Part shown: piece by piece, positions 1 through 64,000 of the stretch
Numbering within the stretch: the stretch's first letter is position 1
How the letters are laid out: the number at the start of each line of letters is the position of its first letter
Assembly: GCA_025617375.2 (NCBI GenBank)
Contig: JAMYGW020000017.1
Coordinates: 46,610-110,609, forward strand
Source of the DNA: Acarospora socialis
Lineage: Eukaryota; Ascomycota; Lecanoromycetes; Acarosporales; Acarosporaceae
Direction of reading: 5' to 3'
DNA length: 64,000 nucleotides
Program-made: the position numbers and the translations under genes
The notes under the pieces: model-generated
Databases searched by the model: none
Told to the model about the DNA's origin: nothing
The model's input: the letters and a program-made list of their open reading frames with translations, nothing else

Positions 1-38
1 TAGCTGCTTATACTATCCTTTAGTTTTGAGTAGAAGAC

Positions 39-389
39 TGTAACGTCCTAACCTGAGATTCCTCGGGTATGTAGGGCTAAGGGTTTGTGCTTATTGATAT
101 AACGGCTGGTCTGGAACGGTTCTGGACTTTAACTCTTAGATGGTTACTTAAGTTGAACACGATCGTTTCCATAAGGGAAACGACCCTACTATATAGATCT
201 CCTGCTCGCCGGCCTCGCCGTCGAGCCTGTCGAGCTGGCTCGCCCATGCAACCCGTCGAGCTGCCTCGCTGCGCTCGCCGTCGAGCATGTCGAGCTGTCA
301 CGTGACTGCTGCCTAGATATCCCCTGGATATACGCCCTTCACGCGTACGCACCAGTCCACCTCAAGCCCCTCTTGGCTTGGTCGTAACA
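39..389 (-). mobile_element. Solo LTR of Ty3/gypsy chromovirus family D
   Basis: A 351-bp LTR in minus orientation, starting TGTAACGTCC and ending GGTCGTAACA on the plus strand. It is flanked by a perfect 5-bp target-site duplication AAGAC at 34-38 and 390-394. The promoter-proximal half shares long stretches with the LTRs at 575-895, 24789-25076 and 25339-25675, and with degraded LTRs at 44774 and 60663 that flank chromovirus sequence. CpG-rich words (CGTCGAGC repeated) are intact, so this copy escaped the C-to-T mutation seen later in the window. No internal region is present, so I infer LTR-LTR recombination. Confidence 0.9.
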
Positions 390-574
390 AAGACTTTGAT
401 ATATTATAAAGATCTTACTCTCACTGTAGCACATGTCTTATGATGTGTTACAGTCATATCAGTACAGATATAAGCAAAACTGACAAGTACATCAAGAAAG
501 CATACAGCAGTTAAGCTGTCAAGAAAAGTCATGTAACATCTTAACAACTCAATACAATCAGTAATTGAGTCAAC

Positions 575-895
575 TGTTACGGCCAACCCAGAAGGGGTTA
601 GACGGACAGGATATGGTGACTCCATGTATGCGGGCAGACGGGACAGGGAGGCACAGCTCGACAGTCACGTGTTGTTGAGCTCGACGGGACGACACCGTCG
701 AACCGTCGCACTCGAAGCTCGGGGAGCTTCAAGCCTATAGTATATAGTAGGATCGTTTCCCTTATGGAAACAATCATGTTCAACTTAAGTAACAATCTAA
801 GGCTTAACACCAGAACCGTTCCAGACCAGCTCTTATATCAACAAGCACAAACCCTTAGCCCTAATACGAGAGGAATCTCCTGTGAGGACGTTACA
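575..895 (+). mobile_element. Solo LTR of chromovirus family D
   Basis: A 321-bp LTR, TGTTACGGCC to GAGGACGTTACA, with the target-site duplication TCAAC at 570-574 and 896-900. Same family as the LTR at 39-389 but in the opposite orientation. It contains the family signature around 750-800 (CGTTTCCCTTATGGAAAC palindrome followed by TTCAACTTAAGTAACAATCT). CpG sites are preserved. Confidence 0.92.
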
Positions 896-929
896 TCAAC
901 AAATCAATTAATTAAGCAACTAACCTCAA

Positions 930-1090
930 TATCTTGAAGTGTCAAGTTCTTAATATATAAACACAATCATTTTTCTTATGAAAATGATCATGTTCAACTT
1001 CAGTTACAATCTAAAATTAGTTCTACAAGCTGCCTGAGCAACCTTTATATCTATAAGCCAAAACTCTTAGTCCTACGGAGGTGTAGCCCA
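930..1090 (+). repeat. Degenerate chromovirus LTR relic
   Basis: The stretch with CAATCATTTTTCTTATG, then ATCATGTTCAACTTCAGTTACAATCT and TTATATCTATAAGCC, follows the order of family D LTR motifs, but the ends are lost and CpG is depleted. No target-site duplication could be recognised. Confidence 0.55.
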
Positions 1091-1261
1091 CTTGTAGTGC
1101 CACACCCACTGAATTCTGACTAAGCAGTCTGAGATCTTCATCAGCTGTAATAAATCTGGTGTGAGCAATACAACTTTTGCGATTCTACATTTATATATTT
1201 ACTTTTATGAAAAATATTTATTCTCTAATGTTTCAAATAAGATAAAGTAATAAGAAAGAAT

Positions 1262-1361
1262 NNNNNNNNNNNNNNNNNNNNNNNNNNNNNNNNNNNNNNN
1301 NNNNNNNNNNNNNNNNNNNNNNNNNNNNNNNNNNNNNNNNNNNNNNNNNNNNNNNNNNNNN
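1262..1361. other. Assembly gap (100 N)
   Basis: One hundred consecutive N. The run truncates the C-lobe of the kinase-like pseudogene that reads leftward into it. Confidence 0.99.
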
Positions 1362-2470
1362 AATCCTTCCGGAACATTCTCGGCAGTTTGCTCAACCCTA
1401 CCAAGCCAACCTCGCATCTCAGAGAAAGCCTGCTCGCTCTCAAAGACGTCTGCAATCTTCCAGCTGCCCTTTGGCAGGGGTATTAGGCCAAATGCAAAAA
1501 GTAACGTGATCCCAAACGCCCAGATATCACCCGGGAATCCTTGCCGGCGCGTGGAAATATATTCTGGTGGTACATAGCAGGGTGTTTCGCTGTTATTCTG
1601 CACCGGATTGGTAGCTCCTCTGATAGAGAATCCGAAGTCGCAAAGCACAGCTCTACCACCGGTGCTGAGTAGGATATTTTGGGGCTTGATATCAAGATGA
1701 ATGATGCTCTTGGAATGGATATATTTAATGCCATGACTGATATCTATCAAGACCCGATGTTGTTGGTTTTCTGACAATTGTGACATTCGCTGTGCATCGA
1801 CAAAATGCGATAGATCAGGCCCGATGTATTCAAGTTCAAGGGTAAGACTTGCAGCATCATAGTGGATGAGTTTTATAATTGACGGCTGCTAGAGGGTTAG
1901 ATCTTGAAAAGTCAGATGCTTCGGAGGACTTACATGATGTACATTGCATAGTATTTGCAGCTCATTCCTCCAGGTTTTCGCGGATACTTTCAGTTCGGGT
2001 TTCCGACACGCTTGATTGCAACTACCACGCCGTTACGCTCAGCTTTGAACACCTGTGTTTGCATGCTCTGCCCAATAGTTTCATTTGGTGTAGCAATCTT
2101 AGAATAAGACTGAGACTGTAATTCAGGTTTCTTTTGTCTTCCAGATCCTTCCAAAGCAGGCTGCTTCTTCCTCATGATAGCTGCTTCTGATCCCGTCGGA
2201 CGAGACAGGGTATTCTTAGAGATGACCCTTTTGGGCAATTTAGTCATATCTGTCGTTCTCTTGGGCTTGATGAATGAGATATTTCTAACCGGGGAGATTA
2301 TTGATGCATGACAGCCTGTTTCTTCTGATGTGTATGGCATAATCCTGATTTCAAAATCTAATCCATTGCCAAGCCTGAGCCGCCAACTTCCGTATTCAAA
2401 GTACTGTCCTCTGTGTGACTGAACAACGGTCCTGCCATGGTTTCTAAAATTAGGTTTGGTGGCTACTTCT
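1362..2470 (-). pseudogene. Serine/threonine protein kinase, frameshifted and cut by the gap
   Basis: Reads leftward. N-lobe motifs occur near 2050-2000 (VVVAIKRV, with the VAIK lysine). A 45-nt intron (GTAAGT...TCTAG) lies at 1889-1933. The exon after it gives LELEYIGPDLSHFVDAQRMS, then the catalytic loop IIHLDIKPQNIL (HLD for HRD), DFGFSIRG and the P+1 region PPEYIS, followed by DIWAFGITLLFAFG (subdomain IX). The reading frame breaks once near 2005-2015: VGNPN-stop in one frame, PELKVSAKTWRNELQIL in the next. That is either a 1-nt deletion or a sequence error. The 5' end is unclear: an acceptor-like ACAAATACAG sits near 2470 and no convincing upstream exon is visible. The C-lobe is missing because of the N gap. 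The kinase fold is clear; substrate and subfamily are unknown. Confidence 0.8.
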
Positions 2471-2499
2471 GTATTTGTATTTTGGTACAAGTATGCTCA

Positions 2500-5400
2500 C
2501 AGATACATACAGCCTTTTCCTGACTTCACGCTCACACATATCAGACATTGTGCACAAATTTAAACTGAATGGCTTTTGCAGAGAGGGTCTGAATCAGATG
2601 TAATTGGGGTCATATTTCTGGTGAAGATGGACAGCAATGTGTTTGACTGGCAAATGACTTTGCATCCATGGTTCTAAAACAAGACCTCAATCTCTTTCAA
2701 ACAGATTATTCACATCTTCTAGAATTCATCAAGCATCAATGTTTCATAGCTCTTGACCTCCACTGTGAAAGGTTGAAAGTTGGTGTTGATTCAATTCCTT
2801 CTCAATGCTTTGTCACAAAGTACAATGTGAATCACAATGTGTAAAAGGTCCTCAACTTCTTTCAGAAACATTGGTGTGCTTAGCATATTCAGAATGTTCA
2901 AGAAAGTTAGATTCAGTCATGTTCAGCATTTTGGTAGTCTTCTACAATGAGGTGGTGCTGGACATTCAGAGTACATGTACTAAGACTGATCCCTTTCATT
3001 GATTTCTGACCAACACCCCACTAATTCTTCTTCAGCATCCTGAAAGCAAGATTCAGATCATCATCAGTTGTCAGGTTCAAGTCAAGTGAAGAAGCAGGAA
3101 CAGATCAATAATCTTAGAACAGTCTTCAATCAAAGTGGAGATGTGCATTGCACTTAAGTTCTCAATAGTGGTTGAGGGGGATGCAGACAAGACAACTGCA
3201 CTCACAACAAGGAACATTTGACTTTCTTCTGTTCTTGAAGATTAATTATTACAGAATGATCAGTTGCTTCATCATGGCACTCATGATCAAAGTGGGGCCG
3301 GGGGTTTGCAGGTGACAATAGGTCCAGCTTGCAACCTTTGTAATACAAGGCTGTGAGGAGAAATGGCAGCTCAGCTTCAGTGTAAGATAAATAATACTTC
3401 ATGACTCTTTCAGCAAATGTCTTTTCTGTGCTCTTGAGTGAAAAGAAAACTGGTAAGAGTGGTTGGTCAAGTGTTGACTGAGCTTTCCCGCCATGGTGCA
3501 GCCAGAAAGATAAGGTTGATTCACAAACTTTGTCATCAATGAGTTGTCAGTGACTCAATACTGAAAACAGCAACACTTCATGAAGTCATTATTGGGTGCG
3601 ACACAGGGTAGCTGAATGGAAACAATGCACAGATTGGATGTGTGAGCAGAATAACTGTGATACTGGATGCTTCAGTCATAGTTATAGAGTAGATTTGCAA
3701 TTCTCTTTTCTCTTTTCTCTTTCTCTTTTCCCCATTTCAATCTGTCATCTCTCAGTCTCAGACTCTTCTGAAATCTAGTTCTCAACACTGTCTTCTGATA
3801 TTACAAGAAGCTAATGAATATCATCAGTCATACAAGGTGGGAATGTTGACTATCATGATTCTTGATTCATCAACATTGACTAATGGCCACAGCTTCAACA
3901 TGTGCTTTGTTCTTGTTATTTGTTTCATATTGTGACCCAAGGGGTACAAAAGACCAAGTGGCCTCATCAGCTGAGTTTGAACCAAGCTCTGAAGCTGGTG
4001 TCATCAAAATCATCCTTGACTGAATGTGGTCAATGCCTGCAGAGAAGCTCTTTCTTCAACTACATCAATCTTGTCACCTCCTTATCATGATTCAAAAACA
4101 TCTGATGATGATTTCATGAATGAGTCTTCTTCATACAATTCCAACACTACTGTTTCTTCTTCAGAGTGAAGACTGAGATTTAGTTTCATGTATATGTAGC
4201 AGGGACAAATGCACATGAAAGTTCAAGTAGAGATTTGACTTTATGTTTCCTTTCTACAGTTCTAGAATGCAGGAGAAGCAAGCTGAATCTTGTTTTGTTG
4301 TTCTCTAATATAATCTGTCTGTTTCAATTTCACAATACACAGCTAGTATACATCTACTATTTTGGCTATTCAGAATGTTGTACACTTGACCATTTCTCAA
4401 CAGGTGCAGAGGCATTGACACCCAAGTTAACTGTTGACTTCTTTGCTGTGTGTTAATCTTCTTATGATCATCTATCAATTCATTCTGTGTGCTGCCCCTT
4501 GATTCTACATCCTCTATCACATTCTTCTTCTCTGATGTATCAGAATCTTTAGTGCTGTTGTCAGTCTGAACCTCAAAGTCTGACAGATACTTGTGTTTCA
4601 GAAGTGAATAGTGGTTATTCTATTCAGACAGTCAGTTAAGCTCACAGTTGTTGTCTCTTAGATTCAGATTGACTCTACAATTTTGAACTCTGATGATGAT
4701 CAGTGAGATTGATTTGTTGATTTGTATGTGTAGTATCTGTCATTGCAATGAATTAGAATGTAAATCTTCACTTCACACAAGAACCCAAGTTTGTGAGCTT
4801 TCTTGAGACAGTTGGCTTTTCTCTTTCAGAATCTCTCTCTTGTCACTCTCTTCAGATTAGTCTTTGGCATTCTGAATTCTGGTTGCTTCGAAGTGTAGCT
4901 GTTGTTTGTGATAGAAAAAGGATTCTTCAAGTTGAACATATATAGTATTTGTAGATCATGCAGCTAGCTGTGTGCAGTGATGACAGGTCATCAATGTTCA
5001 AAAATAGTGACTGACCTGCTGAGAAGTCTCTTTCCAACACCACACTCCTGCTTGATCAAAGTTGCTGCTTGAGCTTCAGAGATGGCTGCTCAGAATCTAC
5101 TTAAATCTCAAGTGTTGTTTTGTTCTTTCTTCATTTTTCAATATATCTGCTTCAGATAATTCAACTACTGCTTTCTGCTCTTTATGGAATTAATCTGTGT
5201 TTACTCTATCATCATTGATGTTGTGTTCATTCTTCTGATACTATATCACACAATTCTGAACTTGTTTTGTGCTCTACAAACCCATATACTTCACTTTGTT
5301 CTGAAACATCTAATGTATCCAATTGTCCTTTGTTGATGATGTTTCTTGGGGCCATGAACACACTGGTTTCTGATTTTACAGTTTGTTTATTGAAATGTCA

Positions 5401-6205
5401 CTCTGAGTTGCATCAGCATCGGGGTCAGAACATTGGCTGAGACAAGTGCTAGGGCTGGCACCCTTGACATTATTCAGCTAGTGTCACTATTCTTTGAGAA
5501 ACATCTTGATTTTGCTGCTGACTTGATAGAAATGCTGTTGCTTGCATATTGATGAGTTCATGATTTCATTGAAACTTCAGTCTTTGTGCTGAGCTTGTTT
5601 CATGCACTCATCAACATAATCACTGACCCAGACCTTTTCTTTCAGAATGACCTTCAGCTCTATGATTTCATTGTATTTCTCACTCACTGTTGAATGTGAA
5701 AAAGACACTCATGTTAATCTAGAGTGACATCTCATTGATGCTGCTGCTTCTTCTTACCTTCTTGTTATTTTGAAGACTCTCTTATGAAATATTTCTCAGA
5801 GTACATCAGCTGTTGACTCTGACTGCAGTGTATGTCTTGTGGTGTCATCTCTCAGTCAAGAAGCTTTTTGCATGAATATATATTCTGATGGCTGCTGAGC
5901 TCTTCTGTGAAGTGATGGTTTGACAAGTTCTGCTTGTTGTATTTTGTAACTTGATTCTTGATCATGTCTTTGTCTGAGCAGATGTGACTCAAGACAATGA
6001 CATGATCAAGATCAGTCTGACTCTACCATGACTCTGAAACATATGAATGAGTTAATACATCAATCTCTGCATATCATTCATCAGTCTCTGATCATTTTTA
6101 CAGAGTCACTCATTCATGATTGTCTCATGAACTGAAGAGAAAGCATCTGACCTGTTTCTTCTTGCAGAGATGAAAGCTGAATTCATCAGAAAGTTGTTAC
6201 AATAC
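2500..6205. other. CpG-poor region without recognisable gene
   Basis: About 3.7 kb with very few CpG but with GG and CC still present, frequent stops in all frames and only short ORFs. This resembles old transposon DNA that lost CpG but was not hit as hard as 31-62 kb. I recognise no reverse transcriptase, transposase or LTR motif. A pyrimidine microsatellite (repeated TTCTCTTT) lies at about 3700-3735. Confidence 0.5.
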
Positions 6206-6411
6206 TGTTATGGTTATACCCTAGCCTATTCGCTTAGGCCTTATATAACTTCCGCACAGTAGCTAGAGTAAAACAACAACAGACTTCACACTTATACACT
6301 TAACATTGATAGCCACGGCTTCTCGTTACATACTAATTACTATATGGCATGGAGCCCAATAGAACACTACTGAGGACTTAACTTCTCATCGTGAGTATTG
6401 CACTCCTGACA
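6206..6411 (+). mobile_element. Solo LTR of family A (TGTTATGGTTATRCCC)
   Basis: A 206-bp LTR with TG...CA ends and a perfect 5-bp target-site duplication AATAC at 6201-6205 and 6412-6416. It is homologous over its whole length to the two 217-bp LTRs of the element at 56089-57781 (shared words ACTATATGGCAT and GTGAGTATTGCACTCCTGACA). It keeps CpG sites (ATTCGCTT, CTCATCGTG) that are mutated in one or both LTRs at 56-57 kb, so it helps to infer the ancestral sequence. Confidence 0.92.
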
Positions 6412-6416
6412 AATAC

Positions 6417-7349
6417 ACTTGACCCCACACAGGCAATTCAACAGAAACAGACTATCATCTTGCTTGATTCAGCAGTTCTCACAGTCATACTCTGAATCTT
6501 GAAGATTACAGCAGCATTATCATGATCACAACTGAGTTGAGCATTGCTGCACAGTTACCCTATTTGAAGAAGCTGATCAAAGGGTACAATGACTGCAATG
6601 TTTGAACAAGACAGATAAATCTCATATGACAGATAGCAACATGAAGTTGATGAATTAATCTGACCCTTTCACATGACCATGATCTTAATGCAGAGATGCA
6701 GATGATCAGTCTGGAGCTGTTGATCTAGTCAATGAGACTTTAAGAGAAGATGTCAGAGACAATGACTATGTGAGTTCATCTTGTTGTCAAAGAGAGCATC
6801 AATGCAAGAAGCTGATGTGTTAGATTCTCTGTATCTCAATCTATGTCTTAAAAGGTTATTCTTATCAGACATCTTCAAAGAGAGAAGAAACACATGAACA
6901 TCTGCTATACTATGATGGCAAAGCAGATCTGAATGCTTTAATGACAGAGCATGTGGATGAATGCAAGAACAAAACACTTGTAATTGATAAATTCATCTTT
7001 TCTGAAGTCAGTGTCAATCACTGATGCTCAAGATCAGTTTTTGCCAACAATCTTGTGTGTGATCAGCTGCAGAAGTTGGCACAGAAGTATGTAGATGAGG
7101 GTGTCTGACTGCTGAAACTGAACTTTCAATCAATCAAGACAAGAAGTTTGTGATCATCATAAAGAAGAAAGACACAGGATCAGACTGTCTGACTGTAGTC
7201 AATATGTGAGGAGATTAAAGGTAGATCAAGTACATGATCTATAGTTATATGACATATATTTGAGCATTCATAATTAGGCACTCCAAAATATGATAGTCAT
7301 CAACAATTGATTGTGGATATTGCCATCATCACCATTAGTCTGAAGGCTA
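6417..7349. other. CpG-poor intergenic stretch, nothing recognised
   Basis: Continuation of the CpG-poor DNA, rich in GATCAG/CTGATC words. I see no convincing coding frame or terminal repeats. Confidence 0.4.
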
Positions 7350-7613
7350 CTACTCAATTTTGGGATCAAAGGTGAAGCTTAGAATCCACCCATCTACTTG
7401 ATCAGGTAAGTATAGGATCTGTAATGAGATTGATTCTAGGGTTGCACCCACTTCCTCATAGTGTCCTAAAGCCCAATTCTGATCTTTGATGATTTTTCTC
7501 ACATATTTTGTATTGTTCTTGATGCTATTCTCCACCTGATGAGCTCTCTTCTTGTAATCATTGACTACAGCTTTCTTGAGTAGCTTCTCTGCAGAGACTT
7601 CTTTTTGACTCAT
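7350..7613 (-). CDS. Possible small hypothetical protein (87 codons)
   Basis: An open frame from an ATG at 7613, beginning MSQKEVSAEKLLKKAVVN, charged and Lys-rich with helical potential in the first 60 residues. No family recognised. It lies at the edge of the CpG-poor DNA and contains essentially no CpG itself, so it may be a chance ORF in degraded repeat sequence. Confidence 0.2.
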   Translation of the reverse strand: MSQKEVSAEKLLKKAVVNDYKKRAHQVENSIKNNTKYVRKIIKDQNWALGHYEEVGATLESISLQILYLPDQVDGWILSFTFDPKIE

Positions 7614-7921
7614 GACTGCAACAAGGTAGATGGAAGAGTCAAGAATGAATGTGGTGAAGCTTGTAAACTTGATAGGCTTGTGGAGCAGGTGAGGTTCTTG
7701 TGTATACTGAGAGATGGGTTGTTGGAGGAAAGAATGATAATGCTGGAGCAGGCTTGGGAGGAGGTGCCTCGAGGGCGGTGAACGGCCGAGCTTTGGACGG
7801 AGCCAGAATTGGAGGCATACTCTCTCCCTTTGTAACCCCGTCTCGAAGCCATTTTTAGGGTCGTCTGGGGCTGTATGAGCAAGCGCTCCATAGAACGGTG
7901 AGCGTTGGGAGCAGTCGTCAC

Positions 7922-8411
7922 CCGGACGGGGATGCTACATCACCCGGGGTGGGGTGCTGGATCACCCCGGTCACCCTAAAAGCGGCAGCCTCGGGAGAGC
8001 GTCGACTGACCTGGGCACCGATTTTTGTCCTCTACACCTGCCAGTCTAACTACCTACTTTTCAGATACTTCGTAGACCACGAAAGGATATCTCAGTCCCG
8101 ATTGGCAGTCTTCCGTTTCAACTATGTATTTCCGTTTCAAACGACGCGCCTCAACCTCGGCGATGGAGCAAGAGAATACAATTACAGTACAAGGGGTCTA
8201 AGGTCAACTCGCAGTGAAGGACACCAACTAAGTACATCGTGGGCTACTCTTCAGCTTAAATGCTTGGTGATAGGCACTCTGCTTCCTTCAGATCCAGAAT
8301 CAAGGCATGCAAGCTCAACAAGGAAACAGCTTATGTCTGTTGCAACTCCCGATTCATAACAGGCGGTACCAGCCGCTGTCCAACTTCGGAACTCTCGGAT
8401 GATTGCCCAAG
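7922..8411. other. Intergenic, no gene supported
   Basis: Base composition returns to normal (CpG present). A plus-strand ORF at 7898-8359 has no recognisable domain and no sensible gene structure, so I do not call it. Confidence 0.35.
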
Positions 8412-9284
8412 CTAGCGGCAGCAGAACGGCCACCCGACTTCCCAGAAGCCCCTCAACACGCCCCGGAAAACCTTCCTGAGACTCCAAGACCTCGGCCACC
8501 CGACCTTCCAGAAAGCCCTCCACACGCTCCGGAAAACCCCCTCATTCTGAGACCCCGGCAAAGGATAACCACACCGCCCGACATCCGCCCGAAACTGTTC
8601 GTAATCAAAGAGGGGTTGGGCCCAGTAACGAAGCGTTGACGCAAGCATCTTCAGATCAGATTCCAGAAGAGCTAGGTCGTGATCCTCGTGCAGGTCGACA
8701 TATATATCCTCGAGGCTCTGTAGGAACGTGCGAGTCCAGTCGGCGGAGTCAATCTGCACGAAGTCGGGTCGTGTGAAAATCCACAGGCAAATCCACAAAG
8801 ATTCTCGTGGTAGGCCTGTTGCACAGCTCTTGAACAGTACTGCGATTCGGCTCTGCTCGTGATCGGTAACTTGTGGGCCGCATAGCACCAAGATGTTACT
8901 GAAAAGGTATAACGTCTCAAACCTGTCAATAAATGAGTCGCTCTCTCGCGTTGAGCGAACAAGCTCGCGGAGTAGCTGAACAACAGAGTCGTTCGCGGCT
9001 TTTGCTACAATGTCGGCGACCATGACTCGGTTATCTCGAAGTAGGGTGTTGATGAAAGACCTGGTTCCACATGGACCACGACAGCAGAATACCTGGTACA
9101 GAAATTCCAAGAGTTCTGTAGCACACAGGTCATCAGATTGTCGGGCTGTCAAGTTCGCGAAGTCCTTCGAGAGCTGTTCGTTTTCGTTGCACTGGTTCCG
9201 AAAGGATGCCAAGAGGCTACCGTAAGAGATTCGCGGAGGAAGTGGAGGTGGATCTTGAGAGGAGATCTTGGTTGTGGCATCCAT
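8412..9284 (-). CDS. Uncharacterised protein, 290 aa, with C-terminal tandem repeat
   Basis: A single open frame from an ATG at 9284 (start MDATTKISSQDPPPLPPRIS). The PPPLPPR stretch is an SH3-ligand-like proline motif. The rest is predicted mostly helical, for example ELLEFLYQVFCCRGP and DSFIDRFETLYLFSNILVLC. The last ~50 residues (FRSVWRAFWKVGWPRSW, then FRGVLRGFWEVGWPFCC) are encoded by two copies of a 66-bp tandem repeat and may not belong to the ancestral protein. I recognise no family. The neighbouring 10305-11971 gene also carries a PPLPPRPP stretch, but I see no wider similarity. The start is chosen because it is the first ATG of the long frame and CpG content is normal here. Confidence 0.55.
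   Translation of the reverse strand: MDATTKISSQDPPPLPPRISYGSLLASFRNQCNENEQLSKDFANLTARQSDDLCATELLEFLYQVFCCRGPCGTRSFINTLLRDNRVMVADIVAKAANDSVVQLLRELVRSTRESDSFIDRFETLYLFSNILVLCGPQVTDHEQSRIAVLFKSCATGLPRESLWICLWIFTRPDFVQIDSADWTRTFLQSLEDIYVDLHEDHDLALLESDLKMLASTLRYWAQPLFDYEQFRADVGRCGYPLPGSQNEGVFRSVWRAFWKVGWPRSWSLRKVFRGVLRGFWEVGWPFCCR
8427..8556. repeat. 66-bp tandem repeat, about two copies
   Basis: Units begin CGGCCACCCGAC at 8427 and again at 8493, with a few substitutions and a degenerate end. It lies inside the 3' end of the minus-strand ORF 8412-9284 and explains its repeated FxxVxxxFWxVGWP motif. Confidence 0.75.
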
Positions 9285-9508
9285 GCTGATGATTGTTTGG
9301 GCGGACTAGGTGGAGTCTTCACAGATTCGTGCGATGCTTGATGAAGAAGAGGCTGAAAGACCGTTATAAAGGTTTTTCTCACAGAGCAGTCGGATGAGTA
9401 ACAACAAAAAGCTTTCCAGCGCTCAATGCCACCAGCCCCTGAGTTGAAGGTCTGGACCAACCATAGTATACAACAATAATTGGGAGGTTGGTGTAAGAAG
9501 GATATCAA

Positions 9509-10304
9509 TGCCCGTACACCGGAAGTTCTCCTTCAACTAATGGTGTGCACCGGGGGTAACATGTCTTGCTGCCGAAATATTACATGGTTGCCAACTCTAT
9601 TTACAATCTATGAGTGATGATTACCCATTGGCACTTCACTCGCGCCAGGGCTAAGCATCGGGGAAGATTATAGTCGAGGTTGGGCATCACACCACCATCA
9701 TGGGAACACTACAAATGCAATACACCTACCCGACTGACCACTCAGCTATCAGCACAAACGTGGTGGCAGTGGACACGATGGACACCAAGAACACTAACAA
9801 CACTAACAACACAACACTCTGAATTTGACTGGTAACAGTTGAAACTACCCGGGTTACACAGGCGCTAATTGACGGCACACGGTCACCAAGCATCGGCGAT
9901 CGCCCTCCCTCTCTACACAGCGGTGGCAACGGAAACAACGAACACCCTGGACACTAAGTACACAGCCGACACCACATACACAACTGACGCTACATTACCT
10001 GTGCATGTGTCCACTAACCCCCTGCATAGCCAATGACAGTTACAGGATTCTGACCTCACCGGGTGATTTCAGCTGTCCTTTATTCGATTCGGCGCAAGCA
10101 CATACCCTCATGCTGCAGTTGCGGAATAGGGAGAAACCCCAATTGAAACTGGGGTGCACCGAGATGCCTCCATACCCAAGACTCACATATTCGGAATTCA
10201 AGTGCATTTAAGGTCCAATTATAACATGCTTGTTTCCGCAGTTGTTTGCAAAGCCTCACCTTACAATATCTTGGACGCCAACTCCAACAGTATCGGAACG
10301 CACG
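9509..10304. other. Intergenic / upstream of the 10305 gene
   Basis: No coding frame supported. A short AC-rich simple stretch (ACACTAACAACACTAACAAC) lies near 9788-9815. Confidence 0.4.
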
Positions 10305-11971
10305 ATGCAATTCCTCAAAGCACTCTTCGGAAAGCAGAAGAATTCAAAATGGTCTAAGAAATCTCATAGAAAGATTTCCAGACCTCTTGAATGCCCGAGC
10401 CTGAACACAGATCACCTTCAGTCTACTTCTCTTCTTTCCTCTCGCCCTCCGGCCTCTTCTCATCATCTTTGTGTTAAGCCTTATTCTTCTTGCTCTACTC
10501 ACCCTGCTTGTTCTATTCGTTCTACAACAAATCCTATTCCTCTTCCCACATCTGATACAAACCCTTCACCATCCTTTGCTTCCCAAAGCACTGCACCCCC
10601 CGACTCACCACCCAATGACGTCGGGTCCGACAGCACTACACTTGCTGGGTCGCCATCTGCTGATGACATCCCTGATGCTTCAAGCCCGGACACAGAGAGC
10701 AACTATAAACCACCTCTTCCTCCCCGCCCCCCCCACAGGTACAAACATATCGGTCTTCAAGACGGAACTTGGGCAGGTTTGAGCAGTCGAGGCCTGCACC
10801 TAATTGGGATTTGAGCCGTGATGCAGAGAGGAAGGGATACAATATCTGGCAAGGCCATCGGGTCCTTGCAGGTGTTACTTGTATGACTATTTTCCATCAA
10901 ATCCTCACATAGCGCTAAGCAGACATAGTTGAATCGGCGTGTGAATATCTGCAGATCACAACTGTAGACCGTACCAAGACTCTCCAAGGTGCCTGGAGAT
11001 TGCTCAACTCATCGAAAGTGAATTCACCTGCGCGATCACGGGCTTTTCTTCAGTATGTAGTCCAGATCTTCTTCGAGGCAGAAAAGGCAGCTATGCCCCT
11101 TTTTGTACCTCTAAATATACGGGCCAAGGTGGACAGGGCACAGTATGAAGGTTCGCGTATTTGGAAGTTGGGAGAGGTGTACAGGTCAAGACTGCATACT
11201 CGACAAGAATTCAGGGAGTTTCTTGTCGCCATTGTGGACACATTCGATGATGATTCATTCAAGGCTCACCTCATAATCGCTATGATTGAACGAGGTCTGC
11301 TTGATGGGCGGGAACGGGATGTCTACTACATCCTTATTAACCTTTGCAAGTCCGAGATACGAAATATTGGTGAAGTCTTCCGGATCGCAAAGGACGAGGC
11401 TTTGGCGAACATGCTCTCCTCTTATGTTCTTCAGTTATTCCCAAAGGTGATGGGCCTTACCCTGCGGGAAATCCGGGACTTTGTCGATATGTGTGGTGTT
11501 CTCGGAACGTTGATGGGGAGTTCAAGAATACCGCAGATCTATGACGTGGTGTTGAGAAGGGTGCAGCCATGCAATCGCCCTCTTGCACTGTGCTTATTTG
11601 TTGAAATGGCCAAGGATTACGATGGCTTGATTGAAGAACTACTTGAACGGCTTGCAGGTCTTGTGGTTGAACAAGGTGGAACTTGGCAGGAACGCAGGTT
11701 ATTAACAACTGCCCAGATTCTGTCCGGGGTGATTGTGCAGATTAAGAGAGGCAACACGCTCCGTTCTCTTCGAGGCGACGTCTACTACTACTTCCCGAAA
11801 GTTCTTTACACCATCCTGCGCCGATGCCTAAACCCTCAACTCGAAAGTATACTTTCATCCTTGGGCCGAGACGATCCAACATGCTTTCGCCTAATCAAGA
11901 AACGAGAGCGGGCCTGGGAAGAAGAGGCGAGGTGTGAACGACGAGCATGGGTTTCAGCGATGAGGCAATAG
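10305..11971 (+). CDS. Uncharacterised three-exon protein, 520 aa
   Basis: Gene model from the sequence: exon 1 10305-10738, intron GTACAA...GTCGAG 10739-10791, exon 2 10792-10871, intron GTGTTA...AAGCAG 10872-10922, exon 3 10923-11971. The joined length (1,563 nt) is a multiple of three and stays open. The N-terminal ~140 residues are Ser/Thr/Pro-rich and end in PPLPPRPP, so probably disordered. Exon 2 gives NWDLSRDAERKGYNIWQGHR, and exon 3 continues DIVESACEYLQITTVDRTK. The remaining ~350 residues look all-helical, resembling an ARM/HEAT-type arrangement (for example LRSLRGDVYYYFPKVLYTIL), and end in a charged helix (KKRERAWEEEARCERRAW). I recognise no family. Codon and CpG content look like a host gene, with no frameshift. 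Confidence 0.75.
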
Positions 11972-12550
11972 ATGGACGCAGAGCAGCGTGCAGACACGGA
12001 GGCACGAAGGCACGAGAGAGTGTGGACAACATGCGAACATAGTCCACATGGAAGTTGCTCGGGTTGAGCGGATGGTCAAGGAACGGTGGCAGGAATATTT
12101 AGGCTTTGACAGGCAAAGTTGTTGTTCGCTTACGACCAATAGCAACTGGGCGGAGTGGCAAGGCCGGGCCTTGCCCAAAGTCCATCATGGTAGCTGGCTA
12201 TGGGTTCTCTTTTTTCCTCGCACTCTGGTAGTTGCGAGGCCTGCTCAAATCACGTATGCTTTCTTTCATTCGTCAGAGTTTCTTCACATTGTCATCTTCT
12301 GTAGCAAGCTGGACCGCTAATCTCGGCTGAGGCACTTCAAACTTGGTCATGGTTGCACAAATGAAAGCATATAGGTTCGCAGAGCTGCAACACCATGAAG
12401 TCTTGTCATAATAACTGCCGTCACCCAACACATAGATATCGAGCACGAAGCAAGCATCGCAAGCGTACCAAAACGAATGAGGGTTAGGGTGACACTTCTC
12501 AAAGTTAGGATCCAAATGAAACGGCAGTGTCTAGCCTTGAACTTCTGATC

Positions 12551-13471
12551 CTAAATGGAGCTCTTCGGCCTGGAATGAACCACCCAACTCCACCACTGAA
12601 GATAGTTGAGCACAACCAAAATATCATCCGCAGCCTCCACCACCACTAGGCGTTCAGCCCGGAGAGCATTGATCAGATCAGATCGCACATCTTCATAGTA
12701 CTCATGACCAATACCTTTGAGATAGTCGTCAAACTTCACGAGCGTCCAATAGGTGTGTAAGCCCCGCTTGTCTCCAGCTGGTGCGCATCTCTTTTGAAGA
12801 GCGCGCCGGACTTCAGGAGGGGCTGCACTTGCGAAGGCTCTCTGAAGCGGGGTCTGATCACCAAAATCATAGGCTCGTGCGCTGTCCGGGCACTTCTTCA
12901 GCAGGATCTTCACACACAGCTCATATCTCTTAACCGTCATTCATATCCTTCCGCTTCCTTATCCACATGCATGATTGCACAGTGAAGGGGGGTGCTACCA
13001 TTCCGTAGTCTGATTGTGGGATCGCAGTTTGAATCTAAGAGGAACTCCAACGTTTCAGGGTTTCCCCAGTTGGCAGCCAGTGCAAAGCGTTACCGCCAGC
13101 CCAGCAAGTGGCGTTGTCTAAAACTGTAGCTGAGATCGATGCTCCTGCCTCTTGCAGGAGCAAAAGCTGCTCCGCTGAGCGTTGCGTGCTGTAATATGCA
13201 CAGGATTTTCGCCGTATTGGTCATAGATATTGATGGCAGCTTGGCGGCGGAGGAGAGTGGCTAGCAAGTCGTTGTCGTTGTCGTAAAGTGCCCAATGGAC
13301 GGCACTGGAACCACACTCGTCGGATAATCTGATGCCAGGACGCGTCGCAAGTTGGGCATCTGAGTCAGTCAAAGCCCAATGCCGCAATCTTGCCATATGC
13401 CACTTCGCGTATGTGTCTCGAAGTGAGGGATGCAATGTTGCGAGGGCTATCTCGTAAGTATGATTAGCCAT
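12551..13471 (-). pseudogene. Ankyrin-repeat protein, broken by frameshifts
   Basis: Reads leftward from an ATG at 13471 (MANHTYEIALATLHPSLRD). Ankyrin repeats are visible in successive frames: SSAVHWALYDNDNDLLATLL, then YGENPVHITARNAQR / EQLLLLQEAGASISATVLD, then NALHW / AANWGNPETLEFLLDSNCDP, then NGSTPLHCAIMHVDKEAEG, then FGDQTPLQRAFASAAPPEV. Moving from one to the next needs three frame changes, near 13180, 13085 and 12940. The second looks like loss of one G from ...CACTGGGCTGCC. No splice signals sit at these points, so this is a pseudogene or a run of sequencing indels. Function was presumably protein binding; the partner is unknown. Confidence 0.8.
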
Positions 13472-13959
13472 TGTGCTCACCGTAAAGTAAGACGCAATAT
13501 ATAGAGTCAGAGAATCAATGAACTTGTGTGCGAAGTCTTGAGAGGTTAAGACGTGTATTCTTCCAAGGAGCTCAGGAAACAAAGGTCTTGTTCTCTGCGA
13601 GTATCGGAAAGCAACATACAAGATTTGGAGCTCTTGGCCTGTTGTTGGAGAAACGAAAGCCTATGCAGGGGAAGCGAATGCAACACAACATTGTTCTAAG
13701 GTGTGGCCACACACTAATTCTGTATTCCTGCTGTGATCCAATGAGCAGTGAAATTAGCCCCCAGAGATTGCGTCCCACCCTGACTCGACCCAGCCTACTC
13801 GCACTCTCGTATATGCACAACCTCCCTTACAGCCACTGTTTGATCACCAACGCCAAGCTGGCAAATCTCAGAAAAGCGAAAGCTCAGAGACAAAAATAAG
13901 ATTGTTGGTTGTCTTGACGAGTTAGGGTGAGGCGTGGTACCTGCTCAATCGCCGCTGTG

Positions 13960-14095
13960 TGGACAAGTATTACGGCGGGGCGATGTATTGATAAACTGTT
14001 GGCCGTGACAAGTCTTATGGTGGGGTTTAGGTGGCCAGGTATCCGGTAGATTTTCAGTCACGTTGACAGGTGTTACGGCGAGCTGAGTATCTGTT
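13960..14095. repeat. Degenerate short direct repeats
   Basis: Three loosely related segments, each with ACAAGT or ACAGGT followed by TTACGG or TTATGG and then a G-rich tract (near 13965, 14008 and 14066). Possibly a decayed minisatellite. Period and boundaries are uncertain. Confidence 0.25.
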
Positions 14096-14950
14096 GAAGA
14101 TGGTGAAGAGACACTGTCCATGTAATGATACCTCTGCTGCAAATATAGAGTTGGAGTCTGTGGAAAGCAGAGAGCCTGCATACCATTTTGGGGCTTCAGC
14201 CATGGTTTCAGCACACCTTTTGTGCTGCTTCAGGTCATCATCTATTCCGGAGACTTTCAATTCCTGACTCAGACATTTGGGCCTGCAGCAGTTGCATGTC
14301 AAGCCCATTGATGGGGAGGACAACTGGGGAGTCTTCTTTCCCACACTGTGCCTTTAGCCCTCAGGACCTTCTTCCGGTTCTGCTGCCTGGATGGATATCT
14401 CAGATTTTGGTGAAGAAGACTTTTGGCCAAAGTTGAATGTTTTGATGGTTGTGGAGCCTTGATAATCTTGTTGGATAAGCCTGACTTGAGAGCTGGTCCA
14501 TGGCCCAGAATGTGAACATTCCTCTCAGCCTTCTTAAAGACAGTCTCGGTATCAGGAGGAGTTTCAGACCGGAGATTATTGTCTGATGAGATGCTGTGAT
14601 CTGGGACGTGATTTAAAGCTTGTGCAAGGAAATGCGCAAAAGCCTCTCCTGGTGAGCTTCAACCACTGGTGGGTGATATTGAACAAGGTGCACTGGCACC
14701 AGCACTGTCCATTTTCAAGAGACAATGAGGGGCTTCGTTCTGGTTCCTGATAAATCGGGTGAGGTTGTCACAGTCCTGTGTTGAGGACACGGGAGTAGTA
14801 GTGGTCGATGCCGCTTGCTCCTCTTCCAACTTGCACTGCTTTCAGCTCCTATCCTACCTCTTCCAATTTGCACCTCCTTCCAGCTCCTACAGCTTCTGTT
14901 GTCAAGACATTGAACTTGTTATCAGTGCCAGACCCGCACTTTCCTCGAGC
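14054..14950 (-). pseudogene. Uncharacterised protein pseudogene
   Basis: Coding-like minus-strand text continues through at least two frame changes. Upstream to downstream it gives LTRFIRNQNEAPHCLLKMDS, then GEAFAHFLAQALNHVPDHS and VFKKAERNVHILGHGPALKS, then a Cys-rich stretch LTCNCCRPKCLSQEL followed by DDDLKQHKRCAETMAEAPK, ending at a stop at 14054. The long continuous sense text with normal CpG content argues for a real gene that has decayed, or for unmodelled introns. The Cys/His arrangement could be a degenerate zinc-binding site. No family recognised. Confidence 0.45.
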
Positions 14951-15692
14951 ATGGACGATCAGGCGGCCATTCTCTACCTCATCCCTTACACTGTGGTGTG
15001 CCTGGGAGGGAACCTTCTATCCCTCAAGCTCGTGATACTGGAGACGGCGATGATACAGTGACCCGTGAAGGAACACCAGAAACCCACACCTGACTGTGTG
15101 ATACCCGATTTCTCCGCCTTCTGCCCTCCTCTCGTGCAGCATTTATCCGGGCAGGTCTGGTCTGGCACATTGCCTTCAAAGCGATGATCGAATCGGCAGC
15201 ATTGTTCGAAGTACTACAAGGGCCCCTTTGGCAGTCCAAAAGAAGATTGAGCTTATTTGTTGAAGTGATATCTCTTGTGCGGGCATGAGTGATCATATAA
15301 GTTTCTTGCTCTTTGTTGGATTTTGAATATTGTCTCCTAAGAGGTCAATCTTAGTTGAGTTCGAGCTACATTTTTTAGTATTCAGCTGACTCCTCTGCCC
15401 TGATACTTGTCCTTGTCCACCATTGTACGTCAGTCAGTGGGCAGTGGTGTCTTATATATCTGGATATACTTCAATGAATGAATCTCTCCAGCAAGGAAGA
15501 CCTTTCCTTACTGATTTGAGTTAGATCAGTGAAGGAAAAATATTCCTCCGAAAGGTAAACCCTGCAACCATCCGTTGACCTTTCACAGGTCCGGAAAACT
15601 CCGTAGGGATTCCAACGGAATACATAAGATTCTGAAATAACTGCTTCGAAGACATCTACCCTGAAGACCTTGCGTCCCTGGAACCTTTCTAA

Positions 15693-16294
15693 ATGGCTAG
15701 CGGCAAGAAATGCACTACTTCCTCTACTAGTATCGACGCGCAGAAACGGGTAGGGGTGAGCGACGATGCGGAAGATAAGGATCGTTGGCGCCAATTCATG
15801 GTGAGTGCTCACGACCAACCCAGGAGCCCAGCGCTTACAGATGCCCTTTATTGCCAGGATTTGACATTTAAGTATCATGCGACGTTGTGTACACAACATG
15901 ACCTTGATTGCGGAGGTTCATGGCGAAGTGTCGACCGAAAAATAAAGCGTCAGGCAAGGCAGGATGTTCTAGAGAAGCTCTCTGAGAACGCTTTGTTTCC
16001 GGGCATAGAGGAGAAGCACCTTATAGAGGTTATTGACTGGAGGCTGGGTCACATTTTCAAGAATAAAAAGTACAACAGCCAAAAAGATCGGTCCAAGCGG
16101 ACAAAAGGTACTTGTGTCCTTTCTCTCGTTGACCTGCACTGACCACCTCAGGAGATCGATCCTCAGACAAGGTGGATCCTCCAGATCCTGAGCTGCAATT
16201 TCCACCCATTGACAGTGGTCGAGCCAACATCAGAGCAGAGCCAAATGACGCTGTCAAAGAGACAGCTGCTGACTCTGGCAGAAATGCATCCTAA
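15693..16294 (+). CDS. Uncharacterised two-exon protein, 185 aa
   Basis: ATG at 15693. Exon 1 ends at 16107, with a 44-nt intron GTACTT...CTGACCACCTCAG at 16108-16151 that has a textbook branch-point-like CTGAC 8 nt before the acceptor. Exon 2 ends in TAA at 16292-16294. Joined length is a multiple of three. The protein is basic in the middle (RSVDRKIKRQARQDVLEKL, NKKYNSQKDRSKRTK) and ends in an acidic/polar tail (PPDPELQFPPIDSGRANIR). No membrane segment and no known domain. Reading through the intron gives a short unrelated tail and stop, which supports splicing. Confidence 0.65.
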
Positions 16295-16860
16295 ACGCCT
16301 CAATGTTATGGATGGGGCACAACATGGCGCCATTTGCATTTTCTCCTTTCCTGATGATTACCGGTTGCCATGAATCAGTCAACTGTTCTGCTTACGCTGT
16401 CTCAACCTTTCAAGGTTATTGCTTGAGGACTGGAACACTTGAACATTTCATCACATGCAGTTGCATTCAGATGAGATCATAAGCTGTCAATAGTGGACGA
16501 TATGTTTTGAGACAGGTTGACACTTAGACCAATCAAACCATTACTGTAAATCATCCTTGATATGCTAAGTGTTCTGCTATTAGCTTTAATTGACAAGACA
16601 ACAACTCCATGCCATCACAGCTTCAATCATACTGCTCCTCAAGAGTTTGCAGAACCAGCTGCCCTTCTCAACTCAAAATTGCCAAAGCCCTTCATGAATC
16701 CTCAGAGAAATCATCAAAAGAATCACAAGACCACTGAAATGGACCCAGTTGTAGATCACATGATCTATATAGCACAAGTATTCTATTATTCTTCAATAAA
16801 TCTGATATTCTCAATATTTTTCTCATTATCTGTAGTAAATACTGTAAATAATAACAAAAT
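16295..16860. other. Intergenic, CpG-poor
   Basis: No gene supported. The plus-strand ORF at 16562-16903 runs into LTR-like sequence and shows no domain. Confidence 0.4.
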
Positions 16861-17199
16861 TGTTGGAATTGAACATGTTATGGGGCATGGCCACTCCACA
16901 TGACGTCATGCTTACTAAGCATGATTACTAAGCATCCCCGCCGCATATATAGCGGTCACACCCCTTTACCCAACTTACTTCCTTAACTTACTTATATATT
17001 ATATCTTGAATCACATAGCTTAGGTTTACACCTGTTATGGATTTGCCATAGGGCTCGGCGAGATTGAGGCTCTGCGGGAGTACCCGCCGCTAGGCCCCAT
17101 TAGGCGCAATAGGGTAAAACACCACTTCCTAGATAGTTTCCTCAACAATCAACACTTTATCATAGACTTAGGAATCAATCATATAAATTGATCCTAACA
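16861..17199 (+). mobile_element. Probable LTR of an unassigned element
   Basis: Starts TGTTGGAATTGA and ends TTGATCCTAACA, consistent with TGTTR...YAACA ends, with a TATA-like CATATATAGCGG near 16945 and a GC-rich hairpin-prone middle (GGGAGTACCCGCCG). CpG is intact. No target-site duplication is evident (AAAAT versus ACACC), so the boundaries or the intactness are uncertain. Confidence 0.45.
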
Positions 17200-17400
17200 A
17201 CACCCTAACAGAACATTTCTATTGCTTGATATTAGGCATCTTATTATCTAGAATACTAGAATACACAAAGTGAATAACTTTTGGTGTGATGACTAAGCAA
17301 TCACATGACACCATGCTAGTAAACTAGAACTGAAAACCTGACTCAGCATACAGCTAAGCAAGTCTTAACATGAATCATATTCTAACACTTTCTAGATACT
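17200..17400. repeat. Relic of LTR family C
   Basis: The words ACATTTCTATTGCTTGATATTAG, ACTAGAATACACAAAG and GATGACTAAGCAATCACATGACAC occur in the same order as in the reverse complement of the solo LTR at 53527-53702. Ends and target-site duplication are not recognisable. Confidence 0.55.
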
Positions 17401-17720
17401 CATTCACTAGTCAGTATAGATTCTTCAATTCTATCAAGAGATAAATTCAACAGCAAGATGACATAGAAAGCATGAAATAAATTGAAGTGACAGCAAGATA
17501 AAAAAGTGAGAATAACATGTAGAAGAAAGCATTGTGGTGAGAATGCAAAAAAGGAAGTGATGAAAAGATCAGAACTCAAACACACAACAAAAAGAAGCAG
17601 CTGCAAGATGTTAAAACTTAAGTGATCAAGAAAGTCTGTGACTTAACTTCTGTGATGTTGTTAAGTTTTGACATCTTGCTGCTGTTAATGAGTATGATAT
17701 TGATTCAATTTATATGATTG
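17401..17720. other. CpG-poor spacer
   Basis: A-rich and CpG-poor sequence between LTR pieces; no feature recognised. Confidence 0.35.
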
Positions 17721-17819
17721 TGTTGAAAATTGAGCCTAGCCGCTCGCCTGTCTTAGTGTATTACATAGAAAACGCACACAGCGTTTAGTTTAATAACAAC
17801 AACATCAACCATTTCAACA
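17721..17819 (+). mobile_element. Ty1/copia family B 5' LTR with half-tRNA primer site
   Basis: A 99-bp LTR with inverted ends TGTTGAAA...TTTCAACA. It is followed immediately at 17820 by GGTTATGAGCCC, which is complementary to the anticodon stem-loop region of initiator methionine tRNA (CTCATAACC). This is the half-tRNA priming arrangement known from Drosophila copia. The reverse complement of the same LTR, also 99 bp, flanks the element at 53960-55226. Confidence 0.88.
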
Positions 17820-17962
17820 GGTTATGAGCCCGGATTCCGTATAATCCACACCCAAATCTGCTTGTTTGTTGTTCCGTTAGTAGGCTACGAGAAGTCCTAC
17901 ACCCACAGTCGTTTCCTACCTCGCTGTCGCCATTATCACGAGTTCTAGCCCTACCACGCACC

Positions 17963-18493
17963 ATGGCCACAAACGTCACCTCCACCATTCCTAGGCTTAC
18001 GGAACACAACTTTGCGGAGTGGCTTGTCGATATACGGGCCCACTTACGACGAAACAAGCTATGGAAATATACTCAGGAGGATGTGCCGGAGGAGGCTAAG
18101 AACAAAGATAAATGGGAGGAAGCAGCTGATGTCATGACACCAACACTGTCTGCTGAAATCAAGAGGAAATTGGCAGAGGAGGACTTCAACAATGGGTACA
18201 AGATGCTCACAAAGTTGAGCAAGCTTCTGCAACCTGGTGGCGACGCTCAGTTCATGCGTCTTACCCGTGAATACTACACCCTACGGTATAATGAGTACGA
18301 AAATGAGTCCCTTTCCGACTTCCTCACGCGTGTGAAAGTCCTCGAAGAACACATCGATTCAACGAACATCCAGATGGACAACGATAAACGAACTCTTCTT
18401 TGTCTGTCAATGAGCCTGCCGGCCAAGTATCGCTCCCTCATACAAATATGGAGCGCTACAGATGGTATAATGGCAGCAAAGAACAAACCTTGA
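17963..18493 (+). pseudogene. gag: Copia-type Gag fragment (family B)
   Basis: ATG at 17963, 143 nt downstream of the primer site. The frame begins MATNVTSTIPRLTEHNFAEW and continues with KRKLAEEDFNNGYKMLTKL, RLTREYYTLRYNEYENESL, SDFLTRVKVLEEHID and TLLCLSMSLPAKYRSLIQI. This is the standard Ty1/copia Gag (UBN2-like) layout of a W-containing N-terminus, a central helical region and an LP.KY motif. The frame ends shortly afterwards and runs into unrelated DUF3435-like sequence, so the zinc knuckle, protease, integrase, RT and 3' LTR are missing. The Gag codons carry no RIP-like mutation. Confidence 0.8.
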
Positions 18494-18499
18494 GCTCTA

Positions 18500-19060
18500 T
18501 AAGCAGAGTAACGATTATGGTTGGGGAGATCACCTCATTCAGTCGTATGAAAGGGTTATTCGATGACATACGATTGTTCCTCTATCGGAGAGGAAATGGT
18601 TTGTCCGAGTTCGTCATGGGCGTGCTACAGCGGTACGTCAAGAACAACAAGGACCGGAAAAGCGATCTGTAAGTGGGGTGACCATATTTGATCGATTTAG
18701 GCTCAATTCTGCGCAGCCTCGAAGTCTTGATATACGAACAGACCGATCCTCGTTTTGACTCCATCGCCTTCTTTCTGGCCCTTGCGCTCGCGGACGGTGC
18801 CTTCCTTGGCACTCCCTCAGCTGAAGCGCTATTCAATTCGTAGGTCCCAGCTACCCGGACCGCCTGGCAGCTGCAATGGAAGGACGAGGCGCTTGAGTTG
18901 CTGGTAATCTCTTTGGATGCCAGCAGCTTTCCTATCACAGGCTAAGGTCTAGTGAACGGAGCGGGTATCCGAAAGCGATCATGATCCACGCGATACAGCG
19001 TGGGGTAGGCAACGAGGTTAACCGTAAGCCTTCCACTATTTACTCCTTTGACGACGTGGC
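18500..19060 (+). pseudogene. DUF3435 (FluG-domain) tyrosine-recombinase remnant
   Basis: Three frames together give the order expected of fungal DUF3435 proteins: DDIRLFLYRRGNGLSEFVM and RYVKNNKDRKSDL (18570-18672), then after a frame change LIYEQTDPRFDSIAFFLALA and LADGAFLGTPSAEALF (18730-18838), a stop codon, AWQLQWKDEALELLVISLD, and SGYPKAIMIHAIQRGVGNEV (18960-19020). The last segment matches the conserved H-x-x-R region of this family, apparently with Arg replaced (HAIQR). DUF3435 proteins are related to Crypton and Starship 'captain' tyrosine recombinases. At least two frameshifts and one stop make it nonfunctional. The family call is from recall of the motif layout, not a search. Confidence 0.65.
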
Positions 19061-19364
19061 TCCTGAGGCTTGCATTCCGCCTCTCCCTATAATTTCTTCC
19101 GCAAAACGGAGCTAACGGCTTCTTGGCCATCCACAGGAACTGCAACCTCAGCTGAACTGATTCGACTATTCGGTCACGTCGCTCTAAAGACATTCTCAAG
19201 TCTTATATATCGAACATCTGCACCACGGACGCGCAGGCCAGCTTTCCGAGGCACCTTTTTACTCACAAGAACAAGGTGTCTGCTAAGATTTTGCTAGAGA
19301 CAACAAAAACAGCACTGCCAAGATTCTCGTGTGCATTTAGTAAGAGGTTAGCCAAAACTTCCCT

Positions 19365-19462
19365 CAGACAATGTTGAATCTGCCAACGCAATATTGCACC
19401 TGCCAACGCAATGTCGCATCTGCCGACTCAATGTTGCACCTGCCAACGCAATGTTGCACCTG
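19365..19462. repeat. 20-bp tandem repeat, four full units
   Basis: Units TGCCAACGCAATRTTGCACC at 19381, 19401, 19421 and 19441 with a few substitutions, preceded by a partial unit from 19365. Confidence 0.9.
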
Positions 19463-19659
19463 CGGCCACAACACTACGCCTCCCCACCTACATTGACACC
19501 AAGAAAGACCAAGTGCATCAGCTTCCAGTACAATGCTATGCGAAAGTCTTTGCGGAATTCGTAGCGAGCACGGCCCACACCAAATTTTATAGAGGTCTTG
19601 TAAAGAATTGGAAATTATGCCGGGGCCCCTACAAAAGGCATAGATAGACAGACATCACT

Positions 19660-20694
19660 GTCTGAACGGACTATTCAGAATCATCGACGAACCTTTCGTA
19701 TCCATGGAATCCTTTACCCTCCGAAGATCAAGATGGGACGGCCTCCAGCATTGACTCCTAGTATGGAGGGAGTAGGTGAAAACTGGAGAATGTAGGCTGT
19801 TTTACTAACAAATTATATAGGAATTGCTCAAGTATCTCGAGGGACAACCTACAGCGGATCAATGGGATATGCAGTACTTTATTTTCGACGAATTCGACGT
19901 CGAAATCAGTCAGTCAGTCATTAGTAGGACACTAAAACGACTCCGGTGGTCTCGAAAACAGGTGGGTTAGTCTTACTACCTCCGGATAGGATATAGGGCT
20001 AATTTGACTGTTTTCTAGGTCAAACGACGTGCATTACAACGAAGCGAGTTCCTCCGAGCCCATTGGATGGCTCAATTGAGTCAGTGGACTGCTGATCAGC
20101 TTGTTTGCTCGATGAGAGTGCTGCCAACGAAAGGAATAAAGATAGAAAGTTTGGGTGGGCACCAGTGGGTGTTTCGGCAGCTGTTTCTGCCCTATTTAAG
20201 AGGTCAGAACGGTGGAGTATCTTGTCTGCATATACAGTGAATGGCTATATGGCATGGGAGGTCATGCAGGGGTCCTATACTACGGAGTTATTCAATGCAT
20301 TCGTTAGAGAGAAAGTCTTGCCCGAATGCAGTCCTTTTCCAGGTCCTTGTTCTGTTCTTGTGCTTAACAATGCATCTATTCATCGCAATCAGGTGTTGTT
20401 TACTAAGAAATTTGATGCTAATTTGCTAATCTATCTACAGGAGTTTAAGAGAGATGTGTGAGGATGCAGGCGTTCTTCTCGAATTTCTTCCCCCATACTC
20501 ACCTGATTGTAACCCTATAGAGCAGTCCTTTGCGCAGCTAAAGGCCTGAGCTGCGCAAAGGACTGGATGAGGAAGCATGGTGCCATGGCTTCCATGTGCA
20601 AGATCTTCAAGGATTTCTAAGCATAGCCCTAGAGAAATTCAGCGTCGGAGGCAATCCAGGAGCTCATTTTCGCAGTGCTCATATAAATTGCTAG
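19660..20694 (+). pseudogene. Tc1/mariner (IS630-like) transposase, inactive
   Basis: Helix-turn-helix part: ERTIQNHRRTFRIHGILYPP and MGRPPALTPSMEG. Two introns are inferred: 19772-19820 (GTAGGT...TATATAG) and 19962-20018 (GTGGGT...TTCTAG). They connect to ELLKYLEGQPTADQWDM, VISRTLKRLRWSRKQ and then VKRRALQRSEFLRAHWMAQL. A 1-nt frame break precedes the first catalytic Asp (LDESAANERNKDRKFGW, about 20108). The second catalytic position reads LNNASIHR where the family has DNASIH, so the Asp is Asn. A possible small intron lies near 20394-20441. The C-terminal [20 protein letters not shown] then [10 protein letters not shown] is followed by a 17-nt inverted insertion that breaks the frame. It then resumes as WMRKHGAMASMCK and FLSIALEKFSVGGNPGAHFR to a stop at 20692. 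Confidence 0.85.
20523..20565. repeat. Perfect 17-bp inverted repeat inside the transposase
   Basis: Arms 20523-20539 (CAGTCCTTTGCGCAGCT) and 20549-20565 with a 9-nt loop. Removing 17 nt restores LKA-WMRKHG, so the right arm looks like a snap-back templated insertion. Confidence 0.85.
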
Positions 20695-20737
20695 AGAGTG
20701 TACATAGAAACATACCAAATTTGATAGCAACATAAAG

Positions 20738-21488
20738 TACTATCCCTGAGTTTCATCCAAATCAATCTCCTCTAGTGCCATTGCCCGCACCTCTTCTGCT
20801 GTGATTTCTGGAAGTGCATAACGTCCTTCCTTATACCACCAATCCTTAATACTATCCTTATCCGCAATCTGAAGACTAATCCTACTGGAAGATCAAGCTT
20901 GGTCCAGGGTACCTCCTTGTCTGCCCACTTCTGCACAGCGGCCCACATCTTAAACTGGGTCTGAATCAAGGCATTATGTCTTCCTCGTCGCACGAAACAC
21001 CACCCATCCTGATTGGGGCATGAGTGTGAGCAGCATAGATATTTCTTCACTAAATCATCCGTAACTCCGTCACCATGCTCTCTCCGGGTGGCTTGTATGG
21101 CCAGGGCAGCCGTAGTGTTTCGATAGGTATCAGAATTGGTGATTTTCTACTACACATATCCTCGTAATTCAGCGTACTCGACAGCCTGCTGATGACCCTT
21201 ATCGAGGGTGACTTGGGGGAAGAACGGTCTCGGACCTCAAAGACTGACAGCCTCTGCGTTTTGCAGCAGACTAACACTTTCATACCTAATATGATAGTCA
21301 ATTAGATAGTCAATTGCCTTCGGAGCAGGTTTATTGTCGTCTTCCTCAGGGGAATCACGTAAGGACACCCCTAACTGAGTGTTTGGCAGCGGCGACGTCG
21401 GCGGCGACGAGGGTATGGACACGGAGGGTTCAGGCTCAGTAGGGCTAGGCTTCTCAGGGGCCCCGAGTGTAAAACGACGTTTGGGCAT
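20738..21488 (-). pseudogene. Opposite-strand second gene of the Tc1/mariner element
   Basis: Minus-strand coding text from an ATG at 21488. The N-terminus is MPKRRFTLGAPEKPSPTEPE, Pro/Ser-rich and acidic, with PEEDDNKPAPKAIDYLI. After an interrupted segment (21050-21300) it continues DDLVKKYLCCSHSCPNQDGW with CFVRRGRHNALIQTQFKMWA and AVQKWADKEVPWTKLDLP. After one more frame change (about 20870) it gives ISLQIADKDSIKDWWYKEGR, YALPEITAEEVRAMALEE and IDLDETQG, then a stop at 20738. The Cys cluster plus ...HNAL...WA..QKWAD resembles a Cys-rich module I associate with fungal transposon-linked proteins. Function is unknown. It lies wholly between the TIRs, so it would move with the element. Confidence 0.6.
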
Positions 21489-21599
21489 TGTGTGGACGTC
21501 AATATTCGTGACTTTCTACAAGAACCCTACAAAATCTGGTGTGGGCCGTGCTCGCTACGAATTCCGCAAAGACTTTCGCATAGCATTGTAAAAAGGATA

Positions 21600-22112
21600 T
21601 GCATGAGGTCAAATTTGCCTGAATTGAGCTGACTGCGTGTGGTGTTCGGGTGATACTGTTCTCGAATGACAGTCTGCAGTGATAGGCATCGTAAAATCTG
21701 TTCTCTGTGTGTTGTTGTGTAGCTTTGAAGTGAGGTTGGCCGATGTGAATCTATAAGCAAACAAAGAGCCTCAGCATGACGACCACTTCTCTGTTCACAA
21801 CACTCAAACAGTCGCACCAGAGGCCCAAAGTCGCATTGAATTTCTCATTAAACCCACCAATACATCGGCGATATACAGTAGCTGCGCAGTTTCAACTGCA
21901 TCATTGAGGTTTACCGCCAGGTGTTGAGATACACAGCGAAGGCTTTATCGGTCAGAAGCCGGGGCCGGGACATTAAACGTTGTGGGCCCCACACATTTGT
22001 ACAAAATCATTATCAGGCATGCAATCTCTCTTCACTTCTGCCCGTATGCTCATCCATTTGCAGGACTTCAGCTTTCCATCTCCCAATTGTCTTCGGCAGG
22101 ATCCCTGTCAAC
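21600..22112. other. Intergenic, upstream of the amine oxidase gene
   Basis: No independent gene supported. The open frame that enters the amine oxidase extends upstream to 21921, so a longer N-terminus (possibly a targeting sequence beginning near 21921) cannot be excluded. Confidence 0.4.
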
Positions 22113-23992
22113 ATGGAAGGAAAACCTCATTCTAGTGAATCGTACAGAACCACTGGAGGGATATCCCGGATGAAGAAAGACCTTCTCAGCTGCTCTAAAG
22201 ATTTGAAATCCTCGTTTCAACAGAGGAAAGCGACCCGAGCCCGCGCTGCATTCCCTGCAAGTGGAGGTGCGACGGAAAAACCTCATGTGGGCATAGTAGG
22301 AGCTGGTCTGGCAGGATTAAGATGTGCAGAAATCTTGATCTCTGAAGGTGTCAAGGTTACTATCCTGGAAGCACGAGATAGGCTTGGAGGGCGTGTAAGC
22401 TACCACTTAGGCCGCAGGAATATAAGACTGAGGGTTATTGTAGATTCACCAGAGCAGTCTACTTGGTCGTGCCGTAGACATGTAAGTGAAAAGCTGGAAG
22501 ACCTTCCTGCAGGCTTTGCGGCCAATCCCTGTTCTAGCATTCTCAAAGCTTCTTACTAACATCATACAAAGGGGCCCAAATTGGATCCACGGAACGGACA
22601 GCAATCCCATGGTAAAACTGGCCAAAGAGACGAACACTGTGCTTCGCTTGATCGACGATAGCACTTGTGTGTTTGATCCACAGGGTCTGCCAATAAGCAA
22701 AGAAAAAGTGACTAGTGGCTTTGAGAAGGTGTGGAGCATGATTTCAGATGCGTTCAAGTACAGCAATGAAGACTCGGCGAATATAGCTCCCAGTCTGAGC
22801 TTGAAGGCTTTCTTCAGAGAGAAGCTCACAGAGCAGACCTTATGTTCTGACGACCAGGATCTCATCTTACTGCTAGCAGAGATGTGGGGTTCTTTCATTG
22901 GTGATCCTTGGGAAAGGCAGAGCCTTAAGTGGTTCTGGTTAGAAGAATGCCTCGATGGAGGTAAGCTCTACCTGAAACAGCTTCAAGCATTCAGCCATGC
23001 TCACCCTCTCATTAGACAATCTCTTCGTTGCGGAGAGCCATGAAGCAATTCTCCGTTGTGTTGCCGAGAGCGCACTGATCAATGCCGATATTCATCTCTC
23101 TACGACGGTAAAGAGCATAGAGAGTAAGAGCAGCAAGGGCAAAGATCCAAAAGCAGTTGTCAGGACTGAAGACTGCAACTTTGAGTTTGACGAAGTAGTT
23201 GTTGCAGTTCCGCTCGGTTGTCTGAAGCGCGGCACTCCTATCTTAACTCCTTCCATTCCACCAAGAATCAGCCGAGCCATCAGGAACGCCTCTTACAGTT
23301 GCTTGGAAAAGGTCTACATCGCCTTTCCCGTTGTCTTCTGGGATGCTCCGACGCCAGAAGCTCAAAGTGCGGAGACCAAATCTCCAATCACGGCCGCAAC
23401 ATTCCCCAGTTTTGTCCACTTTCTCCATCCCACATACGTTCCTGAGCAGCAAAAATCTTGGACGCTTGAGCTTGTTCCCCTTTCATCACCTGTTCTCTTT
23501 GGCACTCAAGCTCAAGCTACCCTTCTATTCTACATGTATGGCCCTTGTGCTACTCACGTAACGTCTCTTATCAGACCATTCTCGCCGACGAGTACCGAAT
23601 ATTTCAACGCGATAGATGAGTTCTTCCGCCCATATTATAGCCTTCTTCCCAACTACAAAGACTGCCATCCGAACTGCACGCCCAGCGCCGTTCTCGCCAC
23701 AGACTGGCAGAATGATGACCTGGCTGGAAACGGATCGTACACGAATTTCCAAGTCAGCGACGAGGTCGGGGAGGGTGAAGAGGAGGTGTTGCTCGACGAA
23801 GACGTTCGAGTGTTGAGGGAGGGACTGCCAGAGCGAGGGATTTGGTTTGCAGGCGAGCACACAGCGCCTTTTGTGGCGCTAGGCACATCGACCGGTGCAT
23901 ACTGGAGTGGAGAATCAGCGGGAATGAGGATTCTCGGAGCGAATGGGCTTCTTCAAAAATACTCCGACAGTCACCACACTGAGTGTTGCTAA
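22113..23992 (+). CDS. FAD-dependent amine oxidase (polyamine oxidase/LSD1-like), 561 aa
   Basis: Four exons: 22113-22394, 22444-22481, 22572-22960 and 23016-23992. The introns start GTAAGC, GTAAGT and GTAAGC and end TAG, AAAG and TAG. Joined length is a multiple of three with no stops. The FAD-binding Rossmann motif is GIVGAGLAGLRCAEI followed by TILEARDRLGGRIH. The joined exon 2/3 gives SLLGRAVDMGPNWIHGTDSN, the usual G(P/A).WIHG segment. Central motifs include DEVVVAVPLGCLKRG, and the C-terminal FAD motif is IWFAGEHTAPFVALGTSTGA with YWSGESAGMRIL. Such enzymes oxidise amines (polyamines, or methyl-lysine in the LSD1 branch) with FAD and release H2O2. I cannot tell the substrate. About 50 residues, basic and Ser-rich, precede the flavin domain; no SWIRM or tower domain is visible, which favours a polyamine-oxidase-type protein. 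The start at 22113 is the ATG nearest the domain; upstream in-frame starts exist. Confidence 0.92.
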
Positions 23993-23999
23993 TGGAACG

Positions 24000-24788
24000 G
24001 TATGCTAGACCTGGTCTACACTCCTTATCATAATCACATGTCGCAGCATCCTATCGTTGTTAAGTCGCGTTTGTGGAAAGCCAATGCACAATCACGACGT
24101 ATATCCACAGGGTCATATCGATTGATCCCGTGAACTCTGAGCTCGCTGGGGCTCGTGTTTTGGAGACTTGACGATGAATCCCAACTGCAGGATGCTCACC
24201 GTAGCAAGAGTTGAGTCTTCCTTGTGCTGAGGACCAGCACTGAAGAAGAATGCCGCCAAGTGCGGGAGAAGTGACGGGTAAGGTAGGTATCCATATCTAA
24301 CTGGCAACTGTGGCTCCAAGGAGACTTCTACCCTCTTTCCCAGCAGTAGCCACTGCATTCTCCAAGGTCCTGTCATCAGATTCCTCCGCCCCAACGCTTG
24401 TGTTCCGCCAACGAAGCAAGGCATTAGCGCAAGCAAGTCTGTCAAGGTGACAAAGGGTCACGGCCTGACTTTCATGCCATTTATTTAGTTAACTCATAAT
24501 AGCAGTCTACACTGGGTTCCCAAAAGTGTCTCCGATAGGCAAAAACAACAATTGTGTCAACCACTGTCTTTATAAATAAGTTGCGAGGGGCCTTTGAGGC
24601 CTGGTGATGGGAGCGGTGGGGGAGGGTAACTTTGGTGATTTTAGTGTGCTCTATGCTGAGCGGCGGCAAGGTTACGCACTATGCTGATTCATTATTACTG
24701 CTTTATTTTTGTCTACTGCATTGACATACTCAGAAAACGTTTTAAACGATCTTTTCTGATAGGCTTTAAAGTTGCAATCATTGCAACT
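24000..24788. other. Intergenic, nothing supported
   Basis: Short ORFs only. Probably the 3' flank of the amine oxidase followed by AT-rich DNA next to the LTR insertion. Confidence 0.4.
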
Positions 24789-25076
24789 TGTTACGACCAT
24801 ACCCTAGAAGAGGGAACTCACAGGTCTGGACCTGGGAGTTTGCCTGCACAGCGTACACAGGGGACAGCTAGGCAGCAGTCACGTGACGCCTCGCCGTGCT
24901 CGACGGGATCTATATAGTAGGGTCGTTTCCCTTATGGAAACGATCGTGTTTAACTTAAGTAACAATCATACATCTAAGGGTTTACCTCAGACCAAACCGT
25001 ACCAGACCAGCCCTTATATCAATAAGCACAAACCCTTAGCTCTAATATCTGAGGAATCTCGGATCGAGACGTTACA
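24789..25076 (+). mobile_element. Solo LTR of chromovirus family D
   Basis: A 288-bp LTR, TGTTACGACC to GAGACGTTACA, with a perfect target-site duplication CAACT at 24784-24788 and 25077-25081. CpG retained. Slightly shorter than the other family D LTRs in the upstream, GC-rich part. Confidence 0.92.
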
Positions 25077-25338
25077 CAACTCTAAGAGTGAGATTCACTG
25101 GGCCAAAAGAACCACTATAACTGCACTCGTGTGATGCAGTTATCACTAAGTTTCTATATAACTGTAGTATCAGCATGGTGCACCATGCATGTCTGTCATG
25201 CATGGGCATCACTTAAGATCTCATTTTAGTGTGTGCTCTTACAGCAGAAGACATTCTCAATCTGTTTCTGCACTTTTGTTCTTTTAGCTTTACATTTATA
25301 TCATTTCAGAAAATGTGAATTTGTGTTAAGCATACTTG

Positions 25339-25675
25339 TGTAACGTCCTCACGGGAGATTCCTCTCGTATTAGGGCTAAGGGTTTGTGCTTGCTGATATA
25401 AGAGCTGGTCTGGAACGGTTCTGGTCTTAATCCTTAGATTGTTACTTAAGTTGAACACGATCATTCCATACGGGAATCGATCCTACTATATACTACGAGA
25501 TCGCCGTGCTCGCGCAAGGCACAGCGACCCGATAGACCCCGACGGGTCTATCTCCTCGCTGGGTCGCCCTCGACCCCATAGAGCCTGGCGAGCTGTCACA
25601 TGACTTCCCTAGGTTGTACGCCCCTCCGGCGTAGCCGCCAGTCTGCCCTATGCCTGTACTGGTATGGCCGTAACA
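25339..25675 (-). mobile_element. Solo LTR of chromovirus family D
   Basis: A 337-bp LTR in minus orientation, TGTAACGTCC to GGCCGTAACA, with target-site duplication ACTTG at 25334-25338 and 25676-25680. CpG retained. Only 262 bp from the preceding LTR and in the opposite orientation, mirroring the pair at 39-895. Confidence 0.92.
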
Positions 25676-25739
25676 ACTTGCTGTCTTGCATTTCTGCCTT
25701 TTCTTAAACATACTAACAGTATTTTAATGATTTATATTA

Positions 25740-25920
25740 TTGAGAGATAACAGATTACTCATGCTATACTGCTGGCTAACTGTCTATTTAGTAAAACATA
25801 CATCATTGACTTAACTGTGATCAACATGAATTATAAAGATTGATTATTCACATACTTTGCTACACAGGATATATGAATATCAGCAAGCCCTTGATACTAG
25901 TTCTAACTAAAACTACATGA
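25740..25920 (-). repeat. Degenerate LTR relic, family E
   Basis: ATACTGCT...TTTAGTAAAACATAC, TTGATTATTCACATACTTTGCT and GATACTAGTTCTAACTAAAAC appear in the same order as in the solo LTR at 46571-46798, at clearly lower identity. No target-site duplication identified. Confidence 0.5.
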
Positions 25921-26565
25921 ATAAAATATAATAGTGACTTTGTGCAAATCTGCAGACCTATCATCTTGCTCTATTCTGTATGCAGCTGTGATGAGTTACT
26001 CTCTTTTCTCACTATCTTGAGATGTGATGTACTTCTCTTAACAATTTGATGTCATCACTGCAGTGCACATCAGAACTCAGAATGGCTGACTCAGTCTTCA
26101 ATTTTGCCAGTGTGAGCAACATTGGCCAAGATGCATCAATTCAAATCTGGCAAAGCTTGTGAAAACTCTGCCGTGCCACCTTTCCTTAAAACCCTCTCAC
26201 ACATCCACCTTCCCTTCTCCATCATTAGACCTCCAGCAGCCTTCTTGCATTCATCCTTGCGTTCAAACTGCATCCCTGAGCAGCAGCGACGGCAATCTCC
26301 CTCCCTTCATCACACCTCATCGCCAACCAGCCAAAATGAATTGTTGTAAGCACCGCGTCTGAAAGGAAAAAACCCCCCCGCTGACCGCAACGAAAGAAGG
26401 ACCGCAGGAACCCCCCTTGTTGACCATGAAGCTTGCACTCACCAATCAACTGCAACTGCTCCAGCGCAGCTCCTCTCACATCTTTGACCACGCCACCGCC
26501 GTCCAGCAGTACATGGCGCAAGGCCGAGCAGAGAAAATCAGGATTGCGTACTGAAAGCCGTCCGG

Positions 26566-26880
26566 ATGCCCTCCAAATTCGACCGCCGGAAGAGACGACC
26601 GAAGGCTCATGAGGTACTTGACGAGGTAAGAGTTTCTAAACCCAAGCCCCGGAAACGGAACATGCAGCGCCAGAAGCGCAAGGCACCAGAAGCCCAACCT
26701 GCCATCAAGACCTGGGGCTCTTCACAGAGCAGCGTCTCACGGATCCCAGACAGCCGAGGGAGCAAGCCTCGAAGTAAAAAGAAAAAGACAGCTCTCAGTC
26801 AAATTCGTCCACAGAGGGTGTCCAAGGACAACCGATTTGCTGATACCAGCACGAAGTCGCCGTCAGCGATGTTTGGGTAA
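26566..26880 (+). CDS. Possible small basic hypothetical protein
   Basis: ATG at 26566, 104 codons, very rich in Lys/Arg (PSKFDRRKRRPKAHEV, KPRKRNMQRQKRKAP, GSKPRSKKKKTALSQ), which resembles multiple nuclear localisation signals. The preceding stretch 26400-26540 also reads as coding (LTNQLQLLQRSSSHIFDH), so the true gene may include earlier exons starting near the ATG at 26336. CpG content is normal. No domain recognised. Confidence 0.35.
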   Translation: MPSKFDRRKRRPKAHEVLDEVRVSKPKPRKRNMQRQKRKAPEAQPAIKTWGSSQSSVSRIPDSRGSKPRSKKKKTALSQIRPQRVSKDNRFADTSTKSPSAMFG

Positions 26881-27834
26881 GAAAGTATATCTATCTCATT
26901 CAACTAAAAGTACTGCTCATATACTTTAAATTTACTCTTATATTTATCCATCCCTTGAGGTACAGTTTCACTTCACTCCACACGGCTCTCACGAATGAGC
27001 CAAGGCTTTTCTTTGATTGTGATCACTCAACGTTTACTAGACTCCAGGTATTTCTTTGATCGTTTACCTCTCTGCAATAACCTCGGTATCACGTAAATGG
27101 CAACCAATGGTCTGGACGGAGATAACCAACCTACATACATCATCTGCCAAAGCTTCCAGACCACGAAGATTGCACCCTGCTAAACTCCTACAATTGCTCG
27201 CTCCTCTATCCAATCCAGATCAGGAGTTATGCCGGACTCTGCATAGCGGTCAAGCCAAAGCCTCGGCGCCAAAGCCCTCAGCGCCAAAGCAAGAGTATGT
27301 CATCCGACCCTCATGGAATTAAATACCAAAAATACAGTATGTTACATGTAAATTACAATCTGTATGTGTGACTAAGCATATAATTGACTTGATGTGATTT
27401 ATTTATATATATTATCAGTAAAATACGCTAGTAGGGGTCAAAGTGGCGGGTACTGGCCGCCATCGGTGCATACTGTTAGACTACCGGAAGGGAGGATGTT
27501 AGGGCTATGCATCATGATATGATGAACTAAGAGGAAAATTTCTGTTCGCTAAGCACACCGGGCTACCACATATCTGGAACCCACACATCTGGTCTCTGTG
27601 ACACTCGTCCACTCTTTGTCTTCACAACCGCAGGTTGTGGCCGTTGCGGGGACTGCTGGTGCTTGAGTTGTGCTTACAGTGTTTAAATTTACTACATTAT
27701 TGAGCTCAACGTAATCCTCAGTTACTTAAGCCAGCCACCTAAGTGAGCCACCTTGCTGTCATCTCACTGTCACGTAATCCAGCCATCTTAGATGTCGTCT
27801 GCTAGAATAATAGATTACATGAAAACTGAATAGT
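26881..27834. other. Intergenic, no gene supported
   Basis: AT-rich stretches alternate with normal DNA. A plus-strand ORF at 27056-27322 has no recognisable domain. Confidence 0.35.
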
Positions 27835-28537
27835 CTATAGACAACTTCTCTGCTTTTCCCTCTTACTCTTCCCTCGCCTGTGTTCTATTTGTTCACTGAA
27901 GGCCTTGGCGTAATCGTCGTCGACATCCAGGCGATTTTCGTGTTCATAATATTCCTCAGCCTCAAAATCAGGGTCATATGGCCATTCAAGACAAGCCTCT
28001 TCGCGCTCAACGAAATAGTTATCGGGATGTAGTGCGCCGGAGTAGCTGGTAGCTTGATTGTAACACTCCTCAGCAATCTTCCATGGAACGCAATTGCCAT
28101 AGCTAGAGTCATTCAGGACACCTCGGACAATGCTTCTTATTTGCTTATCAAAGTGTGATAATATGCGCTGAAGCAGAGACCCGTCGCGGACGTTAGCCCC
28201 ACCTTGACCTCCAAGGGAAGCGAGATAGGCAATGATAGACAGTTCCGCCGCATTTCTGAGATTGTTGGCGGTGTCATCGAGCACACGAGTTTACTTCTGT
28301 AAACTCTTTGGCTATTCTGTGAAGCGAGTATATTTCCGTGATATCCAGACTACTAAGGAGAATCGTTGAGCCAGCTAAAGAATGAGCTTCTTGCGCCTGT
28401 GAGGCAGTTATTCTGGCAGATTGATCGAGCAATTGGATGGAATCTTGAAGAGTTGAGCTCCCGTCGACCTCAGATGTCTTGTCAGCGATTCTCAATCCTT
28501 TCACCAAACTTGTAACAGCATCAACATTAATAGCCAT
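27835..28537 (-). pseudogene. Uncharacterised protein with one frameshift
   Basis: ATG at 28537 (MAINVDAVTSLVKGLRIADK). The first part is helical and continues to SLDITEIYSLHRIAKEFTEV. Around 28283 the frame shifts by one, and the second part runs VLDDTANNLRNAAELSIIAY, IRSIVRGVLNDSSYGNC and EACLEWPYDPDFEAEEYYEH, ending in a basic tail (EHRRGKSKREKQRS). No good splice pair bridges the two frames (the GT...AG pairs give introns under 40 nt or the wrong phase). It is either a pseudogene or a sequence error in a real gene of about 235 residues. Family not recognised. Confidence 0.5.
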
Positions 28538-28939
28538 TGTAGTCGTCGATTCGATTGTTCTAAATGGAAATTCTTCTGTACTGTAGGATGAAACTGAAGT
28601 CTGCAGAGGTTGGATTTCTTGTCAAACTCATGTGCGGGGTTTGTGTGCCACGTCACCTCTTACATATAAAGAGTTCAACGTGCACAGTGAAGCACAAAAT
28701 ATTATTTTCCCAAGTGAAGTCAAGGGACCCATTTCCAAGTTACGGAGACTTACTCTATATTGTAAACTACTGTATCACGGAGCAGTCTTCGTGCATCGTG
28801 GTAAAATGGAGCGGTTTCCCAAGCTTAGTCACGTGTGTGGCGTATGATAGCAGGTTTCTCGAACATTCCATAGACACGTGCGCGGCAGTACGGTAGTGCC
28901 TGACTGCCTCTTGTCTCCTTTCACATCATCATTGCGACA

Positions 28940-29670
28940 GTAGGATAATATGGACTGAGCCAGTCAAGTACTGGCGCAAGGCGTTCCTTCTGGGGTGCCT
29001 AAGTCATACCGTGCCCTTGCAGATCATGGCGATGTCCCTTGCTCTACCCTCCATCATCGTGCCCGCGGACGACGTTCGATAGAAGAGAAGGCCCAATGCC
29101 AACAGTACCTCACACCGTGGGAAGAGGATATAGTCGTTAAGTTCTTGTTACAAATGTCTGATCTTGGACAACCAATACGAATAAAGTTGGTCCTTCGATA
29201 GCCTTCAGTGTCACCCATCAACGACCTACGACGGACATACCGCTCAAGCCTCCAGGAAGGAACTGGGCGAAGGCTCTGGAAAACCGTCATCCAGTCCTCA
29301 CAGCGAGAAGAGTCAAGGCGTTGGACTGGAACCGTCGTAAGAAAAATATATACGGGATGATCACACACTGGTTCGAGGTAATTGAAAAGATATTACAAGA
29401 TCCCGCTATGCTGGCAGAGAATGTCTATAACATGGACGAGACTGGAGTGATGTGATCCATGCCAGGCTCTGTTAAAGTCCTCGTAGGTAAGGATGACAAA
29501 CGAGACTATAGAGGTGCGCGTGTCAAACGAACAACGGTAACTGTGATTGAGTGCATCAGTGCCGATGGTAGGTATCTAAATCCTATGATTATTTGGCCAG
29601 CCACCACCCATCGAAGCAACTGGACCACGTTCGCTACCCCCGGAGCGCAGGAAAGTGAGGGGTGAAGGAG
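28940..29670 (+). pseudogene. Pogo/Fot1-type transposase, truncated
   Basis: The N-terminal helix-turn-helix (psq-like) reads LAQGVPSGVPKSYRALADHG with VPCSTLHHRARGRRS. The CENP-B/Tc5-like helix-turn-helix reads YLTPWEEDIVVKFLLQMSDL with GQPIRIK. After a frameshift near 29195 the text resumes IAFSVTHQRPTTDIPLKPPG, LDWNRRKKNIYGMITHWFEV and the DDE domain start NVYNMDETGVM, with an in-frame TGA after it (about 29455). It then reads RVKRTTVTVIECISADGRYL and NPMIIWPATTHRSNW before switching to unrelated GC-rich sequence at about 29640. The DDE C-terminus and the TIRs are missing. CpG is intact here. Confidence 0.8.
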
Positions 29671-29779
29671 GGAAGGACGCAAAAACAGCGAGAGGTCGAA
29701 GGCCCTTTATATGTCGAGGTTCGGACGTCGGAGCGGCGAGCCGCCGTTTCCGGAAGGGAAGGCCCGCCAAACTTGAAGG

Positions 29780-30330
29780 GGAAAGGCAAATAACACTTTA
29801 AAAATCTTATATTGTATTCACAGCATTAAACAGTCATTTTAGTTTAAAATATCATTAAGAATTCAACTTTGCTGTAGTATAAATATTATATTTTAACATG
29901 TACTGTTACTTATAATGTTTAAATGAACTTAGAGTCTCAAATTTTATGAGTTTGAACAACGAAGTAATACGAAACTTGATAGAAATTAATCTCTATAAAA
30001 TATACAATAATAATAATAACTGCAGTGTGATAGATTTAATAAAACTCATCATACATAATTTTAATTTTATAATTTTAAAACTTCATCATACCTATTTCAA
30101 TGTGCAGTATGTAATTGTAAATGTAAAATGCATGTAATATGTAGATGATCTTTATATATATAAAATATATCTTTAACATCAACATATTATCACACTTTGC
30201 ACTCATAACATTGAAAACTGAGCTGTGTTATTATAATTATATTGAAATATATTGATCAATTTAGTAATGCAACTGTTTGATGTCAATGTTGATATATATG
30301 TAAATGATGTTTTTATTCATCAAACATAAA
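29780..30330. other. AT-rich, CpG-free stretch
   Basis: Strongly AT-rich with essentially no CpG and only short ORFs. Likely old mutated repeat DNA; no element recognised. Confidence 0.4.
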
Positions 30331-30457
30331 TTACAACACACATCACACTTACACCTTTCCCTCACCTCCTTGGGCCTCTCAGAAATAAAATACCAAAGAT
30401 ACCATATGTTACACTCAAATGACCATTTTCAGCCCTACCCCTACACAAGTCCACCCT

Positions 30458-30498
30458 GTGGTAATCTATTTTTTATAAATTACCACATAGATTACCAC
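30458..30498. repeat. Short inverted repeat
   Basis: GTGGTAATCTAT at 30458-30469 and its exact complement ATAGATTACCAC at 30487-30498 around an AT-rich loop. Could form a hairpin; role unknown. Confidence 0.6.
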
Positions 30499-30791
30499 AG
30501 CCCTAAGGCTTTCAGCCAATCAGAAGTTTTCGGTTTACCGCGCAGGCCGGCGGGGAATAGGGTTAGAGCTCGATCAGCTGCTGGGGGTTACCGAATCCTC
30601 CTCAAACACATATGTTCCAGGCCGTACTCTGACCTGAAATCTCCTCCTGAGTAGTTATCCATGTTCTATTTGAGTAGCTGCAAGTAAGACCGATTGCTCG
30701 GCACCAGGTACGAACCATTCTTGTAGCTCGCCTCAGTGAACATGGAGCGATATGAGCAATCTAGGCCGGGCAGTTAATCGGTGTTGGACGT

Positions 30792-31409
30792 CTATTCTGT
30801 CTCCGCACCAAGATCGTTGCCGGCAGGGCATTTGAGATTGAAATGAGCGCTGCAGCCGGCGCCTTCACCGCTGTCGACAGCTTCCTCCGCATCATTGTGA
30901 GTGTCTTCATTCGATATTGAATTTGCCGACGCGGAGGCTGAAACGCTAGTTAAGAGACGATGTATTGGTGCAGAACTCAATTTGAAAAAATCGCAGAGAA
31001 CTCGTGCTTCTTCAAATGAGATGTAGGTCCCGCGAATTCTTGAGTCGCCCTGCTGTATCGTCTCTTTAGTGATTCCGGGATTCTTCGCGAAAAAGACGGC
31101 TAGCTTGTCTCGTGATATGTTGCCGGCTTTCAGGAGCTGCGTTACATTAATGATTTGTTTAGATGGCTGGTAGATGATAACGCAGTCGCCACACCATAGG
31201 CCTGCAAATCCATTCTGCAACTCCTTTTCAGACGGACGTCGGTCAACAACCAGCAAGTAGTTCTCTTCCCGATTCGGGGGAGCAAGAGATGAGTATGAGA
31301 GCAAGGGGCTTAGGTCATCCTCAAGACCCACTGCCTGACACAGATATACGCCATCTGAAAACGGCACCCAGTAATTCGGTCGGCCTTACACATAAATTTC
31401 TTCAGTCAT
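30792..31409 (-). pseudogene. APSES/KilA-N DNA-binding domain gene with one nonsense codon
   Basis: ATG at 31409 gives MTEEIYV, then an in-frame TAA at 31386-31388, then GRPNYWVPFSDGVYLCQAVG and a long open frame. The KilA-N/APSES core is DCVIIYQPSKQIINVTQLLK, AGNISRDKLAVFFAKNPGIT, KETIQQGDSRIRGTYISFEE and ARVLCDFFKLSSAPIHRLL. APSES proteins are fungal transcription factors (Mbp1/Swi4/StuA type) that bind DNA through this winged-helix-like fold. The C-terminus is Ser/Asp/Glu-rich and short, with no ankyrin repeats. No later in-frame ATG precedes the domain, so the stop probably inactivates the gene unless it is read through or spliced. It is the last CpG-containing gene before the mutated block. 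Confidence 0.7.
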
Positions 31410-31439
31410 CTTTCTGTACAAAAACATGTTAGTTTTGAT

Positions 31440-32900
31440 ATATTGCTTGAATTGAAGATTGAAGAATGTCTACATTGTATATGTCAAGCTTGTTGCATGA
31501 ATTCAATATTGCTTCAAGATTACAGAATAATTCATGATTGACTTCTGTCTTTTTATAATATTGAGTCAGTTTTTTTTACATGCATCAATAGCATTCAGCA
31601 ACTTGAGATTGAAGAATAATTTAAATTTCTCAATTGCTTTGTTCTGATTTTTGAGATGATTAAACAGATTGTTATATGTAAATCACAGCTTGTGAATTAT
31701 TAACTCACTGATAACATTCATGATCACTGTTCAATTTTTGAAGTATTTTAGAAGATGCAGTATGTACTTGATATGCTGTCACTCTCTTGTATTATATTTG
31801 AGAAACTTCATTCTACTTGTTGTTCTAGTCAGATGCTCTATTCATTGAGAGAATTCAGTTTGTAGCTTATATGCTCTGTTTAGCATATCATAAAATGAGT
31901 TTCATTAAGTTCTCACATTCTCAATCATATCTCAAGAATTTGTCTTCTACAATTCTTTGAACAGCTTAAGTTACTGTGATGATGTTATGATTGCAATAGC
32001 AAGCATACAAATCTTCATCAATATGTTATTAACATAATGATGAACTGAAATAAAGCATTATAATAAAGCATCACAAAAGATTTACTGATCTTTTTCAGTA
32101 TGATATCAAAAAAGTAGTTTTTTTCAAATATGAACTTTTGTAGCTCACTGTCATTGAATATAGTTGTAAAATGATCATTTTTGACATCAACTTTCAAATA
32201 TGTAAATAGCTGATTGACTGCAAGCTGAATAACATGTGTCATGCAATTCATAATTTTAGTTTCATCACTTCAGATTATATTCTTTGCACTTAAAAGTTGA
32301 CTGAGATGATATCTTAGAGTATAGTTGTTGAAAGCATTGTCTGCTGTGATCACTAACAATCAATGTGTCAAATTTCACTTCTTCAACATTTTAAGAACAT
32401 ACTCAGTTAAATTTTCATCACTATATTGATTCTTTAACTCTCTGAACACTAAAAGAATCTTTTTGTACTTTTACTCAGTGTTGATGAAGTATGCAGTGAT
32501 GTTTAAAAATGCAAGATAATTGAGACTGATTCATTCATCAAATATAATAAAGACTTTAATCTACAGCTTAAGTGCTGCAAGAATTTCTTTTTGAACTTTT
32601 ACAGCACAATGTTTAAGAAATTGTGCAACTTTTGTTTGATTTGAGATCTTAATTTCAGCACAACATATTCAGATGAACTTTCAAAACTCTAAATACTCAA
32701 TCATACAAAAGAACAGATTGAGTGCTATAATGAATCAGAGAATCTACTGATCAAAGACTTCAAGAGTAAAGTCAAGTGATCTAATAATAATCTTTTGAGC
32801 TGTCTGCACAGATTTGAACATTATATTAAAGCATTAAAATTGAAAAACATAGCATACAGTGATATTCAGTGCTGTAAAGATTGAAATCTGTTTTTCTAAT
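31440..32900 (-). pseudogene. hAT-superfamily transposase, heavily C-to-T mutated
   Basis: In minus orientation (32370 to 32018) the text reads LLVITADNAFNNYTLRYHLS, then SAKNIIWSDETKIMNCMTHV (with W encoded by TGA) and IQLAVNQLFTYLKVDVKNDH. The DN.SNN and C.AH..QL segments are hallmark hAT motifs. CpG is absent throughout and Trp codons appear as TGA, matching the RIP-like signature. Element ends and target-site duplication were not found, so the span is approximate. Confidence 0.7.
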
Positions 32901-32929
32901 GATTTTCTTGCATTCTGACAACTGTTGTT

Positions 32930-33267
32930 TGTTATGATCAAGTCTGAAGAAGCTTAAAACAGACTGACAGATACATCTGTGAAGTGTATGACAGCAGAGA
33001 CTGTCAAGAATCAGTCACATAATGACACAATGAGCACAACAGATGTGCTCAGTATGTCAGAAATGAGAAGCACAACAGATGTGCTGAGCATGTGTCAAGA
33101 CTCTTGTTCTATATAATAGAATCAATTTTATTATGAAATCAATCATGTTCAGATTCTGTTATCTAGTTACTCATTATTAACTATCATTAATCTACATCTT
33201 TGAATCTTTATATCAAAGAGCATAAACCCTAGCCCTATAATCAAGGAACCTCAGTTGAAATGTAACA
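32930..33267 (+). repeat. 5' LTR of chromovirus G1
   Basis: 338 bp with TATA-like CTATATAATAGAATC near 33112. The same size as the 3' copy; differences are mostly transitions at CpG and CpC, with some at CpA or CpT. Confidence 0.92.
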
Positions 33268-33329
33268 CTTTGAACACTCTTACAATATAAAGAATGTCAT
33301 TCAAAGAATCAATCTCAGACAGTGTGTCA

Positions 33330-36300
33330 CAGAGCATCAAACTGACAAAAGTTGTCAATATCAATCATGAAATACTCAAAGTCAAGACATCAGAGAACTT
33401 CATGAATGATTGATGAAATCTGAGACAATTTCTTGCTCAACTCAATCTTTATGTTGACTTTAATATCAAGAAGTTTTCAAGCAACATCAACAAAATCTTG
33501 TTCACCATATTCTATCTGAAGAACACAGCATTCAACTGAGTCAAATTGAAGCTCAGAGAGTTTCTAGTCATGAATCTCAAAAAGAAAGAAGTCAATATTT
33601 CATATATCAGTCATTGAGAATGATTCAAAAAAGAACTCAGAGTAATCTTCAGAATAGTAAATAAAAAGTGTGCAGTGAAACAGAAGATTCACACATTACA
33701 GCAAGAAGAATCTGCAGTTAAGTATGTGACAGAGTTTCAATGACTTGCAATACTTATGCAATGAAACACAGATCAGTTAACATCAACATACTATTGAGAC
33801 TTGAAGAAATCTATCAAGAACAAAATTGCACAAGACAAAAGATCAGATGATCTTCAAGAATTAATTAACTGAATGATCATGATAAATAATTGTCAGTAAG
33901 AATGTCAGATGAAACAAAAGAATTACTGACATCAGAAATGAATAGATAGAGCTCATGAGAATAATCAAAGACAATGATACTCAAACTTCATGAATCTCAA
34001 CATGACAGAGCAAGATCAATCTTCAATACAAAAATCAGAAGAAGCATCACATGAAATGAAACAGTTCTCAAAAGAGAAGTTGTTGAGCAATCAGAAAATG
34101 CAAAAGTGCTATAACTGCAATACTATCAAACATCTTGTGAGAAACTGCAGAAAGCTCAAAAAAGAAAGAATAAAAGCTGTGATTGTGACTAGAAGAATAG
34201 TGCATGACAATCTTAGTTGAATGACTTGCTATGATGACATGTGTTGAATGCACATGAGCAGCAAGAATGAAGTCAAATACTATTCAAAGAAGTCATGTCA
34301 GAAGCAAGAAACTTATGATATCACAGAATGATTTAAATCAGACAACACTGCAAAAAAAGAACTGTGTGTTCTAGAGACTGAGATTGAAGAGATTGATACT
34401 TATGATATTCAGATAGAAGAAAACTACAGTGATAGCATCTGAATTGTCTTGAATTCAAATGCAAATTAAGAGAAAGTTGACAACTGAGAAGTTGACATGA
34501 GACTTAAGAAAGATTATGAGCACCCAGAAAATCAATGTCAAATGTTGAAGAAAGAACTGCTTAGACAAGAAAAACAGAATTTAAAAGAAGAGATCACTGT
34601 CTTGAAGCAAGAACAGAATAAGACACAAGACATTGATTAAGTTGTCAAGAGAGTCATTGAATAAACACAGAGAATCATCAAGAATCATCTCAAATCTTCA
34701 TTCACAATAATTCAATCAGCAGTCAGAGAAGAATTCAGACTTGACATAAGTCTATTTTTAGAAATGAAGACTGAAAATAAAGAACTATGAATCTTTCAAG
34801 AAGATTATATTTCATCAGAGTTTCTACACAAAGTGAAAGCACTTTGAAATCTGTTGCAGAAAGAATATGATAGATATGATCTGAAAATACATGATAAACA
34901 GTATGTCACAAACAAAAGTGAGAAGCACACAAATCTGATGCTCATCAAACAAGAATTACAATGATTCAGAGATCTATGAAGAAGAGCACAAGAGAATGCA
35001 GAGAAGTCAAAAAACTGCAAGCTTTCTCAATGAGACTAGAGATCAAGAAACTATTGAAGTCTCACAGACAACACAAAGATAAGATCATGATAAAGATGAA
35101 TTTTAAATAAGATGATCAGCTGTCAGAGACAGTACATGCTTTAGTTGACTTTGAAGTGTTGAACAACTACATTTCACAAAAGCTAGTTCAAGACACAGAA
35201 CTAAAAATCATAAAAACATCATATTCAGCAAGAGTGCTGATGATGAACAGAAGCTATAAAGATATGATGAAACAGACTCACATCATGATTAACATTTCAG
35301 AGAGATGTCAGAACATGATGTTAGATGTCATGAAATTCATGAAGTACAATGTCATACTGAGTATGTCATACTTAAGAAACTATAATCTCAAGATTGACTA
35401 AATTACAAAAGAAATTTATACAACAGAGCACACATATGAGATTCTGAGACAATCAGAGATGTGTTTGTCAGAACACAAGTCATAAGATTATGAGATACTG
35501 TTATTGAATGAAAAGCAATCTAAGTGAATGTCACTATACTCAATGAGTGAGAATCAACTCAAGAAAGTTCAAGACTACCTTGATAAGAATCTCAAGAGAG
35601 AATTCATAAAATCATCAAAATCATCAGCAGAATATTCAATTCTATTTATATTAAAACTGAATGATCAGAAGCAACTGTGTGTCAATTATCAATAGTTGAA
35701 TGAGATAATCAGACAAGATAGTTATTTCTTATTCTTGATTGAAGAATTGCAGAATCAACTTAACTGAACTAAGTGATTTATCAGCATAGATCTCAAAAAC
35801 ATCTATCATCAGATTAGAATGAAAGAAGATGAAAAATGAAAGACAGTGTTCTGAATGAGATATGAACACTACAAATATACTGTCATGTCATTTGAATTAA
35901 AAAACACATCAGTCATCTTTCAGAGACTTATCAACAACATGTTGAGAGAATATCTCAATGATTTTGTGATCACATACTTAAATAACATATTGATCTACTC
36001 AGAAGATCTGTCAGAGCACTGAAGACATGTGAAAAAGATATTAGTGAAACTAAAAGAGAGATCATTGTATGTGAAAGAGTCAAAGAGCAGATTCAAAACT
36101 CAAGAAATTAAGTTTTTAGAATATGTGATTCAATCAGAACACATCAAGAAGAATTCAGCAAAGACAACAGCAGTAAAACAATGATTTATGCTCATAAAAA
36201 TCAAGAAAGTACAGATCTTTCTAGAGTTGATGAACTATTATTGAGAGTTCATATCAAACTACTCATGAGTAGCAGAACCTCTCACACACTTAATGTGAAA

Positions 36301-38130
36301 GAATGAGAAATAGCACTGAGATGAAAAACAGAAACAAGCATTCAACATATTGAAGAAAAGTCTCAGTGAAACAGCTCATCTCACAATATCTCAGACAGCA
36401 TGCAAAAAAATATTAGAAATTAACACATTCAATTTTGCAGTTAAAGCATGCTTATATTAGATCAAAAATGAAACACAGAGACCCATAGCATTTCAATTTA
36501 GAAAGTTATCAGAATTTAAGAAAAGATATGAGATTCATGACAAAGAACTTCTTACAATAGTAGAGACACTGCAAAAATGAAGATCTTATCTTGCAGACAT
36601 TAAGAAGTCTATACAGATCTATATGAATCACAAGAATCTGAGAAACTTTGCAATGATCAAACAGTTAAACTACAGACAGATTTGCTGAACTGAATCATTA
36701 GCAGACTTCAAATTTCAGATTCATTACAAGAAAAATAATGAGAATGATGAAGCAGATGTTTTAAGCAGATGACTCAATCATGAAGAAGTGAAACAAGTTC
36801 ACATCAGAATTCTGAAGAAAGATAACAAAGAAATTCTAATCAGAGAATTAGCAATGATGTTTAAGATAGAGAATGCTTTCTTGACAAACAAAGAACTCAT
36901 ATGAGAATGTCATATGAACAGAACTCATGAACACTTAGAAGTTAAATGCACTGAGAATCTTGTGCAAAGAAAACACAACATTGATGATCTTAGAAGATGA
37001 ATCACTGAGATGATTGTCAAGTGCAATTTATGTTGATGAAACAAGATCAACTGAGATAAACAATACAATGAAGTAACACAAATTGACATGTTGAGCAGAT
37101 CATGAAAGTCAGTTATCATGAACTTCATTATGAAGTTGTCATCATCAAAAGATTCAACATGAAGAATAAGATTCAACAGCATATTGACTATAGTGAATAG
37201 ATTGATCAAGTACACAATGTTCATTTCATTCAAAGAAACTGCAATGACATCAGTATTGATGTACATCATACTGCAAGAATTAATTAGCAATTACAGATTA
37301 CTGAAAGAGTTCATCACTAACAGAGACAAGCTATTTATGAGCAAGTTCTGAGAAATGCTCACAGTCAAACTCAGAATAAAGCACAAGATGTTAACAGTGT
37401 ATCATTCTCAGACAGATGAACAAAGTGAGTGAATGAATCAGACAGTGAAAACATACTTGAGACATTACATCAACAAAAGTCAGAACAACTGAGTGCAACT
37501 GCTATTAACAGCACAGTTTGCATACAACAATGCAAGAAGTGAGATCACAGAAGAGACATCATTCTATATGAACTATGAGTACAATTCAGAGATATGATGA
37601 GATTCACAAGAACACAAATCACAGAGTCAGAAAGCAATTCTGAACATCACACAAATGAAGAAACTGCACAGAGATCTGACAAACAGAATTCAGCAGCAAT
37701 CAGACAAGAAGAAGTCTGAAGAATCATTTTAAATTGAAGAAAGAATATATTTTTGCACAGACAATGTAAAGATGAAGAGAAAAAGCAAGAAATTGAACAG
37801 CAAGAGCATAGAATCATTTGAGATAAAGAGAAGCATCAAGAAAATAAGCTATGAACTGAACTTATTCAAGACAATATGAATACACTCAATATTTCATGCA
37901 TTCATGCTACAGTGTTGTGATCAATCAATATCACTTTAAACAATTGAGATGTCAGTTGAACCTGACAAAGAATATGAAGTTGAGAATATTTTAGAAAAGA
38001 GAACAATTAGTGAGAAAGCTCACTATCTCATGAAATGAAAGAAATACAATATCTCAGAAAACATCTGAGAATCTAAGAAGAATCTTAAGAACTGCACAAG
38101 AACACTTCAACATTTTGAGAAAAGAATAAT
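33330..38130 (+). pseudogene. gag-pol: Chromovirus G1 Gag-Pol, disabled by TGG-to-TGA changes
   Basis: The Gag zinc knuckle CYNCNTIKHLVRNC (C-x2-C-x4-H-x4-C) is at 34107-34148. A protease-like segment VHALVDFEVLNNYIS is near 35130-35175, with the D-S/T-G site changed to DFE. RT runs about 35600-36180: conserved MRYEHYKYTVM...FELKN (ancestral MPFGL), and the catalytic YxDD box near 35974 reads YLNN. RNase H is about 36300-36720 (FQFRKLSEFKKRYEIHDKEL). Integrase is about 36880-37650, including a degraded HHCC region (ECHMNRTHEHLEV...CNLC). The C-terminal chromodomain (37978-38125) gives YEVENILEKRTISEKAHYLM, K-stop-KKYNISENI-stop-ESKKNLKNC, where both stops are TGA in place of Trp. Chromodomains of this class target integration to heterochromatin. 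Confidence 0.9.
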
Positions 38131-38168
38131 ATAGAATTTCAGAAATTCAGAGACATCAAGTTGATCAG

Positions 38169-38582
38169 TTATGATATGTCTTGAGAGAGAGAATCATTCT
38201 TCACATCATTATTATCATCATCAAGCTCAGAAGCAACACAGTGAGTCTTGAGAAGAGAAATCATTTTATTATGTTTGATCTGTTGTAGAAGACAACTGAG
38301 TTTTGCATTGAGTCTCACAACAGTGATGAAGTGCTCAGCACATTCTTTCATCATCAGCTTCAGCTCTGACTTCAACTTTTTGTGTATATGATTCAGAAAC
38401 TTCAGAAAGATGTCAACACAGAGATATTCACAGCAAGTACACTCAGCACACTTAAAATGATTGATCATCACAATACAGAAAGTATTGAGAAATAGACAAT
38501 GATCACAGAAAATGAAAGATGAATTTCTGTGAAGATTGATGAGCTTTGAGAGAGCAAGATGATTCTTGAATTTTGAAAGCAT
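38169..38582 (-). CDS. Antisense accessory ORF of chromovirus G1, 137 codons
   Basis: An open frame antisense to the element, between the chromodomain and the 3' LTR; the start codon at 38582 is ATG. The sequence is MLSKFKNHLALSKLINLHRN, a Cys motif FKCAECTCCEYLCVDIF (C-x2-C-x6-C, likely CAEC.RRG.PCV before mutation), a Lys/Glu-rich helix (NHIHKKLKSELKLMMKE) and an acidic end (SELDDDNNDVKNDSLS). This matches my recollection of a Cys-motif plus coiled-coil protein family common in fungal repeats. The same position in the third chromovirus copy carries a related minus-strand frame (62041-62226), and similar sequence is present at 60300-60600. It may stay open only because it has few Trp or CGA codons. 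Function unknown. Confidence 0.55.
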   Translation of the reverse strand: MLSKFKNHLALSKLINLHRNSSFIFCDHCLFLNTFCIVMINHFKCAECTCCEYLCVDIFLKFLNHIHKKLKSELKLMMKECAEHFITVVRLNAKLSCLLQQIKHNKMISLLKTHCVASELDDDNNDVKNDSLSQDIS

Positions 38583-38663
38583 AACAATGATGAATCAAAG
38601 AACTAATATATACTCTCACTTAAATAGACCCTAAAGAACTAGCACCTAGAAAGAGAAAGATGA

Positions 38664-39001
38664 TGTTATGATCAAGCTCAAAGAGACTTAAAATGAATTG
38701 ACAGATACATCTGTGAGATGTATGACAGCAGAGACTGTCAAGAATCAGTCACATAACAACACAACAAGCACAACAGATGTACTTGATGTGTCAGAAAAAA
38801 GAAGCATAACAGATGTGCTGAGCATGCATCAAGACTCTTGTTCTATATAATAGAATCAATTCTTTTATGAAATCAATCATGTTCAAATTCTGTTATCTAG
38901 TTACTCATTACTAGCTATCATTTATCTACATCTTTGAATCTTTATATCAAAGAGCACAAACTCTAGCTCTATAACTGAGAAATCTCAGTTGAGACATAAC
39001 A
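38664..39001 (+). repeat. 3' LTR of chromovirus G1
   Basis: 338 bp, preceded by the polypurine tract at about 38648-38663 and followed by target-site duplication TTGTT. Confidence 0.92.
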
Positions 39002-39006
39002 TTGTT

Positions 39007-40250
39007 CTTCAGATGACATCTTATGATTGTTGTTTCATCATCATTTAATATTGATTAATTCATGATATTATGATACTTAACACACATCCCATCAGATCTT
39101 TCATCATGTTTGCTGACTACTTCAGCAAAAGATTTTCAGACTTTTGCTGAGCAACTTGAACTGTTTTACAGCATTGAAGCATGCTTTTTGACTTTCACAA
39201 CTGTGTCTTGACTTCATATAATTGTCTTTCATCACTCTTAAAATTCTTGCTTCATTGCAGAAATTCAAAGAACATACTCTGAGTTGAATGCATTTGTTAA
39301 AATTAAAGAGAATGATTGTATCTGTTGAGATAATCAAACTCTATCAGTGAAAGCACTCATAAAAGAACTTTCTGAGTTACTTGTCAGCTGACTGAAAAAA
39401 GAACTGTATAAAGACATGATGATAATTTCTCAGAGTAAACTGATTGAGTAGATGATGTTTTGTTGTAGTATAACAATAGTAAGATATGAAGAGTGTTGTG
39501 AAACTTAGTAAGTTTTTTCTCATATGAATTTAGTCATGTGATCACAAAATTTACACAAGTAAAAGAGTCAAAGACAGAATTCATATGATTTATACATAAT
39601 AAAATCAATGAGAAAGCTACTCTGCATAATATGTTATTGAGTTAACAATAATTAATTATTGAAATAAATAATTTAATGTAAAATTCTATACTACAACTTT
39701 ATACTATGTCATGTGATAATGTTAGACACAATATTTTAAAGAGAAATAACTTATTATTAACAATTCATATTCATAATCAGATAATTGATCATTAAGAATA
39801 TAAAAATAAACAATTTAACAGACATCTCTGATTATTCTCTTACTATCTTACAGTTTTAGTCATCACAAAACTGTGTATTACTTTACTACTCACTTTTCTT
39901 TTCATCACTGTTCTTATCTGTGATACTCTCATCATTCTTATTATTCTCAGCTTCATCTTTCTTCTTTTTATCATTTTTCACATCAGCAATTGCTGCATCA
40001 ATAATAAACTCATCAATTGAATCATCATTCAAGAACTTCTCATCTTCAAACTTCATTACATAAACTTCATCAGCATTCTCAACAACACTCTTTTTCTTCT
40101 TTTCTTCTTGATCAACTACAGACTCTTGAATGTATTTAGTCACTGTTAAAAGTACAAAATATTATAACTGAGTGATATAATACTCACAGATGATCATAAT
40201 CAGCAATATGCTCAGAATCAAGAACATCATTACAAAAAAGACACATTGTC
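39007..40250. other. CpG-free degraded DNA with an acidic open frame
   Basis: Carries a minus-strand open stretch at 39886-40143 that is highly acidic and Lys-rich (EKKKKSVVENADEVYVMK, then KKKDEAENNKNDESITD). The first codon is GTG, so it is probably part of a longer degraded protein. Another minus-strand fragment (39122-39337) has no recognisable domain. The element identity is unknown. Confidence 0.35.
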
Positions 40251-41239
40251 TGTGAGACTGGTCTTGGCAGTTACATGATAATGGACTTAAGAGTTGGGAT
40301 GCATAGATAGAATTGTTGCTAGTCTTTGCAAAAGAGAAAGTGTGCACTTTTATCCCTTCACAAAGGCTGACTTACTAAGCATACTAGTTACACAAGGTCT
40401 CACAAGGAGGTTCTAACCCTCACAGACCAAAGTGAACTTACAGTTGTTTCTCTCTCTTATGTGCTGTGTCCTTGTGACATCTATGTTGCTGACTCTCTGT
40501 TGAAAAAACTTCTCTGTGAGAAGAAAAACAGTGAGTAAGACTAGGGTGGCCGTCGGGTCGGGCCAAAATTTCGAGGCTGACTTGACCCGCGGGTCGGGTC
40601 GGGTCAGAACTTCTGACCCGGATTGACCCACGGGTCAATATATATACTATATTTAGCCCTAGAGCCTCATTTTGAGCCTCAATCTGAAGTTTTTGTTAGA
40701 AATATGCGTTAGATCTACTATATTTAGTATGTACGGGTCACCAAGACTGACCCGACCCGACCCTGACCCGGCCCGCGGGTCGGGTCAGGGTCAGAAATCT
40801 AGGCCTGACTTGACCCGCGGGTCGGGTCGGGTCAGAAATTCTTGGCCCGACCCGACCCGACGGCCACCCTAAGTAAGACTTCTTCAGTATCAAAAATCTC
40901 ATGAAAAAAACAAATACTGAGATAGTTCTTCAGCCTGAACTAATGTGCTACATTCTAGATGTTTTTACAAGCTCAACCTAATGCTTTGCAGTTCAGTCTC
41001 AGTTTTCTGTGAGCTTGTATTGATGCTTTGCAAGCACATTTTGATGATTCATGAGTCATTCTTAGTTTCTTGCAATCAAGTTCTCTGTTTTTGTGATCAT
41101 CCTGCTCTGCAGATTCTGTTTAATGTTTTGTGAGCAAGCTTCAGTGTTTTGTGATGCTTCATGAGTCTTCTTTGATGCTTTGTGTCTTTGTGTGTTCTGT
41201 CTCTCTTTTGTGTCATTGTGATATTTGTTATGTTCAACA
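40251..41239 (-). repeat. Left arm of a 651-bp inverted repeat pair (LTR-like)
   Basis: From TGTGAGACTGG to ...TGTTCAACA. After subtracting the 330-bp MITE plus its 8-bp duplication, the arm is 651 bp. It is the reverse complement of 43974-44625 (652 bp) over its whole length. Both arms read TGTTGAACATAACAAATAT...CAGTCTCACA in their own orientation, i.e. TG...CA like LTRs. No matching target-site duplication was found at either arm. Confidence 0.75.
40542..40871. mobile_element. hAT-type MITE with 8-bp target-site duplication
   Basis: 330 bp, terminal inverted repeats TAGGGTGGCCGTCGGGTCGG / its complement, and a perfect 8-bp duplication AGTAAGAC at 40534-40541 and 40872-40879. The interior is built of GGGTC/GACCC words in both orientations around an AT-rich core. 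Eight-bp duplication and TAGGG-type ends fit the hAT superfamily. No coding capacity. It is rich in CpG and GG/CC, in sharp contrast to its CpG-free surroundings, so it inserted after, or escaped, the mutation process. Confidence 0.9.
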
Positions 41240-41344
41240 TTGCACAGTAAAAGGAGCAGGTGAGAGTGACTGAAGCAGATTTTATATATAGACTCTGTGT
41301 ACTCACTTTCAGTGTCTCACAGATATTCATTTATGTGTTGTGGG

Positions 41345-41660
41345 TCTTCTCTAGTGCTTTGTGAGTTGTCATCAATGTCTTACAAACTTCTTTGAAGTCT
41401 CACAGATCTTGTTCTATGCTTCATGAGCTTGTTTCACAAATCAGCATCAGTGCCTCACAAACTTTCCTGAAGTTTCACAGGTCTTCTCTGATGCTCTGCA
41501 AGCTTGCTTTGTGAGCTTTCACCAGTGCCTCATGAACTTTTCTGAAGTCTTGTGAATCTTCTTTGATGTCTTGCAAGCTCTCACCAGTGCCTTGCGAACT
41601 TCCCTGAAGTCTCACAAGTCTTCTTTGATGTCTTGCAAGCTTGCTCCACAAGCTAGCACC
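41345..41660. repeat. Imperfect tandem repeat, units of about 62-75 bp, about four copies
   Basis: Units begin GTGCYTYRYGAACTT and contain GAAGTCTCACARGTCTTCTTTGATG followed by CTTGCAAGCT. The last two copies are best conserved (41526-41655). Similar words also occur in the adjacent inverted-repeat arm. Confidence 0.6.
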
Positions 41661-42039
41661 GCAAGCATTCACCACAGGCCATTTTCAGTGTTAGTGAACT
41701 GCCCCACAAGCTTATATTGCGAGCTTTCCCCCTCACAATATCACTTCACCACATCCTTCAAATTTTCACTAAGTCTTGACACTCACCACTGGGTGAGGCC
41801 CCTTCAGCAAAATCAAAAATGTACTGAAAGTGAGCAATTTCAAAATTTTTGCATACTAAATGCATGTTTTCTCAACCTTTTTCCCACACCACATCATTTG
41901 CACACACAAAATCAAGCTGAATATAGTTAGTGAGTAGTTGTGAAGTGACATCATCCACCTCACAGTGTGTCAGATGTTCATTCTGGGCATGTGTAGCAGG
42001 ATGTTGACTAATATGTGGGTGTTCCATAGTAACTAAATG

Positions 42040-42510
42040 ATGGCTCTATCTCTTGTGAACGTTCGGGTGCCTATGGGTGAGTTGATTGCGGACTTGACCC
42101 TCTTTGGGCATATACTTGCGGACTGAGCAAATGTCACCAATGTGCATCCCCCCCAGACTCAGACTCCTGAGACCAAATGTGTGCTGAAGATTCTGTCTCA
42201 GCAGCATCAGTGCTGACTTGCTGGTGCTCTGTCTAAGCTCAATTACTGTGAGCAGTACAGGCAGGCCGTTCTCATAGTTGAGATGGGTGTTCTTTGGGTG
42301 CCATGCTGTGTCAGTTGCACCCCAACCAGCAGTACAAAGAAAGTTTTTAGCAAATGTTTCAGCAATATCTCAGACCAAATATCAAAGTGTGCAGATTGTC
42401 TCTGTGCAAGCTGTGCCTGCATTTTGGATGCTGCAGCACCACTCTCATCCTTCTTCTTCTCTGTAGAGAAAAGTGTGAAAGAAGAAGAATCTTCTTCAGA
42501 GTCTGATTGA
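42040..42510 (+). pseudogene. Cys-rich gene between the inverted repeats, TGG-to-TGA mutated
   Basis: From an ATG at 42040: MALSLVNVRVPMGELIADLT, then LFGHILAD, a TGA where Trp fits, then ANVTNVHPPQTQTPETKCVL, KILSQQHQC, another TGA, LAGALSKLNYCEQYRQAVLI. After VEMGVLWVPCCVSCTPTSST come KKVFSKCFSNISDQISKCAD and CLCASCACILDAAAP, with at least ten Cys in CxxC-like pairs. Its end is acidic (VKEEESSSESD-TGA). The Cys module (C..C...C...C..C....C) resembles short zinc-binding modules of fungal repeat-associated hypothetical proteins. All three internal stops are TGA, as expected from GpG-to-GpA changes. Lightly mutated compared with flanks. Confidence 0.5.
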
Positions 42511-43973
42511 TATAGTTCTTGTAGCTGGGATTTAGATATGCTAATAGAGGTTCAGTTTTGTCTGTGCATTTGTGATTGTTGCTGTCTCAGACTCTGCAGG
42601 ATCTAATTTCTTATTCTCATGGTGACTTCACTTCAACTCTTCTCAACTCTCTGTCTTCAGCCCCCCCCAGCTCTGCATCTCTGACTTTTCTCAGTTCTGC
42701 ATCTCTGATCACAGAATCTTCTCTTTTGTTCAGTGTCTCTTCAGCTACCTTCATCAAAGCTGAGTTGTTCTTTGCAAATACACTTCTTCAAATTTGTGAG
42801 AGGGAGAAGACCCCAAATATGATCAGTTATTTGCAGCAATCTCAAGTCAATCTTGAGGTGCAGATTGCAGAAAATGATTGTGTAGATTCTTTTAGAACTC
42901 AGTTGAATGCTTATACTAACTGTGTGTAGCTCTGATCGGCCTGAAATTCTGGGTAGAGGTCAAGTAAATATATCTCTATTTGGGGGAGTGAAGACAGTTC
43001 ACCTTTCAATCTTGTTGTACTCAACATATGTTCTCTCTTTGAGTCATCACCCCCCAAAGTTCTTTCAACAGATCTCTGTCACAGATCTATCTGCTGAGCT
43101 CTGTTGAGTTCTTTTGATCAGCATCTCAGCTTCTTGAGAATCTCATTAACATGTTGTTTAGACTGTTCTGAATAGAGAACACTTGCAAGAGTCTGCACTT
43201 CTATGCAGTGCAAGTGTTTCTTGATCTGAAGCTGACATGTATTGTAAAGATGACAGATCATGAAGTAACATTTGATGTGCTGCATCAACAGATAAAAGTT
43301 GAGATTGTACACAAAGAACTGTGAATTTCAGATCAATCAGATTGAATCTCAGTCAGATTTTTCATTAATCTGTCAGAACTTGTACAGTGTTCTGCAGATA
43401 TCTCAATTCATATTGATCTCTGTCATGAAGTTATGTCTCTTGAGAGAGAAGAAAATCTCATCAACACAGACAGTGTTGATGATCTGATTGCAGTGTGCAT
43501 AAAGTTGCTTCTCTTCATTGTAATCAGATTGACTCAACTTACTGCATCAACACTATCATCACTATGTCAATCAAACTTAAAAAATGCTGATCAGAAGAGA
43601 AGAGAAAAGTCATTAAACTTCAAATTCATGTTCTTCTGATCTTGACACATCACTTTGCTAAAAAAAATCTCATTGAGCTCTGCTTCTGCAGTGCTCTTAG
43701 AAAATTTTGCATTGTCACTGTTGAACTGATTGATGTCAGAACTGATGAAATGACAGAGACTGCAAGTGCTTGAGTCATGATGGGTGTTCAGAAGATTACT
43801 GAATGTTGATGTGAGATGTGTGTGTAAGATGTGAAGATGAATGTGAGATTGAATGTAAGATTGAATGTTGAAAGCAGAGTCATGATCACCTTGCCTGAAG
43901 TGATGAATAGAGATCTACATGAACAGTGAATGAAGACAGAGACAGCACAGACAACAAAATGGAGTGTCTGTTC
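42511..43973. other. CpG-poor interior of the inverted-repeat unit
   Basis: Only short ORFs, with CpG nearly absent beyond about 42960. No RT, integrase or transposase motif could be recognised. Confidence 0.35.
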
Positions 43974-44625
43974 TGTTGAACATAACAAATATTACAACAA
44001 TGCAAGAGAGAGACATAACACATGAAGATGCAAAACATCAAAGAAGATTCACAAAGCATCACAAGATTCTGAAGCTTATTCACAAAATATTGAACAGAAT
44101 TCACAAGACGGAAGAATCACAGAAACTGAGAACTTAATTGTGAGAAACTAAAAAGAACTCACAAATCATCAAAATATGCTTGTAAAGCAATCAACACAAG
44201 CTTGCAGAAAACTGAGACTGAGTCATGAAGCATTAGATTGAGCTTGTGAAACATCAAGAATGTAGCACATTAGTTCAGACTGAAGAACTATCTCAGTATT
44301 TGTTTTTTCCACAGAGTTTTTGATACTTAAGAAGTCTTACTCACTGTTTTTTTTCTCATAAAGAGGTTTTTTCAACAGAAGGTCAGTGACATAGATGTCA
44401 CAAGAACACAACACATAAAGAGAAAAACAACTGTAAGCTCACTCTGATCTACAAGAGTTAGAATTTTCTTGCAAGATCTTGTGTAATTAATGTGCTTAGT
44501 AAGTCAGTCTTCACAAAGAAATAAAAGAACACACTTCTTCTTTCTGCAAAGATTAGCAACAATTTTATCTACACATTTCAACTCTTAATGTTTGTTATCA
44601 CATATCTGTCAAGATCAGTCTCACA
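43974..44625 (+). repeat. Right arm of the 651-bp inverted repeat pair
   Basis: 652 bp, TGTTGAACATAAC...CAGTCTCACA, the reverse complement of 40251-41239 without the MITE. Flanks TGTTC and CTCAG do not form a duplication. Confidence 0.75.
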
Positions 44626-44735
44626 CTCAGTCTACAGATCAGATCAGACTAAAAATTCTAGATCTAACTTGACTCACAGATCAGATCAGATCAGAAAATC
44701 TTGATTTAATCTGATTTGATGATCACTTTAATAAT
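44626..44735. repeat. Heavily mutated relic of the hAT MITE
   Basis: GACTCACAGATCAGATCAGA and following sequence aligns with GACCCGCGGGTCGGGTCGGG of the MITE end with every CG and most CC/GG converted, ending TGATCACTTT for CGGCCACCCT. The left half is missing. Confidence 0.7.
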
Positions 44736-44773
44736 TAATGAGATCAGCATCAATGATATTATAGATGACATTT

Positions 44774-45125
44774 TGTTACAGTCATACTCTGAGAATCATG
44801 ATGCAAACTAACTTATACATTGAACAAGCATTGACAGATGAGCTGTCAAGAAAAAGTCACATGACAGTGTGAAAATTTAGTTGCAAGAGAGCAAGCTGAT
44901 TGCTTAACTGTGTGACATTAAGATGTCAAGATGCTCATACACTCAATAATGAGACATTAAGTCAGAACATATATAGTAGAGTTGTTTTTCTTATGAAAAC
45001 AATCATGTTCAACTTAAATAACAATTTAAATCTTAAAATCAGAATCATTTCAGATCAGCTTTTATATTAATAAGCATAAAATTTCTGATTTTAATACAAG
45101 AGAAATCTTCTGTGAGAACATTACA
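44774..45125 (+). repeat. 5' LTR of the second chromovirus (G2)
   Basis: 352 bp, TGTTACAGTC to GAACATTACA. This is a mutated copy of the family D LTR (TTTTTCTTATGAAAACAATC, TTCAACTTAAATAACAATTT). The following CTTTGAATATCTTACAAT matches the bases after the G1 5' LTR, so this is the element's leader. Confidence 0.8.
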
Positions 45126-46570
45126 CTTTGAATATCTTACAATTAAAAAATACAATGTTTGACACACAGAAGAATGTCTTTATCTTATTTTTAAGATAAG
45201 TTCATCAACTCATCACTATCATCAATACTGAGTAAAACAGCAGCACAATCAGTACTGATGTCAGTTTAAGTGATGTAACTATTTTTGAGTGTATCTAAGA
45301 TACAGATATTCAATATCTTCAATGAAAAATGAGAAAAGCTGTGAGTCTTTTTGACTAAACTTGGTCTTTACATTGAATTCAATCAAATAAAGTTCAAATT
45401 AATCAAGAAAAAACATTATTTGCAACAACATATTTTATGAATGCAGTCTTCAATTGAGTTAATCTCAAGCTACTTGAATTTTTAGAAAAAAGTTATCAGA
45501 AATGCAATACTGATATGAAATTGATGTTTAATGACTTCAATAAGTTCAAAAAAAATAAAGAAGAGTCTTTAGAATAATTAATGAAGAAAGAGTAAAAGAA
45601 AATGAATTTACATTCTACAACAGAGTGAATTAACAGTGAGTTATATCACAGAGTTTCAACAATTAATGATACTCATCAGATAAAACAACAAAGCACTTAT
45701 TTTACAGTACTACTGAGATTTAAGAGAACTCATCAAGAACAAAATAAGCAGAATGAAATTATCAGATAATCTTCAAAAAATGATTAATTTATTCATATAC
45801 ATTGATAGTTATCAATGAAAGCATTAGATAAAGCACAAAGAATATTAAGTGTTATTTATATATAAATGAAGAAGAAAGTCTACTCAAATATGCTTAAGAG
45901 ATGATTCTATAAATCTCAATATGATTAAAAAATATCATTAAAAATAATAAAAAACTAAATAAACACAGTATAAATGTCAATCAAAGTAATTCAGTAAGGC
46001 TTAAGCTCACAGAAAAGATACATAACTGTGTTACAACTGCAGAAAATTCAGACATCTTACTCAAAATGCAATAAGATCTTAAATAAATAGAAGAAATATT
46101 GCAATTATGACAGTCAAAACAAAAGTGAAGAACACATCTGAAGTGCATATTAGTTTGAGTTAAACAGTTTGTTATAACAATATGTGCTGTGTATACATGA
46201 ACAGCAAAGACAGAGTCAGATGATATTTTCAGAAGTTTAAAAAAAGACAAGACAGATGCAACAAATTGATTTATGAGAAAGAATTAGTTTTATCAAGAAA
46301 GAGAATCTTGAAGATAACATTAAAAAAATTGATGATTGTGAATTTCAGATTGATGAATCATGAATATTTTTTAACAACAACATATGCACAAAAAAAAGTT
46401 TAAACAATGCTGAGACAGAATTTTTGAAGAAATACTGAACTCAGATCAATAAAGATATATATATTTGAAGAAAAGCAACACAATACAGCAACAAGATACT
46501 GAAAAAAGAGCTTTAAAAACCTGTGAGCTCAAGAACAGAAAGTAAGAATATGTAAGAAATTTGACAATTT

Positions 46571-46798
46571 AGTTGAGAGGTAAAAGAATACTTGTGTTAT
46601 ACTATCTATCTAGTGAAACATACACTGTCAAAGTTGACTGCAGTTAACTTGAGTGAATTATCTTGATCATGATCAACATAAGTTGTGTAAACTGTTGATT
46701 CACATACTCTGCTCTGCAGAGTATATGAGTGTTAATAACTTCTGACACTAGTTCTAACTAAGACAATGATTGCAGCTAGAACATTACACTTCTCAACA
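46571..46798 (-). mobile_element. Solo LTR, copia family E
   Basis: 228 bp, inverted relative to the family E LTR at 55691. It ends CACTTCTCAACA on the plus strand, with duplication AATTT at 46566-46570 and 46799-46803. The first base pair of the left end seems mutated (AG for TG). Inserted in the Gag region of G2. Confidence 0.8.
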
Positions 46799-47734
46799 AA
46801 TTTAATGAGAGATATGTAAAAAGTTATCAATGATGAATCAATGTCAAGATTTCTTGTATAAAAGTGTTACAATTGTGCGCTACACAATCTGCACATTCAC
46901 TTATACATTCACTTAGAATTTGACCTCACAGTCAGGTGAGTCTTTTGCCTTAGTGGTCAAGATTCTATAATACAAAGACAAAGAGTCACAAAATTAAAAT
47001 ATGCTTATCTGAAGAATATATCACACAGAATAAAGACAGATAAATCTTCAGCAAAAAGTATATATCATTTGAATATCTGCAAAGAATAAAAGCTCTTAAG
47101 AGTCAGTTGCAGATGAAATATAATCAGTATAAATCAAGATTACACTTTAAGAAACACATTGAGCAACAGAATTTAAAGTATGTGAATTTTATAGCAGAAA
47201 GAAAATCTCAATGATTTTAAGAACTTTGAAGATGAACTGATATCAAGAATGAGTTTAAAAAAATGAAAAACTTTCTCAATAAAACTAAAGAACAAAAAGT
47301 TAGCAGTTTTTCAAAAAGAAGACAATAACAAGCAAATATGAATTATTATTGAAATTAATGAACATCAGATCAACACATTGATGAATTTTAATGCAGACAG
47401 CAACATTCTCAAATGTGAAATAGTTAATATGCTGAGATTGAAGATACAGTGAACACATTGTTCATTCAACATATAAATGACAAATAATATCATCAAAAGA
47501 ATCAAGAAAAAAGTCTATGTGAAAGTTTCAGTTCTTGAAAATTCACAAGAAATAACATTCAATGTTATAAAATCAATGAAATATAATGCAATACTAGAGA
47601 TGTCTTGATTATGCAGAAAGAATTCTAAAATTAATTGAGTTACCCAAAAAATTATATGCAGTTAAAGACACATACAATATTTCAGAACAACTGAAGATAA
47701 GTTTGTCAAAATATAAGTTATAAAATTACAAGAT

Positions 47735-50700
47735 ATTATTATTATTATTATTATTCTTACACTGAACTAGCTATGCTAAGCAGAACTTCTCTTCAGTTCA
47801 TATCTTAGAAAATCTAACAAGAATGAAAATCTAAGCTCATAATGTTCTTTGTATGAAAGTAGATTAGATGCAAAAGTTGAGTGAATAAGACAAAAGATAA
47901 ATGATTTCACTTTTAATCATAGAGAATGCTGATCATAAATTGAAACTGACTTAAATGACTGTCACACACAATTCATTTGACAATCTCATAAGTCAGCTCT
48001 TTGATGAACAGAAGTTGTATAAAATTTCTTTTTCTTTCTTTCTGAATAATAAGCAGCTGTGAACTCTTTCTGATTTCATATGTCAGCAGTACATGTTGTG
48101 AAGTCTCTGCTCTCTTATTACACAAACAGTTAACAGAGAAAATTTCAGAAATCTTAATCTTGTGAAGAAAGTAATTGTAGTCAATGCATTTCATATGAAA
48201 CTGAATCAATTTTGAACTTTCAGTCTTTCTCAGTCTCTGATGAAGCTGAAGAACTTTTTTGAAGAATGATTCAATGACTTGATTTTATCTTCTGATTTTC
48301 TCTCTCTGACTGATGTCATATTATTTTTAAGTTCATGCATTTTGTACAGTCTTCTTTAAGCTGATCTTCTCTGTCAATTTCACTGAGAAGTGAGTGACTG
48401 TCTCAATCATCATGAATTGACAGACTTTCTGCTTGATTCTTTTTCTGATGAGACTGCAGATCTTGTTTTTCATTTCTGTAAAGACTGTGTTTTTTGTATA
48501 AGTGACATAGACTAGTACTTTACTGTCTAGATATAGATCAAGAGAAAAAATGTAGATCTTAATTTTCAGAGTGCTGATTGAAGTAGTCAGATAAGTATTG
48601 ACAATCATACAAAGACATTTGAACTGAGTGATCTTGATTGCACTGACAACTTTCTTTTATGTGATGATTCTTGACAGATGTGTGTCAGACATGTACTCTA
48701 TACATCATTGCTGATCAAATAACTGTTGTGTAGATCTGTTAAGATTGTACAAAAGAAGTTTTTCAAATGAATGCTGCTATTCTGATTAGTGCTTCTGTCT
48801 GTTTGATCATCTTGTTTTGAAAGAATCTTGATATGAGTGATTCATTTGAACTTAGAGTCAAATCATATTTCTAAGATTCTTACACTTGAGAAAGAAATCA
48901 ATTCATTGTTCTGAATTCATACAACTGTCTGCATATTGAATTTGATTCTGACTCTGAAGAAATGAATCATTTTATATTTATGAGAAGCAAATTTAGCTTC
49001 ATGTTGTGTGACTCAGCTTTTACATTCTCTATGAATTCTTTTCAGTTTGATGCAGTTAATTTCAGTGAACAGACTGTTCAAAAGAATGTTGATATTATCA
49101 GTGAAGTCAATTGTCAAAATTTTCTCTTTTAATAGATTACATCACTTCAGCAGATCTGCATTGTAGAATAAAAAGAAATAGATGATAAAGAAGAGTCTTA
49201 TGAAACTTCAGTCTTCACAGAGAAGCAGTTTGTCTTTTGTTCTTGTATAATCAGTAAGATAGTTTGATTGTGAAGAAAGCTCTGAACTCATTATACAACT
49301 TAATAAAACATTTATCTTTTTCACAAGTTGTTCAGAAGTCAAGTTGAATTCATTGTGTCAAAGATTTCTGCTATGTTCATTGATAAAAGAATGACAACAT
49401 GCTTTTTACTGCTTCAGATCATACAAATATGACTTATCAATAATTTAAGTTAAGTTTCTGTAAATTGTTCTGTTCTACATTTCATCTGACTTTCAAAAAG
49501 AAGATTGTTGTCTTCTGCAGTCTGCTTGATTTGTATGATTAACAAAGTTTTCATAATCTTTCTCATCATGTTCAGCAGAGCAATTGATCTTTACGATTTA
49601 ACTTCTTTGTAAAATTGCTTTTCTGACTTGCATGACACTATTGTATAAGTCTTCTTGTATTTTTCAGAAAGAAAGTCTAGCTTTCAGCTTGCATTGATGA
49701 AATTGACTATTGCTTAAGCAAACTTGAGTCTCATTACTTTAAGAAAACAATATGAGATGCTGTCTGATTCTGAAGCATTGTGAGACACTTTTTGTACAAA
49801 GAATTGCAGAAATCTTCTCAACATTAGTTGAGTCAGAGATGAATATAGACTAAATAAAGATTTTCAAATCAATGAATCTGTTCTTCTGTGAAAATCAGAA
49901 CACTTTGACATTCAAAATATTCTGAAGATTGACTGTCATCTTAAAATAAAATTTTCTCTTGAAGATCTCAGCTTTTTCATTTAGAGTGTGAACTTCTTTA
50001 TGTGTTGTACAAATTGAAAAAACTGTTGCTGCAGAGTTTGAATCTTCTTTTTTCATTTTGATCAAGATTCAAAGCTCATTTTTCTTTGCTGTCTCACTGA
50101 TCACATTGTGAAAGTGTATGATTTTTGCTTTTGTGATCAGATCTTTCTTAATTTTGTCTTTTATCTTGACTAACTCTCATGTTTTTTTCATACAAATCAT
50201 TTTTGCTTGTCATCTTATTCTTCTTTTTTGTCTGACTGTCTTATCAATTGCATCTGTTCATCAGATTTCTTCTTGATTTGAGAAACTTGTGCATAGAAAC
50301 TGAGTTGCTGACTAATGTCTCAATGAAGTTGACAAGATACTTCATATATTGTATGATCTCAGTTCTTGTTGACAGATTTTAATTTGTCTGAAGATGTAGA
50401 GTTTCAGTTAGTATAACTTCTTGATTCATCTTCTTTCAGCATTTCATCTTGCTTTGAGTAATTTGTACAATCTCAAGATTGAAAATTACTGAAATTGAAA
50501 GATGATCTGAGTCATAATTCATGTTCTTTTTAATAAAGCATTCTTTCAGCTGATTTGCAAAAATCTAACTGACAAAGATCAGATTTATTGTGCTGAAGAT
50601 TTTTCAGACATGTTAAGTAGAGATTTCTGATGTGATCAATAAAGAAAGATTGTATAATGTAATTATTTCAGCAAGAACTTCTTTCATGTTGTGAATGCTT

Positions 50701-52630
50701 GAGTTGAAAAATTCACTTCATAGTGAATAATGTAGATTGAAGTTCTCTAGAACTATGTGTTCATTCTTTCTTTGTATGAATGTTGACAGAAGAAAAATAG
50801 AAAAAAGATAATCAGTGTTTGTGTGACTTTCTGAAGACTGTAAGTAAATGTTGTATATTCAGAGAGTTCTGCTGTTTGTACAAAGACAGAGTATGCATAA
50901 GTTAGAAATGAAAAAGTTCACTGATCAGATGCTGAAATCAAGTCTTTTGTTAATCAGAAAGCAACTTCATCATGAAATCAAATCATGCTGTAAGATGAAA
51001 GAAGTGATCTTGAAGCTGTAAAATGTTAATGTAAAAGAATTTGATCAGAATTTCTGAATTATCAGAATATCATACAATCAGATTGTCTTGTCAGTCAGAA
51101 GAAAAATTATTATCTTGTTCTTGCTTTTCTGCATATTATATTGTAGAATGAACAGCTTATTCATCAGTTTGTAACTGAGAGAGTATTTCTGTGATTGTGA
51201 GATTTGTATGATTAACTGTCAGTGTCTTGAATGATCTTTTTCTTTTTCTTTTCAGAACTGAAAGAAAGTCATTGTCACTGACTGTCATGACTGAGCTTAA
51301 GAACTGAAAAATGAAACTGACATCTTCATGAAAGAATGTTCTGAATGAAATGTTCAGCAGAATTCTGAAAAAAAGATCTTTGATTGAAATCTGAAAACAT
51401 GTGAATCATATAAGATAGACTTGTATTACTTTCTTCACTTTCTTCACTCTTTCTGAACAATGTCTAACTTATATAAAATGATCTTTGTTTTTCTTTTTGC
51501 ATGATGCACATCAGATCTTCAGAGAATTCTTCTTTTTGATGCAATTCTCAATTATATGACTCAATGCTGCATAGAAGTCACATTATATAATTTTTTTGCA
51601 GTGCTTAACTGTGTGATTCTTGTACTGCTGATATTTAAAGCATTAAGTGACAATGTAGTTCTCAGAGAAGATCTCACAATCATGAAACTCAGAGTCAAGA
51701 AGAAGATCATTTTGCAGAAGATAGTTTGTCTGCTCAGCTTTTGTTATTTTGATGTGAAGTGATTCAAAAAAATGTTCTTGTATGATTGTCTTCTTGAATC
51801 ATTTTATTCATAGAATCTTCATTTGTTTCTTAAGTTGTGAGTTTTGCATGTAAAGAATCTCTATTGTCTTAGCTTGATTCTTGTTGTTTATGAAGATGAT
51901 TTGAATTTCATGAGTCATGATGATGTATTTCTGCTGCTTGATTGTGATGTTGAGTTCAAAGATTTGTACAATTTTCTTTCTCTTTTCTCACATCATCTTG
52001 TTCTTTTTCTTCCCAAAGATGAAAATCATATCATCACTGAACAGACATCTTGCAGTCATCACTATTTCTGAGATTTCTATCTTTTTTTGTATCTCTTGTA
52101 CAATGTTCTATTCTGTTCTTGTTCTTTGTATTTCTGTTTCTGTTTCTGATTTGATCATTATTTTCTGATATCTTCTCTGAAACACTGATAGAACTTTTGT
52201 TTCAAGATTCTTGAGACTGACTGCTGCTGCTGAGTATGTTTGTGAAGATGTAAAGACTTTGATGAGATCTCATACAATACTTGTAAGATTCTTAATTTGC
52301 TTCTTGATCTTCTGAAAATCAGTATTCAAAGTGTTATTCTTTTCTTTCTGCATCATGATTTTGATCATTTTTCAGATCTCTTTTATCTTAGTTGAATAGT
52401 TACTGATTCATATGAAACAGTCTAGAGAGCTGATTGTCTCTAAGAGACTTTGAGAGTGGTGAGAAAGATGAACTTTTTGCTTGAGTGAGATTTCACTACA
52501 ACACATTTCTTCTGTTTCTTCATCATCTTTCATCATTGTATGATCTCTCTTATGGGTTTGTATGATTGAATGATCCTTGAATATTATTAAATGTGTTGAA
52601 GAAAAAGATGTGTTCTTGTTTAATATTAGA
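47735..52630 (-). mobile_element. Tad1-like LINE inserted in G2
   Basis: Minus strand. The 3' end is marked by (ATT)n at 47735-47755, i.e. an (AAT)n tail on the coding strand. The tail-proximal C-terminal Cys/His domain reads NCLCNKRAETSQHVLLTYE (about 48080-48140). RT motifs upstream: IDFTDNINILLN for the FADD box near 49090, and KYKMIHFFRVRIKFNMQTVV with ISFSSVRILEI near 48900. G2 RT sequence resumes at about 52630. CpG is absent, and stops are mostly TGA. The 5' part 50000-52600 is too degraded to place the endonuclease with confidence. Confidence 0.7.
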
Positions 52631-52639
52631 TGTCTTGCA

Positions 52640-53955
52640 TAAAATTATTAAGATCATCAGCAGAATACTTAATTCTGTTTGTATTAAAGAAAAATGACAA
52701 CAAATGACTATGTGTTGATTACAGACAACTCATTGAGATAACTTACTGAAACAATTATTCTTTATTATTAATAGAAGAGTTGCAAGATCAATTAGACAAG
52801 ACTAAGTGATTCACAAACTTAGATCTTAAGAAGATCTATTACTGAGTAAAAATGAAGAAGAACAAAGAATGAAAAATAACATTCTAAACAAGATACAGAC
52901 ACTATAAGTACACAGTCATGCTGTTTGAACTAAAGAATACTTCAGTCATCTTTCAAAGCTTGATCAATAACACATTAAGAGAATATCTCAATGATTTCAT
53001 AATCACATATCTTAATAACATTCTGATATATTCAGAAAATTTTAAGAAGTACTGTGAACATGTACACAAAATATTAATAAGACTCAATGAGAAAGCTCTG
53101 TACATGAAAAAGTTAAAAAGCAGATTCAAGATCAAGAAAACTAAGTTTCTAGACTATGTAATTTGATTTGAACAAATTAAGAAATCTTTAAAGAAAACAA
53201 AAGCAGTCAAAAACTAATTAACATTAAAGTGAATCAAGAAAGTACAGATTTTTCTGAAATTGATGAACTATTATTGAAAGTTTGTATCAAACTATGTGAA
53301 GATTGCAGAATCACTAATGTATTTGATATGCAAAAGTGAAAAATAACACTGAGAAAAGAATCAAGAAAATGCATTTCACACATTAAAGAAAAGTCTTAGT
53401 GAAACAGTGCACCTGAGAATACTCAGTTCAGCATGCAAGAAAATACTGAAAATTAATGCTTTAGATTTTACAGTAAATGCATGTTTATATTAGATTAAAG
53501 ATGAACAACAAAAATTCATAACATATTGTTGAAATTAGAAGACTCTTTAGAAGTTCAACTCTATTCAGTCTAGTGTTGAAATCTTCTGTGTCATGTGATA
53601 TTGCTTAGTCATCATGCACAAAAGTTATTCTTTGTGTATTCTAGTCATCTAGATAATCAAGACATCTAATATTAAGCAATAGAAATGTTTCAAAATTCAA
53701 CACATATTAATTCAGAAAACTATCAAAAAAAAATATAAGATTCATGACAAGAAACTTCTTGCAATAGTGAAAGCACTGCAAAAATGAAAATCTTATCTTA
53801 CAAAAACAAGCAAATCAATTCAGATCTATACAGATCACAAAAATCTAAGAGACTTTACAATCACAAAACAACTCAATCAACAACAGATTTATTGAACAGA
53901 GCAGTTGGCAGATTATGAATTACGGATTTATTATAAAAGAATAACAAGAGTAAAG
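52640..53955 (+). pseudogene. pol: G2 reverse transcriptase and RNase H segment
   Basis: RT: LINNTLREYLNDFIITYLNN followed by ILIYSENFKKYCEHVHKI at 52960-53070, with the YLDD box changed to YLNN as in G1. RNase H is split by a 176-bp solo LTR: ...KFITY before it and SENYQKKKYKIHDKKLLAIV-type text after it (53708 onward). All stops fit TGG-to-TGA. Confidence 0.8.
53527..53702. mobile_element. Solo LTR of family C
   Basis: 176 bp with inverted ends TGTTGAAATT...AAATTCAACA and a perfect duplication CATAT at 53522-53526 and 53703-53707. It splits the G2 RNase H. Related fragments lie at 17200-17400 and 62385-62460. Orientation not decided. Confidence 0.88.
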
Positions 53956-54825
53956 AAACTGTTGAAATGGTTGATGTTATTGTTATTAAACTAAATGCTA
54001 TGTGCATTTTCTATGTGATACACTAAGACAAGCAAGCAGCTTGACTCAATTTTTAACACACTTTCTGAGTCTAGACATCATCACTGTTGTTATCAAAAGA
54101 GGTAAGAAAGGTAAAAACAGACTAATGATAGTCTTATTGATGTATCATTCATCAGCATTTGTTCATCAGTGTATCATTTGTCAGCATTATTCACTAGAGT
54201 ATATTCTTCAGTGTCATTTACCACATTGTTCACTGATGTCTGTTCACTGCATTATTCACTAACTAAAAAGTATGTGTCACAGTCTCAGCAGAGCTTACAT
54301 GAACTTTCATAGAATGTTACTGTCTCAGCAGAACTTATGTGAACTTTTGAGTGTTTGTTCTTATTTCATTTTGTAACACTCTGTTGAGTCAAGGGCAACA
54401 AGATTTGTTTTGTTTTGTAACTGTAATTGAGTCAAGAGCAACAAGATTTGTTCTGTTTTGTAATCATAGATGTGTCAAGAGCAGTAAGGCAGTGAGATAA
54501 AAGAACATCAAAGATATGTGTCACAGTCTCAGCAAAGCTTATGTGAACTTCTGTAGAGAGAATGTCAACAAGATATGTGTCTGAATAGATCTTGACTTTG
54601 TGATTCTACTACATAGAGACTTTCATGTCTGACTGCAAGACTGTCATGTCTTTGCATCTAGAACAGCAACAGCAAGATAGATAGAATGATAGCTAGGGCA
54701 TCTTGTAGTCTTGAATGATAGAACTTATCATAGTCTACTAATGAAACAACAAACAAGCTGATTTGGGTGTGGATTACATGGAATTTGGGCTCATAACCTG
54801 TTGAAATGGTTGATGTTGTTGTTAT

Positions 54826-55149
54826 TGTTAGAAATATAACTCATGATAGCTTTGGCTAAGTGTGGTGCCCACTTTTGACAGGTTATGAGCCCAAGTTAGT
54901 GCAGTGGTTAGTCAAGGGACTTGCATAAAAATTTGGCTTGGGTTCGCCCCCTACTTCCCTATTGGCCGCTCAAGGTGTGGAGAGTAAGTTCAAAGGTTGC
55001 AGGTTTGACACACATTGTGCACACAAGTCCTGTCTGCACAAAGCTGAATCTCAGCGACATAAGTGCATTGCCGGCGATCACGGGTTAGGCGAAGTGTTAG
55101 AAATATAACCCACGATAGCTTTGGCTAAGTGTGGTGCCCACTTTTGACA
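54826..55149 (+). mobile_element. Miniature LTR element (SMART-like), 324 bp, 55-bp LTRs
   Basis: LTRs 54826-54880 and 55095-55149 (TGTTAGAAATATAAC...CACTTTTGACA), 55 bp each with only two differences (one CpC, one CpG transition). Perfect duplication GTTAT at 54821-54825 and 55150-55154, lying inside the LTR of the TRIM. The half-tRNA primer site GGTTATGAGCCC follows the first LTR. The interior has an A-box-like TTAGTGCAGTGGTTAG and a B-box-like GGGTTCGCCCCC about 40 nt downstream (54893-54955). CpG and GG/CC are intact. Confidence 0.9.
54893..54962 (+). other. tRNA-like core with A-box and B-box motifs
   Basis: AAGTTAGTGCAGTGGTTAGT, then AAGGGACTTGCAT and TGGGTTCGCCCCCTA. The T-arm does not pair well and no discriminator/CCA-compatible acceptor stem is evident, so this is not called a tRNA gene. 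SINE-like Pol III promoter is the alternative reading. Confidence 0.4.
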
Positions 55150-55231
55150 GTTATTAAACTAAATGCTGTGTGCATTTTCTATGTAATACACTAAGACAGG
55201 CAAGCAACTAGGCTCAATCTTCAACAGAAAC

Positions 55232-55690
55232 AAACATTTTGAGTAGATAATCTGATCATGAAGATGTACAGATGATACATGCTGAAATTCTCAGTGAAGA
55301 TAACAAAGAAATTCTCACAAAAAACTTAACAACAATGTACAAGATGAAGCAGACTTTTTTGATGAACAAAGAATTCATCAAGATATATCACTACAATAAA
55401 GTCAAAAAACACTTGAAAATTAAATACACAGAAGATCTTGTGTAAAGAAAATACAACATTAGCAATTTTAGAAATCAAATCATCAAGATAATCACTGTGT
55501 GCAACTTAGGTCAAAGAAATAAAATTAATCAAAACAAACAGTACAACAGAATAACACAATTAAGTGCATCAGATACATCATGAAAGTCAGTTATTCTGAA
55601 CTTCATTACAAAGCTATCATCATCAAAAGATTCAGCATAAGAAATAAGATTTGATAGCATATTAATCATAGTAAACAGATTGATCAAATA
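55232..55690 (+). pseudogene. pol: G2 integrase fragment
   Basis: Matches the G1 region 36780-37215 in order (HH..CC zinc-binding start, then the segment corresponding to SFDDDN-type antisense text). It stops abruptly where the copia LTR begins. Confidence 0.6.
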
Positions 55691-55916
55691 TGTTGAGAAG
55701 TGTGATGTTCTAGCTGCAATCATTGTCTTAGTTAGAACTAGTGTCAGAAACTGTCAACATTCATATACTCTGTGAAGCAAAGTATATGAACATTTAATCT
55801 ACACAACTTATGTCAATCATGATCAAGATAATCTGTTCAAGTTGACTGCAGTTAACTTTGACAGTGTATATTTCACTAAATAGATAGTATAGCACAAGTA
55901 TTCTTTTATCTTTCAA
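55691..55916 (+). repeat. 5' LTR of copia family E
   Basis: About 226 bp starting TGTTGAGAAGTG. It is followed by AATTATGAGCTCAGATTAGC, a mutated half-tRNA-Met primer site (ancestral GGTTATGAGCCC...). The reverse complement of this LTR is the solo copy at 46571-46798. Confidence 0.75.
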
Positions 55917-56088
55917 GAAATTATGAGCTCAGATTAGCAAGAGACTTCTTAGAGAAAGTGCATACTTTTAGTGTCTTGACAGCTTTGTTATGAAACTCAA
56001 ATGATTGAGCAAAACAAGCACTCTTGACACTCAATACAGAGCTCAAAAGATTGAGCAAAATGAGATTCTCAGTGACTTAATACAAGAC

Positions 56089-57781
56089 TGTTATGATTAT
56101 GCCCTAGTCTATTTGCTTGCGCTGTTGCTTAGACCTTATATAACTTTCACACAATAGCTAGAGTAGAACAACAACAGACTTACACATATTCACTTGACTT
56201 AGATAGTCACAGCTCTAACTCACATACTATTTACTATATGGCATTGAGCCCAATAGATCTCTACTGAGAACTTAACTTCTCATTGTGAGTATTGCACTCC
56301 TGACAAATGGTAGCACCAATGGTTCAATTTCATACCTTCACATCCTCATAAACCTTCTTATCCACCTCAGCATTCAACCCTTTCACTAGACTCATCAAAC
56401 ACCTTCATTATGACCTTCTACAACAACAACAATAGTCAGTATGATATCTATGTCATTAACAGTCACTTCACATACAACCCATACTATGATGGCTACTATA
56501 ATAACTACACCACACCTTTGCAAGCAGGCACGCCGACCAGTTATGCTCAAGATACTACACAAACCTCATCTATTTGTGAGTCTCCTAAGCCCACATCAAT
56601 GTCATTCTAACTAAGTGACAATGACATCAAGACTATTGCAAAACAAGCAGTTGACAAGGTCTTTCATTGATTCAACAACCTACATTGTCAATTCAAGCCT
56701 ATAGAGCATACATCTATGCCTGAGTCTCTCACTGAACCTTCATGTTAGTCTATATTAATGATCTCAATGCAGTCTATTCAGACACTCATTCAGACCACTA
56801 CATCTATGTCACTTCATATCAATATAGTTGTTGTCAAATTCTTCACCAATCATGTCATTGAGTTCTTCACCAATCACATCACCAAATTCTTCATCAAGCA
56901 AATCACTGTTGCTCAAGACACATACACACATATGCAGTATCAACAAGTCTGATTCAGACTAAATTCACAGCAAATTCAGCTTCTACCACCTGACACATGT
57001 CACACATGCATACAGCTTGTTTTGTCTTCAATTCTGGTGGAAAACACTGCAAATTTGTCACTATACAAATTCATCATATTCTATGAATCAACCTCCTCAA
57101 TTTTGACCTTCAAACCCACCATATAATCCAGCAATGATGTTGAATTCATCACAAAATCAGTCTTCATACCATTATGAACAAGACCTACAGCAACTGCATG
57201 AACTGTGAAATCATCTTAATCACTATGCTTCAGCCACCATACAAAATGAGTCTGTCAACAAGTCATGAGTCTACAACACCACCACCAATGATACAGAGGA
57301 CATCGCCAACAAGGTCTATGAGGCTTGCTATTATGATTCACCTAATGATGCATACAAATCAGTCACAAAATGCTCTTACTGTCAATTCCACTTCAATTCA
57401 TACAACAAGCTCACAGAGCATATGCAAAGAGAAGAACATGAGGCTTAGGAATTCACATAGTAGTTAGTATGGGGTTCTCAAATCGCTGTGGTATTTGCTT
57501 TGGTGAATAGGTATTTGTGAGTTTTGCAATGGGGGCATTGCATTTTTGTCTCGTGTGGGCGTATTGTTATGGTTATGCCCTAGCCTATTCACTTGTGCTG
57601 TCACTTAGACCTTATATAACTTCCACACAATAGCTAGAGTAGAACAACAACAGACTTACACATATCCACTTGACTTAGATAGCCACAGCTCTAACTCACA
57701 TACTATTTACTATATGGCATTGAGCTCAATAGATCTCTACTGAGAACTTAACTTCTTGTTGTGAGTATTGCACTTCTGACA
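56089..57781 (+). mobile_element. Non-autonomous LTR element (family A) with C2H2 finger, complete
   Basis: Two 217-bp LTRs (56089-56305, 57565-57781) and a perfect target-site duplication AAGAC at 56084-56088 and 57782-57786. The primer site TGGTAGCACC at 56308-56317 corresponds to the Ty1-type site TGGTAGCGCC complementary to the 3' end of initiator tRNA-Met. The interior is 1.26 kb with no pol. The 14 LTR substitutions fall at 11 sites, 7 CpC-type and 4 CpG-type. Confidence 0.95.
56410..57449 (+). pseudogene. Gag-like protein with C-terminal C2H2 zinc finger
   Basis: One frame from an ATG at 56410 gives MTFYNNNNSQYDIYVINSHF, TYNPYYDGYYNNYTTPLQAG and, past a TAA at 56608, LSDNDIKTIAKQAVDKVFH with TGA for Trp. 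It then passes through Ser/Thr-rich text. In a second frame the C-terminus reads DTEDIANKVYEACYYDSPND, then AYKSVTKCSYCQFHFNSYNK and LTEHMQREEHEA-stop, a C-x2-C-x12-H-x4-H zinc finger (57371-57436). The Asn/Tyr-rich N-terminus plus nucleic-acid-binding finger suggests a structural Gag-like protein; that role is inferred. Frame breaks near 56755-57170 show it is now inactive. Confidence 0.6.
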
Positions 57782-57959
57782 AAGACTCAAATGATTGAGC
57801 AAAACAAGCATTCTCAACAGCTTACTACAAGTCAACAAGATGAATAAGCATCTACTACTGCCTTCATAAAAGAAAAACATCTAATACATCTTTCTTTATC
57901 TTATTCATTTATTATATTCTGATTCACTAATTATATTTTTATTATTATTTCTTATACTA

Positions 57960-60140
57960 TGTGTCAACTGTCATCACAAACTACATCATGAACTTCAACA
58001 ACTTCTTCACAAAGTGATGATTCATTTCAGTTCTCAGCCAAAAGAACTGCAATCAATGATTCACTCTCATGAAGAGATGACTAATAAATTAAGATCTATG
58101 ATTTATCATTGAAATTTTCATCATCAACACATCTGTCAGCAACTTTTTCTTTTTTCTAAGCAATCTTGACTTTGAAAGTCAGAAGATTGACATTAAAATT
58201 CTGTACTGACTTACTATCTATATCAGTGCAGACAATCAAGAATATCTGACAGACAAGATCAATTGCATTTAATACTACAAATATCTTCTCATCACTCACA
58301 AGACTGTTGAGTCAAAAAGATCAGTTGACTCAATCATGATTAAGTCAATCATAAAGTTAAGTAAGTTGACTGCAGTCAACTCACATCACAATAAGTCAAG
58401 ATCTAAGTTTAAACACAAGAAGAGCAAGCATAAGACTTTTGATGCTGAGATCAAGAAAAACAGCAACTCATTCTCATTAGAATCTGATATGAAGAAGAAA
58501 ATTGATGATGAGATTGCTGACTTATTCAAAAAAGCTGTTTATAAAATGTTCAGCTTTAAATGAATTGCTGACTTTGAATCTCATTACACATAACTGATCA
58601 ACTTCAACTCTTCAGTGATTCTCTAATATGCATAAGATGTCAATGAATTAAAGTTAAAGAAAAAAAACTATACTCTTACTAGTGTGAAGTAGTAGTCATG
58701 CAAAATGAATCTGAAAACTTTATTAATCTGAGTTTCACACTTTATGTGTCTGAACTCAGAGTCAATCTTCTGTCAGAAAAACAAATGTGTGAGATGAAAT
58801 TACATGATCATTTTGATCAACACAGTCTCTATATGCAGAATAAGTATGATAAAATCATGATAGAAGTGTTTGAGTAAGAAGATGTCTACATAATTAAATA
58901 TATTGCAAAGAGTCTAAAAGAATTTGTTCTAATTACTGTCATACACATACTGTTCAATTCAGAAGTTACTTTTCTGATCATAGTACTGAATGCAAACTCA
59001 CAGATTCAGATTCATGAGTCTTAAGTGCAGACTGAGTCATCAAGCTTCACTGACACTGCATTCTTGAGTGAAAGAATCAAGATCTACAAACTATGACATC
59101 AATGATTTGCTCATATTGATTCTGCAAAGCTTCATGATCTTTATAAGATTATGATTCTTGAGAAGTCAATTTTCATTGCTGAGAACAAAGAGAACATATG
59201 TAAGATGTGTGTCATCATCAAGTTTGTCAATCAGCAAAAATACACTGTGAGTGAGCAAAAGATCAACATTCTTGTCTTAATTTTCATTGATATATGCAGT
59301 TCTCTATCTCTATCATTTACTGAATATCAGTACTTGCTGAAGATTGTAAACAACTATTTGTAAAAGACATAAATCATATTGCTGAAGTAACATAACAATG
59401 TTCTGCAGAAACTAAGAATAACAGTTAAAGATTGAACTTCAAAGTGATGCAAAGATTCTGATCATACAAAACAATAATGTCACAGAGTTTAGAATCATTC
59501 TTGATAATTAATGCAGATCTTTTAACATTATATTACAATATACTGTGTTTTATATGTTCATTCAGAATGATGTTGTTAAAAGAGTAATTTGAATCACTGA
59601 GAACTCAGTGTACACAATGATCAAGAAAACTGAACTTTCAATAAAGTTCTAAGTAGAGACAGCACAAACAGATGTCTATCTTTACAATTGAGCAGCAATT
59701 GATCTCTTGATCAACAGCAAACAAACAACTTTGAAGAAGATCTTCATCAGTAAAGTCATTTATTGATTACATTTATATGTGAGAATGCAAGTTGCTACAT
59801 CTATATTGATTTCAAGTTCTGTCAGAGAACAGACAGAATAAGTTCATGAATTGAGAATGAGTGAAAGTCTTTATGAACTATGTAAAAAAAATCACAAAAC
59901 AGTATCTACTTTGAGTTTCAGATCTTAAGTGAATCATCAGAAGTTATGCTGTTAAGTTTGCTGAGAATGAGAAAAAAGACAGCAATAATCTTGAGCTGCA
60001 AAGACAGACATCAAACATTTTGTCAGAGTGAAAGTCAATTAAATAATCATAAAAGAATGCAGTCACTGCAGAGCTCACAGCATCTACAGCTTCACTCACA
60101 GTCACTGAGCAAACTTATAGACTCAGATCTGTGAGTTCAG
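57960..60140 (+). pseudogene. gag-pol: Copia family E Gag-Pol remnant
   Basis: Gag-like start MCQLSSQTTS near 57958 with many TGA stops. A basic segment around 58336-58560 includes SRSKFKHKKSKHKTFDAEIK. Integrase: LHDLYKIMILEKSIFIAENK, ENICKMCVIIKFVNQQKYTV and IDICSSLSLSFTEYQYLLKI (about 59120-59350), which matches the copia layout of a zinc-binding N-terminus followed by the catalytic D in a D(I/V)-x-GP-like segment (here mutated). Further integrase text includes MIKKTELSIKF and VETAQTDVYLYN, ending near 60140. RT and RNase H are missing. Confidence 0.7.
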
Positions 60141-60149
60141 ACAGCAAAA

Positions 60150-60300
60150 AGACATTTTAGAAAAGAGAATAATTAGTGAGAAAGTTAAATATCTCATCAA
60201 ATAAAAAAATTATAATATCTCAGAGAATATCTGAAAACTCAAAGAGAATCTCAAGAACTGTGTAAGAACACTTCAACATTTTGAGAAAAAACAACAATAG
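60150..60300 (+). pseudogene. G2 chromodomain
   Basis: DILEKRIISEKVKYLIK, stop, KNYNISENI, stop, KLKENLKNCVRTLQHFEK; a close match to the G1 chromodomain. The stops sit at the two conserved Trp positions (one TAA, one TGA). Confidence 0.8.
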
Positions 60301-60662
60301 AATCTCAGAAGAATAAAGACATATAAGTTAATAAATTATTTTATATTAGAAGAATTTTCTTCATTCTTCATCTTATTATTATCACTATTAAGTTTAGCAA
60401 CAAGACAGTCAGTCTTCTGTAAAGCACAGCAATCTGTTTGATTCAGAATTCACTTTGATCATGATTTTATTACATAACAATCAATATTGTGACTGACACA
60501 ATAGTCACAAGAAAATGAAGTAAGCACATCATTGAGTTGAATTTTCTTTGCAATTCTTAGATGATTGAAATTTTTAGAAAGCATTGTTGCTGATGATGAC
60601 TTAATTATATACTCTTGCTTAAATAAACTCTAGAGAACTAGCATCTGAGAAGAGAAAAATAG

Positions 60663-61011
60663 TGTTATGATTATATCTCAAGAGATATGATGTAGACTGA
60701 CTTGTACACTGTATGAACATTTAAAAAAGAAGCTATCAAGAAAAGTTACATAATATCTCATCATGCTCAATGATGAGCTGAGTGAGCAGACTCAATGAAT
60801 TGCATAAGTGAGCTGACTTAATAAACTTGATGATAAGATCAGCAAGCAAGCTCAGTATATAGTCACAGTTATTTTTCTTATGAAAGAAATCATGTTCAAC
60901 TTAAATAACAATTTAAAGATTAAAGATCAGAATCATTTCAGACCAGCTTTTATATTAATAAGCACAACTCTTAGTTCTAATACAAGAAAAATCTTCTGTG
61001 AGAACATTACA
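60663..61011 (+). repeat. 3' LTR of chromovirus G2
   Basis: 349 bp, TGTTATGATT to GAACATTACA, family D motifs present (TTTTTCTTATG, TTCAACTTAAATAACAATTT, TTATATTAATAAGCAC). Preceded by a purine-rich tract AGAAGAGAAAAATAG. Confidence 0.75.
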
Positions 61012-62380
61012 CTATGAACTTCATTATGAAGTTATCATCATCAAAAAATTCAACATGAGAGATAAAATTCAACAGTATATTAATTATGGTGAATAGATTA
61101 ATTAAATACACAATGTTCATTTCATTCAAAGAAATTACAACAGCATCAGAACTAATGTACACAATATTGTATGAATTGATTAGCAATTATAAACTATCAA
61201 AGAAGTTTATTATCAATCAAGATAAACTGTTTACAAACAAATTTTAAGAAATATTCATAGCAGAACTCAGAATAAAACACAAGATATTGATGATGTATCA
61301 TTTACAGATGAATGAATTAAACAGTAAAAATATACTTAAGACATTACATAAATCAAAACAACTGAGTACAACTATTGATAATAACACAGTTTATGTACAA
61401 TAACACAAAGAACAAAATCACAAAAGAGACATGTTTCTATGTGAACTATAACTATAATTCAAAAATATAACAAGATTCACAGATACACAGGTCACAAAGT
61501 CAGAAAGTAATACTGAATATTGTATCATTAAAAAAACTGCATCAAGATCTAACAGAATGAATCAGACAGCAGATAAAATAAACAGTAAAGATAAGATCAT
61601 TTGAAGAGAAAAAAAAGATATACTTAAAAATAAACAACATATATACAAAGAAAAAAGTAAGAAACTGAAAAACAAACATTTTAAACTATTCAAGATCAAG
61701 AAAAACATCAAGAAATAAACTATAAGTTAAATTTACTCAGAGAAACAAAAATACATCTGATATTTTATGTATTCATACTACAGCATTGCAATCAATTCAT
61801 GTCACTTCAAATCACTAAAATGTCTGTCAAATTTAATAAAGAATACAAAATTAAAATCATTTTAGAAAGAAGAATGATTAAAGAAAAAACTTACTATCTC
61901 ATCAAATAAAAAGATTATGATATCTCAGAAAATATCTGAGAACTCAAGAAAAATTTTAAGAACTATGTGAAAACACTTACAACATTTTGAGAAAAGAAGT
62001 CAATATTAATTTAGTAAAATGAAGATATTGAATTCACAAATTACAACATTATTGAAGAATCTTTATTCTCTGTTTTATCATTATCACTATTAAGTTTAGC
62101 AGCAAGACAGTTTATTTTTTGTGTAGCACAATGATTCATTTGATTCTGAGTTTTTTGAAAACTTATTATTTTGACAGTAAAAACATCAAGAATCACATTT
62201 GCATCATTTATTTTCTTTTGAAGCAAAATATGAGTTTTGTTGAGAAGCTTTCATGATATTGCAACACATAAATGACTGTGATGAGTATAATGACTTAATT
62301 ATATACTCTTGCTTAAATAGATCTAGAGAACTAACATTTAAAAAGAAAACTAGTGTTGTAATTATATTCTGAGAGAAATA
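61012..62380 (+). mobile_element. Third chromovirus (G3), 3' part only
   Basis: Begins in the integrase at the position equivalent to G1 37118 (AACTTCATTATGAAGTTATC) and follows G1 colinearly through integrase. The chromodomain near 61850-61995 reads YKIKIILERRMIKEKTYYLI with a stop for Trp. The antisense ORF region 62041-62226 and the start of an LTR (TGTTGTAATTATATTC, 62354) follow. The 5' two-thirds are absent here. Strongly mutated. Confidence 0.75.
62041..62226 (-). pseudogene. Antisense accessory ORF of G3 (fragment)
   Basis: Frame MLQKKINDANVILDVFTVKI continuing to NHCATQKINCLAAKLNSDND, positionally equivalent to the C-terminal helical/acidic part of the antisense ORF in G1 (38169-38582). 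Confidence 0.45.
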
Positions 62381-62384
62381 TGTC

Positions 62385-62460
62385 ACATGATACTGCTTAG
62401 TCATTACTCACAAAAGTTATCCTTTGTGTATTCTAGTGTTCTAATGATTATACATAAAAT
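62385..62460. repeat. Fragment of LTR family C
   Basis: GTCACATGATACTGCTTAGTCAT and TTTGTGTATTCTAGTGTTCTA match the middle of the solo LTR at 53527-53702. It interrupts the G3 3' LTR. Confidence 0.6.
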
Positions 62461-62860
62461 GATTTGACAATGTTTACAGACTATTTTATTGTTCTGAAGA
62501 CTAATCAAAGCTCAGAGAACTAGCAGCTTAATTTGAAGATGATTATGATAGTACCTCTGCAGAATCTAAGAAGTCAACTCAATTTTCTCTATGACATGCA
62601 GTGGGTGGGGCATGTACTTGACTACTTGCATTTGACTTCACTTTCACAACATAGAGGCAACTTTATCAGCTGGCCTACACATTGCAATTCAACATCATCT
62701 AAAAATGACAAACAATGGTGGGTTCAAAGGAGAGGAAGCCTCCACCACAATTCATAAGATCCAAAGTCTCTCTTCTTTCTGATCCATCAATGTTTGCATT
62801 CTTTGCATCTCTGATCATACCTTTGTGACTGATTTAGCTTGATGCATCTAGACAGTCAAT
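62461..62860. other. Transition from mutated block to normal DNA
   Basis: CpG-poor with GG/CC present. No gene supported. Confidence 0.35.
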
Positions 62861-63424
62861 TCAAAGGTCGCCCACTTGCTCTCGTCCCTCAGATATCTGT
62901 TGTATGACTGAGAGAACTGTGTTCATGGCTATCATCTCCTGATCGTCACCAGAACCCTTTGGTGTATCGGGAGAGATTTTTTTGATGATCGAAAGGCGTA
63001 TCCGATGGTCGATCAGAACGCGTGTCCTCTTAGCCTCCAAGCAAGCGTTATCCTCCACTCTCTGAGAGTGTTTGATCCTGCCCTCGGGATCCTGAGTGGA
63101 TAACTGTCGATAATGCCTGGATAGTCCAACAGGAGATTGAGGTCGCTTCCGCTTCGGGCTGCGCGTTCTTTCTGCTTCACTTGAATCAGGATCGACGAGG
63201 GAATTAACTGAACAATGTTAGATTATATAAATAACGCAGCACGTCAGCTACTCACCTTGAGTACTCCCAGGTGTTATGTTGCGTGATCTTTTCTTAGATA
63301 GAAAGGATGAATATGCCTCAATCGGTATTGTTTCCGTTGATGACAAGTCCGGTGACGAGATCTGTCCCATTTCTCTTCTGTCGCACTTTGTCTTCGGTAG
63401 AGCTGAACGCTTGGTACCCTCCAT
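62861..63424 (-). CDS. Uncharacterised two-exon protein, 171 aa
   Basis: ATG at 63424. Exon 1 spans 63424-63256, the intron GTGAGT...TTGTTCAG spans 63255-63208 (48 nt), and exon 2 spans 63207-62861. Joined length (516 nt) is a multiple of three and open. The sequence starts MEGTKRSALPKTKCDRREMG and contains a basic patch SPKRKRPQSPVGLSRHYRQL (nuclear-localisation-like). It ends with a helical segment RVLIDHRIRLSIIKKIS and IAMNTVLSVIQQISEGREQV. The upstream frame stays open to 63474, so it could be the C-terminal part of a larger gene. No known domain. CpG content is normal right up to the edge of the mutated block. Confidence 0.65.
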
Positions 63425-63489
63425 TCCGCGTTGTGGGTTACCTAACTCGCAGCTATTGTGAAGAAGCTGGCTGGCAGCCCGTCACGCTG

Positions 63490-64000
63490 TGATCTTTTGC
63501 TTCTCGGAGCAATTCCTGTAAAAGGATTCACGCCCTGGCCCACTCCAGTCTGCAACTGTCAATGTCGTAATGGAAGGTTTACGTGAAAACAAATGAAGAG
63601 AATAATGCTTCCTCTCTAGAGATGTGGTGTTAGTGCTACTAAGACTGAGTAGCTATAAAACACGGGTTAGGTGGGACGGCTCACCGTCCCACACCTTATC
63701 TCGATGGGCTCAGGGGTGCATGGACTCATGATCACATGCCATTACCTGAGACTATCTGCATCAGGGCCAATAGGGGCGAGGCGGATCAAGCACTACGCCA
63801 CCACCCGGTCATGCAACGGTCGAGTGTGAGTCAGATTTCAGCTCCTCATCTTCTGATCTAGCTATACCTTGTACTGAGAATGGTTCGTTCCTACTCGGCA
63901 GCTGTTGCTTGTTAGGTCGATGGTCAGGCGGCCGCGCCCCTGCTTTTCCTTGAGCTCCTACTCGGGCCGCTTCAACAGGACCTTGATGCGGGCGTCCGGG
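63490..64000. other. Intergenic, with a palindrome
   Basis: No gene supported. GTGGGACGG-CTCA-CCGTCCCAC at 63671-63692 is a perfect 9-bp-arm hairpin. Confidence 0.5.

What the first reader, a model, noticed from the sequence alone, without database searches (positions are those of the whole stretch)
31383..62800. RIP-like C-to-T mutation aimed at CpC and CpG instead of CpA
Across the nested block CpG is almost absent and CpC/GpG is depleted, while CpA/TpG and CpT/ApG stay abundant. Conserved Trp codons become TGA (GpG to GpA), not TAG; Gly GGN becomes GAN, Pro CCN becomes TCN, and Ala-Pro becomes Thr-Ser (RT segment near 35880-35990). Classical RIP in Neurospora and most Pezizomycotina favours CpA to TpA. 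CpG decay alone could be methyl-C deamination, but the CpC loss is not explained by CpG methylation. If confirmed, this is a different target specificity for a RIP- or MIP-like deamination system. Caveat: G1 LTRs and the 53960 TRIM LTRs also show some CpA/CpT changes.
Basis: partly seen in the sequence, partly recalled or inferred. Interest (0 to 1): 0.88.

Follow-up and report, generated by a model that had tools for sequence, protein, structure and literature searches.

The report
Transposon mutator hitting CpC and CpG
In this fungus, probably a lichen-former, old transposons have lost nearly every C that stood before a C or a G, a target choice different from the fungal defence mutators that I found described, and one that the usual detection index does not see.

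Summary
The block holds stretches of up to 2,905 bp without a single CC, GG or CG but with hundreds of CA/TG and CT/AG. The flank is normal (CpC 0.95, CpG 0.74 of expectation) and the left edge is sharp. Copies of three repeat families of the same 31-Mb genome show C-to-T change decided by the 3' base. In young LINE copies, private C-to-T changes hit 29 of 177 CpC but 5 of 623 CpA and 4 of 482 CpT. Against the least-mutated copy of an LTR family, 4 of 91 CpG survive, mostly after one hit. The order is CpG >= CpC >> CpA, CpT; CpA and CpT change late. Both strands are hit; the 5' base matters little. Stops in decayed reverse transcriptases are 84% TGA. The genome encodes RID-like and DIM-2-like methyltransferases; nearest named relative: Pleopsidium flavum, Acarosporales. 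Best reading: a RIP-type defence with switched target specificity. Which enzyme, and whether mutation is direct or follows methylation, is not shown. Nine paper searches found no CpC-led repeat decay. TpA-based RIP indices score the block as un-RIPped.

The parts
31386..40200 (.). CpS-saturated (CpC/GpG- and CpG-depleted) block around a Gypsy-type LTR retrotransposon; sharp left junction at about 31,386
   Evidence: (CpC+GpG)/(TpC+GpA)=0.013, 2CpG/(TpG+CpA)=0.000
32930..33229 (+). left long terminal repeat (part) of the Gypsy-type element
   Evidence: D1, 89% to 38664-38963; CpC 4/6, CpA 19/68, CpT 14/55 differ, 3 transversions
38664..38963 (+). right long terminal repeat (part) of the same element
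   Evidence: D1
35675..36124 (+). decayed Gypsy reverse transcriptase, 5 TGA and 1 TAG; Trp to TGA, Ala-Pro to Thr-Ser, YxDD motif now YxNN
40331..44543 (.). younger element with inverted terminal repeats, only partly depleted (CpC 0.5-0.8 in 40-44 kb)
   Evidence: (I2-I6)
44544..53900 (.). CpS-saturated repeat DNA
53982..55226 (.). short element with terminal repeats (TRIM-like), part of its inside still CpC-containing
   Evidence: (D13)
56089..57783 (.). short LTR element (LTRs 94% alike), member of a family with at least two little-mutated copies elsewhere (L064, L074)
   Evidence: (D6)
58038..60943 (.). longest run without any CC, GG or CG (2,905 bp) although it holds 470 CA/TG and 409 CT/AG
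62500..62870 (.). gradual right edge: CpG absent, CpC present
2600..7600 (.). second, milder CpS-depleted block outside the given coordinates
8000..31300 (.). gene-bearing flank used as control, near-normal dinucleotides

Best explanation
This is a repeat-directed C-to-T hypermutation system of the RIP kind whose target is a cytosine followed by C or G (CpS) instead of CpA. Shown: the change is C:G to T:A, on both strands, in repeated DNA, decided by the 3' neighbour, fastest at CpG (mostly one hit per CpG site), next at CpC, slow at CpA/CpT, and it has acted recently on copies still about 99.5% identical. Inferred: a RID-clade cytosine methyltransferase, alone or with the DIM-2-clade enzyme, recognises repeated DNA and drives C to T at CpS, silencing elements through TGA stops (TGG to TGA, CGA to TGA) and loss of catalytic residues.
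For: Context: L014 to L040, CpC 75/181, CpG 4/13, CpA 24/613, CpT 21/471; trinucleotide table shows no comparable 5' effect. Private changes in 13 young LINE copies: CpC 29/177, CpG 1/12, CpA 5/623, CpT 4/482; CpC vs CpA p=1.5e-15. L064 to L063: CpC 73/179, CpG 85/181, CpA 24/224, CpT 7/186; reverse direction CpC 3/83. CpG fates in that pair, 91 sites: TG 50, CA 27, CG 4, TA 4, other 6. Transitions to transversions: 250:4 between two copies of the inverted-repeat element; 226:6 over 12 young LINE pairs, 11 of 12 with no transversion. Repeats only: sharp junction, six host stretches normal. Stops in RT matches: 418 TGA, 21 TAG, 60 TAA in 150 rows listed. Genes: RID-like and DIM-2-like, catalytic motifs present.
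Against: No experiment links an enzyme to the mutation. In other pairs the transition excess is far smaller: L064 against five copies 228:53, 175:47, 263:94, 311:96, 128:17; LINE L014 against older copies from 38:1 to 162:32. In the full set of 26 LINE copies, private changes are 96 C-to-T and 80 others. No strand runs in 7 LINE copies tested, so no sign of processive single-strand action; regional clustering only in L027. Copy-number dependence and timing were not tested, and some multicopy elements (L013; the copia-like stretch at 16-18.6 kb) are hardly mutated. CpA and CpT also change in saturated copies (0.32 of sites each in the inverted-repeat family), and in the RT comparison with a distant copy CpT was 28/63. 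The RID shows no gross change; the only oddity noticed is one catalytic-loop residue. Young LINE copies hold few CpG, so CpG rates rest on the LTR family.
Confidence: 0.7

Rival explanations
1. Methylation with passive decay (MIP-like): a DIM-2-like or other enzyme methylates CpG and CpC in silenced repeats, and methylated C then deaminates slowly over generations. No dedicated mutator exists.
For: CpG is the fastest site, changes look independent along six of seven copies tested, no strand runs. Most older pairs have only a moderate transition excess. Z. tritici Dim2 methylates CG, then CA, then CC, hardly CT (PMC8016269, passages). The young LINE copies are CpG-poor as if long exposed.
Against: Transition to transversion counts of 250:4 and 226:6 and complete loss over kilobases look faster than ordinary 5mC decay, though this is a judgement, not a clock. 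In Z. tritici the preferred methylation site CG was not mutated at high rates. It would still need a CpC-plus-CpG methyltransferase that spares CpA and CpT.
Confidence: 0.22
2. An AID/APOBEC-like DNA deaminase edits retroelement cDNA or genomic DNA.
For: CC-containing targets are known for some such enzymes (recalled).
Against: The mutated C is the 5' C of CpC (decided by the 3' base), both strands are hit about equally, an element with inverted terminal repeats is hit too, and CpG is hit. APOBEC_N gives no match over its cut-off in the genome (best E 0.016, 34 of 170 positions); only this one deaminase family was searched.
Confidence: 0.03
3. No mutator: inherited base composition, foreign origin or an assembly artefact.
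For: None found beyond the low GC of the block.
Against: Directional C-to-T change between copies of the same family, in three families on many contigs, with the excess at CpS; shuffles give CpS-free runs of at most 150 bp against 2,905.
Confidence: 0.01
4. Classical CpA-directed RIP seen in a distorted sample, for example after CpA sites were exhausted.
For: CpA changes are present in old copies.
Against: CpA is abundant (1.5 of expectation) and TpA low (0.58) in the block; the youngest copies, where nothing is exhausted, show CpC over CpA 20-fold.
Confidence: 0.01

Closest known systems
RIP of Neurospora crassa (RID, DIM-2)
   Same: C:G to T:A on both strands, repeats hit, genes spared, a RID-clade and a DIM-2-clade gene present
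   Different: N. crassa order is CpA>CpT>CpG>CpC (quoted in PMC5496416, passage); here CpG and CpC lead and CpA/CpT trail
RIP of Trichoderma reesei
   Same: a Pezizomycotina RIP with CpG among the main targets
   Different: CpA and CpG lead, CpC is last (PMC5496416, passage)
Species-specific C-to-T signatures linked to Dnmt1 classes (Amselem et al. 2015)
   Same: same type of evidence; the signature differs between species with RID
   Different: CpA, CpT and CpG signatures were reported; the term CpC does not occur in the main text (PMC4352252, passages and sections 8 and 13)
CpG or TpCpG hypermutation in Basidiomycota (Microbotryum, rusts, Rhizoctonia solani AG8)
   Same: CpG loss; in the AG8 table CpC is the most frequent single context (one per 214 bp against 370 for CpG), not commented on in the passages seen (PMC4014442)
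   Different: no RID class gene in the three CpG-only basidiomycetes of Amselem et al.; in AG8 genes are hit as well as repeats and the authors describe a CpG bias
Dim2-dependent mitotic mutation in Zymoseptoria tritici
   Same: DNMT-dependent C-to-T in repeats; Dim2 methylates CG, CA and CC
   Different: mutations are at CpA (PMC8016269, abstract and passages)
RIP in the lichen fungus Cladonia rangiformis
   Same: lichen fungus, RID and DIM-2 homologs, nested transposons with sharp borders, later inserts less mutated
   Different: the main text holds no CpA, CpC or CpG term, so target context was not given there; TE GC peak near 16% against 27-32% here (PMC12542154, passages)

Membership tests
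RIP (repeat-induced point mutation) | C:G to T:A transitions, few transversions | tested here: met
   250:4 and 226:6 in the cleanest comparisons; about 3:1 to 8:1 in many older pairs
RIP (repeat-induced point mutation) | confined to repeated DNA, single-copy genes spared | tested here: met
   a small sample of host DNA, whose single-copy status was not itself tested
RIP (repeat-induced point mutation) | triggered by duplication or homology | tested here: inconclusive
   the mutated elements searched are multicopy, but some multicopy elements are hardly mutated and no single-copy element was found as a contrast
RIP (repeat-induced point mutation) | premeiotic, heritable burst | not testable with these tools
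   needs crosses or progeny
RIP (repeat-induced point mutation) | RID gene present | tested here: met
   L010/L012; no BAH domain found and a short split methylase domain, as described for class I; not compared with a named RID sequence
RIP (repeat-induced point mutation) | dependence on RID | not testable with these tools
   no mutants
Classical CpA-type RIP | CpA to TpA dominant, TpA raised | tested here: not met
MIP (methylation induced premeiotically) | cytosine methylation of repeats without mutation | tested here: inconclusive
   mutation is massive, so not pure MIP; methylation itself could not be examined
AID/APOBEC editing | deaminase of the family encoded, 5'-base preference | tested here: not met
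   one deaminase family searched

The most novel reading that the evidence does not exclude
A RID-clade enzyme has switched its target from CpA to CpS, possibly through its catalytic loop: the residue after PPCQxxS is Trp in the host and in 5 of the 107 motif-bearing proteins among the best 120 relatives, all five among the seven closest. The defence then makes mostly TGA stops, is invisible to TpA-based RIP indices, and has selected a LINE family that keeps open frames while nearly free of CpG.
Probability: 0.35. Interest if true: 0.82.

Novelty: new variant of a known kind. Interest (0 to 1): 0.72.

Why it matters
CpC is the least-used RIP context in N. crassa and T. reesei, so this is close to an inversion of the known preference. 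It offers a natural pair of specificities for finding out what sets the RIP target, which is open because purified RID has shown no detectable activity in vitro (review PMC13297926, passage). It also warns that surveys using TpA/ApT and (CpA+TpG)/(ApC+GpT), as in PMC7882544, can call a heavily mutated genome RIP-free: the block scores a composite index of -0.95, lower than its gene-bearing flank at -0.51.

Tried and rejected
Rfam scan of the window: nothing over the gathering scores. Host naming: RID, DIM-2 and an RNA polymerase III subunit were searched; RID and DIM-2 gave named fungal relatives, none close enough to name the species, and the polymerase search placed it no better. My recollection of a published Acarospora genome of similar size could not be checked (one search listed one paper, not opened). 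Search for an APOBEC-type gene: one match under the cut-off. Strand-run and clustering tests on 7 LINE copies: negative except clustering in L027. Comparison of the 97%-alike copy at C17:863-3363 with the window was wanted to see which sites change after saturation; the DNA could not be fetched. A single-copy element as a contrast for homology dependence was looked for with the copia-like stretch at 16-18.6 kb and with L013; both have relatives. Structure prediction was not used: a model without DNA would not reveal specificity. The third methyltransferase-like gene (L011) was not followed up beyond a domain scan. One search aligned minus-strand loci without turning them, so its figures for those copies are void; one search replaces it. 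One search missed one row; one search replaces it.

Full report
What was checked. The window is G000:C17:46610-110609 of an unnamed 31.15-Mb genome in 38 contigs. Pooled over both strands, the block 31.4-62.8 kb has CpG at 0.07 and CpC at 0.27 of expectation against 0.74 and 0.95 in 8-31.3 kb, while CpA (1.53) and CpT (1.25) are high and TpA (0.58) is low. The depletion is near total in 32-40, 44-54 and 58-62 kb. Runs without any CC, GG or CG reach 2,905 bp and contain 470 CA/TG and 409 CT/AG; 20 mononucleotide shuffles of the block never exceeded 150 bp. The change at the left edge, about 31,386, takes place within a few bases. On the right it is gradual, with CpG lost and CpC kept between 62.5 and 62.87 kb.

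Host baseline. Six other host stretches held from searches (two around G-runs, counted once each, and the four methyltransferase loci, of which L010 and L012 overlap) have CpC 0.89-1.08 and CpG 0.86-0.99.

Family 1, a LINE. A reverse-transcriptase scan of the genome gave 151 matches, 150 of 435 candidates having been scored. I used the 29 loci of one LINE family (L014-L042). L015 holds RVT_1, endonuclease and RNase H domains. Against copy L014, twelve young copies (L015-L025, L028; at least 98.9% alike) sum to 226 transitions and 6 transversions, eleven of the twelve with no transversion; older copies run from 38:1 (L029) to 162:32 (L040), and three rearranged ones (L026, L034, L038) have 185-322 to 133-300. 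The context bias is the same in old copies: L040 CpC 75/181, CpG 4/13, CpA 24/613, CpT 21/471; L042 CpC 37/181, CpA 5/613. Pooled by trinucleotide over all 28 copies, CpC contexts run from 0.071 to 0.140, CpA from 0.008 to 0.016 and CpT from 0.009 to 0.029 whatever the 5' base; both strands are hit. Counted without L014 as reference, private changes in 13 young copies (L014-L025, L028) are 39 C-to-T among 53, at CpC 29/177, CpG 1/12, CpA 5/623, CpT 4/482 (CpC against CpA p=1.5e-15). In the set of 26 copies (L026, L034 and L038 left out as rearranged) the bias is weaker: 96 C-to-T and 80 other private changes, CpC 27/77, CpG 2/4, CpA 36/596, CpT 31/457; one old copy, L040, supplies 39 of the 96.

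Family 2, the short LTR element at 56.1-57.8 kb. L064 on C2 is the copy used as reference because it is little mutated; L074 is another. Of the 19 other loci I compared 15 (L079-L082 left out): pooled CpC 915/1577, CpG 767/1583, CpA 359/2028, CpT 195/1656. For a CpG cytosine the ceiling is near one half if a hit on one strand removes the site, so 0.48 is near saturation. Fates of 91 CpG sites, L064 to L063: TG 50, CA 27, CG 4, TA 4, other 6: mostly one hit and no further change, which by itself suggests that the resulting CpA/TpG is a poor target. The reverse direction, L063 to L064, is CpC 3/83, CpA 17/297, CpT 14/211, so forward CpA (24/224, p=0.048 against reverse) is about twice background. 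Transitions to transversions are 228:53 in this pair, and 175:47, 263:94, 311:96 and 128:17 against L065, L066, L067 and L070.

Family 3, the inverted-repeat element at 40.3-44.5 kb. Undirected comparison with 19 loci gives CpC 287/420, CpG 62/82, CpA 443/1391, CpT 258/809 of sites differing. Six copies are counted twice here because overlapping loci were returned, and two in the same way in the 56-kb family of that call. The longest pair, with L044, has 250 transitions and 4 transversions, so its CpA and CpT changes (99/306 and 75/261) are probably due to the mutator too; they come late, after CpS sites are gone. Hence a hierarchy, not an absolute rule. Terminal-repeat pairs inside the window agree on small numbers: CpC 4/6, 7/12 and 1/1 against CpA 19/68, 6/36 and 3/15.

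Coding effect. Stops inside the 150 listed RT matches are 418 TGA, 21 TAG, 60 TAA; 23 rows have none. CpA-type RIP would be expected to make mostly TAG and TAA. In the window's Gypsy RT, Trp to TGA, Gly to Glu, Pro to Ser, Ala-Pro to Thr-Ser and a YxNN in place of YxDD are visible by comparison with L013. In that comparison CpT also scored high (28/63) beside CpC 33/51, CpG 10/20 and CpA 16/66; with 31 transversions in about 450 bp the two are distant relatives, so I give it little weight.

Enzymes and host. PF00145 finds three genes in four matches: L009 is DIM-2-like (methylase over the cut-off, BAH just under it; best solved relative 9bap, E 1e-191; several named hits are annotated Dim-2), L010/L012 is RID-like (no BAH found, short methylase domain in two exons, SPPCQVFS and ENT motifs), and L011 is a divergent methylase with SC in place of PC at the catalytic motif (a DNMT6-type label would be recall only). 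The nearest named relatives are Pleopsidium flavum proteins (RID 51%, DIM-2 62%), which is Acarosporales, Lecanoromycetes. The host is thus probably a lichen-type fungus of that order or near it; the species is not known. Among the best 120 of 568 RID hits, 107 carry the PPCQxxS motif; the next residue is Trp in 5 (P0001, P0002, P0005, P0006, P0007) and in the host, Asp or Pro in 88. P0004, also close, has Pro. That this loop enters DNA at the flipped base in related enzymes is recalled, not tested.

Mechanism and rivals. The pattern demands a C-to-T process aimed at repeats that reads the 3' base. A RIP-type system with a changed target is the simplest account. CpG/CpC methylation with passive deamination remains possible: the transition excess in the youngest copies argues against it but is not a clock, and in most older pairs the excess is moderate. 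Copy number alone does not predict the load: L013 and the copia-like stretch at 16-18.6 kb have relatives in the genome yet keep CpC at 1.04 and about 0.92. No APOBEC_N match passes the cut-off, and both-strand action on different element types does not fit it.

What is in print. Nine searches addressed this in an open-access library; a tenth concerned the host. Horns 2012 is not held and Clutterbuck 2011 was not seen. Passages seen report CpA, CpT, CpG or TpCpG preferences and place CpC last in N. crassa and T. reesei. CpC passages in seven more papers gave no CpC-led repeat decay; in four of them the letters mean something else, one is a figure legend, one mentions CpC-to-TpT double changes beside classical CpA RIP, and one, R. 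solani AG8, tabulates CpC as the most frequent single SNP context without comment in the passages seen. Other listed papers that hold the term were not opened. I therefore call it a new variant of a known kind, with the reservation that unread papers may hold a case.

Noticed in passing
C1:2.65-2.80 Mb, C2:1.47-1.50, C4:1.99-2.00, C5:1.54-1.59, C6:0.65-0.69, C7:1.32-1.36, C8:0.205-0.24, C9:1.25-1.26, C10:0.19-0.265, C11:0.927-0.931, C12:0.15, C14:0.01-0.085: In the capped list, matches of the LINE type fall into about one cluster per large contig, as centromeric elements would; copies without a stop in the RT lie mainly in the C1, C14 and C10 clusters.
   Followed up: no
L014-L025, L028: LINE copies without stops in the RT are nearly free of CpG (0.04-0.07) yet keep CpC (about 0.8), as if the family had adapted to loss of CpG.
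   Followed up: partly
window 2600-7600: A second CpS-depleted block, milder than the given one.
   Followed up: partly
window 62500-62870: CpG-free but CpC-containing strip between the block and normal DNA; either weak leakage that takes CpG first or a young repeat.
   Followed up: no
G000:C17:863-3363 and window 34000-36500: Two Gypsy copies on the same contig are 97% identical although the next copies are 82%, suggesting a recent segmental duplication.
   Followed up: no
L011 (C8:614409): Third methylase-like gene with SC instead of PC at the catalytic motif, family not settled.
   Followed up: no
window 1262-1361: 100 N, an assembly gap.
   Followed up: no
window 17963-18493: Copia-type gag frame with ordinary dinucleotides; the stretch around it has partial matches of 71-93% elsewhere in the genome.
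   Followed up: partly
L013 (C14:277266-280748): Gypsy-type stretch with one stop in its RT and normal CpC (1.04), although about 40 relatives of 70-81% identity exist.
   Followed up: partly
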